From NCBI RefSeq assembly GCF_019649055.1, contig NW_026570221.1, positions 4,340,001 to 4,404,000 of the forward strand: DNA of 64,000 nt. Reading direction: 5' to 3'. The stretch comes from Paramacrobiotus metropolitanus (lineage: Eukaryota; Tardigrada; Eutardigrada; Parachela; Macrobiotidae). How positions within the stretch are numbered: position 1 is the first letter of the stretch; the number at the start of each line of letters is the position of its first letter. Of this stretch, positions 1 to 64,000 are shown in pieces. The notes below the pieces were generated by a model that was not told the DNA's origin, made no database searches, and saw only the letters and a program-made list of their open reading frames with translations. The position numbers and the translations under genes are program-made.

Positions 1-5
1 GCAAC

Positions 6-362
6 TGTGAGCGGGGGTTCTTTAGCGTTCACGCTCGTGACGCTACTCGCCACTGGATAACGTGTCTGTGTTGTGCTTCGTTTTGATTGGCTGAGAAGGC
101 TATAGCCGTCCATTGTGTTGTGCCTTGTGGGCAGGACTTAGCCCACGTGCGGAGCAGCATGGATTTGGCTCTCCGATCGATGTTCGCGCTGTGTGGCGCA
201 GTGTTGATTTTCGCTTGTCGAAACTTTCAATATTCATTAAAAGTTAGCAATTAGCTGTGCGGCTTCGCGTGTTATTCGCTGCTCGCAATACTTTACAGCA
301 TTGCTCACTACGCGGAATCAGTTCAGTTCTGGTTGCCGTATATAGATCATTCTGATCTATCA
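6..362 (+). repeat. 5' LTR of G1
   Basis: Starts TGTGAGCGGG and ends near CTATCA, a TG...CA form. It matches 25,497-25,843 over its length with many substitutions and small indels. It holds a CACGTG E-box near 142 and a TATATAG box near 339, both conserved in the 3' copy, so this is probably the element promoter. The 3' end could lie up to 5 bases further right, just before the primer site. Confidence 0.85.
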
Positions 363-367
363 TAATA

Positions 368-377
368 TGGTAGCAGA
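368..377 (+). promoter_or_regulatory. Primer binding site, initiator tRNA-Met type (G1)
   Basis: TGGTAGCAGA directly follows the LTR and is complementary to the 3' end of eukaryotic initiator tRNA-Met (…UCUGCUACCA). G2 has the same ten bases in the same place (51,463), which supports the call. Confidence 0.8.
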
Positions 378-420
378 TCGTTAACGGTTCTCAACTAATC
401 TAATTTCAATTGATTTAATT

Positions 421-470
421 GTCAGGCAAATCTGGCCTGTTATTTGTTGTCAAGCAAATCTGGCCTGTTT
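421..470 (+). repeat. Short direct repeat in the G1 leader
   Basis: A 21-base unit beginning GTCAGGCAAATCTGGCCTGT is repeated with one change at 449. A looser pair of repeats sharing GTCGGTGCA and TGTAAC lies at about 560-680. No coding function is visible in 378-1,760, and the short ORFs there look accidental. Confidence 0.6.
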
Positions 471-1270
471 ACCAGTAAAGCACTGGTGTGTGTGCGGAAT
501 AGCAACGCGCAAACACCACAAGCGGTGCAACTTCCACGTCGACGGATTACCAGCCTTGGCGTCGGTGCAGCGTCTCCCGAGGGGACCTGTGCTGTAACCA
601 GCGCTGAGCAAGAGTGCAAGAGTTTCAGACGGCGGGTAGTGTCGGTGCAAGTATCTCCAGACGGAGAACTTGCGCTGTAACTCCTGCTACGCGGCGAGCA
701 TCCCACAAAGGGATCAAGGCCGTGGGCCACAGGCGGCGAAGCGCTAAAAGGGACGCACGGATCATCGGTGAAGTAAGACTCCACCAAACTGGTGTAGAGC
801 ACCTTGCTGTTGCTACGGCAGTCAGCCGGCACAGCACCTAGTAGGAAGGCGCCACAACCGCTACGGAAAAGCGGCAACGCGGGAGCGGAGTGTGGAGAAG
901 AAATTTGGATCATCTGGAGCGTTTTTCGTGGAACGGACGGGAAACAGGTAGAAAACCCGTTATTAATTTTCGGATTGGTTAGCTGGTAAAATTCGCAATT
1001 TTCATTGGTCCTCGCAGAGCTGAGTATAGACGTATGCGGAGTTTTGCACACGGTGCGCATGTCTGGTCGTTGACCGTGACGTCAGGTAGAATAGAATTTT
1101 AAACGGAGAAACGTGATTGGGCGGTTATAAGAGCCGTGATTGGTTGAAATTTGAACTGAATAATTTGAGCCAGCGGACCAATAGGAATGAAGTAAACAAC
1201 TTTATGGGGATTTTCCACAGATTTCAATGGGAACTGAATAATTTGAATTGAGACGAGTTATTTGAATTGG

Positions 1271-1690
1271 AAAGTGACCTTTTGAGTTGAGCTGAATGGG
1301 AAAGTGACCTTTGAGATAAGAACGTGACCTTTAACATTCGAAAGTGACCTTTACTATAAAGTTTCAAGTGACCTAAAATAAAATTAAATGACCTTTTAAG
1401 TGACCTTTAAGATCTGAAAGTGACCAACGGGGACCTTCAGCGCAGAGAATTTGAGCTTTGTATCGGTTCAGCGATACTAACTGCTGTAGAATTTTGTTTC
1501 CAAACGTGTCAGAAACTGTAAAACGGGTTTCGAAGTTTTGTCTGAAAAGTGACCTTTAGGGCAAACCTCTCGAAGTTTTGACCAAAAAAGTGACCTTTAA
1601 ACGGAACTTGGTCAAATTTTTTCAACCGAAAAGTGACCTTTACAAAGGACTTAGAAAAATTTCGCAAAGTAAAAAGTGACCTTTAAGGCT
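1271..1690 (+). promoter_or_regulatory. Cluster of ten TGACCTTT octamers in the G1 leader
   Basis: Ten exact TGACCTTT octamers, most within AAGTGACCTTT, plus two near matches (TGACCTAA, TGACCAAC), lie in about 420 bases of non-coding leader just ahead of gag. Random expectation for an octamer in that length is far below one. The reverse complement AAAGGTCA is the known NR4A/NGFI-B monomer response element. Whether a nuclear receptor binds here is inference. Confidence 0.7.
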
Positions 1691-1760
1691 ACTGAATATA
1701 CCGTATTAATTACGTGTGTGTGAGAACAATTGACAGGAGCGTCCCAGTTATCCGATCAAT

Positions 1761-4026
1761 ATGGACAAAGAAAAGAAAAGCGTGGAACCAATATCGACTG
1801 GATCAAACAGCAGTCAGGGAAGCCGTGGCTCCCGTGGTTCACAGCAAAGCGCGCCGAACCCCTACAAGATTGACCGTCACCCGTATACTCGGGCAGTTGA
1901 ACACGACAGAAGCACCCGAGCGCCCAAGGCACCCACAAGAAATGACTCGCGGGGCTCTGATAGCACTTATCAGAAGGCGCTCGAGGCGTACGCTAACCAG
2001 GAAAGTTCCAGCGACGACTAGAAGTATACCCCCGCGTCCGCGGCGGGAGGTAACGTGGTGAACCAATCAAAGGTCACCGAAGAAGGAAAGTCTTCGGAAA
2101 AAGGAACAGAAGCAGGTGGCACATCACAGTTGGATGTGGCCGCTGCTGGAACAGATGAGCAGGCTAAAAAAGTGACCCTGACTCAAACGGAAGAGAAGAA
2201 CACAAAGGTCACTGAGGAGGAACTGAAGGAACTCGGGTTGGATGACCTTTCGCTCAATGATAAGGCAATGGGCGATGACCTTTGGGCAACTCCAATGTTG
2301 TCGGACGAATCCAACGAATCGTATTTTACGGACGATGAAACGACAATGAACACGTCTTTCCAGAAAGCGATGAGAGAAGCTGACCGAGCAGAAGGGATGA
2401 CCCCATTCAAGAACATCCCCGAACATCTAATTGAATGAACACAAACAGGAAAGGTCATAAATGTACGACCACCATCACCAAATAGCCCCACGTCAACTCT
2501 GAAGAAACGCATTCAGGAATTGGAAAATGAACTTAGCACCAAGGACGGGCAGGCGAACAAACGGAAGAAAGAATACCAGGAAAGACTGATGTCACTCGAG
2601 ACTCGGTTATTCAAAATGGAACAGCAACGGGGTTATCTGGAGAGCTCAGCGGACGAATGGAAAGTGAAGTATGAGCGCCAGAAAGAAATCGCAAAAGAAT
2701 ATCTGAAGATGGCAGATGATAGAACAATGGAAGGTCATCTCGCCATCAGTGACCTCAACGAAAGTATGTCCGAGGAATCAGCGGAAAGGTCACGACACTT
2801 GGCGGAATTGAAGGACGAGTGTGACCAGTTGCGCCAAAAGGTTACCGAAGCAGAAGCTAAACGGGATGAATACGCCGCCAACCTTGCAGAGGTTACACAA
2901 CGGTTGACAAAGCTGGCAACGGAGACGTTTAAGCTCGGGAACGATCTGAAGCTGCGAGAGGAAGGTATCAGTACTCTGCAACATGAGTCAAAAGGTCATC
3001 AGAAACGTGCGGATGAAGCAGAAAAACTACGTGATGACGCAATCAAGGCGATGCGTGAGGCGAGAGACATTACAGCCACTGAAGGAGAACGCCTGAAAGA
3101 AGAAATTAAAAAGGCCAACCAGGAGAATGAAAAGGTCACGGGAGACATTCAAAAGGTCACTAAGGACGGACTCAAATGGCAAAAAGAAGCACGACGACTG
3201 GATATAATGGTCACGTCATTGGAAATGAAAGACAAAGAAAAGAGCCAAGAAATCACGAAGCTGAATGCTGAACTACTCGAGATGACCACTACAGCACTGG
3301 CGAAAGATGTTGAGTTGATTGCAATCAAGAATCAACTGAGATCAGCCGCCGGAGAATACCAGAAACTTGAAGGAGATGTGAAACAGTTGACCGAACATAT
3401 TAACAAGGCGCAAGAAGAAACCGAAAGGGTTGTACAAAAGGAAACTTTCAAGTGGCAAGACCATACGCGAAAGGTCAAGCTGGAGAATACGGAGTTGAAG
3501 TTAGAGCGTGATGACCTCCATTTGAAAGTTAGACGCCTCGAGGACAAAAACAAGGCACTCCAGATGTCTAACAAGCATAAGGACGAGCCACTCCTGCAGC
3601 ATGGAGTCAAAACAGCAAAGGTGGAATCACCTCCGCCCAGTTACAGCAAGGCGCATGAAACGGGCAAAAGCCTCCATTTCGAGATGCCGCTACGAACCGG
3701 TACTGGCAAAGGAAACGCAGTCAAGACGGAAAAAGATGGAGAAAAGGTCATCGATGATCGGACATCAGAAGGTCACAGTCGGCCGCCAACTTTCGATGGA
3801 ACCTCACACTTCGCCCGTCACGTCGAAACAAAGGTCATCGAAGACGAAGGACGACGGGATGAACGACCCCGCAGCTAGGAGCGTGAAACACGATCCAATA
3901 AGAAAGCAGCAAGGCGCCGTCGAAATAGCGATGATAGTGACGACTCTAGCGATGAAGACAACAATCAGAAGTCGGCAAAGGAATTGACAAAAGCACTTAA
4001 CTCCATGGCCCGGAAAACGACCCTAT
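1761..4026 (+). pseudogene. G1 gag N-terminal half: acidic linker plus long coiled coil
   Basis: One reading frame runs from the ATG at 1761 to about 4,026, interrupted only by in-frame stops TAG 2019, TGA 2436 and TAG 3876. The first about 90 residues are Ser/Gly/Arg-rich, the next about 140 acidic, and 2,520-3,600 encodes a lysine/glutamate-rich coiled coil of about 350 residues. The end is a basic patch (RRRRN) then an SDDSDDSSDED acidic run directly before the capsid. The frame shifts by one at about 4,026 into the capsid ORF. G2 has a coiled-coil ORF in the same place (52,268), so this is a real part of gag rather than chance. A role in particle assembly is inferred. The internal stops mean that it is dead or read through. 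Confidence 0.75.
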
Positions 4027-5514
4027 ATGACCTTTGATGGAAGTCGCGACGCTGTGAATGGCTGGAAAAGACTGGTCAAGGAAACCCTAAGAACCTACCA
4101 GCTTACTGACGATCAAATCATGATCGAAACAGCCAGCGCGGTAAAGGGCCCAGCCAAAACTTGGTTTGAGGGAGAAATGGACATCGCATCGGAAGACGGA
4201 ATCGAATATTCGATAACCGAATGGATGGATAAATTCAAAGATAAATACGGCGACCGAGACGAAGAAGTCTTAGGCTTACTTGAGGCCTACGCAAGGAAGT
4301 TCGAACTGGGAAAAGAATCGCTCGACCAGTATTACCAGGCGATGATGCGCTTTAATGCAAAGAGAATCATCACTGAAAAGCAAGCAGTCAGGTTCCTTAT
4401 TGAAGGATGTAGAGTGGACAATGACCTTTACAAGGCATTACGGGCACAAAAGTGCAAAACGCCAACCGACGTGAAAGACTTTTTCCGACATTGGGCAACG
4501 GGAGAAGAAAAATACAAGGCACCAAAAGGTCAACGTAACCAGGAATACGTAACCATCCGTCAAGGTCAGGTCGAACCGGTGCCACAGCAACGAGGCGCAG
4601 CCGCACCGGTTCAGCAGCAAACGGAATATCGCGCGGAAACTCCGGTCAGAGAGGTCACAGAAAGAGTGACCTCTATTGACAGTCAGACGGGACAGCCGAT
4701 GACGTATGCGATGGTGGCTGCTATACAAGCGGCGGCTCAAGTGAGGCCAGTAGCCCAGAATGTGGCTCCCCAGAATGTAGCCCCGCTGCCACCTCAGAAT
4801 ATGCCTCCCTCGAATATGGGGTTACCGCAACAAGGTAATCTCGGCGGATATGGAAATGGTAACGGGAATTGGAATGGAGGTCAAGGAAACTTCCAGCAGA
4901 ATCGAGGTCAAGGTCAAGGCAACTTTTAGCCCAACAGAGGAAATCAGAACAACTTTCAGCAGCAACAAGGGTCACGAACGGAATACAAGTTTCAGCTGAT
5001 TAACAACTGGGTGGCAAACGGCGTGCAGATGTGCCAGTACTGTATGTACGGCAACCACCAGACACAAGGATGCAAATTTGCCAACACGCCAGCAGATCAG
5101 AACCCGAACTTATTTGCCTTTAGGGAATGGCAACGGTTGCGCAACACGGGTGGTTGGCACCAAGCAGTCGCAAACGGATACGACCTCATCGCCCAATGGT
5201 TTCAGCACAGGGCAAACTTCCAAAACCAGCAAGGAAACGGAAATAGTGCTGGCCAGAACAACGGCGGCTACGGCCGAGGTGGCTACGGCCGCGGCGGCTT
5301 CAGAGAAAGGGGCAGAGGCTATGGCCGCGGGAATTATGGCGGTAACCGAGGCGGCGGAAATGGTGGCGGCCAAGGTAACTACTACAACAATGGTGGTGGT
5401 GGTGGCGCCCAGAACAATGGAGGCGGCCAAAACAATGGCGGACAGCAGCAAGGAAATGTACAAGGCGCACAACAAGGAGGTGCGCCGGTTCAGAGAAACG
5501 GGCAAGAACAGTAG
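4027..5514 (+). pseudogene. G1 gag C-terminal half: capsid, zinc knuckle and RGG/Gly-Asn-rich tail
   Basis: Residues 1-170 match the retrotransposon gag (capsid) fold by pattern: FDGSRDAVNGWK at the start, then AKTWFEGE, LDQYYQAMMRF and a C-terminal helical part. These align with the G2 capsid (DEYYQAMIALRA). After a Pro/Gln-rich linker there is one in-frame TAG (4927), then a CCHC zinc knuckle CQYCMYGNHQTQGC (about 5,032-5,073) and a Gly/Asn/Arg-rich tail with GYGRGG repeats, expected to bind RNA. Frame is kept across the stop for the rest of gag. A long minus-strand ORF over this stretch is a shadow of the glycine repeats. Confidence 0.85.
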
Positions 5515-5564
5515 GCGCCGGTGAGCCTGCTGATCGCCCCGACCCTAAACCACCGGATAAAGGG

Positions 5565-5992
5565 GGAACGGAAAGGTCACCACTGCAGAATGGTACTGCA
5601 GTGAACGTGACCACTGCGACGGCTATACAGATGCCGTCAGCGAAGAAGGAAAGTGGACCGGCTAGATGGATGCCGTCAACGCAAAGAGGAAATGGAACGG
5701 CTATACGGATACCGTCACAGCAGCAAAAAGAACTGGTTACCGGGAAACCAGCACAAGCGGATAAAAGGTCACCGCAGAATGGTACTGCGAGTGGGAATGC
5801 GCAAGTGGGCAAAAGGTCACCGCAGAATGTACTGCGAGTGGGAACGCGCAACGGGACAAAAGGTCACCGAAGAATGGTACTGCAAGTGGGAACGCGCAAC
5901 GCGAACAAAGGTCATCGCAGAATGGAACTGCGAGTGGGAATTGTCGTGACGGTAGCGCGACACTGCAAAAAGGGCAGCAAACTGAAAGGTCA
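5565..5992 (+). repeat. 48-bp tandem repeats carrying AAAGGTCA
   Basis: Four units of 47-48 bases start with AAAGGTCA at 5764, 5812, 5859 and 5907 and contain CGCAGAATGGTACTGCGAG. More copies of the octamer stand at about 5,573 and 5,985. A second short repeat (GGCTATACaGATgCCGTCA) occurs at about 5,619, 5,668 and 5,698. The tract lies between the nucleocapsid and the next long ORF, where G2 has its aspartic protease. All three frames are partly open but none is convincing as a protein. Confidence 0.8.
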
Positions 5993-6010
5993 CCGTATTG
6001 CAGTGAGAAG

Positions 6011-8158
6011 ATGTTAGCAGAACGACGCGCATTACGGAACGCGAAAATTCAACAAGCGCTGCTGAACCAAAAGAAACCGCAGACTGATTATCCAGAAGGG
6101 GTGGAAACGCACCATGAGTGGTTCCGAAAACACATGGAAGAAAACGGCAAGGCGGATGAACAAAGGTCATCACAGCAGAACGAGACTGCGAGAAAGAAAG
6201 ATCAAAGGTCACCTTCCGTGGGAAAAGTCCAAGTAAAAGGTCAGGGAGTTAGTGCGAACGCTAAAGGTCACGCCGACAGCGTCGTGGTAAAAGGTCAAGA
6301 AACAGACTTGACACTGCGAACAGCGCAGCAGAAGAATAGCGAACCGGCACAACAGAACTCCGATGACTCACTTGTGGATGCAGTAACGCTGCAACGGGAA
6401 GGAGATATGGCAAAAAGTGGCCATTGGTTCCCAGTACCAGAGGCACTGGGAACCGAAAATGAAAGGTCACCAACACTTGAAGAGATAGCGGCAATACAGA
6501 AGGAAGCAGCAGCCGCAGCGAAACAATCGCTTGTACCGGACTTGGAATGGTCAAAGCCTATCCCAGTACCAGAGGCACTGGGAGTAAAAAGTGTTAAAAT
6601 CCGGACAAACAAAAAGATAGAAGTCCCATGGGAGATATTGAAGCGAATAACTGAAGAGGAACAGATGTTCGCAAGCGAAATCCGCGGCAAAGCGATTGAA
6701 CAATTGAAAGATCACCAGAAGAAAACGGGACCGGAGGTTATTGAAATATCCTCAGATGAAGGGAGTGCGGTTCAAACTGAACGTGAGCATAGCGCCCCAG
6801 CACAATTTGATGCAAAGGTCAATCCGCAAAGGACATTAACCCCAGAAGAAAGAGCCGGGAGTTGTCACCACGGTTGCTATGAAGACCAGCGTAGAATACA
6901 ACCGCAAACAGAATGCACTAATTGTACCCAAGCCGCATCCCAAGATGACCTTTCGGAATGGCCAAAATGCAATGCAGCGACAGCAGACCTTAAAGGTCAC
7001 ATCCTAAAAGAAGTGAGGAGCATCTTACGGACCGTGAGCATGTGTAACCCACACATTGAACGATATCATTGGAATAGATATCGAGCGTGGCTCTCTTGCG
7101 TCAGAAATTTCATATACGGAAGAGGGAAATGGTTGCAATATTGGCAACGGTGTGTAGATAATGGAATCCAGAACCCTCATGAAAGAATATTGTCAAGACG
7201 GAAACTTGAAATTGAAAACGAAGAAATGAACGAAGAGATTCAGTTATGGGAAAATGCGAGAATTGAATTATTCTGGGACTTCCGTATCAACCACATGTAT
7301 AAAGGTCAAGGGAAAACGATTAACTTCCCATCAGGACTCGGCACACCCGTTTACGAGTCAGTCGAGCAATTCTGCAAGGCACTTCATCATGACGACTCGG
7401 ATATATTTGAAACGTATTGGAAGAAGTTCGAAGACGAAGTCCCCATATTTGACATTAAGGAAATGCGGGAGTTACAAGTGACTCGCAAAATAAGGGAAGC
7501 CGGTTTTATGATAAAGAAGAAGTTGACCTTTGCACCAGACCCTGACGGAGTTGAATACCCGGAACGTGGTGGTGATACGTGGTGTATGTATGAAACGATT
7601 CCGAGTGATGACTTTGTCACCGAAGAACTGATGGCAAATTGCGTCTTCGTTGGTTCCAAAAGACCTAAAGGTTACGAAACGGTCCAAACAGATAAAGGTG
7701 ACAAAGATACTGACAAAGAAACTGAAAAAGAGGAAACACCAATAGTGGAAGAAAGATCGAATGAAACAGAAGAACATTCCCCGAGTGCTGTTGAAATAGC
7801 ACAAATGTTAACCGATAGGGGAGCAATGTGGAAAAGGTTTCAAGAGGAAGTAGAAAAGATAACGAAAGGTCAACAAGACCCAGTAACGGAGGCAAAAAAC
7901 GGAGAAAGGTCACTCGATAACGGTGAAGAATGTCTGCCGGTCGAGCAGACCAAAAGGCCACTGATGAGCCTCGAGGAGATTGACGAATTGCAAAGGGCAA
8001 ACCAAGAAGAAGAAAAGTCAAACTCGGATGAAACAAAAAAGGTCATCGACGAAAATCCGAGTGGCACGGAGTCACCCGAGAATCGCCGCACGATATGGAC
8101 GGAAGACGAAAGAAACGGGCAAACCTCTGCTCAAAAATCTGAAAGCGAAAAAACTTAA
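6011..8158 (+). CDS. G1 large ORF between gag and RT (PVP repeats plus helical domain)
   Basis: A 715-codon ORF from the ATG at 6011. The first third is polar and carries KGH, ERS and KVT peptides wherever AAAGGTCA falls in frame. Two nearly identical peptides, FPVPEALG and IPVPEALG (residues about 140 and 184), are encoded across two DNA hairpins. Residues about 330-560 (NPHIERYHWNRYRAWL… to about CMYETIPSDDFV) are Trp/Tyr-rich and helical and appear related to the G2 ORF at 55,470-56,447. The tail is acidic. I see no D-T/S-G protease motif. Function unknown; by position it is part of the gag-pol precursor. It ends by frameshifting near 8,110-8,158 into the next pol segment. Confidence 0.7.
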   Translation: MLAERRALRNAKIQQALLNQKKPQTDYPEGVETHHEWFRKHMEENGKADEQRSSQQNETARKKDQRSPSVGKVQVKGQGVSANAKGHADSVVVKGQETDLTLRTAQQKNSEPAQQNSDDSLVDAVTLQREGDMAKSGHWFPVPEALGTENERSPTLEEIAAIQKEAAAAAKQSLVPDLEWSKPIPVPEALGVKSVKIRTNKKIEVPWEILKRITEEEQMFASEIRGKAIEQLKDHQKKTGPEVIEISSDEGSAVQTEREHSAPAQFDAKVNPQRTLTPEERAGSCHHGCYEDQRRIQPQTECTNCTQAASQDDLSEWPKCNAATADLKGHILKEVRSILRTVSMCNPHIERYHWNRYRAWLSCVRNFIYGRGKWLQYWQRCVDNGIQNPHERILSRRKLEIENEEMNEEIQLWENARIELFWDFRINHMYKGQGKTINFPSGLGTPVYESVEQFCKALHHDDSDIFETYWKKFEDEVPIFDIKEMRELQVTRKIREAGFMIKKKLTFAPDPDGVEYPERGGDTWCMYETIPSDDFVTEELMANCVFVGSKRPKGYETVQTDKGDKDTDKETEKEETPIVEERSNETEEHSPSAVEIAQMLTDRGAMWKRFQEEVEKITKGQQDPVTEAKNGERSLDNGEECLPVEQTKRPLMSLEEIDELQRANQEEEKSNSDETKKVIDENPSGTESPENRRTIWTEDERNGQTSAQKSESEKT
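6426..6454. other. Hairpin 1 in G1 (10-bp perfect stem)
   Basis: GGTTCCCAGT and ACTGGGAACC pair around the 9-base loop ACCAGAGGC. It encodes FPVPEALG. The same loop recurs in hairpin 2 at 6561. Confidence 0.7.
6561..6583. other. Hairpin 2 in G1
   Basis: TCCCAGT and ACTGGGA pair around the same ACCAGAGGC loop as hairpin 1, 135 bases downstream. It encodes IPVPEALG. G2 has an equivalent pair at 55,594 and 55,667. Confidence 0.65.
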
Positions 8159-8603
8159 CGATTCGCGGGGAAATGAAAGTGACCTTTCATCCGGCGACGA
8201 AGGAGTTGATGAACTTCCACTTGAAAAGGCTGACAAAGGTCAAGCTACTGCACAAGAATGCGAGAGCAGTGACTCAAACTCGGAATGGACGAGTTCAAGC
8301 GATAACTCAACGACTTCAGAAGATTCAGGTGTAAATGACCTTTCCGAACAAGAAGACATGTTAGACTTGGATGAAGACGACAAAGTCGATGAGGAAAAGG
8401 AACAAGATATAAAAGTTAGAAGAGTTAAAATTCAGCGAACGGGACTGGATAAAGATGTGATTAGAGTTTACAGCGACCAGCGAATCAAGCTCAAACTGTC
8501 AATTTGCACACGCGTAAAGGTCAAGATGGGAAGATATGCACCTGCCTCAACGAAACTGATGTTCACACCCGTCTGCAAGCTGAGACTGATGTACAGCCAT
8601 TAA
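8105..8603 (+). pseudogene. G1 pol: acidic linker and pre-RT domain in a shifted frame
   Basis: The frame that opens at 7980 becomes meaningful after about 8,105. It first encodes a Ser/Asp/Glu-rich linker (SSDSNSEWTSSSDNSTTSED), then DIKVRRVKIQRTGLDKDVIRVYSDQ, a beta-rich segment ahead of RT. It is overtaken by the RT frame at 8,504-8,600, so a small indel separates the two. In G2 the corresponding segment is continuous with RT (about 56,920-57,190). Confidence 0.55.
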
Positions 8604-9664
8604 CAGGAGTGACAGAACACCGAGGAAAGCACTTTGAACTGGTCATTGCAAATCATAGTAGTAAAAGGTTGACAGTGAAGAAGAATCAACTTCTGGGCTA
8701 CGTAGAGCCCTACGAGCATATGGAAAGCATAAAGGTCAACAGCGGCACAGTAAAGAACGTGCTCGATGATCCCGAGGTGGATGATACGACGAAAGCAGAA
8801 CTGACAAAGATCATCGGAAATTTGAAGCTGGGACCTGACCTTACACAAAAACAGAAGAATGACGTGTACAACGCGTTCTGGGAATTTTGGAAGGTCTTAC
8901 CGACTTCTAGGAAACCGTACGGCGATGTAAAGGGAATCACCCATGTAATTGATACGGGAGATGCAAGACCAGTTAAATGCAACCCGGCCAGAACCAGTTG
9001 GACAGGCCGAGAGTTCATAACGAAGCATATTGAAAAGATGCTGGCGCAAGATGTCATCGAACCGTCGGATGCTGACTGGAGTTTTCCAGTCGTGCTTGCA
9101 GCGAAGAAAAATGGGGACGGAACAATGGAGACAAGATTCTGCATCAACTACATCATGCTGAATAAACTGACGAAAAAGAATAATTATCCGTTACCAAACC
9201 CAGATGAGTTGCTAGATGCATGTGCAGGCAACAAATATTATGGAAAAATGGACTTGCAAAGTGGATTTTGGCAGATCCCAATGGATCCAGCTTCCATCGA
9301 TAAGACGACCTTTGTAACTCAGGACGGAATGTTTCGATTTAAAAGAATGCCGTTTGGAGTCTGCAACGGGCCAGCAACATTTCAACTGTGTATGGACAAA
9401 GTACTTTTGAAAGCGAAAAGAAAGGGTTGCGTTTTCGGGTACATTGACGACGTTATCTTCGCTGGAAAGACTTGGGAGATTTTCATGCAGAATATGATAA
9501 ACGTCTTACAGAGTTTGGTTGAAGCGGGATTCACGATTAAACCGACGAAATGTGAATTCGGAATGAGAGAAATGGGATTCCTGGGTCACATGGAATCAGA
9601 ATGGACCCTGAAAAGGTCACCGCAGTCTCCGAATTCAAACGACCTCAAACAGAAAGGCAGTTAA
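8504..9664 (+). pseudogene. pol: G1 reverse transcriptase (palm and fingers)
   Basis: Gypsy-type RT. HVIDTGDARPV opens the domain, with NYPLPNPDELLD, the GFWQIPMDP palm motif, FKRMPFGVCNGPATFQ and the catalytic YIDDV box at about 9,440-9,455. Closest relative in the window is the G2 RT, with the same motif order. The N-terminal part (HFELVIANHSSKRLTVKKNQLLGYVE) is a pre-RT segment also present in G2. The frame is lost near 9,600, where the RNase H frame takes over, so one small indel lies there. The catalytic aspartates are present. Confidence 0.9.
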
Positions 9665-10407
9665 GGTCATTCCTTAGTCTTGCGAACTATTACCGCAAGT
9701 TCATAATGGGATATGCACAGAAGACGTGCCACTTGTACGAATTACTCAGACAAGACAAACAAGTGAAAAAGGATTGGAATAAAGTACGTGAAGAAGAATT
9801 CAACAGTCTGAAACAGCTGTTATGTGAGGGCCCAGTATTGGCGAAATTTGACCCCGCAAAACCAACTGTCATTGAATGTGACGCGAGTAAAGAGGGAATA
9901 GGAGCCGTCCTCTCACAAGAAGGTCATCCGATCGCGTACGCGAGTCGCGTCTTACACGCAGCTGAAAGGAACTACGGCGTAACGGAATGGGAATGTCTGG
10001 CACTAGTGTTTGCTGTCAGGAAATTCAAGCCATTTATTGATTACGCGGAATTCACCGTAAGAACGGATCACCAGGCGCTGACCGACCTATTAAGGTCAGA
10101 GACGAATAAAGTTGGAATGAATAAGCGTTTGACCAGATGGGCAATGGCACTACAAGGTCACCAGTTCAAGATTGAATATAAACCAGGGAAATATTGCGAT
10201 AACGCGGACGCATTATCAAGAGCGCCAATTGAAGGTCCAACTGGCCAAGAAGAAGAATTTGACGAAATCCCTAACTCTGAAGATTACAAGAAGGAATTTG
10301 ATACGAAAGAACCAGAAACTGAAATTGGGCAGTTGTTTCTACAGATGGTGGAACAGAGAGAGAAACGTCTAAAGGTCAGTTCAGCTACGGCGAAGGAGTC
10401 GGCTTAA
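9601..10407 (+). pseudogene. pol: G1 RT connection and RNase H
   Basis: Continues RT after the frameshift: MDPEKVTAV, then RQLRSFLSLANYYRKFI (thumb/connection), and RNase H with ECDASKEGIGAVL, the second acidic region ECLALVFAVRKF, and TDHQALTDLL. It ends GKYCDNADALSRAP, the typical RNase H C-terminus of gypsy elements. A TAA at 10405 stops the frame, which stays open in register beyond it to the integrase. Confidence 0.9.
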
Positions 10408-10428
10408 ACCGGAGTAAACGCGAATCGG

Positions 10429-11399
10429 GTGAAAAGCTGGTTGCCCGCCCTTAGTGACTTAAAGGTCACCGGACCCGGAACAGGATCTGAAGCTCAAAAC
10501 GGAAAGGTCACCGGACTTGACGCATCAGCGGAGAAGCAAGATGACCTTTGGGAAACGGACAAAGTGGCCCAAGCGTTGAATGAATGTCCGATTAAGTTGT
10601 TAAGATTCCCGAAGCAGATGAAAAAGAGATATAAACCGCTACCGCGCTGTAAGGTCATCCGGGATTGGAACGAACTTAGCACGGCGACAGTTCGTATCGT
10701 TAACTTGCAAGGTGACGAAGAGGAAGAGGATGACTCGAATCTGCAACTACGAAACAAACAGCTGTACGATCCCCATTTGGCAATGATAATCGATGAGCTG
10801 GAACACTTACCGGATGCGGAAACAAGATCAAAATTTGAAGTTCATTACCAATTGTGGAATGGCATATTGTACCGAGTAAAGGATAAAAATGGGAAACTTG
10901 AAAGGTCATATGTGGTACCATTGTCAGTGCGAAGGGCGATAATTCACGCATTGCACGATGAAAAGGCGGCAGGACATCTGGGCTTCGAAGAGACATTGTC
11001 AGCAATCCGACTCCGATATTATTGGGATCGAATGAGTACAGACGTAAAGAATTACATACTTGCCTGTCAAGGATGACAATTCCGCAAGACGCCAAGGAAA
11101 TGTCCACCGGGCAAATTACAAGAAATAAAAGTTGAACATCCGTTCTTCCGAGTATACGCCGACCTTAAAGGACCGTTGCTACCGACGAAGAAACGTGGAT
11201 ATAAGTACATAGCGGTATTCATTGACCAGCTGACGAAGTACGTGATTGCGGTACCGATGAAAACGGCAACGGCTAAGGAGTTCGCAAAAGTGTTCGTCAA
11301 GCACGTGATATTGGTACATGGCGCACCGCATATCCTACATACGGATCGTGGACGGCGCTTCACAGCTGAAGTATTGACAAAGGTCACCAACGTCTTTAA
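10429..11399 (+). pseudogene. pol: G1 integrase, N-terminal zinc domain and first two catalytic Asp (interrupted)
   Basis: After a variable linker with several AAAGGTCAC copies comes the integrase HHCC domain: HALHDEKAAGHLG (His ligands), then CQG followed by TGA at 11074, exactly where the fourth ligand Cys would stand. The core follows in the same frame: YADLKGP with the first catalytic Asp and HTDRGRRF with the second. The ORF is cut at the TTAA at 11396 by a 2.1 kb insertion; the third acidic residue lies beyond it. Confidence 0.85.
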
Positions 11400-11420
11400 G
11401 ACTAGGAAAGTGCACCGCTT

Positions 11421-12321
11421 TAGGCTAGCACTATAAGACCGAAGCGAAGCTAGGAACAGTAAAGGGGAATATAACCCAAAAGGTCACACGTTCAGGTCTG
11501 CTTGCAAAGACTACTCGTACTAAGACATAAGTGTAAGTAGTTGCTCACATTGGAACAGTACTTGCCGTACCCACTATTCTGTATAATGTAAGTAATATAA
11601 CAAAGTCCTTGAGTACTGTAGCGGCTCCACCAAGTTATACCACAGAGTTTGTGTACGGGAAAATTGCACTCGCGCAGCGTGTGCATGCCCATGCATCGCG
11701 TGCACAATTAATACACACACTCTGGGTACTGTTTTCCCGTATACAAACTCTGTGGTACAACTTGGTGGAGCCGCAACAGTACTATATTGGTTACAAGAAC
11801 GTATTTCCGTAACATTCAACTGACGTTCGTGACTCACTGTCAGTACAAGGTGCATGGAGTACTAACGCCGCTTACTGCTGAAGGCGCTAGTAAGCGACGC
11901 TTGTCTTTTTAACGATAAGTTGCAATCGTACATTCCGCTCTCTTTAAACTGCAAGTGATACGAGAAGGCCTTTTGAATATAATATTAGTTAGCAAAGTAC
12001 GTTTCCTCACATTCCTATAGCAACGTTTATTAATTAGTATAGGATGCATGAAATATTAGCACAACTACTTACTACTATACGGTCTATACCTGGCTATGAA
12101 TAAGCAACCTTGTGTAGAAGCTGCGGGGCTCCAGCAAACACAATAATAATTCTGGTAAATGTTATTCCGTTATATATTTTTACACACCTGCCAATCCATT
12201 CTTTCATAGCAAAGAGAATTAAATCATGCTGAACGTAGGACTTTGCATGGTTACATTATGTACTGCTCTCATTTACTGATCCGACTCCCAAGCTTCGGTG
12301 CGGTCTTATAGTGCAAGCCTA
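11421..12321. repeat. Inverted-repeat unit inside the insertion (MITE-like)
   Basis: TAGGCTAGCACTATAAGACCG near 11,421 reappears inverted and with few changes at 12,292-12,321 (…GCGGTCTTATAGTGCAAGCCTA). This gives a 0.9 kb unit with about 25-bp ends and no ORF. Confidence 0.55.
11613..11782. repeat. Palindromic hairpin element, about 170 bp
   Basis: Two arms of about 50 bases, starting GTACTGTAGCGGCTCC on the left and ending GGAGCCGCAACAGTAC on the right, are near-perfect inverses. The loop is rich in GTGCATGC-like steps. It looks like a fold-back MITE nested within the integrase insertion. Confidence 0.7.
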
Positions 12322-13350
12322 GAACGGTGGACTTCTAACCTCAGTGGTAAATATGCTACCGGAAAAAAAGATAAGGGTTTATTTTTTTGAATACAAAGGG
12401 TCGACTATCGTTTTAGCTGATAATTAGTAAGCTATGCGCTGTTACTTGGTAGTTAGTCTGAAGACATTGTATTAAATTGTACTGTGCTTAGTAGAACGTG
12501 ATCTTGGGACCGTATAAGCACGTAAGTATGCCCGTTGGTGTTTTGCCTTAACGCGAGGATGCCTGCGATTTGGTCATTTTGCGGCAACTCGTATGACGCT
12601 GTCAAGATACGATTTTGAGTTGTGTGAATGTAAAGAAGACTCAGAGGGATGATCATTCTACACTACTACGTTGGCAAAAAAATTGTTTTACTTTCACTCA
12701 ATCAGTTATATGGTTTTAAAGTCAAAAATTTTAGGCTAAATTCACTAAGCGCTGTTTGGTAAAAAAATAATCTGGAAACGCTATCTTGTGCAGAAACATT
12801 GTAAAAGCTTTTCACACACAGGAAATTTGAATAGAAGTATCGATTCATTTAAAAACTTAAAATATTCAAAACTGTTTTTGGGGTGTTGGGGTGGTACCCC
12901 CTGAACGTTTACCGTTATAACTCTGGTAGTTTCAATGATATCCAAAATCGGTGTGTGTGGTAAGCTCAAGAGACAGCTCGATTTAATGACATTTTACACT
13001 CAATTTTTTTATAAAGCGTTGATTTGTTATTCGATTAAGTTTAATTTCTCCGGAAGCGCATTCAAAGTTTACGGTGTTTTGTTGCGCTATGTCTAGAATG
13101 TTCAGCTGGACAGCTGAGTAAAACAAATGAAAGGCGGATGACTCTGGGATGGCGGGTGAATGCGTGCCGCATGCAAAGACAAAGGCCGTTGGTCAAACAA
13201 ACCATCACACCGTCGTGTCACTAATGCTTTGGCTCAGCATTTCTTTGAAGAAGCTGATTACTTTGCTTGCTCACACAATTGCGGTTTCCCTACGCTGTAT
13301 TACGTAAGTAGTATTAAGCACCTAGATGTCCCCCCTAAGAGCCCCTAAGC

Positions 13351-13386
13351 GTCGGTCACGCCCTAACTTCTTAGGGCGTGACCGAC
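13351..13386. repeat. Perfect 16-bp inverted repeat with CTTC loop
   Basis: GTCGGTCACGCCCTAA and its exact inverse flank CTTC, followed by two copies of GTGCGTGACCGAC (about 13,394-13,419). It lies near the right end of the integrase insertion and may be its subterminal structure. Confidence 0.75.
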
Positions 13387-13473
13387 AACTTAGTGCGTGA
13401 CCGACGTGCGTGACCGACGCACAAAAATTCCCGTTTTCTTGAACATAGAGGACCTTCGCTTCGCTTCGGTCGA

Positions 13474-13907
13474 TTAAACATACGTTTGGAACTGCGTATC
13501 ACCCAGAAGGTCAAGGCCAAGTGGAGAGACAAATGCAGACGATTGCGGATGGCTTGGCACAGTACTTGAAGGCGTGAAATGAAAGAAAGTTCAAAAAGTG
13601 CCTCCCATACGTCATTTCGGCGATGAACAGAGCCGTACATGCCACAACGGGTTATTCAGCATTTTACATGTTACACGGCAGAGAAATGACCATGCCGGAA
13701 GATGTGGTGACGAAAACGAACGTACCGGACGACTATGGGACTCCAGATGAATGGGTGGAAACCATGAAAAAGAACTTGACCTTTGCTGAAGAAGTGGCGA
13801 AATGTAATATTAAAGACGCATATGAGCGAAATGCGGAAATTTATAATAAAAAGAAATCGAAACTGAATTTCAAAGTTGGCGACTTCCAAAGTACTTTCAA
13901 GTACTGA
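13474..13907 (+). pseudogene. pol: G1 integrase, distal catalytic core
   Basis: Picks up the integrase after the insertion: the AYHPEGQGQVERQM segment with the third catalytic residue (Glu), then a TGA at about 13,575 in register, then the long helix MNRAVHATTGYSAFYMLHGRE, which aligns with YNRTKHKTTRQSPYYMLFGRE in G2. It ends with a frameshift near 13,890 in the beta-barrel region. Confidence 0.85.
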
Positions 13908-14999
13908 TACGACTTCCAAAGGATACGAAACAAGGGAAGAAGGAAACCCAGTCATACTTTAAGGCAAAGTACGATAAGGTGTGGAAGATTCTCAGTTTCC
14001 CCAAGGCAAACGAAGCGGAGGTCATCGAGCAGAATCCAAAGAAGGAAGCGGACTTAAAGGTCGTCTCGATAGATCGGTTGAAACCCTGGCACCCGCCACT
14101 ACCGGTCGAAGTAGCAAAGCGCACTTCCCAAAAAGACTTGGAACCAGAGCGAAGTCCGCAAAATGATTTGGACTCCCAACACAAATCATTTTTCGAACCA
14201 CGCACTGCTACCTTAAAAGATAATGACCTCTCGAAAAAGTCAACCGACCATTGATGGAATAGCAGAACGGGTATCTCAAAAAGAGCTGGAACAACCTTTT
14301 TTCGAACCACCTCTGCTACCTGAAACGGATGTAAATAATGGAGAAGAGAAAATGGAGAAACCGAAAAAGAAAAGAGGAAGACCAAGGAAAGAAGACAAAG
14401 ACTTTGAAACAGCAGTTACAAAAAAGTTGAACGCAGAAGCCGGGAATTTGGCAGAAAGGTCAACAGGAAGCGCAGCTAAGGGCTTAGAACCGAAAAAAAA
14501 CAGTACGACCTTTCCTGAACCACGTACTGTTGGAGTACCAGAGCGTACTTCGAAATTTTTCGAACCACGCACTGCTACCGAGACCGAAAATCATTTGGAT
14601 GTTGATGAAGTAACAGAGCGTACTTCCAAAAAGGACTCGGATCAGCCCTCTTTCGCACTGCTACAGAGAACGTCTTCACAAAAACGAGAGAAGAGGAAAT
14701 AGAAGCAGTTAAAAAGAAAGCTGACCAGTTAGGTCGTGATATAGAGAAGGCCATCAAAGAGCGAAAGGTTAAAAAGAAGAAACCAACTCCCACGGAACTT
14801 TTAACCCAGAAAGAGGAATTTGAAGACGCCGCTGACAAAGACTTATTTGATCGGATAACTAAAGGACGCAAAGACATTAATCCGAAAATAAGATTAACAG
14901 GCGTTAATGATATTAAGAGCGGGAGTTGGGAAGGTGTAAAGGTCATACGTCGCAAAGCGGCTCATCGTTATCGTTTTCATTGTTACAGAAGGTAAGCGA
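13908..14999 (+). pseudogene. G1 pol C-terminal tail with FFEPRTAT repeats
   Basis: Three overlapping frames (13,979-14,254; 14,223-14,702; about 14,690-14,996) together continue pol. The first resembles the integrase C-terminal barrel: FKAKYDKVWKILSFP… then VVSIDRLKPWHPP, compare NVERLKHYHP in G2. Then come degenerate repeats of FFEPRTAT/RTSQKDLE encoded by TTTTTCGAACCACGCACTGC at about 14,190, 14,300 and 14,556, followed by a basic Lys-rich end. Two frameshifts are needed to read it as one. Confidence 0.6.
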
Positions 15000-15005
15000 A
15001 AGTTA

Positions 15006-17084
15006 ATGGACAGATTGGAACGTCAGATAACAGACAATTCTGACACGGAAAGTATTGGAAACCCGCTAAAGGCACCTACAAGAATGGAAGGTCAGCAGGA
15101 GTATAACGTTTACTACGGAGAAGAATCGGTATCGTCGGCGGAAACGGCTCAGAATGAACCGATAACGGGCCCACCGACTTACTATGGAGGCCACGCGTAT
15201 TACCCGTATCAGGATCCGGGAACGTCAACAAGTTATCAAGACACGTCAAACTGGGTCTACGGCACAGTTGTCGGAACCCAGTATGCGGGACAGCCAACGC
15301 AGGGCGACCCTAACCTGCCAGGATCATACACTCCGCCGATAATGGGACTGGGATCATCTAACCCACAGTTTATGGGGTCACCGCAAGTGATGATGGGACC
15401 GGCAAGAATGCTGATGCCGCCACCGCAAGTACAATCACAAAGGTCATCGCCGATACTGCCACCATTCCCGCACACAGGAGGGCTATCGTTTTCGGATATC
15501 GGAACGCTTCACTTTAGAACGCCACAGACCGCAAGTAGACCTCCATGGAGATCGCCACATAAAGGTGGGAGGCGAGGAAATCGATTTGAGTCACCACGAC
15601 CGCCGCGAGGAATATTGCCATCGCTAGGTCCCAACCGGTAAATGATCGGACTAGACGGCCTACGGTTAACTCCACCGGGCGAACCTTTTTTGCGTCAGTA
15701 TTCACCAAAACTACCGGTTGACATTAGAGATGACGACGCACAGCTTAACATAATCGTGGGAAGCAAAGAAAGGTTGACAGAAACCGATAGGCAGGCCATC
15801 CGCGACTTCAATCGGATGTGCCGTGACCTTTACAGGATCCACGATAGGGTGGACGATGAACACGCATTCTACGGGAAACTACTTAGCGTGGAAGGAGTCA
15901 TCAGACCGGTCCATAGCGCAATGAAGGAGAGGTCGCGCGTAATCGAAGCAAAACGCAAAGGGATATCGATAAAGATTGCATCGATGAAACAATATCACCC
16001 AGCGTTAGTCAACAGGAGATGGCCAGAGATGATCGAAAAGATTTTGAGGTTCCTGAAGACGTTCCCTGATGAGAAGGAGGAACCTGTGACTGATACAGCA
16101 GATACAGCAGGGCCATCACGAGTACCGGTTAAAGCCGCAACTTCAGTCAAAGAGATGTCAGATAGTGACCTCCTGGAAGGGAAAAGGAAAATCGAAGAAG
16201 CTATGTCCGAACGGGCAGAAAGGTCACGAGCCAGCTCGATTGCGGACTCATCTCGTGGAAGCGTGAAAGGTGGAAAAAGAGTGAGGTCACCAACGCAAAG
16301 CCCGAAAGACGGTGAACCGAAAGCTCAAAAGAGCAAAAAGGTTACGGCGATTAAAGCACCGCCGGCCGAGCTACAGTCACCGATACCAGTAGGAAAAAGG
16401 ACACAGTCCACATCAAAGGAGCAGGAAGTTGTACTTTTCCGGTTACCAAAATGCAGAACGTTTACTGTGAAGTACACCGGAATCGACCATAATGAACTAA
16501 AGGTCACCGCCCGTATAGTCGACAAGAGATTGAATAAAGAAATCGAATCATATTCGAGCGCAGCGGACAGATCCGTTAAAGACGAGATCGGAGAGAAAGC
16601 GAAAGCAGAAGTGTTAACTGCCTTGCAGTTTATTCCACCGGAAGAACGGCACAATCCCAGAATCCTTATCCAGATGATGAAACACGTGGTTGCAAAGGTG
16701 GCGGCCGAAGAGGATGCTTGGATCCGAATCAGAGTGGGATCAAATGAGGACCTCTTGGCATACACGTATACAGTCAAAGGAAAGTTGTTGACTGTGGAAC
16801 AATATTACCTGAGGGAAGAGGCAAAGTCAAAGCCAAAAATAACGCTGGAGGACTACGAGAAGACTTCGAAGTACACCGACTCGACCGCCCGGAAGATGAC
16901 TATGAAATTCCATATGGTCGAGGGACCACCGGAGGTTGTTACGGCGGCCATAGTGGATCCAATTACAGGAGATCCAATTCGTTCGCACCATGCGACATAT
17001 CGGATGAGAGCGAACGCAACGCAAATAAGGCGGCGCTGGACCAACTGTGGAACATCGTGCCCGAAAGCGACCGGGAAGACGTGA
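15006..17084 (+). pseudogene. G1 cargo ORF A: Pro/Gly/Tyr-rich head and unknown domain
   Basis: Starts at the ATG at 15006. The first 211 codons encode a Pro/Gly/Tyr-rich, probably disordered region. TAA at 15639 is the only stop before the same frame continues from 15,642 for 480 codons. That second part opens with a folded-looking segment (GLRLTPPGEPFLRQYSPKLPVDIRDDDAQLN…, RDFNRMCRDLYRIHDRVDD), then a Ser/Lys-rich linker, then a further mixed domain. I do not recognise either. It ends by frameshift at about 17,020-17,084. AAAGGTCA occurs repeatedly. No equivalent exists in G2. Confidence 0.6.
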
Positions 17085-18244
17085 CTGTTCTAATTAACAC
17101 GAAGATCAGCATGATGCGATACCGTGCTGAGAATGACGGAGCCCACTTTAGGCTAACCAAAAGGACAGATGACGGAAAATTCAAAACGGTATTTTACGAC
17201 GCCAAGAACACACCCCTGTGGGAAATTATCACACAAGGTCACCAAGACTTCGCTGCGCCACACTTGGAACTTGAAGCGCAACAACCGGCACACGAAGGCG
17301 GGGCCGAGGAAATGGAAGAAGAGGCGCAGGCAGACACATCGACAGCTGCAGCGGAGGAAACAGGAGGCGGCAGAAAATCACTGCAACGGGTACATGATAT
17401 TATTAAAGGTCACGCTAAACACCTAGTGTGTGAAGACCCTAACTGTGAAGACTGTAATAAATCGGGCGACTCTGAAGAAGAAGGTGACACAGAGGGAGAA
17501 GAGGAAGAAGAAGCCGAAGAAGATGACGAACCTTTACCTCCTAAAGCGGTTATCCAACCGAAGAAAGCAGCCAAATTGGAAGAAGCAATGAGACCGGATA
17601 AGAAGAAAAAGGATGACAAAAAGGATGATGAGAAGAAGAAAAAGGAGGAGAAAAAGGGCGACGAGCAAAAGAAGAAAGACCGTGAGAAGCAGAAAAGCAA
17701 ACCCGCGACTGCAGACGTTGAGATCCTTGATACGACGGAAAGGTCATCGTCACCAGCGCCTCCGAAGAAATTTGTTATTGAATCAGCGACGTCAAAAGTA
17801 AAGGATGTTGAACCGACGACATCAAAAGGCAAAACTCTCGCGGTGAAGCTAGTCGTCACTATAGTTATTTCAGCATCCACACCGAAAGAAAGACGGGAGA
17901 AACAGAAGGCAAAGAGAGAGGCGTCTCGCGAATCTACGGCATCAGAAGTGAGTCTACCAAGCACTTCGACGGTCAGCGCGAGGTCACATACGGACCCAAA
18001 AACGGTTAGAGGAAGGACCACAGAACCAAGGTCACAACAGAGCTTAGCTGACGCCTTCGAAAAAAGAAAGAAGGCGAAGAGTGAACCCGTTACGTCAAAA
18101 CCGAAAGGTCACGCGAAAGCTAAAGCAATATCAAAACTCGAAGCGCTGCAGATGTTCACATATACCCAACCGGATGGTGATAGTGAACTCGAGTATTTTC
18201 GGGAGACGAAGCGGAATTCGATGACCCCGACGACGATAATTTAA
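17057..18244 (+). CDS. G1 cargo ORF B: highly charged protein
   Basis: A 395-codon ORF overlapping the previous one by 28 bases in another frame. Its meaningful reading begins slightly upstream (NKAALDQLWNIVPE…), so the two were probably one gene. It has a short folded part (DGAHFRLTKRTDDGKFKTVFYDAKN), an acidic stretch, then a lysine/glutamate-rich run (KKKKDDKKDDEKKKKEEKKGD) and a Ser/Thr-rich tail. Function unknown. The Ser/Phe-rich minus-strand ORF of 203 codons over it is the shadow of the charged repeats. Confidence 0.5.
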   Translation: MPESDREDVTVLINTKISMMRYRAENDGAHFRLTKRTDDGKFKTVFYDAKNTPLWEIITQGHQDFAAPHLELEAQQPAHEGGAEEMEEEAQADTSTAAAEETGGGRKSLQRVHDIIKGHAKHLVCEDPNCEDCNKSGDSEEEGDTEGEEEEEAEEDDEPLPPKAVIQPKKAAKLEEAMRPDKKKKDDKKDDEKKKKEEKKGDEQKKKDREKQKSKPATADVEILDTTERSSSPAPPKKFVIESATSKVKDVEPTTSKGKTLAVKLVVTIVISASTPKERREKQKAKREASRESTASEVSLPSTSTVSARSHTDPKTVRGRTTEPRSQQSLADAFEKRKKAKSEPVTSKPKGHAKAKAISKLEALQMFTYTQPDGDSELEYFRETKRNSMTPTTII

Positions 18245-18264
18245 CAGTTTCCGAACTCGTCGAT

Positions 18265-19658
18265 ATGTTTGAGGAAGTAGAGAAGAATTATTTCGCGCGA
18301 ATTAGAACGGCACCGGTCACGACGAAATTCAGGACAGGCCTAAAGAAATACTTAAAGGAGAAACATCGTAGTTTCACAAAGCAAAAGTTTGAAGCCAATT
18401 TGGAATACGCTCGGAATGCGGGGAAATTGATACAGAAGCATCCCAACTTCGAGTACAAGGCAAAGCTGTTCAGACCGACAAGCGCGGATAAAGCGTTGAC
18501 GAGCCCTAATGAAGATGGCGTTACGCGGATAGAAAGGGTGATCAACGGAATGACGAGTCCGTTGGGATCAACGAGTCACCGGATTAGTCAGTACATTAAT
18601 GCCGTTAGGCAAGATGGGAAAGGAATGATTAAAGAAATCGATACGGCCACTGAACGGGTGCTACCTAAGATGATTAAAAAGGGCATCTTGCGAACAACGA
18701 ACGCACATAGAGGATAGCCGATTAGATACACGAGACTGGACTTAATACCACCGGAGAAACAGGATCGTTGCCATATGTCGGACAGTGAGGACACAGAAAA
18801 GGCGGAGATTCCTCGAACGGGTGACCCTAAGAAAGAACGCGCCAAATCCAAGGCACAAGTCCTGAAAACGGCGAAACAACGTAAATTACCAATGGATTCT
18901 GGCTCAGAATCAGATGACGAAGATCAAGCCACTGCACTTACGCCTTCTACACCAGTGACAGAGAAGGACGAACAATCCAAAGGTCAAACAACGGCTGAAA
19001 CGACTGAGAAGGAAGCGGATTCTAAAGGTCAAGAGAGTCCTGCGCCGACCGAAACACCGAAAGGTCACGAGACTCCAGATGAAGGGAAAAGTTTACGACC
19101 CTTACGGATAAAGCCACAGCAGATACAGAAGCGGCCTCAGCACGACAGGTGTTTCAGAAATCGTTGTTAAAAGATGCACACGCATTGGGGAAACCGAAAG
19201 GTCAGGAGACTCCAAATCAGGGAGAGAAGTCAGACGAACCGAAATCGGCTCAATCATCGTCAGGATCACTAGCAAAGCTAACGATCGATGAGAAACAGAG
19301 TCAAGAGACGGAGCCTACGGACTCGGCATCCCCCCAGAAACCGATAACTACAGAGAAACCAGTTGACTTACCTGATTATATGCTTGGGTTACCGTTGAAC
19401 GATACGAACCCATCGTGGAAAGAAATCAAACAAGTCTTGGAAACTCAACCAGAACGTCGTATGCTCGTCGGTGAACTCAAAGATACGGTTTTCACAAACT
19501 TGAAAGGGAAGACGTCAAAAAACCAGTTAGATCGGATCACTAAAAGGGCCTTTAACGAAGGATCCGATACTAGCTGCTTTCGGCTACTATCTGCAGTGCT
19601 CTCGCTATCCGGAACCGATTCGTGGACGTGCCAGGTTATTTCCCTTTCTCCCGGGTAA
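18265..19658 (+). pseudogene. G1 cargo ORF C: basic domain and polar linker
   Basis: Frame 18,265-18,717 (RTGLKKYLKEKHRSFTKQKFEANLEYARNAGK… ) reads as a continuation of cargo ORF B after a frameshift. A TAG at 18715 is followed in the same frame by a polar region to 19,170, which then shifts at about 19,090-19,150 into 19,149-19,658 (…LPDYMLGLPLNDTNPSWKEIKQVLE). The polar part is full of KGQ/KGH peptides from the recurring octamer. No recognised domain. Confidence 0.5.
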
Positions 19659-20166
19659 ACCGGGAACTACGGTCATTGAGAGATGTAATGGATTGTTGTG
19701 CTGTTAGCACCGTAAACCAAATTCTAAAAGCTGTGCTGACAATGACAATATTGTACCGACCTCTCATCTGTTCTGCACGGACGAAACCGAGGAAAACTTG
19801 GGGAACTTGTTCCGAGGAAAACTTGGGATCCGATACACCGACTTCAACGGGTTTTCATATTATCTACCGCCGAAAGATCGAACACCGAGACTGAAGATGA
19901 ACGTAGTGTCATGGAAGATAGCCATTACTGATGCGGCCATACCGGGCATTGGCGGAACAAAAGGGGCATCATGGGATGACCTTTCGAATTATATGGCGGT
20001 CCAGTATGAGTTGGGTGAACTGAATATCGAAAAAGACCGAAAATGGATTCAGAAAGCGGTCCAAAGTCTGATTGAAGACGACGACGCACTTGAACTCACC
20101 CGGGATGGGCGGATCGACTTCAAGGCACACGACCCATCCGAGTCGTCGGAAAAGCCTAAAGAGTGA
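19659..20166 (+). pseudogene. G1 cargo ORF D: small folded domain
   Basis: After two more frame changes near 19,560-19,800, the frame at 19,798-20,166 encodes an about 120-residue segment with balanced composition (LGIRYTDFNGFSYYLPPKD…, SWDDLSNYMAVQYELGELNIEKDRKWIQKAVQSL). The last part has the rhythm of a winged helix, but that is only an impression. It closes the 5.2 kb block 15,006-20,166 that G2 lacks. Confidence 0.45.
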
Positions 20167-20267
20167 AACGGACCGGTGTAGTATGCAGCGAGTAAAGAAC
20201 CACTGCATATTACAGAAAAAGCATAAAGTAATTAGACAAAAAAGGGGTCACATGGGAATACGAGAGT

Positions 20268-20567
20268 AAAAAGGTCACTCTAAAACTAGCAAAGTGCAGA
20301 AAATAGCTGTATAAAAAGGTCACAGCAGTCAGGACAGGCGAGCGAGTTCAGTACAGATAACGTGAGAAAGGTCACCACGTTATAGTGAGAAAGGTCACGG
20401 GGAGATAGAAAAGTCTCAGCTCAGTACTGGCGTAATCTAAATAAGCATAAAAATGAAAAATGCCGCGTTAACGGATAAGGATAGAGAAAGGTCATTGGAA
20501 ACAAAATACTATGATGGAATTGTTTTGAATTGCAGATTCAAGTGGCAGAATGGCACAGAAAGGTCAA
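20268..20567 (+). promoter_or_regulatory. Six AAAGGTCA octamers upstream of the post-pol ORF
   Basis: Six exact AAAGGTCA copies (mostly AAAGGTCAC) and one variant (AAAGGGGTCAC) lie in about 300 bases, mostly untranslated, between the cargo block and the post-pol start. The orientation is opposite to the leader cluster at 1,271-1,690. Confidence 0.65.
20519..20535 (+). promoter_or_regulatory. Putative splice acceptor for the G1 post-pol ORF
   Basis: TTGTTTTGAATTGCAG ends at 20,535, 14 bases before the ATG at 20550. G2 has TTATCTTGTTCTGCAG ending 16 bases before its homologous ATG (60,726). The shared placement is the main support; no transcript was seen. Confidence 0.5.
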
Positions 20568-23500
20568 GCCAGCAAACGGAGCCAGTTAACACTTCCAAGC
20601 GACGTCGACCAGTCTACCGGCTACAATCCTAGGTGTCTGGACTGCTTACGGAATAACAAAAAGGTTGATAAGAAATTCCCGTGCTAGATGTGCGTTTACA
20701 AGTTGAAGGATCAACACATCGTCCACCTCGTTGAACTCACGGAAGCTAAACGTGGAAACATGGATGTGTTTCAGAACCTCATTAGCGCGAGGAATTACCG
20801 GCAGTGTTGCTTTACTTAGTAAAAGTAAATAGTAAACCATACTTAGTAAGCCGTTTTTGCCTTTTACTAATTAAGTAAAAAGTAAGTAAGCAGCAAAACG
20901 GAAAAGTAAAAGTAAAGTAAAAGTAAGAGCAGCCGAGGCTTCAGAAGTAAATAGTAAGTACAAGAAAGAGGCGCGAAACGGAAATAGTTTAATTAGTAAA
21001 GTAGTCTTTTTACTAAACGTCCGCAACAGATAAAAGTGACGGGCATCATCAGAATTCTGCTGAACATGCTTTTTTCCATAGAAGTTACGTTTGGCAGTAC
21101 AGGTTTTCTTCTGAAGCGCTAAAATTGCTGCACTGCAGACGCCTTCAGCGGTTAAGGTGGGCGACTTACGTGACTGCCAGGCGTATTAGCTAGTGCTGCT
21201 TCACTGCAACGGATACGATGTATTGACTTTTGATAATTTTGTTAAAAAATAAGTACTGTAATTTTACACAGAACCGAATTCTTTATTGAAACAAATCTCT
21301 GAGCACAAACTGAAATTAATCGGTGTGCACACTGTCGCATAGTACAACCTGTACAAGCAGTTATTTTGTTTTAGATACTTAATATGCTTAAGAAATGAAT
21401 AATTGTGGCAAAATTGAAAACTTTGTTGCGTACGATTTTCATAAAACACGAATAGTAAATACTAGTTTACTAGTGATTACTAAGTTAGTAAAAGTAAGTA
21501 AGGTTACGATAAAAAAAGTAAAAAGTAAGTAAAAGTAAGGAAGAAAGATTATGAAAAGTAAATAGTAAAGTAAATAGTAAAGTCAATAGCCAGACGAAAA
21601 GTAAAAAGTAAGTAAGGTTTTGGGGCAATAGTAAATACAACACTGGAATTACGGCAGTATCCCAGTGGAAGAGAGAATGCTTCTCGAAGATCGTTACCGA
21701 GAAGCGATACAGAATAACGAAAGTGCCTGGGACGAGACTTTGGAACCACTGAGATGCCCAGAAACAGATGCATACCGCAAAAAGTTCAACGAGGGCAAAG
21801 AAAAAATGCGGCTGAAACAAATGGAAGATGAAATTCGCGCAAGAATTGAAGCGGAGAATAAGCGGGCAAGTGAACAGGCAGCACGAGAACAACCGCCTAA
21901 CCCAGCGAGTTCAGCCGTATCGACAGCAAGTCTGAAGGAAGACGATGCGCAGATCATACGACAGGCACTGATTCTCCAAATCGAAACATTGGAGAAGGAT
22001 CCAGCCGCCATGCAACCAGATCTGTTTGAAGCACTGCTTCGCGAAAAGGTCAGACTTCAGAAGGGATTCGAACCGGCACCATACATAAAGAAGGAAATTG
22101 AAAGACGTATGGACGAACTGCGTAAGTCTCGCCAAACCGAAAGTGATGTCCTGCAAGCGCTTAGAGGCCTCAAACGCGATGAGGACTTCAAACGGCCACG
22201 ATCACCTCCGAGAAGAGAAAGGTCACGCGGACATTCACGCGAACACGAGCGGACTTACGACCGAAGAAGTGAAAGGTCACATAAACATTCTCGAGAAAGG
22301 ACTCGTGATTACCACAACGAAAGGTCACGCGAACGTTCTCGTGATTGGGACTACCGTGGCGGACGAGGATGGGAACGTCATGGCAATCAAATAATGGAAA
22401 CCAGTATCCAACGAAAGATTGACACGGCAAAAATCCTGTCGGGAACACGAGAACGCGAAGAGCGACGACGAGCAGAAGCGTTTCGGACAGAACCTGAAAA
22501 ACAAGGTCATCAGGTGCCGATGGGAGTCGCGTTCCGCAACCGCAATGTCAGAATGGACACACCTGAAAGGTCACGAGATAACCGACGGGAAAGTTGAAAC
22601 ACGCGAAACAGAAGTCCGGATCCATTTGATAAGGGGTGGCAGGAAGACGCCGCATATTTCGATGGGTACGAATCAAATAAAAGGTCATCCAGCAGAGAAC
22701 GGGAAGATACCCCTCCGAAACATCAGCGGGTATACTCGACAGTTCACGTAGTAGACCCAATCGTGAGCGCCGCACAAGAAGATGACCCGATGGAAATGGC
22801 GCCCCAAGAAAACGTCATTCATCGAATAACTGTGGTGTTGGACAGTGACCTTCAACCGTCAACTTCGGCGAAAAAAGAGCCGCCACGACACGAACAAGAA
22901 CAGCAAAGAGCACAAGAAGGTCGACGAGAACCGGATAATCGTCGTGAAAACGTTCGACGGGAGAATCGAAATTCAAGATTTGACGATCGGAACAGACGAC
23001 CGGAATTGATTAATATGGATTATCAGATGGACAATCTCGAAGAGCAAAGGGCAGAGATTTGTCGACATTTCGGAATTGATATTGAGTCGGTTCAGGCCGC
23101 ACAAATTCTGAACAGCCTGGAGCACTTACGACAGTTTCTACGGGATTCAGACTATGCGAAGGAGCTGCGACGAGGGATAACCAGTCGAGTGCGTATCCTA
23201 CGCGAATCAGCGCTGACGCATTACTTTCCCATACGACAGAACGGATTGAACAGTTTACTGGATTTGAATCTGCTGAATGTGCCACTGGACACTACTGATA
23301 CTATCGGAATGACACAGATCTACTATACCGATTATCCGGAACGACGGGAATACGTGTCACAGTTTGTGTTACGACACGTGAATCCAGCTTTTAAGCTGTT
23401 AGCAGCAAGAGCGGCGATAGGGCTACAAGTGGATCCTGGGTCGCATAATGAGAAAAGGACAGGCCAGAAAATTTTTGCTGCACGACTGGCACACTACCAG

Positions 23501-24133
23501 TCACAGAATCAGTTGGTGTCCAACACCATGGCGGATGACATACCACCGACCCTTAGAGCTCAAGTTGTGAAGCTGGGAATGCCCATGGAACACGTCGGAA
23601 TAGCCCATACGGCTAAATCGATGTTGAGAAAATTTAAGATCCGAATGGAGAAGGGCAACCTAACACAACGATTGGCCTCACAAGTACAAGAACGGGTCGA
23701 CCGGATTAAGGACACTACGGGCAGTGACTATGTTGAACCAGCGGATGGCGTCGAGTTCTACATAGAGGAGTTCTTGGTGAACAAAGGTGACCGACGCCCG
23801 GCACACGCTCCAAACCAGTTCGGAAAACGTGGCATCCGTAATCAGCACATCCGTGACAACTACGCGGATATACAACGTCGTTTAGCGGATGACCCTAATA
23901 ACCGCAGATTGCAGCTGGAAGAATATGACGCGCGTCATCAACTAGAGGCGATCAAACGAAACCGCCAAGGAAAAGGTCGCGGTCAGCGACAAGTTGACGC
24001 GGAAAAGGTCATGGGACTTGAATCGGTACAGCCAGTTGACCGAACCTCTGACCAAAATCAGCCTGAAGCAGCGAGAAAACGCCCGCCGCGAGATGAAGAC
24101 GGCGAGGGCGATTCAAATGAGATGCAAGAATAG
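20550..24133 (+). pseudogene. G1 post-pol ORF: zinc-ribbon, RS-like and helical domains
   Basis: Starts at ATG 20550 (MAQKGQ). About 30 residues in comes YNPRCLDC, then a second CxxC pair whose middle is hit by a TAG at 20685. This matches the YNPDSCFPC…CVGC start of the G2 ORF at 60,726. The gene is split by the hAT-like insertion at 20,802-21,645, resumes in register at about 21,650, passes an alpha-helical region and an Arg/Ser-rich stretch (RERSRGHSREHER), meets one in-frame TGA at 22595 and continues to 24,133. The last about 400 codons (EICRHFGIDIESVQ… to KFKIRMEKGN) are helical and align by pattern with the G2 ORF. Without the insertion it would be 910 codons. Function unknown; the nucleic-acid-binding look is inference. 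Confidence 0.7.
20802..21645. mobile_element. Non-autonomous hAT-like element, 844 bp
   Basis: Ends are CAGTGTTG on the left and CAACACTG on the right. An 8-bp target duplication is visible with one mismatch (GAATTACC at 20,792 and GAATTACG at 21,646). Both subterminal regions are packed with AGTAA/AGTAAA repeats (20,815-21,000 and 21,480-21,640), like the transposase-binding arrays of hAT elements. No transposase ORF. Dropping the insert plus one duplication keeps the host ORF in register (854 bases shift frame 0 to frame 2, as observed). Confidence 0.75.
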
Positions 24134-24358
24134 TGCAGATCGTTAGGATCTCACTATCAAAAAGACGCGTCTACGGCTATTGTCGGTACGCACAGAAATG
24201 GTATTGTATGAAGGGCGACATAACGTATCAACATAAACTGTATTTGGGTTTTCGTCGTTTTCAGCGTTTCGATTGCACGAAAAGTCAAATTGCGGGAGTA
24301 GCCCTGCGGCGAACAGTCGGTTCACTCTCATTATAAATGGTGAAAAGTCACAAATGAC

Positions 24359-24640
24359 TGAAAAAGAGAAAGAAATCATGTGGAGTATTTTGGGGTTGAA
24401 ATTGATTCGGTCTAATACGCCGGCCCCAAGGGAGTAGTTACGGTAATCAAGCCGGCTCTCTCTCTTCCAGCGATTCAGTGTCAAAACTTTAACGAGAGAA
24501 ACTACGGTAATTAAGCCGGATCTCTTGTTACGAAAGTGCGCCACAAGCGGCGAAAAAGAAAAAGACATCAGGTGGAGTACATCAGGGGTAAATTTAATGC
24601 GGTAACTAGCCGGCCCCATCGGAGATGCAACGGTAAAATT
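24359..24640 (+). repeat. Two diverged direct repeats in the G1 3' region
   Basis: GAAAAAGAGAAAGAAATCATG… and GAAAAAGAAAAAGACATCAGG… start two copies of about 85 bases (24,359 and 24,555) that share GGTGGAGTA and GCCGGCCCCA…GAG. A shorter repeat, ACGGTAATYAAGCCGG, lies between them. This stretch, 24,134-25,496, has no convincing ORF and is the element's 3' untranslated region. Confidence 0.6.
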
Positions 24641-24767
24641 ATGCCGGCACTCTGGCCGCAGGAGGCGATAATGAAACGGATGTGCGACAGAAAGGTCTTA
24701 TGGAAAGTTTAACCAGGGAGGCAAGCGAAGAGGCGCTTGGAAGTCGTCAAAAATCGGCTAAGTTCCT

Positions 24768-25206
24768 CCATGACCTTTGACGGAAGTTTAATTGAAGTCA
24801 AGATGACCTTTGGGACCATTACTGCGTCATAAATGGCCTCATAAATGGCGGCCCAACAGAGTCATAAATGTGGAATTAAAGTCGCATGACCTTTTGGAAC
24901 CATTACCCAATTGAGTCGCACATCCCGGATCATCTCTATGTGGATGACCTTCACCAGGGAGGAAGCGAATCACGCTTGTCTTTATGACGTCCCTCCATGA
25001 CCTTAATGGATCTCAGTATTAAGCCGTACGTTTGATACGCACCCAATTCCAAAGATGAAGCAGTATTCCTTAGTCGTACTTGATACGCACCTGATTCTCA
25101 AGCGGATTTGTGATGGCAAGTCGCATCTCATATGCGCGGAATTGCTCAACAAAGCGGAATGGGCCAAAAGTGCTTGAAACTTTGGACAGGACCAGTGACC
25201 TTTACG
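24768..25206 (+). promoter_or_regulatory. Second TGACCTT cluster in the G1 3' untranslated region
   Basis: Four exact TGACCTTT octamers and two seven-base matches (TGACCTTC, TGACCTTA) lie in about 440 bases. The orientation is the same as in the 5' leader and opposite to most coding-region copies. Confidence 0.65.
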
Positions 25207-25496
25207 AGTCAACGGAGGATCCTATTCTACATTTGATTAAACTTCTGTTGATCTGTTTTGTTGATTTGATAGTATTTTGATAGTGTTGATGTTTTAGTAT
25301 TTTTTATAGAATGGATCTCTTTATTCACATCGTGTTTATGGAATTGTACTTAAAGGAATTGATGTGATAAAACGGAATAAGAGATTCGATGTTTTTTTAT
25401 TAGCAGTCGAGCACACACAGACAGTGGCGACCTTCGTCTTTTCGTGGATTTGGAGGATGTTGAGCCTCAACGGAGCTCGGCCTCCCCCCAGAGGCA

Positions 25497-25843
25497 TGTG
25501 AGCGGGAGTTCACTAGCGTTCACACTCGTGACGCTACGCGCCACTGGATTACGTGTCTGTGTTGTGTTTCATTCTGATTGGCTGACGGCTATAGCCGTCC
25601 ATCGTGTTGTGCCTTGTGGGCAGGACTTAGCACGTGGCGGAGTAGGGTTGATTTGGCTCTCCGATCGATGTTCGCGCCGTATCGCGCAGTGTTGGATTTC
25701 GCTTGTCGGAACTTTCAATATTCATTAAAAGTAGCTACGCGACATCGCGTGTTATTTTCGCTGTTCGCAATACATGTAGCATTGCTCACTACGCGGAATT
25801 AGTTCTGTTCTGGCTGCCGTATATAGAGCACATTGGTCTATCA
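25497..25843 (+). repeat. 3' LTR of G1
   Basis: Matches the 5' LTR from TGTGAGCGGG to CTATCA, with many substitutions and several small indels. Keeps the CACGTG and TATATAG boxes. No clear polypurine tract is seen just before it. Confidence 0.85.
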
Positions 25844-26551
25844 TTAGAGGTGGTACAAGTGCGATGTGATGCTGAACACTGCACAGCCACGAAATGGGGA
25901 TGTCATATGTTCCTGTCTTTTTCTATTTACGAAGCGGCACTGGCATTTCCATCATAAAATGAAGTATACCGTAACTAGTAAACCCCGCGCAAATTGCGCG
26001 GAAGAAATTGAATGAACTACTGTACAAATAACTCACCTTCCTTACGTGATTTAAAGACTATTTTTTAAAGATATTTTTTTAGCGTATTCCTAAATAATTC
26101 TCTGCTTGATTTGTACTATTGTATACCTAAATGTAACGTTTAACTCGGATTAACCGATGTTCTGTTTAAACTGCATGTTTGCATTTTAAATGTAAGTTGT
26201 GATTTAAACGTATCATAGCTGATAGCATTACCAATTTTCATACATTGCACTAAAAGCTACGCTCTACCCGGCACCATAGCTGTACTACGGCGCGACACCA
26301 GTTAAATTAACGTTTTCTTCACACGATTTTTCAGCTCCACTACCTGGTTGTATAGCGCTAAAGTGATCAAATTATTACAACGCAAAGCACAAAGCCCAAC
26401 CGCCCATTATAAAATTCAATTACTTTTATTAAAATATTTTTTTCATTGTTTCCTGTGGTTTCGGCCTGCAGCTTGTGAAAACCCTTTCGATCCCTACCCC
26501 TTGTAACTGTAACAAAAAAGTTGCAAAACGTCCAGCCATCCCCGCCCCTTC
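25844..26551. other. AT-rich stretch without a gene
   Basis: No supportable ORF. A short palindrome (CCGCGCAA-A-TTGCGCGG) stands at about 25,984. Otherwise nothing recognisable. Confidence 0.5.
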
Positions 26552-26746
26552 GTGTTACGTAATGTTTGCATATATAACCGGCGCGCCCTTACCTCCGAAA
26601 CAGCATCGGTCCCTGTTTCCCGTAAACTGCATAAGCAAATTGCGCCTTATATTCAAAGTTGTCCGTACAGCAAAGTTTTTTGGTTGCCTCAAAAGAGGTG
26701 TGTTTTGAATGCTTTTGATTTAAGTTTAGAAGAAATCTATTTTTCG
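26552..26746 (+). CDS. Candidate coding exon, unknown
   Basis: A 65-codon open stretch with balanced composition (TSETASVPVSRKLHKQIAPY…, LNAFDLSLEEIYFS) ends exactly at a consensus donor (TTCG|GTAAGT at 26,747). I cannot link it to a partner exon: the next candidate at 27,641 has the wrong phase for a direct join. It may be part of an old host gene or repeat. Confidence 0.25.
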
Positions 26747-27640
26747 GTAAGTTTACCACAGAACGCAGACTGTCAATTCTAAATTGATCGCTCCATCACA
26801 GTTATTAACCGGTCACCATGGTAATCGGTGTACTAACTTTACTGCTATCGAATTATTTTGAAATTCCTTAAAGTTTGTAATTCAAATTAAGCGGTAAGCA
26901 CTAATTTACCTAAGTGGTATCCAGTTCACATTTTCAGATTTTAATAATTTTTTTGCGCATACATAGATTATAGGTGCCCGCACCCTGAATAAGTTTCGGA
27001 CCACTTCGGACAATGGGAATTGTCTTGTTCACATTTTTTTATTCAGAAAATGGAAGTCTCCGCGAGTTCAGCTCGCGTCGCAGCTCGGCGTCGCCTGTGG
27101 CTCCGCCTTCGATTCATAGCCCAGAAGTACTCACTGTGCTCCTAAATCTTTAACTGTTACTAATATATTATATTAAAGACGTATAATTAGTGAATTTTAA
27201 CAAACGATAAGAATGCAAAGGGGGAGAGGTTGAACTTCGTTCACGCTCACAGGACGCTGACAGCCGCTTTCTTATGTAACAGCCTGCCAGCCAATACAGT
27301 ACTTGTGGTTCAACAGTAAATATCCTATCCCATGGACGGGTGACACGTTAAAATTAAGCATACCGCTCCTGAGGCAGTTACTTGGCCACCAACTGGTATC
27401 GGAATTGTTTCCGATTTACCTGATTGGCTGTTGCATTGTTTCGTAGACTTTGTATAGTAAAGTTTCCCAGTCTTTTCTTTAGAACGTTTTCGTTTTCCTA
27501 AATCGAACTAAATTCTGTAAAAACCTATCTAATTAGGGCTATCGATTAATATACAGAGCTTAAAGATTTATCCAGTGTGTCGTTCGGGATGGATGCGCAG
27601 ACACGCTGACCACACCTCCTCTTATTCTTTTATTATATAG

Positions 27641-27866
27641 GATTGCACGTAATTGCACGCTTGAACTTCCGGATGATCTCGTAAAGCAGATGACACTGCA
27701 GTCGGGAGAAACACGCATTATAAAGTATTTATTGCAGCGTTTCGGTACTGAAATCCACTGGCAGAGCAATGTTTTCTGGGCAGTTTTAAATGTCACCGAG
27801 AATCAGAAGAATTGTGCCATGCCCTTGACGCGGTTTGCACACAAGCCGCTGGCTTTGAACGAGTAG
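27641..27866 (+). CDS. Candidate terminal exon, unknown
   Basis: Follows a plausible acceptor (TTCTTTTATTATATAG) and is open for 74 codons to TAG at 27864 in the phase that skips the first base. The peptide (CTLELPDDLVKQMTLQSGETRI…, FWAVLNVTENQKN) looks like real protein, but I do not recognise it. Confidence 0.3.
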
Positions 27867-30800
27867 GATTAATTTTATTTTATTGCCATCTGTTAAACTT
27901 ACGCGATGCAATAAGAGTTCGACACCGCAGCATCTCCGACTGGTGATCGAGAACAAGAACAGGACGTTATGATTCGCATGTTCGGTCAGGAGAAAGTGCA
28001 GTATGATGGTCTACTTACCAAGAAATCCTCCGGGATGCAATATTCATTAACTGCTTCACTGTCGCCAACATAATCCTCTTTGCAGCTAGAGTCTGGCTGT
28101 TCACTGCAACTTCCACCCTGAGCGCCGATGATTATTTATTGCTGGATATGGTAGGTTCGGCGAGCAATCAACATACCTGGCGTGGGCTGTTTTTTATTAG
28201 ATGTACAATACATACGATGCTAATTCTACGTAAGTTTAGGTTTACTAATTTCTTCTTAGACTATCTTCGGTTTTCTTAGATTTTTTCTTAGATTTTCGTT
28301 GGTTTCTTAGTTATTTTTAGGTCTTTTTAGGTTTCTTTAAATTTTTTTTCGGTTTTTAATTTGCTCATGTTTCTATTGTTTTCTTATGTTTTTCAGGGCC
28401 TGCTTCAGATAAGTTTGTGTTGTGGTTTTTTAAATAACCTTATAAACTAAATTTGTTCAGGTAAAGCCCGAGGAAGAACCCTTCAGATTGTATGGTATTC
28501 CTGGGATGGGCGTTGCTCCCATCGATCAGTTTTTTCATCATCAGTATGCTGGCGGAAATAAACGCGCAGCTCTTCGGTCGCGTGAAACACTTGTGCGTTG
28601 ATTCACATCGGCTGGAAGCTTCCCCGCATTTGACCGCGTGGACCAAATTCACACTGTGCAGACAGTGTGAATTTTTGTATGGGATTGTTCGAGGAGGACA
28701 GATAATGTCGTCGGCTTGTCAAATGGCATGGGTGACCACGCCAGTGGTCATCCACTGCGGTAATAAATACACCAGTGGACTGAACGTGTTCGATTCGGCA
28801 ATCACAAATTTTGAATGCATATTGATTGTGGAGTGTGTCAACGCCTTTACCTCCATCAAATGCTCTGCTATACTTTTGGGTCTGAAGGGATTGTTCTGCA
28901 CTACTGGTATTTCCGGATAGAAGTACATATGGCCGCAGTGCTCCTTTCCACCGTGTGCAGAAATTGAGCAGATTTTGGAAGATTATGAAAGGAAATTGAA
29001 GGTTTATGTATGCAGTACCGCACAGTTTTGTTCGGACAAAAACCGGGAATAAAATGTGTCTGATTAGATACACGCATGCACCATTCACAGGCTTGCAGTT
29101 TCCGCCAGTTTTTTTTACTATATACATCAAGATTTGAAATATTTTCTCCACGCCATTTGAAGTATTTTTACGGCACATGCGGTTTTCTTATCAGTTTTTT
29201 TAATGTTATAGCTGATTTACTCTTACCGAAAACATATAGCCTCGTTGTAACGCTTTTGGCGCAAGTAAGCGCTTCCCTGTTGGGACCCAGTGCTGGCGAT
29301 TGATGCGCACTGGATGCATGTAAGTAGTTGTAAGTTGCATACTGTTTTGTCGTGCAAATAAACGAAAGACGTTGTCAGTCTCGTTGTATCCACTTCCCTG
29401 ACCACGACAAAGTCAGTAGAGCTACTCTTGAGATCTCAACTTATTATGTAATTTATGGAAGGAAGATCCTAGATGGTAGAATTAGGCTTGATGATGTGCG
29501 AAGAAGGAAGACTGGAACCCGGAATCCCTGCTGAAAGACACGAAGGAGTATGATACAAGAAGTTATACGTTACCTGTCCTACGCTAGATGGTAGCCGAAG
29601 CGTATGAAAAACTATCCATCAACCTTGCGATAAAGGGCATGAAGATCGAAGAATGAGAAGAGACCAAAGGTCACGGGATGCGAGTGGGAGCTAGTGGGTA
29701 ACCTATTACGCCACGAGACTATCCGATAATGATAATGCACGTCGACGAAGTAGAGGGAGAACCCCTGACATAAGTGAAAGGTCACTAAGAGGTCAGTTAG
29801 CGAGTATCCTCACTTGAGAAAGAGTATCCCAGGGCAAAGTCTGAAGTTAATCAGGTCGTGAACAAGTCACTACTTTGTTGGAAGAAAACTCTTAACATTT
29901 GTGTGGGCGACGAACGCCTTATATAGTCTTGGGCACGCGCAGGTGCGACTCTTCGTACGCGCAGGTACGGTTCTGAGAACAATAGGGATTTAGAATCTAG
30001 CCAATACTCTACGATCACTGACACGTGGACTAATCAAAGACAGCATCAACACAGCATTAACTAATCAGAACAAGAGGTCAGCTAGTACAACAGAACAATA
30101 GGTAAAGCTACGTCATGGACACGCGGTCACGTCGAAATGGCAAGTCGCGGTCAAAGTTCTCTGCTGGACATTTCTCAGAAGCGTCGACTCGAACTCGGGG
30201 TCATGACTCAAGTAGTCGTTGTAGTAAGGTCTAAGCCTAAGCCTTGGTGTAGAAGTAGTAAAGTAGTACCGATCTGGACGGGCTAGTACTCCCGTACACG
30301 TCAGTTTGCAGATTTTAATCAGTATCATAACACATATTATTCGATCCGCGGACCGGCTAGCCGATTTCTGACATTTAGCATTTTTAGCGATGCAGTGTTT
30401 ACATTATGTTAATAATTTTATAACTACAGTCTACAGTAGTACCGTCTTGAAATCTAAATTTTTCCCGCCGCAGTGAAGATCAATGCTGCATCAGAATCTT
30501 CTCAGGCAGCAGGTACAGGAATCAGATTGCTATATTTGCGAAGCTATATTTGCGCTAATTACCGAGCATCGCCCGAGCTGGCTGTTTCTTATCTAACCAT
30601 GTTTTTATATGCTCCTAATTGCCTCATTCCACTATAATAACTTTGAAACTGCTTATTATTTTATACTGTTACTCGCGTCCTATACGTTATAATTTCTGTT
30701 GATTAACTGCAGTTGTTGTGCTGCCAACTGTTGCAGTGACGCAGCTACTCGTCTCATCGCACGAGTCGCACGCGGCCATCGCACGAAAACTTCAACTCGT

Positions 30801-32311
30801 TACTGCTGTTATCGGTTGTTATAATATACCGACAACGCTGTTATGCGCTCGCGCACCGAAAGATAAAATGTCAAAATACAGGTTAATGACAATGCACACA
30901 GAAGAAGAAAACAATATAATAATAATATTCATTGTAGACTTTCTGCGGTAGAGAGCAGTATGCACAATCCAAACGCCGCAGGAGAAAATTGCAACGTTTA
31001 TTCTCCTTCGGGAGTGTACTTGTGGCCTATGCTGAAATGTGTTGAATAAAATTATATTTATTCTACGCAGCTTACTACCATTATCAACCGGAGCGCATCG
31101 AAGGTCCTCTGTTCAGACGAAATTAAAAATTGTCTGTCTGTCTGTCTGTCCTTTACGGAAGTGGGAAATGACTTTATACAAGGAAGTAAAAACTGTTCAA
31201 AGAAGTGAAGGGACGGTTTAAGGAAGTACCCGTAAAAATGAGGAATTACGCCCTGGAATTATACGTCATGTACAAGACTAGGATAATTAGTGGAGAACTC
31301 CATTATACTTCAACCGTTTCCTTGTACCACTGTCGTCGCCCGCCAGATTTGTGACTTTACGGCAGTACATATGGTTAAATCTGGCGCGATACTCAAAAGA
31401 CGACGATGTCCCAACGGTCGTAACTGAAGTGCTCCGTTGGTCATCGACTCCCGTTGACTCATCGAGTCCCTGTTCAAGTAGAAGAATTCTGGTACCATTT
31501 ACTCGTACCAAGTCACTTTTGCTCTCGGCGTTAACGCCGTTAAGTACAATTACTGAGGGTAACTTGTACGTGTGACTTTAATGCATATCCGGCAGCCGGC
31601 TGCGGTGTCTGAGCTGAACCAAGTGATCTGGTCACTCATAATTAGGAAGTAAACAAAAATAGCATGGATCTTGATCATTTAGAGATACTATGATGGTAGA
31701 TTAAGTACTCATCGTATCATACGATTATTATGGCCTCTGGACAATTATTACAATATTATTACGTACGCTATTATTACAATTACAATATTATTATCATTAT
31801 TACAATATTATTACGTACAGTAGAGTATTACAATATTATTACGTACGCTGAATGTATCATACGATTATTATGGCCTATGGAACGACTAGCCGAATTCAAA
31901 CTTTTGTATTTTTATCGCTGCACTGTTTATTTTATGTTTTTTTAACAAGTACAGTTTTGTTACCTTTAGTTTTTAATTTTACCCGTTGCAGTTAAGATAA
32001 CGTTGCATTAGTAATAACTCGCTAATTTCAAATAAACTCGCCAGAACCTTCAAAGACAGCGTGTCTCATCTACCGTCACACGACTTTTTGAGCTCCTAGG
32101 CCTGTGTAGACTCGGTCCTGAATTTACATATATTATGTCTTATGATACGCCTATGAAAGTTCTTCGGAGCTATTTATTAGCTAAACGCAAAGACAAACGA
32201 ACGTGCCGTGTAATAAGCTAATAAGCCCTGGCCAATGTATTAACAGCACCGTATGGTCGGAGCATTAATAAAAAGGAATAATCCGATAAGCATTTCCGCT
32301 TCATAACATCA
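27867..32311. other. Gene-poor region with scattered coding-like fragments and simple repeats
   Basis: At 28,461-28,601 a 46-codon open stretch follows a fair acceptor (TTGTTCAG) and reads GIPGMGVAPIDQFFHHQYAGG, but it decays into stops. ORFs on both strands across 28,440-29,178 compete and none is convincing. A (GTCT)n microsatellite sits at about 31,129-31,151 and TTACAATATTATTACGTACG repeats at about 31,745-31,855. Related diverged blocks occur at about 30,345-30,445 and 31,860-31,990. I see no gene I would defend. Confidence 0.4.
29655..29800 (+). repeat. Outlying AAAGGTCAC pair, possible G1-family fragment
   Basis: AAAGGTCACGGG and AAAGGTCACTAAGAGGTCAG occur about 115 bases apart, 4 kb outside G1. 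The surrounding sequence (29,300-30,100) has no ORF. It could be a decayed relative of G1 or its leader. Confidence 0.3.
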
Positions 32312-32752
32312 GCGTGGCAAGTTAATGAGGACGACCGCACATCCAAAACGTCTTCTACAGAGTACATGGATATGATATACGTATTCCACACTTTGCGCTT
32401 GGAATGAGCCACCTTGGAAGCGACCCCAGGCCACCGACGCGAAGTCGCGAACTTCGTGATGTTTCTTTTATTATTATTTATAACTTGTATTGTAACTCCG
32501 GGGTTGAACAGAATCGCTCGTTAATATGGGGTATCGAGTGTAGGACAAAACCAGCTTCTGTTGTTAGTTAAATAGATTAATTGCACTATGGAACCAGGCG
32601 GTCGTAATGCAGGCGCTGAAGGCTGAAAGTCAGAATTCCAGATATCGTACTTCGTCCGTCGCACCGTACTGTTCCCCTCTGGCCACTTTGGTAACACCCA
32701 TGCACTGCTGCACCTTTTGAAACATTTCAACGTCTCCGCCCTTATCCGGATG
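32312..32752 (-). repeat. Duplicate of the J-domain gene 3' end (copy 1)
   Basis: Matches 32,795-33,234 almost perfectly (441 versus 440 bases; one extra C in CCCCTCTGG). It carries the last part of the J domain and the 3' flank but no 5' part. The two copies are joined by TTATCCGG-containing short repeats at 32,742-32,796. The ORF over it is a broken gene remnant. Confidence 0.85.
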
Positions 32753-32794
32753 AGGCAAGCCGGATCCCTTATCCGGCGCCGGATCCCTTATCCG

Positions 32795-33234
32795 GCGTGG
32801 CAAGTTAATGAGGACGACCGCACATCCAAAACGTCTTCTACAGAGTACATGGATATGATATACGTATTCCACACTTTGCGCTTGGAATGAGCCACCTTGG
32901 AAGCGACCCCAGGCCACCGACGCGAAGTCGCGAACTTCGTGATGTTTCTTTTATTATTATTTATAACTTGTATTGTAACTCCGGGGTTGAACAGAATCGC
33001 TCGTTAATATGGGGTATCGAGTGTAGGACAAAACCAGCTTCTGTTGTTAGTTAAATAGATTAATTGCACTATGGAACCAGGCGGTCGTAATGCAGGCGCT
33101 GAAGGCTGAAAGTCAGAATTCCAGATATCGTACTTCGTCCGTCGCACCGTACTGTTCCCTCTGGCCACTTTGGTAACACCCATGCACTGCTGCACCTTTT
33201 GAAACATTTCAACGTCTCCGCCCTTATCCGGATG
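32795..33234 (-). repeat. Duplicate of the J-domain gene 3' end (copy 2, in the intact gene)
   Basis: Forms the 3' end of the J-domain ORF. The repeat boundary lies at TTATCCGGATG, right after the HPD-containing part. Confidence 0.85.
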
Positions 33235-33897
33235 GTGCTTTCGACAGGCAGCAAGATACTTGTCGTTGATCTCTTTATTAGTAGAACTCCGGGTACAGCC
33301 TAAGAAAGAGTACGCGTTCTCCACTGCTTCGTCCTTGGGAATATCGAACAGATTCTGTGTCAACCAATCCACTAAGAACGCCGCCGTGCTGCCGCCCACC
33401 AGACTCCCTATAACCCCACCGGCAAGCGCTCCCACTGGACCTAACAGACCGCCTAACGCTGCTCCGGCCACGGCTGCACCACATCCTGCAGCTACCGTCA
33501 CGCCCTGATCGACCAGTGTTTTAGCGACGCGACGACCGCTGATCTTACCGTTCCACCAGTGCGAGATGGTCCTCATCGCCTCCCAAGAAAGGTAGACCGC
33601 AGCAAGCGCCACTGGAGCTCTCCGGCCCATTGCTTTGACCACGTCTGCTGCCTGCTGGACAATGGGCATCAGCGCCGGGCTAACTAGGATCTGCACTACC
33701 GGCAAAATGCTGGCCTGTGTGGCAGGAAAGGCTGCTAAGCCACTGGCGCCGCCCATGGCGCCGCACACGGCAAGGTCAGTGATATCCGGATGGCCCCACT
33801 TATGACGCACGTCAGGTGTAATCAACGAGTGATCGACACTCCTTGGGCTCTTGCTTTCCGTTTCCGACTGGATAATCCGCAGAATGGCGAGGAAGCA
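33004..33897 (-). CDS. J-domain protein with glycine-zipper membrane segment (3' exon)
   Basis: Open from 33,897 to the stop at 33,004. A splice acceptor (…CATATAG) precedes 33,897, so upstream exons are expected and the start is unknown. The middle holds a Gly/Ala-rich hydrophobic run (GAALGGLLGPVGALAGGVIG), probably membrane-inserted. The C-terminal third is a J domain: AYSFLGCTRSSTNKEINDKY, then HHPDKGGD with the HPD motif that stimulates Hsp70 ATPase, and the third helix EMFQKVQQC. A membrane segment before a C-terminal J domain with HPDKGG recalls Pam18/DNAJC15-type co-chaperones, though this protein is longer. It is the best host gene in the window. Confidence 0.7.
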   Translation of the reverse strand, partial: CFLAILRIIQSETESKSPRSVDHSLITPDVRHKWGHPDITDLAVCGAMGGASGLAAFPATQASILPVVQILVSPALMPIVQQAADVVKAMGRRAPVALAAVYLSWEAMRTISHWWNGKISGRRVAKTLVDQGVTVAAGCGAAVAGAALGGLLGPVGALAGGVIGSLVGGSTAAFLVDWLTQNLFDIPKDEAVENAYSFLGCTRSSTNKEINDKYLAACRKHHPDKGGDVEMFQKVQQCMGVTKVARGNSTVRRTKYDIWNSDFQPSAPALRPPGSIVQLIYLTNNRSWFCPTLDTPY

Positions 33898-34119
33898 CTA
33901 TATGAAGATGTACGATAGGTAGATTTCAACTGTATGCAACGTAACTAACTATTATATTTATTATAATGCAACACGAAACGACGATACCCAGCCGTTTCGT
34001 AAAATCCGCTTCTGTCAGGATTTGGTAGCGTATGGCAGGTGTTACGGATGGCAAATTGATAACTACTGTACCCATAAACTCAAAGGAAACGTTTAGAACT
34101 TCGAACTTATAGCTTCCTA

Positions 34120-34374
34120 GTGTGCAGCGCATTTTAAATTGTTAAAATTGCGTGTCCTTGTTAAAATCTGTGTTCCTGACAAGCCAGTCTGGCAACTTGC
34201 CTCGTCTGAGTCCACAACGTCGTACAGAGATTTCCAAATTCCGGAATTCTGATAGCCATTCATTTTATCCTCTTTTGCGGCCAGAAAGCGAGCAATTTCT
34301 GCATATTCATTAGGATCGGTTACAATGGCTTTCAGTTTTTTGACAACTTCTGAGCGCCATTCTTTGTCAGCCAT
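34120..34374 (-). CDS. Small conserved-looking ORF, unknown
   Basis: About 85 codons from the ATG at 34374 (MADKEWRSEVVKKLKAIV…, EYAEIARFLAAKEDKM). The N-terminal about 60 residues look folded and helical, with a vague likeness to KIX-type helices (EWRS…VVKK…EYxxxARFL). The end is less protein-like, so an exon boundary may be missed. It lies upstream of the J-domain gene on the same strand, but I cannot show that they are one gene. Confidence 0.35.
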
Positions 34375-34399
34375 TTTGAGGAACAACGGACACTGTTAA

Positions 34400-35460
34400 A
34401 GTGCGTATAATGTAATTACAATCTTTGACCATACACCGTAGAATAAAAACGATCTGGAGTGCTTTTTATTGAAATACCGAAGTCGGCTAACTGGCGATCG
34501 AAAGACAATCCCCGCTTCGTCATACTTTATTCAACGGCCGGCTGCACTACGCACGTCTGTTCAGAATTCGGGCTTGGTATTGAAGTATGTACATTGCACA
34601 AACGCAAGGAGTGGAGCGAGATGAAATTTATGATAAACAAATGTACGGTATGACTCGATTGACCCCGTAACGTGATCTCTGAGCCCGATTAAATTTATGC
34701 CTTCAAAATTATCACAGTCATGTAAGCACAGTCATGAAAAGAATGCAGTCACCTAACTACAGTGTCTGTATTCTCATATACGTACAATCAGATTTATATA
34801 CACAATTATTGTATCGCGTACGCAGCAAACAACAACAGTTTTTTCTCTCGTTCGGTATCTATTTCTGAGCATATAAAATACCAACAAAAAACGAAACAAA
34901 AACAGGACGGTTGTACTGAGGGTGCAACCGAAAACCTCCTCTCAATTAAATCTGGTAAGGGAGGGACGGTGGGAAGATCATAAAGCTAACACGATTCGCT
35001 GCGGTATCAAATGTCCAAAGACTAGTTGAACCTTCGCAGCGAAAACTAAAACTAAGAAGAGCTGTTGAGGATAAAGCTTCCCGGGACAGCTATTTATATG
35101 GTCTCCTTCGGAGCGGTGTTACATCCCGCTTCCCCATGAAGTGACCAATGGCTAACACGCTGCCAATAATCGCACAGGTTACGCAGTAACCTTAGGCCGT
35201 TACTGTTCTACATCCTGTAATAAGTAACAGCGTAATTGATTTTTGTATTCATGGAACAAATATCTCCATTGCTTCCTGGTATACCGGTATGCGAACCTAG
35301 GAAGCAAGACCTGGTGTTTATTGTTGTCAGATGTTGTATAATTTATCAAAGCGATGGCTTGCATCACGTATTCTGTATCTGACAAGTTGACAACTGCTCA
35401 TAAAGGTTACTGTTCATAAACGTTGCGATAACCCAACAGATTTGTGAAAACTCTTAAAAT
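34400..35460. other. No gene seen
   Basis: Only short, unconvincing ORFs on both strands. No repeat structure stands out. Confidence 0.4.
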
Positions 35461-35461
35461 G

Positions 35462-35630
35462 TACCACTTCGAGTTTTAGGCACCGCCGGTGCAAAACATC
35501 GAAGTGGTGCGACTTTCCGCACCGCGCAGCTTTGTCTCTGACGGAAAACTCAGAGGCTAAAATATCCAAATTCTATCACTACACACTCCCCCTGGGCGCC
35601 CCTGGGGGGTGCCCCAGGGGGGAGTGACTG
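35462..35630. repeat. Two strong hairpins, including a C/G-rich one
   Basis: ACCACTTCGA…GGCACCG pairs with CGGTGC…TCGAAGTGGT (about 35,462-35,508), a stem of over 20 bp. At about 35,583-35,627, CACTCCCCCTGGG pairs with CCCAGGGGGGAGTG around a short loop. GGCTAAAATA (35,554) and its inverse TATTTTAGCC (36,117) could bound a 570-bp fold-back element that also contains two TTCGCGCGAAGCGCGAA-type palindromes (about 35,738 and 35,909). Confidence 0.55.
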
Positions 35631-36806
35631 CAATAAATTTCAACAAAAGCAATAAAAATCTTTTCATTTTTTTAAAGAAAAGGCAAAACCAGCGCACGCA
35701 TGATGCGAATTAAGTGTTAAAAATTAAGGCGAATGTCCACTTCCGCGCGAAGCGCGAAACCAGAGACCATTTTTACTGCGGAAATTGCGGAAGTTTTGAT
35801 TAAAAATAGCAGATTAGTGCGTTTATCACCAAATTATTTGAGCTGACTAAAGTTTAAGGTCGAAATAAAATGTTAAGATCGAAGTAAAATTGCAGATGGA
35901 GGCGGGTTTCGCGCGAAGCGCGAAGCCGACGCACGTTTTTCTTGTGAGAATTGCTAGAAATTCTATAAAAAATAGTAGAATTATTATTTTTTTATTTCCA
36001 AGAGACCCCCCTCTAATTTTTTTAACGGTTTTCAACTTTTTTAATCTTACACGCTTGGACAACTAAAACTACACACTACACGTTTATCAGTACACGAAAT
36101 GTGTATCACTACACACTATTTTAGCCTATGGCGGGAAAACCTAAATATCTGATCTGTCGGTGTCCTTTTCAGAAACGCCATCGGTTTTATCAAATCCGAC
36201 ACTTCAGCTCTCCTTCAGCATGAAGCACTACCGTGCATAGATGCCATTTATAGCGCTGACCGCGCACAGCACTGTGTAAGATAAAGCTGACATTAGGCTA
36301 ATCCAGAGCGGCCGAAAAAATACGATTTACATACCGTTTCCTGACACTTACCAGTATAATATTCACAAATATACGTAGCCAGAGTTATGATTAAAGTTAA
36401 ACTGGTTGAACAACGGGTGTCAAGTTGTCAACCACTCTTTTCCTTTGTCATAGTCCTGCTATGCGTCGGTCATGCAGTGCCGGCAGGAAGCGAGTGCACT
36501 TTCCTAGTAACGCCAGCATAATTTTCCATGCTCTGCTGTCTGGAACCTCGAGCAGCTTTGTGGTTTTTCCACCTAGTCATCGAGAGTTATTGATTTTTTA
36601 GATAAGCATTATATTACAGAAACGCAGTGGATTGCAAATGACCATCTCAGTTTAAAACACTACTTTCATCCTCAATAATTTGTTAGGAAAATTTCTAATC
36701 AACAAATGCATTGACTTTTTGGACGGTTACAGAATCCATTCAAAACAGCATTGCTTGCTTTATTCATTAGTCAGTAAGCCCAAAACAAATCGACGGTTAG
36801 GTGGAT

Positions 36807-36871
36807 AACCTCTACGTAGAGGTTGCATGTACACATACAAAACTCCTAACGTCCTAACGTATACGTTAGGA
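36807..36871. repeat. Two perfect palindromes
   Basis: AACCTCTACGTAGAGGTT (36,807-36,824) and TCCTAACGTATACGTTAGGA (36,852-36,871) stand 27 bases apart. No gene is nearby. Region 36,130-37,080 is otherwise featureless. Confidence 0.6.
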
Positions 36872-37107
36872 GAAATGTGCGCCAACAGACATAAAGGTGA
36901 ATGCGAGTTCACTTTAATTCTTTAAAGAACACTCTAGGTAGTGCGAATAGCCTAAAGGTGGGGAAGCGTGGTGAAATAACCAACTGGTGGTGCAAGGTGT
37001 TGGGAAAAGCCACACCCAACAAAGTATCTTCTTCATACCTCCTATAGTTGCGGCAGCAAGGTAAAGGGTAATAAAGGCACTGGCTGCATTTTACGGATGG
37101 TATTACT

Positions 37108-37215
37108 AATTCGCGGACATGGACGGACGAACGGCTGGACAGGACGGACACTGGATGGACGGGGACGAGGACAAACTGGACGACGGACACTGGATGGACA
37201 AGGACATGGACAGTG
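37108..37215. repeat. GGACGGAC-type minisatellite
   Basis: Irregular repeats of GGACGGACACTGGATGGAC. The inverse complement of this block occurs at about 42,770-42,868 and, through the tandem duplication, at about 49,908-50,018, with shared flank (GCGAATTAGT on the inner side), so it is a dispersed repeat and not only a local minisatellite. Confidence 0.65.
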
Positions 37216-37319
37216 AACGTTGTGGTGAACAGAAGCGCACGAATTCTAATTTTTTTTCTTCCGTGTTGAAATAGTCCAAATTTGAAAAATGTACAGAGTA
37301 CTGCTTATTGTGCACTAAT

Positions 37320-38980
37320 ACAAACCCTTCTGCAGAGCTTTAAAAGGAATAAAACATGAAAAAAATCGGGCTTGAAATTTAACAGCGAACAAATACAAAT
37401 TGATGGAATTTAGTAATCATTCACTGTGAAATTTCCACATACCTATGGAAGTCCCGAATTTTCAGAAAGATCACATCTTCAATAGATATACTCTATGACG
37501 TTATGGGAGCATATGCGCCAGCTGATGTCAACTGTTTATGTGCCCAGATGTACTCACAATACGATAATTGCTACCCCACGCTACAGGCGGTATCGAATTC
37601 GCGCAAACAACACTTTTTTTAAAATACGTCGTAGTCAATGTCAATACGCCGTATCACTTTTACGTACTGTTTAGCCCATTTTCGGTTGTGGTCCACTTCA
37701 CTTCAGCGTAAGGATGCTGCATATCCAATATCCAATCTGTATCCAATATCCTATCCTGATATATCCATATCCAAGCCCTTTGCCCTAATACAGGGATGCG
37801 CCAAGTTGGGACAGTTAAAAAAATTTCTCTACTTTCACCGGTGAAGCCTAAAATATTTTTTAAACTTTTGCGTGATAGTGCTTGCTCTGCTGCAACTTCA
37901 GTAATTTTGTTGCCATGCAGAAAGATCAAGCTCAGGGAACCACAGCCGAATTTCTAATTTGATTTTTTGTGCAAAAATCACACTACTTACTATAAAATAA
38001 TCAAGCTCATTTGGCAAGTATTTAAAAATCGGAGGAGGCTGAATAGTTTTAAATGATGGGATGGTCACCTAACGGAACCCTCTTGCTTCTCTTTTAAGCA
38101 ATGATATCTTGTATCATGGCATCACTACTAGTGGCAACCGCATTTCTCTAAAACGCTTCTTAACATACAAGTCTATGGGAGATGCGCCTTGTTTCTAGGC
38201 TACCTCGAGCAGTGAAGGCGGAAGTTCCCTTTGCTAACCCCTGATGGACACCTTCTGGGTAACTCAACAGTTTTCAAAAACCTCCAACCAGAAATGTCAG
38301 TTAGTACATTTTGCAGAGGTGCAGTTACAAGCGTCAGCAAAATGACCACTGCCCGTTCCCCTAAGCTCTCGCCCCGCCCCTTGCTGCCATAATGAACGAT
38401 TTATCTTTGGCACTCCTGGATTTGCATTTAAAAGTTGTACTAGAAAAGCGCCCTTTTCCACTCAAGGACATCAGGACAACAGCACGAGCTGCGACATCCA
38501 TCGGAAAGAACGTTTGGACGTACCTGTGGCAAAACTACGAATTGGAAAGACAACCCTGGCTATGAGGCTGAAGGACTTATTTAACAAAATAATAAGAAGC
38601 GGAAACGAGTTTTTTGGCAGTGGTTCTGTTAAAAAAAAAACTGCCCTTCATAAAATCAAAACATGTTCTGCAGTTCTTGTTTCTGTTTTTTTTTTCAGGA
38701 AGTGTGCTGATCAGATTTGAGAGCGCCTCGAGGGTTTGTCTGCTCAATGAACAAACTAAACTAAACTGCAACCAACGTAGGTAAATGAATGCAATATCAT
38801 GATTGCTCATTGTAGTGCTGGTTAGGCAATTAATTCTTGTTTGATCACGCCCTCGTTACCTTTGCAAGCAAACATTTTTATTGTCAGAGCAGAAGGCTCT
38901 GTACCCAGGCCAGCCGCCCCACCGCCGCCTACCTGGTTGGCTCAAGCTCAAGCACAAACATCTTGATCTTCGCCAACAGC
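37320..38980. other. No gene seen
   Basis: Short ORFs only. A homopolymer-rich stretch lies at 38,620-38,700. A tandem of TATCCAATATCC-like units is at about 37,725-37,775. Confidence 0.4.
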
Positions 38981-38981
38981 G

Positions 38982-39052
38982 GCGATGGCACAGTGGCATG
39001 GCTACGTGGATCACACACTCGGTAGCCAGCGGTTTGATTCCGCTCCATCGCC
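38982..39052 (+). tRNA. tRNA-like sequence, probably pseudo or SINE/LINE-derived
   Basis: GCGATGG at the 5' end pairs with CCATCGC at 39,045. The T arm AGCGG-TTTGATT-CCGCT is intact (B-box GGTTTGATTCC), TGGCACAGTGG matches the A-box consensus, and TTTTT (39,054) follows as a Pol III terminator. The D arm and spacing are not canonical and I cannot read a safe anticodon. It lies about 170 bases before the LINE ORF, so it may be a tRNA-derived 5' part of the LINE or a SINE. Confidence 0.4.
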
Positions 39053-39059
39053 ATTTTTG

Positions 39060-42000
39060 CGAATGCCTCACGGAACCGCCCTTCCTCGCTGAGATCCCCA
39101 CGGACAGCCGACTGAGGGCTGACTCTGACATTATGTTTAAAACGGCAATTTTTCTGACTTTCTATAAAGAATGAGATTCTCTGAAAGTTTGGAGCTTGAT
39201 ATGTGTTATGATTTAATCTGATGATTATGATCCGAAGCGTTAACAATAAAAGAGAAGAAGTTAAACTGTTTTGCTCAGGTAGCGATGTGACTGTTCTTAC
39301 TGAAACACACGATAGGCCGTTCATGACAGATTCAGATTTTGCTGGCCTAGATCATTTCAGTGTGTTTCGAAAAGCTAGAGCTGACGGCCATGGTGGCGTA
39401 GCTATTGTCATTCGTAACACACTGCGTGCTGTGCACCGGCCGGAGCTGGAATCTCCCTCACTTGAAATTCTTTGTGTGCAGTCTATGTCTGTTAATAAGC
39501 TCTTTATTGCTTTCTATGCTCCGCCTGATAAAAGCCTGCATGCTGTACCTTCTCTAATAGGCCATCTGCGCTCTAAATTTTCTCCTCATATGCTAGCTGA
39601 CTGCATTATTATGGGTGATTTTAATCGGCCTGATATCAACTGGTCGAACAAAACAGCAGGAAAGCCAGCAAGTCGCAAACTGTTAAACGCTGCCGATGAA
39701 TTTGGAATGACCCAGATAGTTAATTTCCCAACGAGGGAAGAAAACTGTCTTGATTTGTGTTTTGTAAGTGCTAATACACTTTTTCAACCAGCGGTTGCAA
39801 TCTGCCCACCTGCTTCCAACAATGACCACATTGGTATTGAGTTTTCTGTAAAATTAAAAAAGTATAGCAGAAAGTATAGAACGCTAAAACGGTGGAAGAT
39901 TGAAAACCAAAAGGTTGACCAGTTCTGTGGTGCTTTAAAGGATGTAGACTGGCCAGGTTTGTTCTGCTGCCTTGACGCAAACCGACGAGCGGAAGAATTC
40001 GAAAAAATTTTTATTAAAACGGCAAAGTTGTTTTTTCATTACCGAGAAGTAAAAATTCGCAAGAAATCTGTCAGTTATCCAAGAAATATTAAAAAAATTA
40101 TCAACTCTCGTAACCGGGCGTTTCGATTGTACCGGCTAGTTAAATCAGCTGATAACAAACTAAAGTGGAAAAACCTCTCAAGAAAGTGCAGCGCCCTTGT
40201 TAAAAAGTTTGGAAATCACAAGCTTTCGTTAATTTCAACTGCCTATCGAAATAATCCTTCGAAGTTTTGGCAATACATGAAGTCGACCACTGATCGGATA
40301 GGCATGCCGCCACTTACTCTGAGTGATGGCACGTCAGCCTATACAGATACTGCGAAGGCCGACGCACTGAATACGGCAAACAGAGAAGTTCAGTCAGGAT
40401 GTAATGCGCACTGTGCCGGGACAGACATAAATTTGTTTTGTAATAACGATGAAACTTGGGAAATTTCAGAGCTTTTGATTTTTGAGCAACTGGCAAACAT
40501 TTCTTCAATGAAATCAAGCGGTAAATTCGAAATAACTAATAAGCTTTTAAAAATCGCCGCGGCATCCATTCTCACTCCGCTCAAATTAATTTTCAACGCT
40601 GCTTTAAATGAAGGAGTATTTCCCGCAAGTTGGAAGCATTCTTTTATAACGCCAGTACCTAAAGTTGCTGCCGATCATAGATTGCCCGGCAGTTATAGGC
40701 CAGTGTCGTTGTTACATCCTGTGTCGAAAATATTTGAACGATGTCTTGACCAGTTAATACGTGACAATCTGAACAAAACCGGAGCTCTCCTCGACCACCA
40801 GTTTGCTTACAGACGTAAAAGGTCACCTGAACTGCAGTTATTTCTTTTCGTTAAAAGTGTAAACGATCTAATTGCCAGTGGCGTTGCTGTTGATGCCGTA
40901 TTTTTAGACTGTTCTAAAGCATTTGACAGGCTGTCGCATAAATCGATTTTAAATGCATTGACCGAATTGAATCTTCCCAGTCAGGTTGTGCACCTGATAT
41001 CTGATTATCTGAGAAATCGTACGCAACGTGTTGTTGTTGAAAACGAGATTTCTGGTGCGCTACCTGTTAACAGTGGCGTGCCTCAAGGCTCCGTGTTAGG
41101 TCCGTTGTTGTTTATATGCGTATTAAACTTTCTTATACGAGCACTGAAGAACAAAAGCGCCGCTTTGGTTTTTGCCGATGACATAGTCGTTTTTCGTCCC
41201 GTTACTCAGCCCTCAGACAGCCAGCTGTTGCAGGAAGACTTGTCGTTTCTTAACGAATGGCTTACCGACAAACAGCTGAGTCTCAACGCTGCCAAGTCTG
41301 CCCACGTTCAGTTTTCGAAGAAGAATGCTTTAACATGCACGTATCAGTACAACATCAACACCGTTCCCGTCCCAAAGTGTGATAATGTTAAGCATCTTGG
41401 AGTATTCCTTGATCGAAAACTAAAGTTCAAAATTAACAGTGAAAATCTGGTAAGCAAATGTAACCGGAGGATTGGTTACATAAACCACATTTTTCGATAC
41501 ACTGACTATGGTGCTCGTATGCGATTGTTCGATTCGCTAGTCCTCTCTCTCATCGATTACTGTTGCTTCATCTCGCATCCGTCACTAAAGCAGTCGGTTA
41601 ATGCCATCGAACGTTGTCAAAGGCGGTTTACTAAAACTTTGCGACTCGGCAACAATGTCTTGAAGTACAAAGAACGTCTAAAAGAACTAAAGTGGGACGA
41701 TTTAAAAATACGCTGTTTAAAAAAAGCTCTACTTTTTATGTACAAATTGGTGTTCCGCGTTGTTCCGATGGGTGATCTGATCGTCACACCGCTTCGGTTT
41801 TCGGTGTCTGTGCTTGAGTCTGTTGCAGGAAACACCAGAACATCCGTGTCCCATCCAACTAGCCCCGACAACGATTTGTGGAACAACGGTGACCACCGCC
41901 CACGACTCGTATCTCAACAACCTCGTGTCCGTTTGGAATGAGCTTCCTTTGCTACCCACTACCTACGTCACGCTGAAGACCTTTACAGAAGCGCTGAAAA

Positions 42001-42600
42001 CAGTGAAACTGGATGATCTGCCTTCCGCCAAACCTTCCTAAAAGTGCTTAAATTTCCTTTTATTTTTTTTTTGTCTTTTTACTACAAAGTTATTATGTGC
42101 AATGTATATGTTCTTGTCTACATACTTTTTACGGTTGCGGCTAAGTTTACAACGTCACAAAGAGGCGATTACGTGCCTAAGTGTCCTTGCTTTCCTTTTT
42201 CCCACGATTTTATTTTGAAAATTTCCGGAAATTTTTGAAAACTTTAGATGTACAGTACGTGGGTTTTGGTTTTATGCATCGACCCCACCGCGATCGCCTC
42301 CCTCCCCTTTTTGTTTTTCCACAGTTATATTCACTTACCGCAACCGAAACGATAGAAACCACTTCATTTCTTTCTTTTCTTGGGCTGCTATCTGTTAACA
42401 AGAGTCTTGCTCTCTTTGTTGCATACTGACCTTCATGTTCCGATGTTCTCATGTTATCAGTTAACGATGTTTCTATGTTGTGACTACTTTATGTTGTTCT
42501 GAACAATTTTGTCATGTTTACTACCCACTGTGTTACTGTCTAAAGCCTAGAGGGGGCACCTGCTCCGTGCAAGGACAATAAACTCCATTATTATTATTAG
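39060..42600 (+). mobile_element. APE-type LINE (CR1/Jockey group), copy A
   Basis: One long ORF encodes endonuclease plus reverse transcriptase, and the 3' end is a short ATT microsatellite tail (CCATTATTATTATTAG, about 42,584-42,600). No ORF1 is seen. The 5' end is uncertain. The 3' untranslated region (42,041-42,584) has no gene. Confidence 0.8.
39221..41941 (+). pseudogene. LINE endonuclease-reverse transcriptase ORF
   Basis: 906 codons. Residues 1-230 are an apurinic-type endonuclease: RSVNNK, DVTVLTET, GDFNRPDINW and the terminal SNNDHIG. Residues about 430-780 are the RT: SYRPVSLLHPVSKIFE, FLDCSKAFDRLSHK, NSGVPQGSVLGPLLF and the catalytic FADD (LVFADDIVVF). The C-terminus is frameshifted at about 41,850: the other frame carries the usual end (SVWNELPLLPTTYVTLKTF…, to 42,041). 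Copy B has the same frameshift, so the lesion is older than the duplication. Confidence 0.85.
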
Positions 42601-43804
42601 CGAAATCCATAAATTGTATTTTGCGGTTGCATTTCAAGCCCGGCTTGTAATCGAATTATGCACGATAAACGATCAGCTGTACATTTTCAAATTTAGCCTA
42701 TTTCAATAGGGAAAAAGAATAATTAGAATTCATGCGCTTCTGTCCACCACAACGTCTACTGTCCCTGTCCGTGTCCATACGTGTCCGTCTTCTAGTTTGT
42801 CCTCGTCCCCGTCCATCTAGTGTCCGTCCTGTCCAGCCGTCCGTCCACGTCCGTTCATGTCTGCGAATTAGTGATACCCTTCTACGGATGGGTCCGACGG
42901 GTTATTAAGAGATTGCGGGGCGATGGCACAAGCTGGAGCGCGGTAACGAAATGTAGTTAATAATGTAACCCCATTTACGCAGTGATACCGGTTCATGCAG
43001 CAGGGTTTCGGCAACTCCCGGACAATCTCCTTTCCTCTATTTGTTTATGTTTGTGAACAGCAAAAAATAAACAGATTTGATTGCTGTCCATAACGACACT
43101 CGAAAAAAATTTATATTTTTTCAAAGCGTGCATGTTTGCGCCGCACGTTTCCGAAGATAAATTTGTCAAATACTGTACATCCGAAACTTTAAACATCCAT
43201 TTGAAATTACAGGGAGAAAATGAGTCTTGATTAATCATTGGTTTATACAAAAATTTATCAGCAGTGCAAGACTGGTGCGTTATGTTGCATCAGATTGCCT
43301 TTTGTGCAGATATTTTTGTAGGTATTCAACCAGCATTCTCACGGAGTTCATATCGCAGTCTTTTGCACAAACTATTTACGGTATAAGATTTGGAGAAAGA
43401 AAATAACCGCAGTACAAATTTGATAACAGAACGTTTCGATCACTTAGTTGTATACCTGCTTAACAAGAGAAAAGATTTATTTTGATAAAAATAAGTCAGT
43501 GCTGGTTGAACAGAAATACAAGATGTTGTGGTATTTCGCGGTCAAGGCGCGATAAACCAGAGTATAATGACTGCAACTGCAAGCTTGGACAGAGTGGTCA
43601 CATCCAACTCCCTCAGATCAACATCGCTCCAGTTGCGCTCACTGCCATCCGGTCGGAAACCACAATATCTACAGTATAGAGTTACGATAACATACAGTTT
43701 TTATTTGGGTTTTAACCGCGAAAACGTTCGCAAATTTTCCTTAAACCTACAGTTGAAAGAAGCGTCGGATCGAATGCCACTGATCGGGATAGTCCAGATT
43801 ATCA
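40380..43804 (+). repeat. Tandem duplication, copy A (LINE 3' half plus host flank)
   Basis: The 3.4 kb from ACAGAGAAGTTCAG inside the LINE to TCCAGATTATCA beyond it is repeated at 43,823-50,950 (interrupted there by an LTR element) at well over 98% identity by eye. The flank 42,601-43,804 contains the inverted GTCC minisatellite and no gene, except about 60 bases of the unknown minus-strand gene at its right edge. Confidence 0.9.
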
Positions 43805-43846
43805 GAGTTCAGCATACAGCATACAGAGAAGTTCAGTCAGGATGTA

Positions 43847-44098
43847 TGTTACAATGGGGGAAAAACACAACTCAAGGCAGGTTCGACTTTTAATCAAAAC
43901 TTCTTCGCAACTGATTTTACACTGATGTTCAGGCGCTCTGCAAGCGCGCCTTTTATTAGCGGCACATCAAAGCGAATTCAAAAATGCAAAATACACAAAC
44001 ACTAAACCACAACAAGATTAGGCAATCAAAACACAATTATGCAATCATCAAAACTAAATTATATAAGCATCTGACATCATCGGAATGATGTCATAACA
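43847..44098 (-). repeat. 3' LTR of the env element (minus orientation)
   Basis: TGTTACAATG…CATAACA with TGTTA/TAACA inverted ends. It contains TATATAAG (about 44,060) and the inverted pair TGACATCAT/ATGATGTCA around CGGA near one end. Confidence 0.85.
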
Positions 44099-44246
44099 AT
44101 TCCTCCGGTAGAAGAATCGCGTCTCGCGATTAAAAATCAATTATCAAAATTCTCACAAAATTTAAAAAGCAAATTAATTAAGCAATCTTAAGCGTGCAAA
44201 AAGCATTAATTCAGTTGCTTATCTGGGATGTCCTGGCGTGGTAATA

Positions 44247-47200
44247 TCATTCCACGTCAATATTCTCCTCCGGCTCCGGGGATTCCGGACTCATCAGCGG
44301 TGGTGGCTGATCCGATCCTCCGGAGCGGGTATCTTCAAAATCATCCACGTTCTCATTTCCCATGGCACGTCCATTTTCTCCGTTCAGGTAAACAGTTTCC
44401 ATCACCCGGACAGTAGCGCGCAGAGTTTCCAGTCTTTCTTTGACTTGCGTAAATTCGTTGTCATAGTCCAGGCGTAATCCATTCACAACACCACGCAATT
44501 CTCCGATTGCACCATTATGTCCATTGATGGTGCGATACTGTGCATTCAAGGTGTTGGTGTGTGTTGAAAGCGACAGTCCATGAGCATCCAGCCGACCGCA
44601 TACATTCGTAAATCGTCCAACGTGTATGTCTAGCCTTTCTGTATGAATGGCCAACTGTTCCTTCATCCGTTTCGCTTCATTACGCGTGTCTCTTTCCTTA
44701 TCGGCAACATAACGCACATCCTCTCTGTCTCTCGTTCTCTTGCGCTCACATGTGCGGATGAATGCATCGCTACGGAGTGTCTGGCTGTCCAATTTACGGT
44801 GTATACGTTTAAACTCCTCTCCAGCATGCAACGCATACGCTCGCTGTTTCTTATTCATTTCGTTCACCACGTTAATTCCAGTCTCTTGCTGATCAGCCAA
44901 CAATTTCAAAGCATCGGCTATATCGGCATGATTTGGCCTCTCCATAAATGTGGCAATACGATTTCGTGCCAGGTGCAGCGATAATTTGGAGATAGCTGGC
45001 GGGGTTTCATCAAGGTTTTCCATCTCTTGGTTAACTGGTCCCGTATTCATCCGCAATATCATGGCATGACTTCCATTATCGTTGATATAACCGCGATAGA
45101 TAGATCGCTCCATTCTTAACAGTCTGGTGTAGATGTCGCGCAGTTTACACAGTACAGCTTTGCAGTAGGCAATCACAACTCCAGAATCCACTTGACTGGT
45201 TCTTTCTTTCTTCATGCCGTTAAATTTATTTCTCTTTGGCCGTTTACTCAGCTTCCGTTGCACCATGTTCACAGGCATTGTTCGTTCGTGATGAAATTCG
45301 TGAGCATCCACCATCTCGATACTTTCTGGACGGACATCCAAGCGCGCAGTCCAACGCATGTCTTTTATGTAAAATCCAGAAATAACGATTCCGGTCAAGA
45401 GAAAAACGAAAACAATAATAATCACAAGCCAATAAACGACGTAACGCAGTTTTCCGAGGAATGAATAATTTAGGTTGGGTAAAGTAGAAACAACTGGCAC
45501 TCCAGTACCAGTGGTGAACTTGTACGGCGTACGAATATCCAAATTATTTAATTGATTCACGTAGTCGAAGGCTGGTAGTGGTCGCCTAATAACTTCCGTC
45601 TGTAGAAAATTCACTCATACATCGTACTTTGGCGCAAACCGTGTTGCAATATGGACATGGTTTCCTTGCATGGTCGAATTAACTGGGACCCAGCTACCAT
45701 TCTTGGATACACGTATTTCGCCGTCGATATTCAGAAAAGGAGTTGGTTGTACGCAAATAAAGTCAATCAGCGTTAATCCATCCAAGGCAATTGTGCTGTG
45801 GTTGTATCGAGGCTGTGGGTATTTGCAAGTCTCAGAATCCACAGCAAAGTCCAGCAGTCGAGATTCACATTTAAAGATTACTGCCTGATCAAGTCCCATA
45901 GTATCAATGGCGAAACAATCCGGGTATCCCATTGATTTTCCAGCCAAGATCGGGCTAATTCGGGATAATAAAATGAGCTGGTACAAGGCAATTTTGTCCA
46001 TCCGGCAGTCCAAATTTTCAGTGGTGAGTGCTAGGGTGTTACCAATATCCGTCATATCATCTCGAAAATAATTAAAATGCTGCGAGTAATAATTGGACAG
46101 CTGAAGTTTCTCTGAAGCATTTCTTTTTGTCCTCATGACGTCCAAGGTAAAATTATGCAGCTTCTGCCAAAACTTCCGGGATGCTCCGGTGTCGGTCGGC
46201 TGAACAATATCTCCGAGAACAATTTTCAAGTTCGGATTTCCCTTAACATTATAGGCTTTGGCTTTGGGAAGTCCGCATACGGTGGATAGGTTCCCAAGGT
46301 AGAAATCGATTTGTCTGAGGTCATCTCGCAGTCTTTGGAAGTTCTCATCATTTCTTAGGACTCCAACAGAGGAATATCTTCTTCTGATACATTTCTGGTC
46401 ATCAGGAGTTTCCTGCGCATTCCACACATTGGTTATCTGGTTAGACATTGCCTCTCCCTTGCTTCGTGAACTCGCGATCTCTCCTGTTGCTGTCATAACT
46501 GGACATCCACGACATTCCTGGCTAAGTTCTATCTCTTCCATTATGCAGGAAGTCGTTGTATAAGTGACCTCCCGCATCCAAGATCCATCTCCTTCCGGTT
46601 CTGCATCGAATTTCCAAACCGATCCGTCTTTTGCCATGGTCTGGCCGGCACATAAGGTATTTCTATGCATGCTCCAACATTCGGCTGGTGGTACGGTTCG
46701 CGTATAGCTTCTCAATATGGTGTCGTGACCACCAAAGAAGAAGGATGTGACAGTTTTTGTCTTGACTTGTTGCTTGCATGCGATTCCTTTAAAGGTGAGG
46801 GATTTAGGTTCCTCTTTATAGAGCTCGTATGTGATAGTTGAATCTTTCAGGACAGCCGGCAGAAACGGACACGTATTGTATTTTTGAAGAGAAACAATCC
46901 CGACATAGCGTGCGGCATGGCAGTCGCACACCTTAAATCTAGTTCCGTCAGCTATGCCGATCAATCCAAGGATACAAATTATTGCCGGAAACAAAGTGCT
47001 TTTTGATGTCCATCCCAGTCCGTCGCCTCCTCGTCGCGGACTGAACACCGGTGAGATGTAAGGTTCACGTTCCTCATTGGCAGCGGGCAGTTGGGGTCCA
47101 ATTGCAGGTGCAAATTCTGTATCCATTCGGCCAGTTCCGGCAGCACGTCCAAAGCAGTCTTCTTGGAATAGATCGTCGAGATATCTGGCACTTGCCTCAA

Positions 47201-47255
47201 TTCTCTCTTTTTCTTGCAGTATGTCTTCCATTTTTTGGTGTTCGACTTCGTACAA
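44247..47255 (-). pseudogene. env: Envelope-like glycoprotein with an in-frame stop before the membrane anchor
   Basis: On the minus strand, 546 codons from ATG 47255 run to TGA at 45,617-45,615, and the same frame then stays open for 455 codons to 44,247. The first part has an internal signal-peptide-like segment (LFPAIICILGLIGIADG, residues about 87-103), then a Cys-rich ectodomain with N-glycosylation sites. The second part has a strong membrane segment (YWLVIIIVFVFLLTGIVISG) followed by a long, charged, coiled-coil-rich tail. The single stop lies between ectodomain and anchor, so a truncated product would be soluble. It is envelope-like by layout. I cannot assign the viral family; glycoproteins captured from RNA viruses by LTR elements are a possible source. 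Confidence 0.65.
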
Positions 47256-47293
47256 AGTTTTCCAGTGTCTGATTTCGTTCCTTCATTTTTCAT

Positions 47294-47309
47294 CTCATCC
47301 TTCACGCCA
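47294..47309 (-). promoter_or_regulatory. Possible primer binding site of the env element
   Basis: Two bases inside the 5' LTR on the minus strand comes TGGCGTGAAGGATGAG. It starts with TGG as primer sites do; I cannot name the tRNA. Confidence 0.35.
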
Positions 47310-47311
47310 CT

Positions 47312-47551
47312 TGTTACAATGGGGGAAAAACACAACTCAAGGCAGGTTCGACTTTTAATCAAAACTTCTTCGCAACTGATTTTACACTGATGTTCAGGCG
47401 CTCTGCAAGCGCGCCTTTTATTAGCGGCACATCAAAGCGAATTCAAAAATGCAAAATACACAAAGACTAAACCACACCAAGATTAGGCAATCAAAACACA
47501 ATTATGCAATCATCAAAACTAATGATGAATCATCGGAATGATGTCATAACA
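47312..47551 (-). repeat. 5' LTR of the env element (minus orientation)
   Basis: Nearly identical to 43,847-44,098 but 12 bases shorter: the stretch with TATATAAG and the left half of the palindrome is missing or replaced (AATGATGAATCATC). This copy would be the promoter LTR, so the loss may matter. Confidence 0.85.
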
Positions 47552-47555
47552 TGTA

Positions 47556-49093
47556 ATGCGCACTGTGCCGGGACAGACATAAATTTGTTTTGTAATAACG
47601 ATGAAACTTGGGAAATTTCAGAGCTTTTGATTTTTGAGCAGCTGGCAAACATTTTTTCAATGAAATCAAGCGGTAAATTCGAAATAACTAATAAGCTTTT
47701 AAAAATCGCCGCGGCATCCCTTCTCACTCCGCTCAAATTAATTTTCAACGCTGCTTTAAATGAAGGAGTATTTCCCGCAAGTTGGAAGCATTCTTTTATA
47801 ACGCCAGTACCTAAAGTTGCTGCCGATCATAGATTGCCCGGCAGTTATAGGCCAGTGTCGTTGTTAAATCCTGTGTCGAAAATATTTGAACGATGTCTTG
47901 ACCAGTTAATACGTGACAATCTGAACAAAACCGGAGCTCTCCTCGACCACCAGTTTGCTTACAGACGTAAAAGGTCACCTGAACTGCAGTTATTTCTTTT
48001 CGTTAAAAGTGTAAACGATCTAATTGCCAGTGGCGTTGCTGTTGATGCCGTATTTTTAGACTGTTCTAAAGCATTTGACAGGCTGTCGCATAAATCGATT
48101 TTAAATGCATTGACCGAATTGAATCTTCCCAGTCAGGTTGTGCACCTGATATCTGATTATCTGAGAAATCGTACGCAACGTGTTGTTGTTGAAAACGAGA
48201 TTTCTGGTGCGCTACCTGTTAACAGTGGCGTGCCTCAAGGCTCCGTGTTAGGTCCGTTGTTGTTTATATGCGTATTAAACTTTCTTATACGAGCACTGAA
48301 GAACAAAAGCGCCGCTTTGGTTTTTGCCGATGACATAGTCGTTTTTCGTCCCGTTACTCAGCCCTCAGACAGCCAGCTGTTGCAGGAAGACTTGTCGTTT
48401 CTTAACGAATGGCTTACCGACAAACAGCTGAGTCTCAACGCTGCCAAGTCTGCCCACGTTCAGTTTTCGAAGAAGAATGCTTTAACATGCACGTATCAGT
48501 ACAACATCAACACCGTTCCCGTCCCAAAGTGTGATAATGTTAAGCATCTTGGAGTATTCCTTGACCGAAAACTAAAGTTCAAAATTAACAGTGAAAATCT
48601 GGTAAGCAAATGTAACCGGAGGATTGGTTACATAAACCACATTTTTCGATACACTGACTATGGTGCTCGTATGCGATTGTTCGATTCGCTAGTCCTCTCT
48701 CTCATCGATTACTGTTGCTTCATCTCGCATCCGTCACTAAAGCAGTCGGTTAATGCCATCGAACGTTGTCAAAGGCGGTTTACTAAAACTTTGCGACTCG
48801 GCAACAATGTCTTGAAGTACAAAGAACGTCTAAAAGAACTAAAGTGGGACGATTTAAAAATACGCTGTTTAAAAAAAGCTCTACTTTTTATGTACAAATT
48901 GGTGTTCCGCGTTGTTCCGATGGGTGATCTGATCGTCACACCGCTTCGGTTTTCGGTGTCTGTGCTTGAGTCTGTTGCAGGAAACACCAGAACATCCGTG
49001 TCCCATCCAACCAGCCCCGACAACGATTTGTGGAACAACGGTGACCACCGCCCACGACTCGTATCTCAACAACCTCGTGTCCGTTTGGAATGA
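47556..49093 (+). pseudogene. LINE reverse transcriptase, duplicated 3' part (copy B)
   Basis: Carries the RT domain from NAHCAGTD onward with all RT motifs (FLDCSKAFD, NSGVPQGSVLGPLLF, FADD) and the same C-terminal frameshift as copy A. It lacks the endonuclease because the duplication began inside the LINE. The LINE 3' tail ends at about 49,753. Confidence 0.9.
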
Positions 49094-50892
49094 GCTTCCT
49101 TTGCTACCCACTACCTACGTCACGCTGAAGACCTTTACAGAAGCGCTGAAAACAGTGAAACTGGATGATCTGCCTTCCGCCAAAACCTTCCTAAAAAGTG
49201 CTTAAATTTCCTTTTATTTTTTTTGTCTTTTTACTACAAAGTTATTATGTGCAATGTATATGTTCTTGTCTACATACTTTTTACGGTTGCGGCTAAGTTT
49301 ACAACGTCACAAAAAGGCGATTACGTGCGTAAGTGTCCTTGCTTTCCTTTTTCCCACGATTTTATTTTGAAAATTTCCGGAAATTTTTGAAAACTTTAGA
49401 TGTACAGTACGTGGGTTTTGGTTTTATGCATCGACCCCACCGCGATCGCCTCCCTCCCCCTCTTTGTTTTTCCACAGTTATATTCACTTACCGCAACCGA
49501 AACGATAGAAACCACTTCATTTCTTTCTTTTCTTGGGCTGCTATCTGTTAACAAGAGTCTTGCTCTCTTTGTTGCATACTGACCTTCATGTTCCGATGTT
49601 CTCATGTTATCAGTTAACGATGTTTCTATGTTGTGACTACTTTATGTTGTTCTGAACAATTTTGTCATGTTTACTACCCACTGTGTTACTGTCTAAAGCC
49701 TAGAGGGGGCACCTGCTCCGTGCAAGGACAATAAACTCCATTATTATTATTAGCGAAATCCATAAATTGTATTTTTGCGGTTGCATTTCAAGCCCGGCTT
49801 GTAATCGAATTATGCACGATAAACGATCAGCTGTACATTTTCAAATTTAGCCTATTTCAATAGGGAAAAAGAATAATTAGAATTCATGCGCTTCTGTCCA
49901 CCACAACGTCTACTGTCCCTGTCCGTGTCCATACGTGTCCGTCTTCTAGTTTGTCCTCGTCCCCGTCCATCTAGTGTCCGTCCTGTCCAGCCGTCCGTCC
50001 ACGTCCGTTCATGTCTGCGAATTAGTGATACCCTTCTACGGATGGGTCCGACGGGTTATTAAGAGATTGCGGGGCGATGGCACGCTGAGCGCGGTAACGA
50101 AATGTAGTTAATAATGTAACCCCATTTACGCAGTGATACCGGTTCATGCAGCAGGGTTTCGGCAACTCCCGGACAATCTCCTTTCCTCTATTTGTTTATG
50201 TTTGTGAACAGCAAAAATAAACAGATTTGATTGCTGTCCATAACGACACTCGAAAAAAATTTATATTTTTCAAAGCGTGCATGTTTGCGCCGCACGTTTC
50301 CGAAGATAAATTTGTCAAATACTGTACATCCGAAACTTTAAACATCCATTTGAAATTACAGGAGAAAATGAGTCTTGATTAATCATTGGTTTATACAAAA
50401 TTTATCAGCAGTGCAAGACTGGTGCGTTATGTTGCATCAGATTGCCTTTTGTGCAGATATTTTGTAGGTATTCAACCAGCATTCTCACGGAGTTCATATC
50501 GCAGTCTTTTGCACAAACTATTTACGGTATAAGATTTGGAGAAAGAAAATAACCGCAGTACAAATTTGATAACAGAACGTTTCGATCACTTAGTTGTATA
50601 CCTGCTTAACAAGAGAAAAGATTTATTTTGATAAAAATAAGTCAGTGCTGGTTGAACAGAAATACAAGATGTTGTGGTATTTCGCGGTCAAGGCGCGATA
50701 AACCAGAGTATAATGACTGCAACTGCAAGCTTGGACAGAGTGGTCACATCCAACTCCCTCAGATCAACATCGCTCCAGTTGCGCTCACTGCCATCCGGTC
50801 GGAAACCACAATATCTACAGTATAGAGTTACGATAACATACAGTTTTTATTTGGGTTTTAACCGCGAAAACGTTCGCAAATTTTCCTTAAAC

Positions 50893-51150
50893 CTACAGCT
50901 GAAAGAAGCGTCGGATCGAATGCCACTGATCGGGATAGTCCAGATTATCAATCCACCGTCGATGGATGGAGCGTACCTGATTGTACACTGTATCATCCAC
51001 CGGAGGATAGTACTTCTCTGCCGCTAATATAAACTTCTGGAGCATACCGGCGTCACCATCATCGGCATGCAAAGTTAGGTGCCGGATCGTAACTGGAAGC
51101 ATGGCATTATCTGAGCTCCATTGAAAACCAGCTTCGTTCCATGGAAGCAG
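50893..51150 (-). pseudogene. Unknown minus-strand gene, 3' coding part
   Basis: Open to a stop at 50,893 and protein-like (PWNEAGFQWSSDNAMLPVTI…, YPPVDDTVYNQVRSIHRRW). The ORF runs into the G2 LTR on its upstream side, so its first about ten apparent residues belong to the LTR. The last about 20 codons also occur at the right edge of duplication copy A. The upstream part of the same gene may be 63,580-64,000. No recognised domain. Confidence 0.45.
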
Positions 51151-51462
51151 TGCAGTGGCTTTCACGCTTGGATCGTACATACCTGATCGCAGGTATTACG
51201 ATCCGCCCTCCGCTCTCTTCCGCCAACGGCACTAGCCGTACATATTCGGCGGTTACGTCAGGCTTATGCATATGGCTTATGGTAGAGCAGCGTTAGCGCA
51301 GTATTATCGGCAGTCATGGATTGTCAGTTGTCATGTTCATGTTTGTGTTATGCTTGCGGTTATTTTTCCCGATAAAAAAGTTCCTTTTTATCGTCCTGTC
51401 TTCCCCATTTCCGGTAGAGCATATAGTAGAGGACCTCCCCAGTAGAGGAGAGCTTCCTTACA
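51151..51462 (+). repeat. 5' LTR of G2
   Basis: From TGCAGTGGC to CTTACA, directly followed by the primer site. TATAG at about 51,421 is the likely TATA box. Its left edge is fuzzy by a few bases because GCAG precedes both LTR copies. Confidence 0.85.
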
Positions 51463-51472
51463 TGGTAGCAGA
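51463..51472 (+). promoter_or_regulatory. Primer binding site, initiator tRNA-Met type (G2)
   Basis: TGGTAGCAGA abuts the LTR, the same site as in G1. Confidence 0.85.
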
Positions 51473-51791
51473 CCCGATCTGTGGTTACCTGTTTAACTGA
51501 GAAACAGCCCAGTGAAATCTACCGGACCAGCACCGATTTCCCGTTTGCCATTCGTTGGAGGACGTGGATCTCGGCGCGTACCTTACTTCCCGCAGGTTCT
51601 CCTCAGACGATGGTAGAACATTAAGATCTGTGTTAACCTGTGTTTTGAGCCTAGTTGCAGATATCGGCGTATCGGAGCGTACTCGCAGTGGAGGTTTGGA
51701 CTCGCGTCTGGATCTCTACAAGTGCGTTCTCCTCAGCGTTCTCCGCGTAGAAGTTTCGGACCGCAAGGATCATCAGGCTCATCTTCGTTTG

Positions 51792-52042
51792 GTAAGTGAT
51801 TGAGGCGTATATGTTTCATGAGGCTTATTTTTGCACTAATTTAATTTAACGCTGTATGTAGTATCAGGCTTATTTTAACGCTTATTTTGCATTGTAATTA
51901 TGCTGATTTTCCTTCGAAGAAATTAGGCTTATTTTATTTTGGAATTCATAACCTTCGACAAATTAGGCTTTCTTGCGCATATTTTCGCTTTACTGTCAAG
52001 CGCATCAACCTCCGTCCAGGCGTGTTTGTCTTGATTTTACAG
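51792..52042 (+). promoter_or_regulatory. Candidate leader intron of G2 (donor GTAAGT, acceptor TTTTACAG)
   Basis: A consensus donor G|GTAAGT at 51,792 and an acceptor TTGATTTTACAG ending at 52,042 bracket an AT-rich stretch that contains AGGCTTATTT three times (about 51,820, 51,866 and 51,925). The same donor could serve the post-pol acceptor at 60,709. Confidence 0.45.
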
Positions 52043-52267
52043 ATAGCAGAAGCTACAGACAATAGGCGCAGGTCGATTATCGACCTGGACAGGCAGCAGC
52101 TGAAAAGAATTTAGCAGATTCTTCTTGCAGATAAGGCTATCGTGAATTTTTTAAAGGCGAATCAACATCCGTGATTCAAACTGTTTTCATACAGTAGACG
52201 CTTAAAATTCAACGCTGAATATTACTGCTTTACATTTCTCGATACCAATTACGCTTATCAAAACAAA

Positions 52268-53554
52268 ATGCAAACATTAAAGGCTTTAATTTCACCGCGT
52301 AGTATTGTGAAAAAGCCAGAGCAACAAGCTAATAACACGCAGGCCAATAATGCGAAAAATAAACAACCCGCAAAAGCTAAAGGCGCATCTGTCAGTAATA
52401 AATCAACAGCTGCGCCTGCGCATACAGTAAATACGAGGCTAAACGCTCAGCGTTTACACGCACAAGAACCGCAGCCTGCTTCCAGCCTTCCACCCGGAAA
52501 TGTTTTCGCGCGTAGCAATAAAATGCTACGTTCACCTTCGCTTTCTAACGCTTCTGAAAATGCTAATAATGCTAACCAGCAGGAAGAAAGCAGGCCAAGT
52601 TCACAGCTTAGCGGCATATCGGAATTTGACAGTATACCACTGTCAGGTGAAAGCGAAACGCATTCTCGCACAGGCTCAGCAATGTCTTTAGAAGAAAATG
52701 CGTTAACATTTATCGAGAAAGATCCAGGCTTATTGGCAGAGCAGGAACTGCTTAATTTTGATATTGATGAAACGCTTAGCGGTAATAATGCTAATAATCA
52801 ACAGACACCGCCTGCTGATAACGGTCAAGTAAATTCAGCTAATTTTCATACTCCAGGCGAATTAAACGACGCTCAAAACGAAATTATTAACTTACGTCGC
52901 TTGAATTCTTCGCTCGAGAAAAAGCTAATACATACTGTACATGAGGCGAAAAATGATATTGCACAATTGCAACAGTTGATTACTGAGGCAGTTGATGCAC
53001 GCGATAAGGCTCAAAGTCAAACTGCTGATTTATTACAACAACGTAATGAGGCTTTTACTGTAATCGCGACAAAAGAAGAATTCGAGAAAAAGGCGCATAA
53101 TTATATACGCGATTTAAAAAGGCGAATTGCTGATCACGATGATGTGGTAAAGCAATACAAGGAGGTTAAGCAAGAATTATATGAAAAGCTGCAAATCACA
53201 GAGCATATGGCGCAAGAACACAAGGCAAAATTAATTACATGCGAAGGCGAATTAAATAAGGCACTCGAGCGTCAGCGTAAATTGTTGGAAGAAAAAAGTT
53301 TAAATGTGACTACTTTACGTAAGGCTAATGAAACGGCTAGTTATTATAAAGAACAATCTACCCGCTTAGAAGGCGCTTGTGTTAATTTAGAGGCGAGACT
53401 GGAACTGGCTGAAAAAGCGAACGAAGACCAGGAGTACGAACTGTATGTGCTCAGATCTCGTCGAGATCATTATGCCGCTTCACAGGCTATCAGTACACAA
53501 ACTGATAATACGCTTCCAGCGTTCCAGGCTTTCTTCCCTCCCGCACCACCCTAA
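52268..53554 (+). CDS. G2 gag N-terminal part: disordered head and coiled coil
   Basis: 428 codons from ATG 52268. The first about 200 residues are Asn/Gln/Ser-rich. Residues about 200-400 form a long coiled coil (EIINLRRLNSSLEKKL…, ADHDDVVKQYKEVKQELYEKL). A TAA at 53552 stops it, and the same frame reopens immediately as the capsid ORF at 53,564, so the two are probably one gag interrupted by, or reading through, one stop. Corresponds to 1,761-4,026 in G1. Confidence 0.8.
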   Translation: MQTLKALISPRSIVKKPEQQANNTQANNAKNKQPAKAKGASVSNKSTAAPAHTVNTRLNAQRLHAQEPQPASSLPPGNVFARSNKMLRSPSLSNASENANNANQQEESRPSSQLSGISEFDSIPLSGESETHSRTGSAMSLEENALTFIEKDPGLLAEQELLNFDIDETLSGNNANNQQTPPADNGQVNSANFHTPGELNDAQNEIINLRRLNSSLEKKLIHTVHEAKNDIAQLQQLITEAVDARDKAQSQTADLLQQRNEAFTVIATKEEFEKKAHNYIRDLKRRIADHDDVVKQYKEVKQELYEKLQITEHMAQEHKAKLITCEGELNKALERQRKLLEEKSLNVTTLRKANETASYYKEQSTRLEGACVNLEARLELAEKANEDQEYELYVLRSRRDHYAASQAISTQTDNTLPAFQAFFPPAPP

Positions 53555-53563
53555 CGCCCATTT

Positions 53564-54826
53564 ATGATAACACGCGACAGTGGCAGCATGCCATCAGCTC
53601 AGTGCAGTGTACTTCCGGGTTTGTATCGCAGTGCACCTGCACCGGCTATCACTGTATCAGATCTTACGCAAGCTTTGAAGGCAAATAAAAAGTCACCTGA
53701 TTTTAAAGCAAAATTTAAAGGCGATAAGAACGAAGTTGAAGGCTTTCTGGAGCTGTTTGATCTTAACGCTAAGTACGGCCATTGGGACGAAGATAAAAAG
53801 GTCAGCCGCTTCTTTAACGCTTTAGAAGGCGATGCCGCTTCATGGTTCAAAGTCGCAATTGTAGGCCCGAATAAACCGCAAACTTTCTCCCAGTGGAGAT
53901 CAGCTTTTCTGGATCGGTATTCCGATCCAGAAAAAGGCTACAATGCGCTTAACGAGTTATCAAGCCGCAAAATTAAGGTTGGTAAAGAAACGCTCGACGA
54001 GTATTACCAGGCGATGATCGCTTTACGCGCTCGCGCAGGCGTAACAGATGACGCTCATTTTCTGACGTATCTGATGAAAGGCTTAGACTCGCATCACACT
54101 TTAAGGCAAAATATGATCATTATGAAGCCAGTTACACCGGCAGAATTTTTGAAAAACGCGCGATATCTTGAAGCTACTTATAAAGATGATGATGATTTCG
54201 CTTATGGCAATCAAGCACAGGCATCACAGGCTAAACCGCTTTCATATGCACAAGCAGCCGCTAATAATGGGAATAAAACTAATAATTTTAAGCATAATAA
54301 GCCGTTCAAACCGCAATTTAATAAAGGCAATATTCAGCAGACTAATAACGCGACTAAACCTCCTCACGCTCAAGCACACGCTCAGGCACCGCTAAATAAT
54401 AATAATCAGGTGCAAAATAATACAGCTAATAATACGGCTAATCAAAATGTACGCCGTCCAGGCATCGCTTATTGTGCAAACTGTGATGTCGCAGGTCATT
54501 CACGTCAAGCTTGCAGATATGAAGGCGTTCCTCATAAACAAAATCCAGTGTGGTGCAAGTTTCACTGGCCCACCACAGGCGAAAGGCGAACTTTAAAAGA
54601 ATTCACAGAAAGGAAAGCTAATCGCAGCAATACCAGCAGTCCTTCAGGTAGGACTACAGGCGCATCGACCCCTTCTGGTGGTCCCAGCTTAGGCGGACCT
54701 TCGCCGGCCCGGCAGCGTACGCCGTCCGGTGCCAGCGTTAATTCACAGTTTGATACGGCTTCAGAATACAGTGAAGGCGAAACTTCGGCGTTAAATAGCT
54801 CATCTGATGAGTCTTTAAACGCTTAA
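53564..54826 (+). CDS. gag: G2 gag: capsid and zinc knuckle
   Basis: 420 codons. The capsid segment (FKGDKNEVEGFLELFD…, AASWFKV, QWRSAFLDRY, LDEYYQAMIALRARAG) is the retrotransposon gag fold. A linker rich in Asn/Gln/Lys follows, then the zinc knuckle CANCDVAGHSRQAC (CX2CX4HX4C) and a Ser/Gly/Pro-rich tail. Same frame as the coiled-coil ORF upstream. Confidence 0.9.
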   Translation: MITRDSGSMPSAQCSVLPGLYRSAPAPAITVSDLTQALKANKKSPDFKAKFKGDKNEVEGFLELFDLNAKYGHWDEDKKVSRFFNALEGDAASWFKVAIVGPNKPQTFSQWRSAFLDRYSDPEKGYNALNELSSRKIKVGKETLDEYYQAMIALRARAGVTDDAHFLTYLMKGLDSHHTLRQNMIIMKPVTPAEFLKNARYLEATYKDDDDFAYGNQAQASQAKPLSYAQAAANNGNKTNNFKHNKPFKPQFNKGNIQQTNNATKPPHAQAHAQAPLNNNNQVQNNTANNTANQNVRRPGIAYCANCDVAGHSRQACRYEGVPHKQNPVWCKFHWPTTGERRTLKEFTERKANRSNTSSPSGRTTGASTPSGGPSLGGPSPARQRTPSGASVNSQFDTASEYSEGETSALNSSSDESLNA

Positions 54827-54951
54827 GGGGCGCATACTCCGGCTATGCAACCCCCTTCCCACCGTCTCCGCCGGATAAGGTTGAGAAGGAATGCATAATT
54901 CAAAGCGCGGGAATATATGGCTACATAATACGCGATTGTACATGTAATCTT

Positions 54952-55578
54952 TTGCAAGCTCATACAGATACCCAAAATTTCTGCGTAAGTTATAATGAAC
55001 CTTTTAAAGCGAAAATGCTTAATCACGACGCTTATGTAAATAATATTCCGGTAAAAATTGTAAGCGATACAGGCGCTGAAACAAGCTTCATATCTGAACA
55101 GTTTTGTAAGAAAAATAATTTAAGCACGCTTCCCATTAAAAAGCCTTTTCACATTCGCGGTATCGGCGGTGTGTGCGCATTTTGCGTTACACACTACTGC
55201 AACGCTCCAATAACAATCAACAATAGTACGCTTAATCATTCTATGTTTGTAAAGCCCGCCCGAGATGGTATTCATGTCTTATTAGGCCAGGGCTTTTTAA
55301 GTCAGGCTAAATATGAAGTTATGGCGAATAAAATAATTAATTTTCATGTCTTACAGGATAAGCTTGTAAATTGTAATGTAAGTAGTCTGGGCGAAGTGCA
55401 GTCGGCCGCTGCAGTTCCGCCTCACAGGCTTTTTCCGCTACAAATTTTACAGGCGTACCTGTATCAAATATGCGCGCATCACGTAAAATGCCTTTTGCAG
55501 AGGTTCATGTCAAAAATGTTGTTTATAAGGACCATACTCGTACGGCAAAAGCTAAAATTACAAAAACACAAGCTGTAA
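54952..55578 (+). CDS. pro: G2 aspartic protease
   Basis: Retropepsin-type: VKIVSDTGAETSFIS holds the catalytic D-T-G, HIRGIGG the flap-like region and VLLGQGFLSQAKYEV the conserved C-terminal strand (like ILGxDFL). The true start is unclear; it likely follows gag by frameshift. The reading is good to about 55,440, after which the ORF drifts out of frame and the next frame (55,470) takes over. Confidence 0.85.
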   Translation: MQAHTDTQNFCVSYNEPFKAKMLNHDAYVNNIPVKIVSDTGAETSFISEQFCKKNNLSTLPIKKPFHIRGIGGVCAFCVTHYCNAPITINNSTLNHSMFVKPARDGIHVLLGQGFLSQAKYEVMANKIINFHVLQDKLVNCNVSSLGEVQSAAAVPPHRLFPLQILQAYLYQICAHHVKCLLQRFMSKMLFIRTILVRQKLKLQKHKL

Positions 55579-56447
55579 TGACGCCTTTCCCCATACCAGT
55601 GGCACCTACGGTAGCCACTGGTAAAGGCATAAATAAATCATCCGCTTCTAATTCTAAGCTTTTCCCCGTACCAGTGGCACCTAGCGATGCCACTGGTACG
55701 TCTACCGTTAAAAAATCGCGTAAACAAATGCAGCGTGAGACAGCAGCGATAATGGAATATAAAAATTACGTTTCTACCTTAACGAATATTTTCAAAAAGT
55801 TTCATGAATTAATGGCGGTACTTAATCAGGCTTATGACGATGCCGTTAAATTTGATAATATTGAAGCTATCAAAAAGGCTAGTCAAGAACGCGCTGATGC
55901 TGAATTTGATTTGGTAAGGCGTCTTGAAATTTATGAAGAATGGCGTCAAGCTATCGATAAAGCGATTAAGCTCTATTTCGGCAAATCTGCACGCGGATTA
56001 AATAAGCCAATATGCGATTGTGCTGGATCAATAAGCGAAGCTAGAAATAATTTAAAAAAAGTATACGCAAAAATTAAACCGAAGGAAAAGCTACAAGTTA
56101 TAGCTCGTAGGCCGCCCATGAATATCGTAAAGGTAGTGCGATTTCATGATACGCTTGATTTTCCTACTGTATCAATACGCTATTTTGAAAAAGATGATGA
56201 GCTGCCGCCGTTTCGGCATAATCCGCTTGCAGCTCCTAAACGCTCATGCTTACCGCTTAATAAGCCACTAAGAAAGGCGTATAATTTACCACTATGGGAA
56301 AATAATTCAGCTAAAGAAGAACAAATATGGGCAGACTTTGACCGCGTTAATAGCCGCTTTAATGAAAATGCAGATAAAATTCAGAAGCAATTGGAAAAAT
56401 TAGCTAAGGTACGCGTACTAAGGTACGCGTACGCTTGCAGCTCCTAA
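55470..56447 (+). CDS. G2 helical domain between protease and RT, with PVP repeats
   Basis: Continues the protease after a frameshift. FPIPVAPTVATGKG and FPVPVAPSDATGTS (residues about 43 and 69) are encoded across two hairpins. A helical domain follows (MEYKNYVSTLTNIFKKF…, RRLEIYEEWRQAIDKAIKLY), then VVRFHDTLDFPTVSIRYFEKDDE. It appears related to the helical domain of the G1 ORF at 6,011. The ORF ends prematurely because of a 208-bp tandem duplication; one copy fewer would restore the register with the RT ORF. Confidence 0.7.
   Translation: MRASRKMPFAEVHVKNVVYKDHTRTAKAKITKTQAVMTPFPIPVAPTVATGKGINKSSASNSKLFPVPVAPSDATGTSTVKKSRKQMQRETAAIMEYKNYVSTLTNIFKKFHELMAVLNQAYDDAVKFDNIEAIKKASQERADAEFDLVRRLEIYEEWRQAIDKAIKLYFGKSARGLNKPICDCAGSISEARNNLKKVYAKIKPKEKLQVIARRPPMNIVKVVRFHDTLDFPTVSIRYFEKDDELPPFRHNPLAAPKRSCLPLNKPLRKAYNLPLWENNSAKEEQIWADFDRVNSRFNENADKIQKQLEKLAKVRVLRYAYACSS
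55594..55623. other. Hairpin 1 in G2
   Basis: TACCAGTGGC pairs with GCCACTGGTA around ACCTACGGTA. It encodes part of the first PVP peptide. Confidence 0.7.
55667..55700. other. Hairpin 2 in G2 (13-bp perfect stem)
   Basis: CGTACCAGTGGCA pairs with TGCCACTGGTACG around an 8-base loop. It encodes the second PVP peptide. Confidence 0.75.
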
Positions 56448-56625
56448 ACGCTCATGCTTACCGCTTAATAAGCCACTAAGAAAGGCGTATAATTTACCAC
56501 TATGGGAAAATAATTCAGCTAAAGAAGAACAAATATGGGCAGACTTCGACCGCGTTAATAGCCGCTTTAATGAAAATGCAGATAAAATTCAAAAGCAATT
56601 GGAAAAATTAGCTAAGGTACGCGTA
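56224..56625 (+). repeat. Tandem duplication in G2 pol, 208-bp period
   Basis: CGCTTGCAGCTCCTAAACGC starts at 56,224 and again at 56,432, and about 194 bases repeat with almost no change. A 14-base copy of CTAAGGTACGCGTA sits at the junction. 208 is not a multiple of three, which explains the frame change between the flanking ORFs. Confidence 0.9.
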
Positions 56626-59154
56626 GGTATTGCAGATCAGCAATCAAGAGCTACACAAACAGAAGGCGCTAATTATATCATCGTAGAAAAACCAGAAGGC
56701 GATATTCCGCTTGTCACGAATAGCGAAAATTATTTCGAAGATCAAGGCGATATAACTGAATTATTTCAGTCAATAGGCGACACGCTTGATGAAAACGAAT
56801 TATTCGCGAATAATCCGCTTAAAGATCAAGAAGTATCAGCTGAACCGCAACCATTTGCAGATAAGCCAGAATGCGAAGAAACAGGCGAAAACGAAAGGGA
56901 AAAATTTCGGCTTAAAATGGTGAAAGTGTATGCAGCTGATAATTATACAGTAGTACCCGGTACATCATGGGTAGCGGCTTACGCACACAAAAAAGCTAAC
57001 TTGCGTACACCGCAATTTATATTCTCGCCTAATCCTGCTTTGTATAGCGAAGGTAAACTATTACCTCTTCAGGGCTTAGTGGAACCGCAAAATTATCAGT
57101 TCGATATATGCGTAGCTAATTATTCTGCTTATAAGCGTATAATCAAAAAGGGCACATGGTTAGGCGTTATTGAAACGTATGAGGAAGTAAAACCTGATAA
57201 ATCCGCTTTAACTGCTACAGCAGCTAATTACACAGTAGAAGAAGAAGCTGAAATTTGGCAAGCAATACGCGAATTTAAAATCTCCGCTGATTTATCAGAA
57301 GCTGATCGAAAGCGCATCGACAATCTATTGTTTGAATTCGCTGACTTGTTGCCAACAAAATCGCGACCATTTGGCAATGTAGATGCCTCGATAAAGCACA
57401 CAATAGACACAGGCGATGCACCGGCGATAAAATCTCTACCGCACCGCACAAGTTGGCGCGGCAGACAGCTTATCCAAGATCACGTAGAGGAAATGTTAAG
57501 GCTTGGCATCATTAGGCCATCAACCTCTAACTGGAGTTTTCCAGTTGTTTTGGCTTCAAAGAAAAACGCAGATGGCTCAATCGGTACACGCTTTTGTGTT
57601 AATTATATACGTTTAAATAATATCACAAAGAAAAATAACTATCCGCTTCCTAAACCAGACGAGCTTCTGGACACGGCTTCTGGAAATAAGCTTTATTGTA
57701 GCTTTGATTGCGAAAAAGGCTTTTGGCAGATTCCAATGGATCCTGCCAGCATTGAAAAAACAGCTTTTGTCACACCAGGCGGTCTGTTCGAATTCCTTCG
57801 AATGCCGTTTGGTGTGTGCAACGGCCCCGCGACTTTTCAAACCGCAATGGACCGTACCCTTTCAAAACTTCGTAAATTAGGAATATTCGCTTATTTAGAC
57901 GATTTAATCGTCGCCGCGAAAAATATGGAAGTATTACTGTATAAATTACGGCTTTTATTTGAAGCTTTACGCGCATCAGGCTTCACGCTAAAACCGGCTA
58001 AATGTCATATCGCTAAACCGGTTCTTCATTTTTTGGGTCATGTGATTTCGGAATCTGGCATACACACTGATCCCGAGAAAATAACCGCGATTAAAAACTT
58101 CCCACAGCCTAAAACAGAAAAGCAATTACGTTCGTTTTTAGGCTTAGCGAATTATTATCGCGAATTCGTACAAAATTACGCGCCCATAACCGAAAATCTT
58201 TATGCGCTTTTTAAAAACGTTAACGATATTACCAATTGGAACGAGGCTTGCGATAAAGAATTCGAAGCTATTAAAACAGCGCTTATGAACGCTCCTGTCT
58301 TGGCGAAATTTGATCCCGAAAAGCCTACATTAATAGAATGTGACGCTAGTACAATAGGAATTGGCGCAATATTAAGCCAAGATGGTCATCCTGTCGCTTA
58401 TGCAAGCCGCTTACTAACTACAGCTGAACGCAAATACGCGCCTACAGAACTTGAATGCTTAGCAGTAGTTTACGCTGTCCGTAAATTCCGCTATTACATA
58501 GATTACATGCCGTTCACTGTTAAAACTGATCATCAGGCGTTAGTTAATTTATTACGCTCAACTTCGAACCGCGAAGGGATGAATCCCAGGCTTGTACGAT
58601 GGGCACTACAATTAGGCGCCTACGATATGACTATCGTATATAGGCCAGGAAAGTACGCTCATAATGCAGATGCGTTAAGCCGCGCACCTGTCGATCCCGC
58701 TGTACCGGAAGAGGATTTCGATATCCATTTCAGTACACCTACAGTACGCGTAATTAGTATCCCAGAAGCGCCAAACAGCTCAGTACGCGACGCAGAAGAA
58801 CAGAATTATGCTTTTCTGCGTAACGAACAGCTTAGCGATCCGGCGTTAGAGAAAATCATACTGGCTATAGAAGACGCTGATAAATCTCAATACCCGCTTT
58901 CACGTCCCGCTAATTATGAATTATGGAATAATGTACTTTATCGTACAGGCGAAATTAATGACCGGCATACAAGGCGTTTTGTCGTACCAAAGCATTGGCG
59001 TTATGACATCCTTAAAGCGATGCATGATTCACCAGCCGGCGGCCATTTAGGCCGCGAAAAGACGCTTTTGCATATTTGTGTTCGCTATTTTTGGGAAGAT
59101 ATGTTCCGCGAAATTACGCTATTGTCGTCGTTGTTTAAAATGTCAGCTACGTAA
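56599..59154 (+). CDS. pol: G2 reverse transcriptase and RNase H
   Basis: 851 codons. Residues about 110-200 are the pre-RT segment (FRLKMVKVYAADNYTV…, WLGVIETYEEVK). RT follows: HTIDTGDAPAI, NYPLPKPDELLD, GFWQIPMDPAS, FLRMPFGVCNGPATFQ and the catalytic YLDDL (about 57,894). Then RSFLGLANYYREF, RNase H with ECDASTIGIGAILSQ and TDHQALVNLL, and AHNADALSRAP. The start of the integrase zinc domain (HDSPAGGHLG) closes the ORF, which shifts frame at about 59,130 within the CxxC part. Confidence 0.93.
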   Translation: MEKLAKVRVGIADQQSRATQTEGANYIIVEKPEGDIPLVTNSENYFEDQGDITELFQSIGDTLDENELFANNPLKDQEVSAEPQPFADKPECEETGENEREKFRLKMVKVYAADNYTVVPGTSWVAAYAHKKANLRTPQFIFSPNPALYSEGKLLPLQGLVEPQNYQFDICVANYSAYKRIIKKGTWLGVIETYEEVKPDKSALTATAANYTVEEEAEIWQAIREFKISADLSEADRKRIDNLLFEFADLLPTKSRPFGNVDASIKHTIDTGDAPAIKSLPHRTSWRGRQLIQDHVEEMLRLGIIRPSTSNWSFPVVLASKKNADGSIGTRFCVNYIRLNNITKKNNYPLPKPDELLDTASGNKLYCSFDCEKGFWQIPMDPASIEKTAFVTPGGLFEFLRMPFGVCNGPATFQTAMDRTLSKLRKLGIFAYLDDLIVAAKNMEVLLYKLRLLFEALRASGFTLKPAKCHIAKPVLHFLGHVISESGIHTDPEKITAIKNFPQPKTEKQLRSFLGLANYYREFVQNYAPITENLYALFKNVNDITNWNEACDKEFEAIKTALMNAPVLAKFDPEKPTLIECDASTIGIGAILSQDGHPVAYASRLLTTAERKYAPTELECLAVVYAVRKFRYYIDYMPFTVKTDHQALVNLLRSTSNREGMNPRLVRWALQLGAYDMTIVYRPGKYAHNADALSRAPVDPAVPEEDFDIHFSTPTVRVISIPEAPNSSVRDAEEQNYAFLRNEQLSDPALEKIILAIEDADKSQYPLSRPANYELWNNVLYRTGEINDRHTRRFVVPKHWRYDILKAMHDSPAGGHLGREKTLLHICVRYFWEDMFREITLLSSLFKMSAT

Positions 59155-60442
59155 AGTCCCGCGTAAACCGCTTCCAGGAAAACTTCAACAGATTGAAATA
59201 GGCGAACCATGGTTTAGGCTACAGCTTGACTTCAAAGGCCCACTAAAGCTTAGCAATAACAAAAATAAATATATTATTGTGGCTATTGACCAGCTTACGA
59301 AATTCGTAATTGATAAGGCTGTACCTGACGACTCTGCTAGAGTTGCCGCTGATTTTTTGCTTAATGAAGTTATACTTCCATACGGCGCACCACACGAAAT
59401 TAATACAGACCGTGGTACACACTTTATGTGCAGTACCATAGAGACTGTATCTAAGCTTACTAAATTCGATCATCATTTTGGTACGGCTTATCATCCTGTA
59501 GGAAGAGGGTTAATTGAAAGACAAATGCAGTGGATAGGTGATTGCTTATCGATTTTCGCTCAAAAACATACAGCTGAAAAATGGGATGAATTTTTGCCGT
59601 ATGTTGTTGCCGCTTATAATCGTACTAAGCATAAAACCACAAGGCAATCACCATATTACATGCTTTTTGGCCGTGAACAAACGCTTCCAGGCGATACAAT
59701 TACTAAAACAAATTTGCCTGAAAATTACGCTGACATTGAAGATTATCTAGATAGTCTTCAATGGCGATTAAAAGAGGCGCACGAAATCGCTCGTTCCCTT
59801 GCAAGCGACGACTTCTTTAAGAAAGCTGAGCGTTTTAACAAACGCCGCGTTGAACCTGATTTTTGCACAGGCGATCACGTAATGTTACGCTTACCAGTTC
59901 CTAAAACAGGCAGCGAAACGCTCAAAGATAAATACGAAGGCCCGTTTGAAATCATGGAATTTTCGTATCCTAATACAGTTATCATCAGGCGTCTACGCGA
60001 TCGTAAAGAGGAGCAGATAGTTAATGTAGAAAGGCTTAAACATTATCATCCAGAAGATGACCAGCTAAAACCCCGATTAATATTTAAATTTCCTGCGAAA
60101 AATAAACAGCTTGATATTGAAAACGAAATAACTCCGCTTACATCTGTTGAAAATAATAGTACGAGTACATCCGCTAATAACAGTATTAATGCTAAAGATA
60201 CCGCTGAACAAACTCGTACTCCACAGAACCACGCTTTACCGCTTAATTCTGACGTTGATAATTCTGGCGAAATTAATGCTGAACAAAATGCAAAAAAGCT
60301 AAGAACGCGTAAAAGTCCGCCTAATGACTTGTTATCTAAACAACTTGATGAATTCTTCGACGGCGAAGATCCTAACTTACAGGAAACGCTTAACAAATCA
60401 CGTTATCCTAAACGAACGCGCAAACGTCGTTTTACGCTGTAA
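59078..60442 (+). CDS. pol: G2 integrase
   Basis: Begins in the zinc domain (RRCLKCQLRKVPRKP, the CxxC ligands) and has the full D,D,E core: QLDFKGPL, NTDRGTHF and RGLIERQM. The tail helix YNRTKHKTTRQSPYYMLFGRE and a C-terminal barrel (DHVMLRLP…, YEGPFEIMEF, VNVERLKHYHP) follow. The end is basic (RYPKRTRKRRFTL). No chromodomain seen. It overlaps the RT ORF by 77 bases in another frame, which needs a frameshift or reflects an indel. Confidence 0.93.
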   Translation: MFAIFGKICSAKLRYCRRCLKCQLRKVPRKPLPGKLQQIEIGEPWFRLQLDFKGPLKLSNNKNKYIIVAIDQLTKFVIDKAVPDDSARVAADFLLNEVILPYGAPHEINTDRGTHFMCSTIETVSKLTKFDHHFGTAYHPVGRGLIERQMQWIGDCLSIFAQKHTAEKWDEFLPYVVAAYNRTKHKTTRQSPYYMLFGREQTLPGDTITKTNLPENYADIEDYLDSLQWRLKEAHEIARSLASDDFFKKAERFNKRRVEPDFCTGDHVMLRLPVPKTGSETLKDKYEGPFEIMEFSYPNTVIIRRLRDRKEEQIVNVERLKHYHPEDDQLKPRLIFKFPAKNKQLDIENEITPLTSVENNSTSTSANNSINAKDTAEQTRTPQNHALPLNSDVDNSGEINAEQNAKKLRTRKSPPNDLLSKQLDEFFDGEDPNLQETLNKSRYPKRTRKRRFTL

Positions 60443-60709
60443 TTTCCGCAAATAGTCGCTTAATTACAATTAACAAACGATCTCTTAGATGGTACAGGCT
60501 TACAAGCTTATAACTGAATGCTAAGTAATGCTTATTTTATACCGGTAATTATGCAGCAGTTAAAGCTTAAATTTAAAATTTTTATTTCGCATAACCGTCT
60601 TAGATGGTAGCTACAATTAATTGTAATACGGCTATTAAACCGCGTAACGTTGGTCGCGTTATGCTTAAAATTATCATGCTAATAATTCCGCTTTTATCTT
60701 GTTCTGCAG
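60443..60709 (+). promoter_or_regulatory. Intergenic stretch with splice acceptor for the G2 post-pol ORF
   Basis: TTCCGCTTTTATCTTGTTCTG ends in CAG at 60,709, a pyrimidine-rich acceptor 16 bases before ATG 60726. CTTAGATGGTA occurs twice upstream (about 60,485 and 60,599). No ORF lies in the interval. Confidence 0.55.
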
Positions 60710-60725
60710 AATATCGCGTAATAAC

Positions 60726-61778
60726 ATGGCGTTCGCCGGCTTATACAACCCCGACAGCTGTTTCCCTTGCAATATCAACCTGAGCAAGCGCGTATGTGTC
60801 GGCTGCCTTTTGAAAGGACGAACGGAGCTTGAAGACCGCGTCTACGCGTTGTACTCCGAAGCAGTATGCGGTAACTCAGAGGCTTTACTTGGCTTAAAGC
60901 ATATGGGTTTGTGGAGCTACGCGATGAATAACCAGCAGTACCATCGCGGAATTGCCCAGGCTATTCAGCATTTCAAGGCGAAGAACGAACCGGGCTGGCA
61001 GACGGTCGAAGCGATCGCGATTCCGCCTATCCTGTCAGCTCCATCTTCCGCGAATAAAGCGCTTCTTCCTCACGCGCCTCACGAATTACGCCGCGCACAA
61101 ATGAAGTACGCTGACGAAAGTGAAGAGAACATCAGCGATTGTAAATCTGTTCCGCTAAAGCCGTCGTTCCAGAAAGCTTCTTCTGACGACTGGACGCGAA
61201 ATGCAGATCGCCCATTGGGAACAGTACGTATTGAAAATAAACCGCGTAATGACCACATGCTTATACTTTTAAAAACACAACCAGCTGATAATAATTATGA
61301 ACGCTTAAATTTACAGAATACGGCTAACCAGCGTCAGAGCGATGACCAGAGCCTGCGTAGCGAACAGCGACAGTTCACCGAATACCGCCAGCGTACAGAT
61401 CAGCGTACAGACCCGCGAACGACTAAGGCGAATACGCGCACTGGACAGTCTTCTGCTGCAAAGTGGGAACCGTTCCCTCCGCGTATAAACGCCATGGACC
61501 AGGCTGAAAGAATTTTCAATCACCTCGGCTTATCCAATGCAGCTAAAACGCACGCAAACCTGGCGATTACTTGCGAGATGTTTGTCAACCGCTTATACGC
61601 GTTCATGGATGAAGTGAACATGGAAAAGGCGATGCAAGATGTGAATTATTACACGGATAAGCCTAACCTGAAGACGCACAGCTCAATTACAATGTTTTTC
61701 GCGCGAACGGTATGGAATCAGCTCTCAATCTGGACACATTTTCCACCGCGATCAATACCATCGACTACGAGAGGCTGA
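60726..61778 (+). CDS. G2 post-pol ORF, first part: zinc-ribbon and helical domain
   Basis: I take ATG 60726 (MAFAGLYNPD) as the start; it follows the acceptor and matches the G1 start. YNPDSCFPC and CVGC form a CxxC…CxxC zinc-binding motif within the first 35 residues, and a helical segment follows (ALLGLKHMGLWSYAMNNQQYH). The middle is polar. From about residue 255 a second helical domain begins (QAERIFNHLGLSNAAKTHANL). The frame is lost at about 61,720, and 61,712-62,611 continues it. Homologous to G1 20,550-24,133. Function unknown. Confidence 0.75.
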   Translation: MAFAGLYNPDSCFPCNINLSKRVCVGCLLKGRTELEDRVYALYSEAVCGNSEALLGLKHMGLWSYAMNNQQYHRGIAQAIQHFKAKNEPGWQTVEAIAIPPILSAPSSANKALLPHAPHELRRAQMKYADESEENISDCKSVPLKPSFQKASSDDWTRNADRPLGTVRIENKPRNDHMLILLKTQPADNNYERLNLQNTANQRQSDDQSLRSEQRQFTEYRQRTDQRTDPRTTKANTRTGQSSAAKWEPFPPRINAMDQAERIFNHLGLSNAAKTHANLAITCEMFVNRLYAFMDEVNMEKAMQDVNYYTDKPNLKTHSSITMFFARTVWNQLSIWTHFPPRSIPSTTRG

Positions 61779-62611
61779 GCCAATTTAAATACTTCGGCAA
61801 GACTTCCCATTTGGCGCATTTATTTCAGTTCATCTCTGCAAACGCTAACCCAGCTTTAATGTTGTATGCCGCGAAATGCACCGTGCACCTGATGGACATT
61901 TACCGTGACTTAAAATCTCGTCGAAAGGCTAATTTTAATGACCCAGCGATTAAAGCGCAATACGACGAATTGTTCCGCTTGATGCCTGCCGCTATGTGTG
62001 GACACGCTTTCAGCCATTCTCAGTTGGACAAGCGTATGAAAATGAAAGAAAACGCTGACCATCCGCTGAAGACAGTAATTACCGCGCTCGGACCGCTTAC
62101 CAATGAGCAGTTGCAGCTTGAAACCTTGGAAAGCGCACGTGCCCGTGGGATGGCCAATAAGGCTACAAAAGGCTTAGCGACTTTGGTCGAAAAGCCCCAA
62201 GACGCTTATCTGTATTGGACTTCAATTCTGCGACAGCGTATGGAGAACAAGGCTTCCAAGATTATTCTCGGCAAACGTTCCCTAACGTCTCCGGAAGGCT
62301 CAGTTGGTGGCACGCGCAGTGACCCGGTCTCATCTGGATCACCACATTTGCCACCAGGCGAACCGCTGGCTAAGCGCATGTACGTGTCTACGGATGAATC
62401 GGCTAACGAGGCGACCTTGGTAGACAAGCTTGGTAATTTAAATTTTGACGTTTCTCACATCCGCGATATCGAGAATGGAGGCGAAACGGATCAGAAGGCT
62501 GAAGGCGAAAAACATGCTGCAGATGTTAAAACGGAAGGCGATAAAACTCCGAACGCTTCTAACGCTGATATCACTGATGATGAGACGAGCGACAAGGATA
62601 AATCGGATTAA
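61712..62611 (+). CDS. G2 post-pol ORF, second part: helical domain and acidic tail
   Basis: Continues the previous ORF after a one-base type frameshift. HLAHLFQFISANANPALMLY and AIKAQYDELFRLMPAAMCGHAF…KRMKMKENAD align by pattern with YVSQFVLRHVNPAFKLLAAR and LRAQVVKLGMPMEHVGIAH…KFKIRMEKGN in G1. The tail is Glu/Asp/Lys-rich and likely disordered. Nothing in it resembles an envelope: no signal peptide or membrane segment. Confidence 0.75.
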   Translation: MESALNLDTFSTAINTIDYERLSQFKYFGKTSHLAHLFQFISANANPALMLYAAKCTVHLMDIYRDLKSRRKANFNDPAIKAQYDELFRLMPAAMCGHAFSHSQLDKRMKMKENADHPLKTVITALGPLTNEQLQLETLESARARGMANKATKGLATLVEKPQDAYLYWTSILRQRMENKASKIILGKRSLTSPEGSVGGTRSDPVSSGSPHLPPGEPLAKRMYVSTDESANEATLVDKLGNLNFDVSHIRDIENGGETDQKAEGEKHAADVKTEGDKTPNASNADITDDETSDKDKSD

Positions 62612-63173
62612 AGGCGAAATTCCATTGGAATATGGATGAATTCATTTGGATCATCATGGAATGGATTAACAGTTAACACTCATTTTCCTGTTTTTGCTCA
62701 CCCGGAATGACCAAAGTAACATGTGATGTTTTTATCTAACTTCTCGTTTTGATGGATCTTATATTTTTTTAACATTTTTTTAGAATTTCCTTTTATTGTA
62801 CGGTGAATGATATACTTGCGCTAACCTTGCGATAAAATTGTCCGCTTAATTGCAGCAGTCTTAAAACGTATAAAGCTTCGCGTAACCCGCTTATTGTTTT
62901 CATCTTTTGCGAATGTAGATAAATGCTTACAGTGACTTCGGTCAGCTGCAGGCTTATACGCAGTGAAGAGACCATGCAGTCACGAGAATCCATTTCCGTG
63001 TTTCGGTCTTGCGGCTGTATCGTGAGACTGCGGCGCGATGCGGATTCTCCCACTCGCACACTCATGCTTATCGCTGGTTTCGGCACCGGGGGTGCCAGGC
63101 TCTCGGAGGACCTCGAGTCCCCACCAGTGGCATGAGAGGGACTTACGCCCTCGTCCCAGCAGCTCAGACGCAG
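62612..63173 (+). other. G2 3' untranslated region
   Basis: AT-rich to about 62,900, then GC-rich with small inverted repeats (GGCACCGGGGGTGCC at about 63,083). Short ORFs on both strands look accidental. No clear polypurine tract directly before the LTR; GAGAGGGA at 63,134 is the nearest purine run. Confidence 0.5.
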
Positions 63174-63486
63174 TGCAGTGGCTTTCACGCTTGGATCGTA
63201 CATACCTGATCGCAGGTATTACGATCCGCCCTCCGCTCTCTTCCGCCAACGGCACTAGCCGTACATATTCGGCGGTTACGTCAGGCTTATGCATATGGCT
63301 TATGGTAGAGCAGCGTTAGCGCAGGATTATCGGCAGTCATGGATTGTCAGTTGTCATGTTCATGTTTGGTGTTATGCTTGCGGTTATTTTTCCCGATAAA
63401 AAAGTTCCTTTTTATCGTCCTGTCTTCCCCATTTCCGGTAGAGCATATAGTAGAGGACCTCCCCAGTAGAGGAGAGGTTCCTTACA
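63174..63486 (+). repeat. 3' LTR of G2
   Basis: Same as the 5' LTR apart from about three changes (GTATTATC/GGATTATC, one extra G in TTTGGTG, AGCTTCC/GGTTCC). Confidence 0.9.
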
Positions 63487-63580
63487 ATACTAAAATTAAT
63501 ATACGTCATTATACGATACAAAATATACGGTATGATACTACTCGACCGATACTATTCCATGTGCAATACCAGAAATAGAA

Positions 63581-64000
63581 CATACCGTAAATTAAGCCCT
63601 GCTGATGGACATGCAATACAATATGATTTAATAGGGCCAGATGTGGAGGAGGATATAATTTTGTACAGGCTTCTGTTAAGGTATCCAGATTCCATTCAGC
63701 ACGCTCGTGAACATGAGTAGCACGGAGCTGGCCGCAGATAAAATGAAGTGCGTCCCCAACGACAGCAACACGGATTCGGTGTGCAACGTTACTGTTACCC
63801 CGAGAATGTCCTCCATCTGTGTAATGTGTTGCCGCGGCTTGGTACAGACAATTACGTACAGCGTCCAGATCCAGCATCGTAATCATATTAGCATTAGTTA
63901 AAGGCACGTTAAATTTGCGGTAGTATAAACCGCGGGTCTGGTTGTGTAGCGGAGGCACATCGAAAGCGGGCTCCACTGGAACAGCGATCTGCCACGGGTG
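63581..64000 (-). CDS. Unknown minus-strand gene, upstream coding part (runs off the window)
   Basis: Open from the window edge down to about 63,581, protein-like (VPVEPAFDVPPLHNQTRGLYYRKF…, TLTEACTKLYPPPHLALLNHIV). A consensus donor (ACG|GTATGT on the minus strand) lies at about 63,580, so the exon may end there and G2 would sit in the following intron, with 50,893-51,150 as the next exon. No recognised domain; a host gene or part of another element are both possible. Confidence 0.4.

Follow-up and report, generated by a model that had tools for sequence, protein, structure and literature searches.

Results

The 64,000-nucleotide stretch of DNA analysed here (the window) begins with an LTR retrotransposon, G1, whose body is saturated with a single octamer, read either as AAAGGTCA (forward) or as TGACCTTT (reverse). 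The word is strongly enriched, kept exact by selection, placed at the same sites in a distant subfamily, used on both strands of coding sequence and relieved of constraint in two clades. Between positions 1 and 25843 it occurs 90 times, 64 times forward and 26 times reverse, against 1.22 copies expected under a dinucleotide Markov model, in keeping with the chance expectation of about one given in the initial annotation of this DNA. When octamers were ranked by z-score it came first (z 80.4), so that the proposal withstands the possibility of another word being the more enriched. The remaining 38 kb of the window hold 5 copies against 1.46 expected. The saturation of G1 is thus confirmed, and is stronger than first claimed.

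G1 belongs to a Ty3/gypsy family of the 170 Mb host genome and is a decayed copy. The expected domain order (reverse transcriptase (RT), RNase H, then integrase) and long terminal direct repeats were found, the latter also in a copy of T, a distant subfamily with a young copy, whose LTRs are 99.1% identical over 335 bp. The 3' LTR of G1 ends at about 25855, beyond the 25843 of the earlier claim, and no target site duplication or primer binding site was recognised by eye in the flanks. The G1 features are as follows.

6..372, + strand: 5' LTR, no octamer; aligned with 25497-25855, 318 of 373 columns identical, 35 substitutions, 20 gap columns
1261..1700, + strand: leader carrying ten octamers, TGACCTTT in every case; a 20-bp tandem array lies within it (1300-1353)
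2439..3878, + strand: coiled-coil-like ORF before Gag, 8 octamers, all forward; coiled-coil Pfam matches sub-threshold only
3988..5514, + strand: Gag-like ORFs with Cys/His-containing part, named from their position; 3988-4926 without Pfam hit above cut-off
5763..5940, + strand: 48-bp tandem array with four octamers (TRF period 48, 3.7 copies)
5765..8158, + strand: pre-pol ORF, whose 18 octamers occupy three forward and two reverse frames; no Pfam family
8465..10407, + strand: reverse transcriptase and RNase H (RVT_1 E 7.1e-26, RT_RNaseH E 1.3e-33)
10408..11436, + strand: integrase zinc domain and start of core, broken by insert (Integrase_H2C2 E 3.1e-16 on 10408-11073)
11400..13577, no strand assigned: later insert in the integrase region, boundaries approximate; 11,484-13,577 without octamer
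14217..20166, + strand: post-pol ORFs, broken in G1; one piece matches linker-histone PF00538 at E 0.013, below cut-off
20270..20566, + strand: six forward octamers before the last ORF group
20547..24133, + strand: last ORF group, with a Cys4 segment (stop in G1), an Arg/Ser-rich part and a C-terminal ORF
24134..25496, + strand: 3' region with four octamers that are exact and two of AAGGTCA type, all in TGACC orientation
25497..25855, + strand: 3' LTR, no octamer

The T ORF that corresponds to the G1 pre-pol ORF contains an aspartyl protease (L042 4172-7999), and the rve core of integrase was matched in T as well. LTRs, protease, RT, RNase H and integrase are shared with giant Ty3/gypsy forms that carry extra ORFs; the present elements differ from Ty3/gypsy in their length of ~19-26 kb, the coiled-coil-like ORF before Gag, several post-pol ORFs in G1 and B, and the octamer saturation itself. 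Rfam returned nothing at gathering scores over the window, and a search for SL1 gave no match, its controls being equally silent.

The octamer had initially been described as seeded along the whole length of G1, and this holds for the body with its 90 copies but not for the LTRs (no exact octamer in 6-350), for 350-1260 or for 11,484-13,577 inside the later insert. Each cluster singled out at that time was recovered: ten copies in the leader (1275-1677), four in the 48-bp array (5764, 5812, 5859 and 5907), six before the post-pol ORF (20270-20559), four exact (24771, 24804, 24887 and 25196) plus two AAGGTCA-type (24945 and 24998) in the 3' region, and the seven AAGGTCA placed between 22,040 and 22,690 (22046-22681). 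All three forward frames of the coding sequence are used, as had been claimed, and two reverse frames in addition. One-mismatch neighbours of the octamer sum to 59 in G1 against ~27 expected, an excess that is expected for a decaying copy, and in 18 of the 59 the mismatch lies at base 1. The T pieces hold 98 octamers. The base that follows the word is C in 45, T in 26, A in 15 and G in 4 cases in G1, and C in 53, T in 26, A in 17 and G in 2 cases in T. Helical phasing was not found in the spacing of the copies (R 0.05 and 0.07 at 10.5 bp), which is compatible with independent binding.

Comparison of motif-rich relatives demonstrated that the octamer is under natural selection. The mismatch rate was 0.018 at motif positions and 0.144 in the flanks, at odds with the notion that the copies mutate like neighbouring bases, and the octamer was exact in 5234 of 5794 comparisons (90%), against 41% for 300 permuted words. 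Alleles common to at least two copies were found 3 times in 128 motif columns and 224 times in 768 flank columns, that is, 13 times more rarely in the motif, whereas singleton alleles (16 and 167 in the same columns) were only mildly fewer there; selection therefore acts in the transmitted lineage and not on dead copies. Where synonymous choice permits the octamer it fills 37 of 47 places in T and 42 of 50 in G1, ~80%, while permuted words fill 4-5% in the same test and the best single permuted word reaches 0.42 and 0.33. Split by strand, 10 of 12 reverse and 27 of 35 forward places are filled in T, and 6 of 8 and 36 of 42, respectively, in G1; exact conservation in coding sequence is 89.4% for reverse and 90.7% for forward sites. 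Coding reverse sites are thus about as full and about as well conserved as forward ones, which is evidence against a signal in single-stranded RNA.

The density of the word differs sharply between relatives: at 30 RT loci, 20 (G1 included) carry 13-17 octamers per 4 kb and 10 carry 0-5. In pieces with 65-77% nucleotide identity between T and G1, 10 of 13 G1 sites are exact in T, whereas B1 keeps 0 of 14 sites in the piece compared, where its identity to G1 is 80%. Clades B1 and B2 have lost the octamer and evolve at those positions at the flank rate, so that accelerated loss was rejected; their copies have long open frames without octamer constraint. An exact successor octamer in B was also rejected, since none was comparable and only a degenerate word with weak conservation emerged. 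The B leaders are rich in AGMTSR, a pattern picked on data that include these leaders (38 versus 5.7 in shuffles, and 26 versus 3.1), and SAKMTS stands at ~2x expectation in both B sets without the leaders; 22 of 150 and 43 of 150 permuted patterns were conserved equally well or better than the B words. Degenerate-word enrichment by itself is weak evidence: a different word gives the element G2 (51144-63490) a score of 14.5, and in 26000-38000, which is not part of an element, an all-A/T pattern reaches 17.1. Outside the family, octamer clusters occur at L070, L072 and L073. The L073-L074 retroelement, which has no detected similarity to the compared pieces, carries six octamers within the 1.1 kb that surround its leader and start, those of the L073 leader cluster being in forward orientation, and this makes a shared reader plausible.

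Orientation depends on the region. In the untranslated parts of seven related stretches 47 octamers are reverse and 2 forward: reverse copies make up 10 of 10 in the G1 leader, 10 of 10 in L045, 4 of 4 in L046 (part) and 7 of 8 in the T leader, and 4 of 4 in the G1 3' region, 6 of 7 in L047 and 6 of 6 in the T 3' region. Near-matches in untranslated stretches do not favour the reverse form. Coding octamers are mostly forward, and most copies in G1 and T lie in ORF regions. Genome-wide, octamer pairs in the same orientation number 3880, and opposite pairs 100 and 307.

Discussion

The reading that best accommodates these data is that AAAGGTCA would be a cis-acting recognition site in double-stranded DNA, kept by the active lineage nearly wherever its proteins allow. 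A sequence-specific DNA-binding protein acting in trans would bind many sites over ~19-26 kb of integrated DNA, and the bound copy would stay open and transcribed, the array acting as a distributed enhancer or an anti-silencing platform. Whoever the reader may be, we give even chances to a DNA-level site recognised by a candidate protein with an activating or anti-silencing outcome. The leading candidate reader would be a monomeric nuclear receptor of the host, of NR4A (HR38-like) type, since the octamer is the published NR4A element and the host encodes a DNA-binding exon of this kind; this assignment is tentative, and we would not call it probable. Known promoters have few NBRE sites each, a difference from the 90 copies in G1 and the 98 in the T pieces, which run through the body and are absent from the G1 LTRs. 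The site itself is identical: PMC6912296 gives the NBRE, the monomer element of NR4A proteins (Nur77/Nurr1/Nor1), as AAAGGTCA. The host genome yields 63 exon matches to zf-C4, and the NR4A-like gene is represented by a single exon of its DNA-binding domain, L064, whose closest match is NGFI-B/NR4A1 (1cit, E 1.4e-21).

Several observations count against a trans-acted DNA site. The G1 LTRs, where a promoter is expected, lack the octamer; the long open frames of B1 and B2 without constraint indicate that not every relative needs it; and the orientation bias of untranslated regions is unlike that of an orientation-free site, although the L073 leader shows the opposite orientation. In our judgement, moreover, it is not rare for an octamer to match the site of some animal factor. 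The initial annotation had proposed, as opposed to protein constraint, that the copies are sites in the DNA at which a host receptor or a self-encoded factor binds, and the core of that proposal fits the evidence, while the untranslated orientation bias and the clade loss are left unexplained by it.

The main rival to the host receptor is a reader encoded by the element, which by a VANC-like logic would bind the octamer on its own subfamilies and relieve silencing, B1 and B2 having switched both reader and site; we regard this as doubtful. Octamer density follows subfamily at the RT loci, the B leaders are dense in other words, and same-orientation pairs dominate genome-wide. There is also a precedent: as described in PMC5735166 and PMC10398659, Arabidopsis VANDAL elements and their VANC anti-silencing proteins use a short exact word, dense in one transposon family, in same-orientation arrays and tandem repeats with subfamily variants (the dense same-orientation motifs and variants in PMC5735166), and AT9TSD1, unrelated to VANDAL, also carries a VANDAL word. 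The present elements resemble VANDAL in all these respects. The case differs in that this is an animal LTR retrotransposon whose word fills coding sequence on both strands instead of lying mainly in non-coding DNA, and any anti-silencing effect is here inferred. Against an element-encoded reader, the ORF pieces scanned with Pfam and NCBIfam contained no DNA-binding domain above cut-off except integrase, and no Pfam hit to DUF1985/DUF287, the VANC domains named in PMC5735166, was found in those of G1 and T. The large post-pol ORF (sub-threshold linker-histone) was rejected as reader, since its homologue is uninterrupted (1780 aa) in octamer-free B1 and G1 15000-20166 has no match in T piece L043. 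For no ORF was the resemblance to G1 clearly greater in T than in B1: the comparison yielded a single match, short and partial (27 of 161 residues), and two integrase pieces came out as ties. The weak conservation of the B words, with AGMTSR chosen on data including leaders, and the octamer cluster in another retroelement also speak against it. A broader version, in which the whole element body is a site array for a dedicated anti-silencing reader, encoded or commandeered, and related clades switched to a degenerate word as site and reader co-diverged, is conceivable although we lean against it; if true, the plant VANC strategy would have an independent counterpart that works through coding sequence.

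A role at the RNA level appears unlikely; in such a scheme the UGACCUUU copies of the leader and 3' region would base-pair with AAAGGUCA of the coding RNA, thereby compacting or marking the genomic RNA. The near-exclusive reverse form of untranslated copies and the mostly forward coding copies fit such pairing, and leader copies mostly have a G in front of them (9 of 10 in G1, 5 of 7 in T), a potential partner for the C favoured behind coding copies; since UTR copies can pair at that position too, it does not serve as an argument against RNA pairing. However, coding reverse sites are about as saturated and conserved as forward ones yet unable to pair with the UTR copies, and the L073 leader cluster is forward. 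Near-matches in T include both wobble-compatible changes (G at base 2 in 4 cases and at base 8 in 6) and incompatible ones (T at base 5 in 6 cases and G at base 6 in 4). Hence the earlier argument that both orientations favour DNA over single-stranded RNA stands for the coding sequence, whereas the one-orientation bias of untranslated regions fits RNA pairing.

Spread of the octamer without function, by duplication or biased gene conversion, is very improbable: some copies do lie within the 20-bp and 48-bp tandem repeats, but the flanks share no extension past the base after the octamer, conservation is limited to the octamer while flanks diverge, and B1 retains none of the compared sites despite its similarity to G1. 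Selection on a repeated peptide with the DNA word following can practically be dismissed and was rejected as the cause, as KGH, ERS and similar peptides recur in the ORFs but five frames are used, untranslated regions are dense in the octamer and synonymous choice follows the word.

In the open-licence PubMed Central literature we found no report of such an octamer array in an animal retroelement. The pattern is a very clear DNA-level signal across the protein-coding sequence of a mobile element, filling ~80% of permitted places, and a single genome that contains natural subfamilies whose sites are dense, lost or possibly switched provides a ready test system, with one short sequence as the candidate binding site. 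If confirmed, a trans-acted DNA site would mean that animal LTR elements evade silencing, or hijack a nuclear receptor, by way of sequence-specific recognition that is distributed along the element.

Octamer abundance in G1

G1, the LTR element at the start of the window, is of the Ty3/gypsy type with reverse transcriptase (RT), RNase H and an integrase zinc domain, and its ORFs lie both upstream and downstream of pol. It is an old, broken copy, and its LTR pair shows 35 substitutions across 373 aligned columns. The initial annotation had described G1 as seeded along its length with the octamer AAAGGTCA (reverse form TGACCTTT), and its local counts were correct on recount. Using a dinucleotide Markov model, we found this octamer to be the most enriched of any in G1 (z 80.4), with 90 copies in 1-25843 (64 forward and 26 reverse) when 1.22 were expected; the other 38 kb of the window contain 5, compared to 1.46 expected. 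The base directly after the octamer in G1 is C in 45 cases, T in 26, A in 15 and G in 4. Across the assembly (169.8 Mb, 533 contigs), AAAGGTCA occurs 42,562 times, compared to 15,522 for the same word read backwards. The G1 LTRs contain no octamer, an absence that argues against simple promoter function and favours a role spread over the element's body.

Features of the window (forward-strand positions)
11400-13577: insert of ~2.1 kb in the integrase region of G1; contains inverted repeats (11612-11663/11732-11783, 11408-11454/12288-12334); no octamer in 11,484-13,577
18187-20166: G1 post-pol ORF pieces, possibly winged-helix domains; sub-threshold linker-histone match (Pfam E 0.013); the homologue in the octamer-free relative B1 is uninterrupted (1780 aa)
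32312-33234: 300-nt stretch in two 100% identical copies, 483 bases apart
39221-41941 and 47504-49093: two LINE-like copies ~7.15 kb apart, first ORF encoding RT and endonuclease, several 300-nt stretches 99-100% identical between copies; one octamer each, at 40818 and 47970
51144-63490: G2, LTR element

Selection on the octamer in relatives of G1

An RT search yielded 107 scored matches including G1 from 1561 first-look candidates; many of the matches have open frames. Among the best 30 of the 107, compared over ~4 kb each (G1 itself being L009), 20 loci carry 13-17 octamers and 10 carry 0-5, and these two groups split apart on an unrooted tree. The branch of one octamer-poor locus, L020 (C1:2449266-2453321), is several times longer than the others.

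The expectation that the octamer is conserved above its neighbouring bases was borne out: in the alignment of the 20 rich loci, mismatch was 0.018 at motif positions and 0.144 in flanks, and 5234/5794 site comparisons (90%) were exact, compared to 41% for 300 permuted words. Among 18 of these loci (L009 and L010 were excluded as more distant), shared minor alleles numbered 3 in 128 motif columns versus 224 in 768 flank columns (1188 in all 3948 non-motif columns), and singletons 16 versus 167 (637 in all non-motif columns). Motif columns therefore show a 13-fold deficit of shared changes but only a 1.3- to 1.7-fold deficit of private ones, from which we conclude that selection operated in the transmitted lineage, before the copies inserted.

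The octamer is also dense in T, a distant subfamily (C9, L042-L044) with 98 octamers in 17.0 kb, a higher density than in the rich loci. Its RT matches, five of them with equal bit score, show 82% amino-acid identity to G1, and the LTRs of the T copy are 99.1% identical over 335 bp, indicating that this copy is young. In four pieces aligned at 65-77% nucleotide identity, G1 and T have 10 octamer sites in common, out of 13 in G1 and 18 in T.

Saturation of coding sequence on both strands

For coding sequence, we compared the places where the encoded peptide permits an octamer by synonymous choice with those occupied.

Octamer saturation (occupied/permitted; forward, reverse)
T (three ORF stretches, 9.1 kb): 27/35, 10/12
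G1 (eight stretches; octamer in overlapping frames counted once): 36/42, 6/8
B1: 0/23, 0/8
B2, a further octamer-poor relative: 4/19, 0/6

In each set 200 permuted words gave 4-5% saturation; across the four sets, the highest value for any one permuted word ranged from 0.29 to 0.42. Since the octamer may itself have shaped the peptides, the test has some circularity, from which the contrast with permuted controls and with B1 is free. In the pre-pol piece, G1-T amino-acid identity was 0.81 at 16 codons with the octamer in both, 0.22 at 23 G1-only codons, 0.37 at 27 T-only codons and 0.40 at 588 others, whereas the RT piece showed the opposite (0.43 at 7 shared-octamer codons versus 0.64).

Exact matches made up 90.7% of comparisons at forward sites and 89.4% at reverse sites, and mismatch was 0.015 and 0.029, respectively. 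As both orientations are similarly filled and conserved, strand has little influence in coding sequence once the limits set by the peptide are allowed for.

Relaxed constraint in octamer-poor relatives

B1 (C97, L040-L041) contains no octamer in 20 kb, and B2 (C6) contains 8 in 18 kb compared to 0.8 expected. Ten of the rich loci were compared with these and other relatives.

Mismatch from rich loci (motif, flanks; exact sites)
B1: 0.274, 0.275; 0/369 (permuted words 10%)
B2: 0.264, 0.254; 24% (permuted words 12%)
L020: 0.365, 0.408; 0/96
L009 and L010: 0.023, 0.203

Motif mismatch toward B1 and B2 is close to that of the flanks, and hence B shows relaxed constraint on the octamer. The octamer is present in T, although in a majority of ORF pieces no other relative diverges as far. 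Its loss in B is therefore more parsimonious than a twofold gain, and is the probable history.

Other, related words are enriched in these copies. AGMTSR occurs 38 times in the B1 leader and 26 times in that of B2, compared to 5.7 and 3.1 in shuffles. With leaders removed, SAKMTS was the top greedy pattern in B2 (14.8) and second in B1 (14.0, behind a looser pattern at 14.4), each roughly twofold above expectation; a single shuffled set for each gave 9.3 and 5.0, and a non-element stretch reached 17.1 with an all-A/T pattern. Conservation of the B words is weak: of 150 permuted patterns, 22 and 43 were equal or better. These patterns suggest that the B clades may have switched to another word. 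Against this, G2 scored 14.5 with a word of its own; its degenerate word ASGCKNA occurs 116 times (32.4 expected), 94 forward and 21 reverse over G2 segments.

Orientation in untranslated stretches

In untranslated stretches of the family, the reverse form is nearly exclusive.

Reverse share of octamers
Leader: G1 10/10, L045 10/10, L046 (partial leader) 4/4, T 7/8
3' region: G1 4/4, T 6/6
L047 untranslated stretch: 6/7, the lone forward octamer at base 42

The independent number of these octamers is far smaller, as these stretches are related to one another and consist in part of tandem repeats, and near-matches within them show no preference for the reverse form. Genome-wide, octamer pairs 10-40 bases apart were in the same orientation in 3880 cases versus 100 and 307 in the two opposite arrangements. 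RNA pairing, which the initial annotation had raised as an alternative to a DNA-level role, would predict a one-orientation bias of UTR octamers; in coding sequence, both orientations are used. One orientation is also a property that these octamers have in common with the target arrays of VANC, the anti-silencing proteins of Arabidopsis VANDAL elements (PMC5735166).

A retroelement-like stretch for which no similarity to the compared family pieces was detected (C1:2894200-2898300; L073 1-1101, L074 1-3000) carries six octamers in 1.1 kb, all forward: five precede the start codon at 700 and one follows it, with a further one in the next 3 kb. This forward leader cluster counts against a strict orientation rule. 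Elsewhere, L070 (C1:331400-332600), without a match to the family pieces compared, has four forward octamers in ~150 bases (529-674) and one reverse at 375, adjoining A/T-rich stretches, and could be a host regulatory cluster.

Candidate readers of the octamer

AAAGGTCA is the NBRE, the element of the nuclear receptor NR4A (PMC6912296). The host genome contains 63 exon matches to zf-C4, the DNA-binding domain family of nuclear receptors, and the closest relative of exon L064 is NGFI-B/NR4A1. We take L049 and L062 to resemble NR5 receptors, and L051 and L054 to resemble ERR receptors. As a whole, this receptor repertoire appears arthropod-like. Among the element ORF pieces scanned (Pfam, NCBIfam), no DNA-binding domain scored above cut-off, integrase aside. 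T, B1 and G1 share a Cys4 segment (C-x2-C-x12-C-x2-C) with a basic tail behind it, which is Arg/Ser-rich in T and G1; the G1 version contains a stop. This segment is the foremost element-encoded candidate reader. Searches of the open-licence literature yielded no animal retroelement reported to carry an array of this kind.

Our data best support a model in which double-stranded octamer DNA is read by a trans-acting protein and the full-length array aids the element. Such a protein, possibly NR4A, would bind the octamer as double-stranded DNA, and binding along the array would activate the element or counter its silencing.
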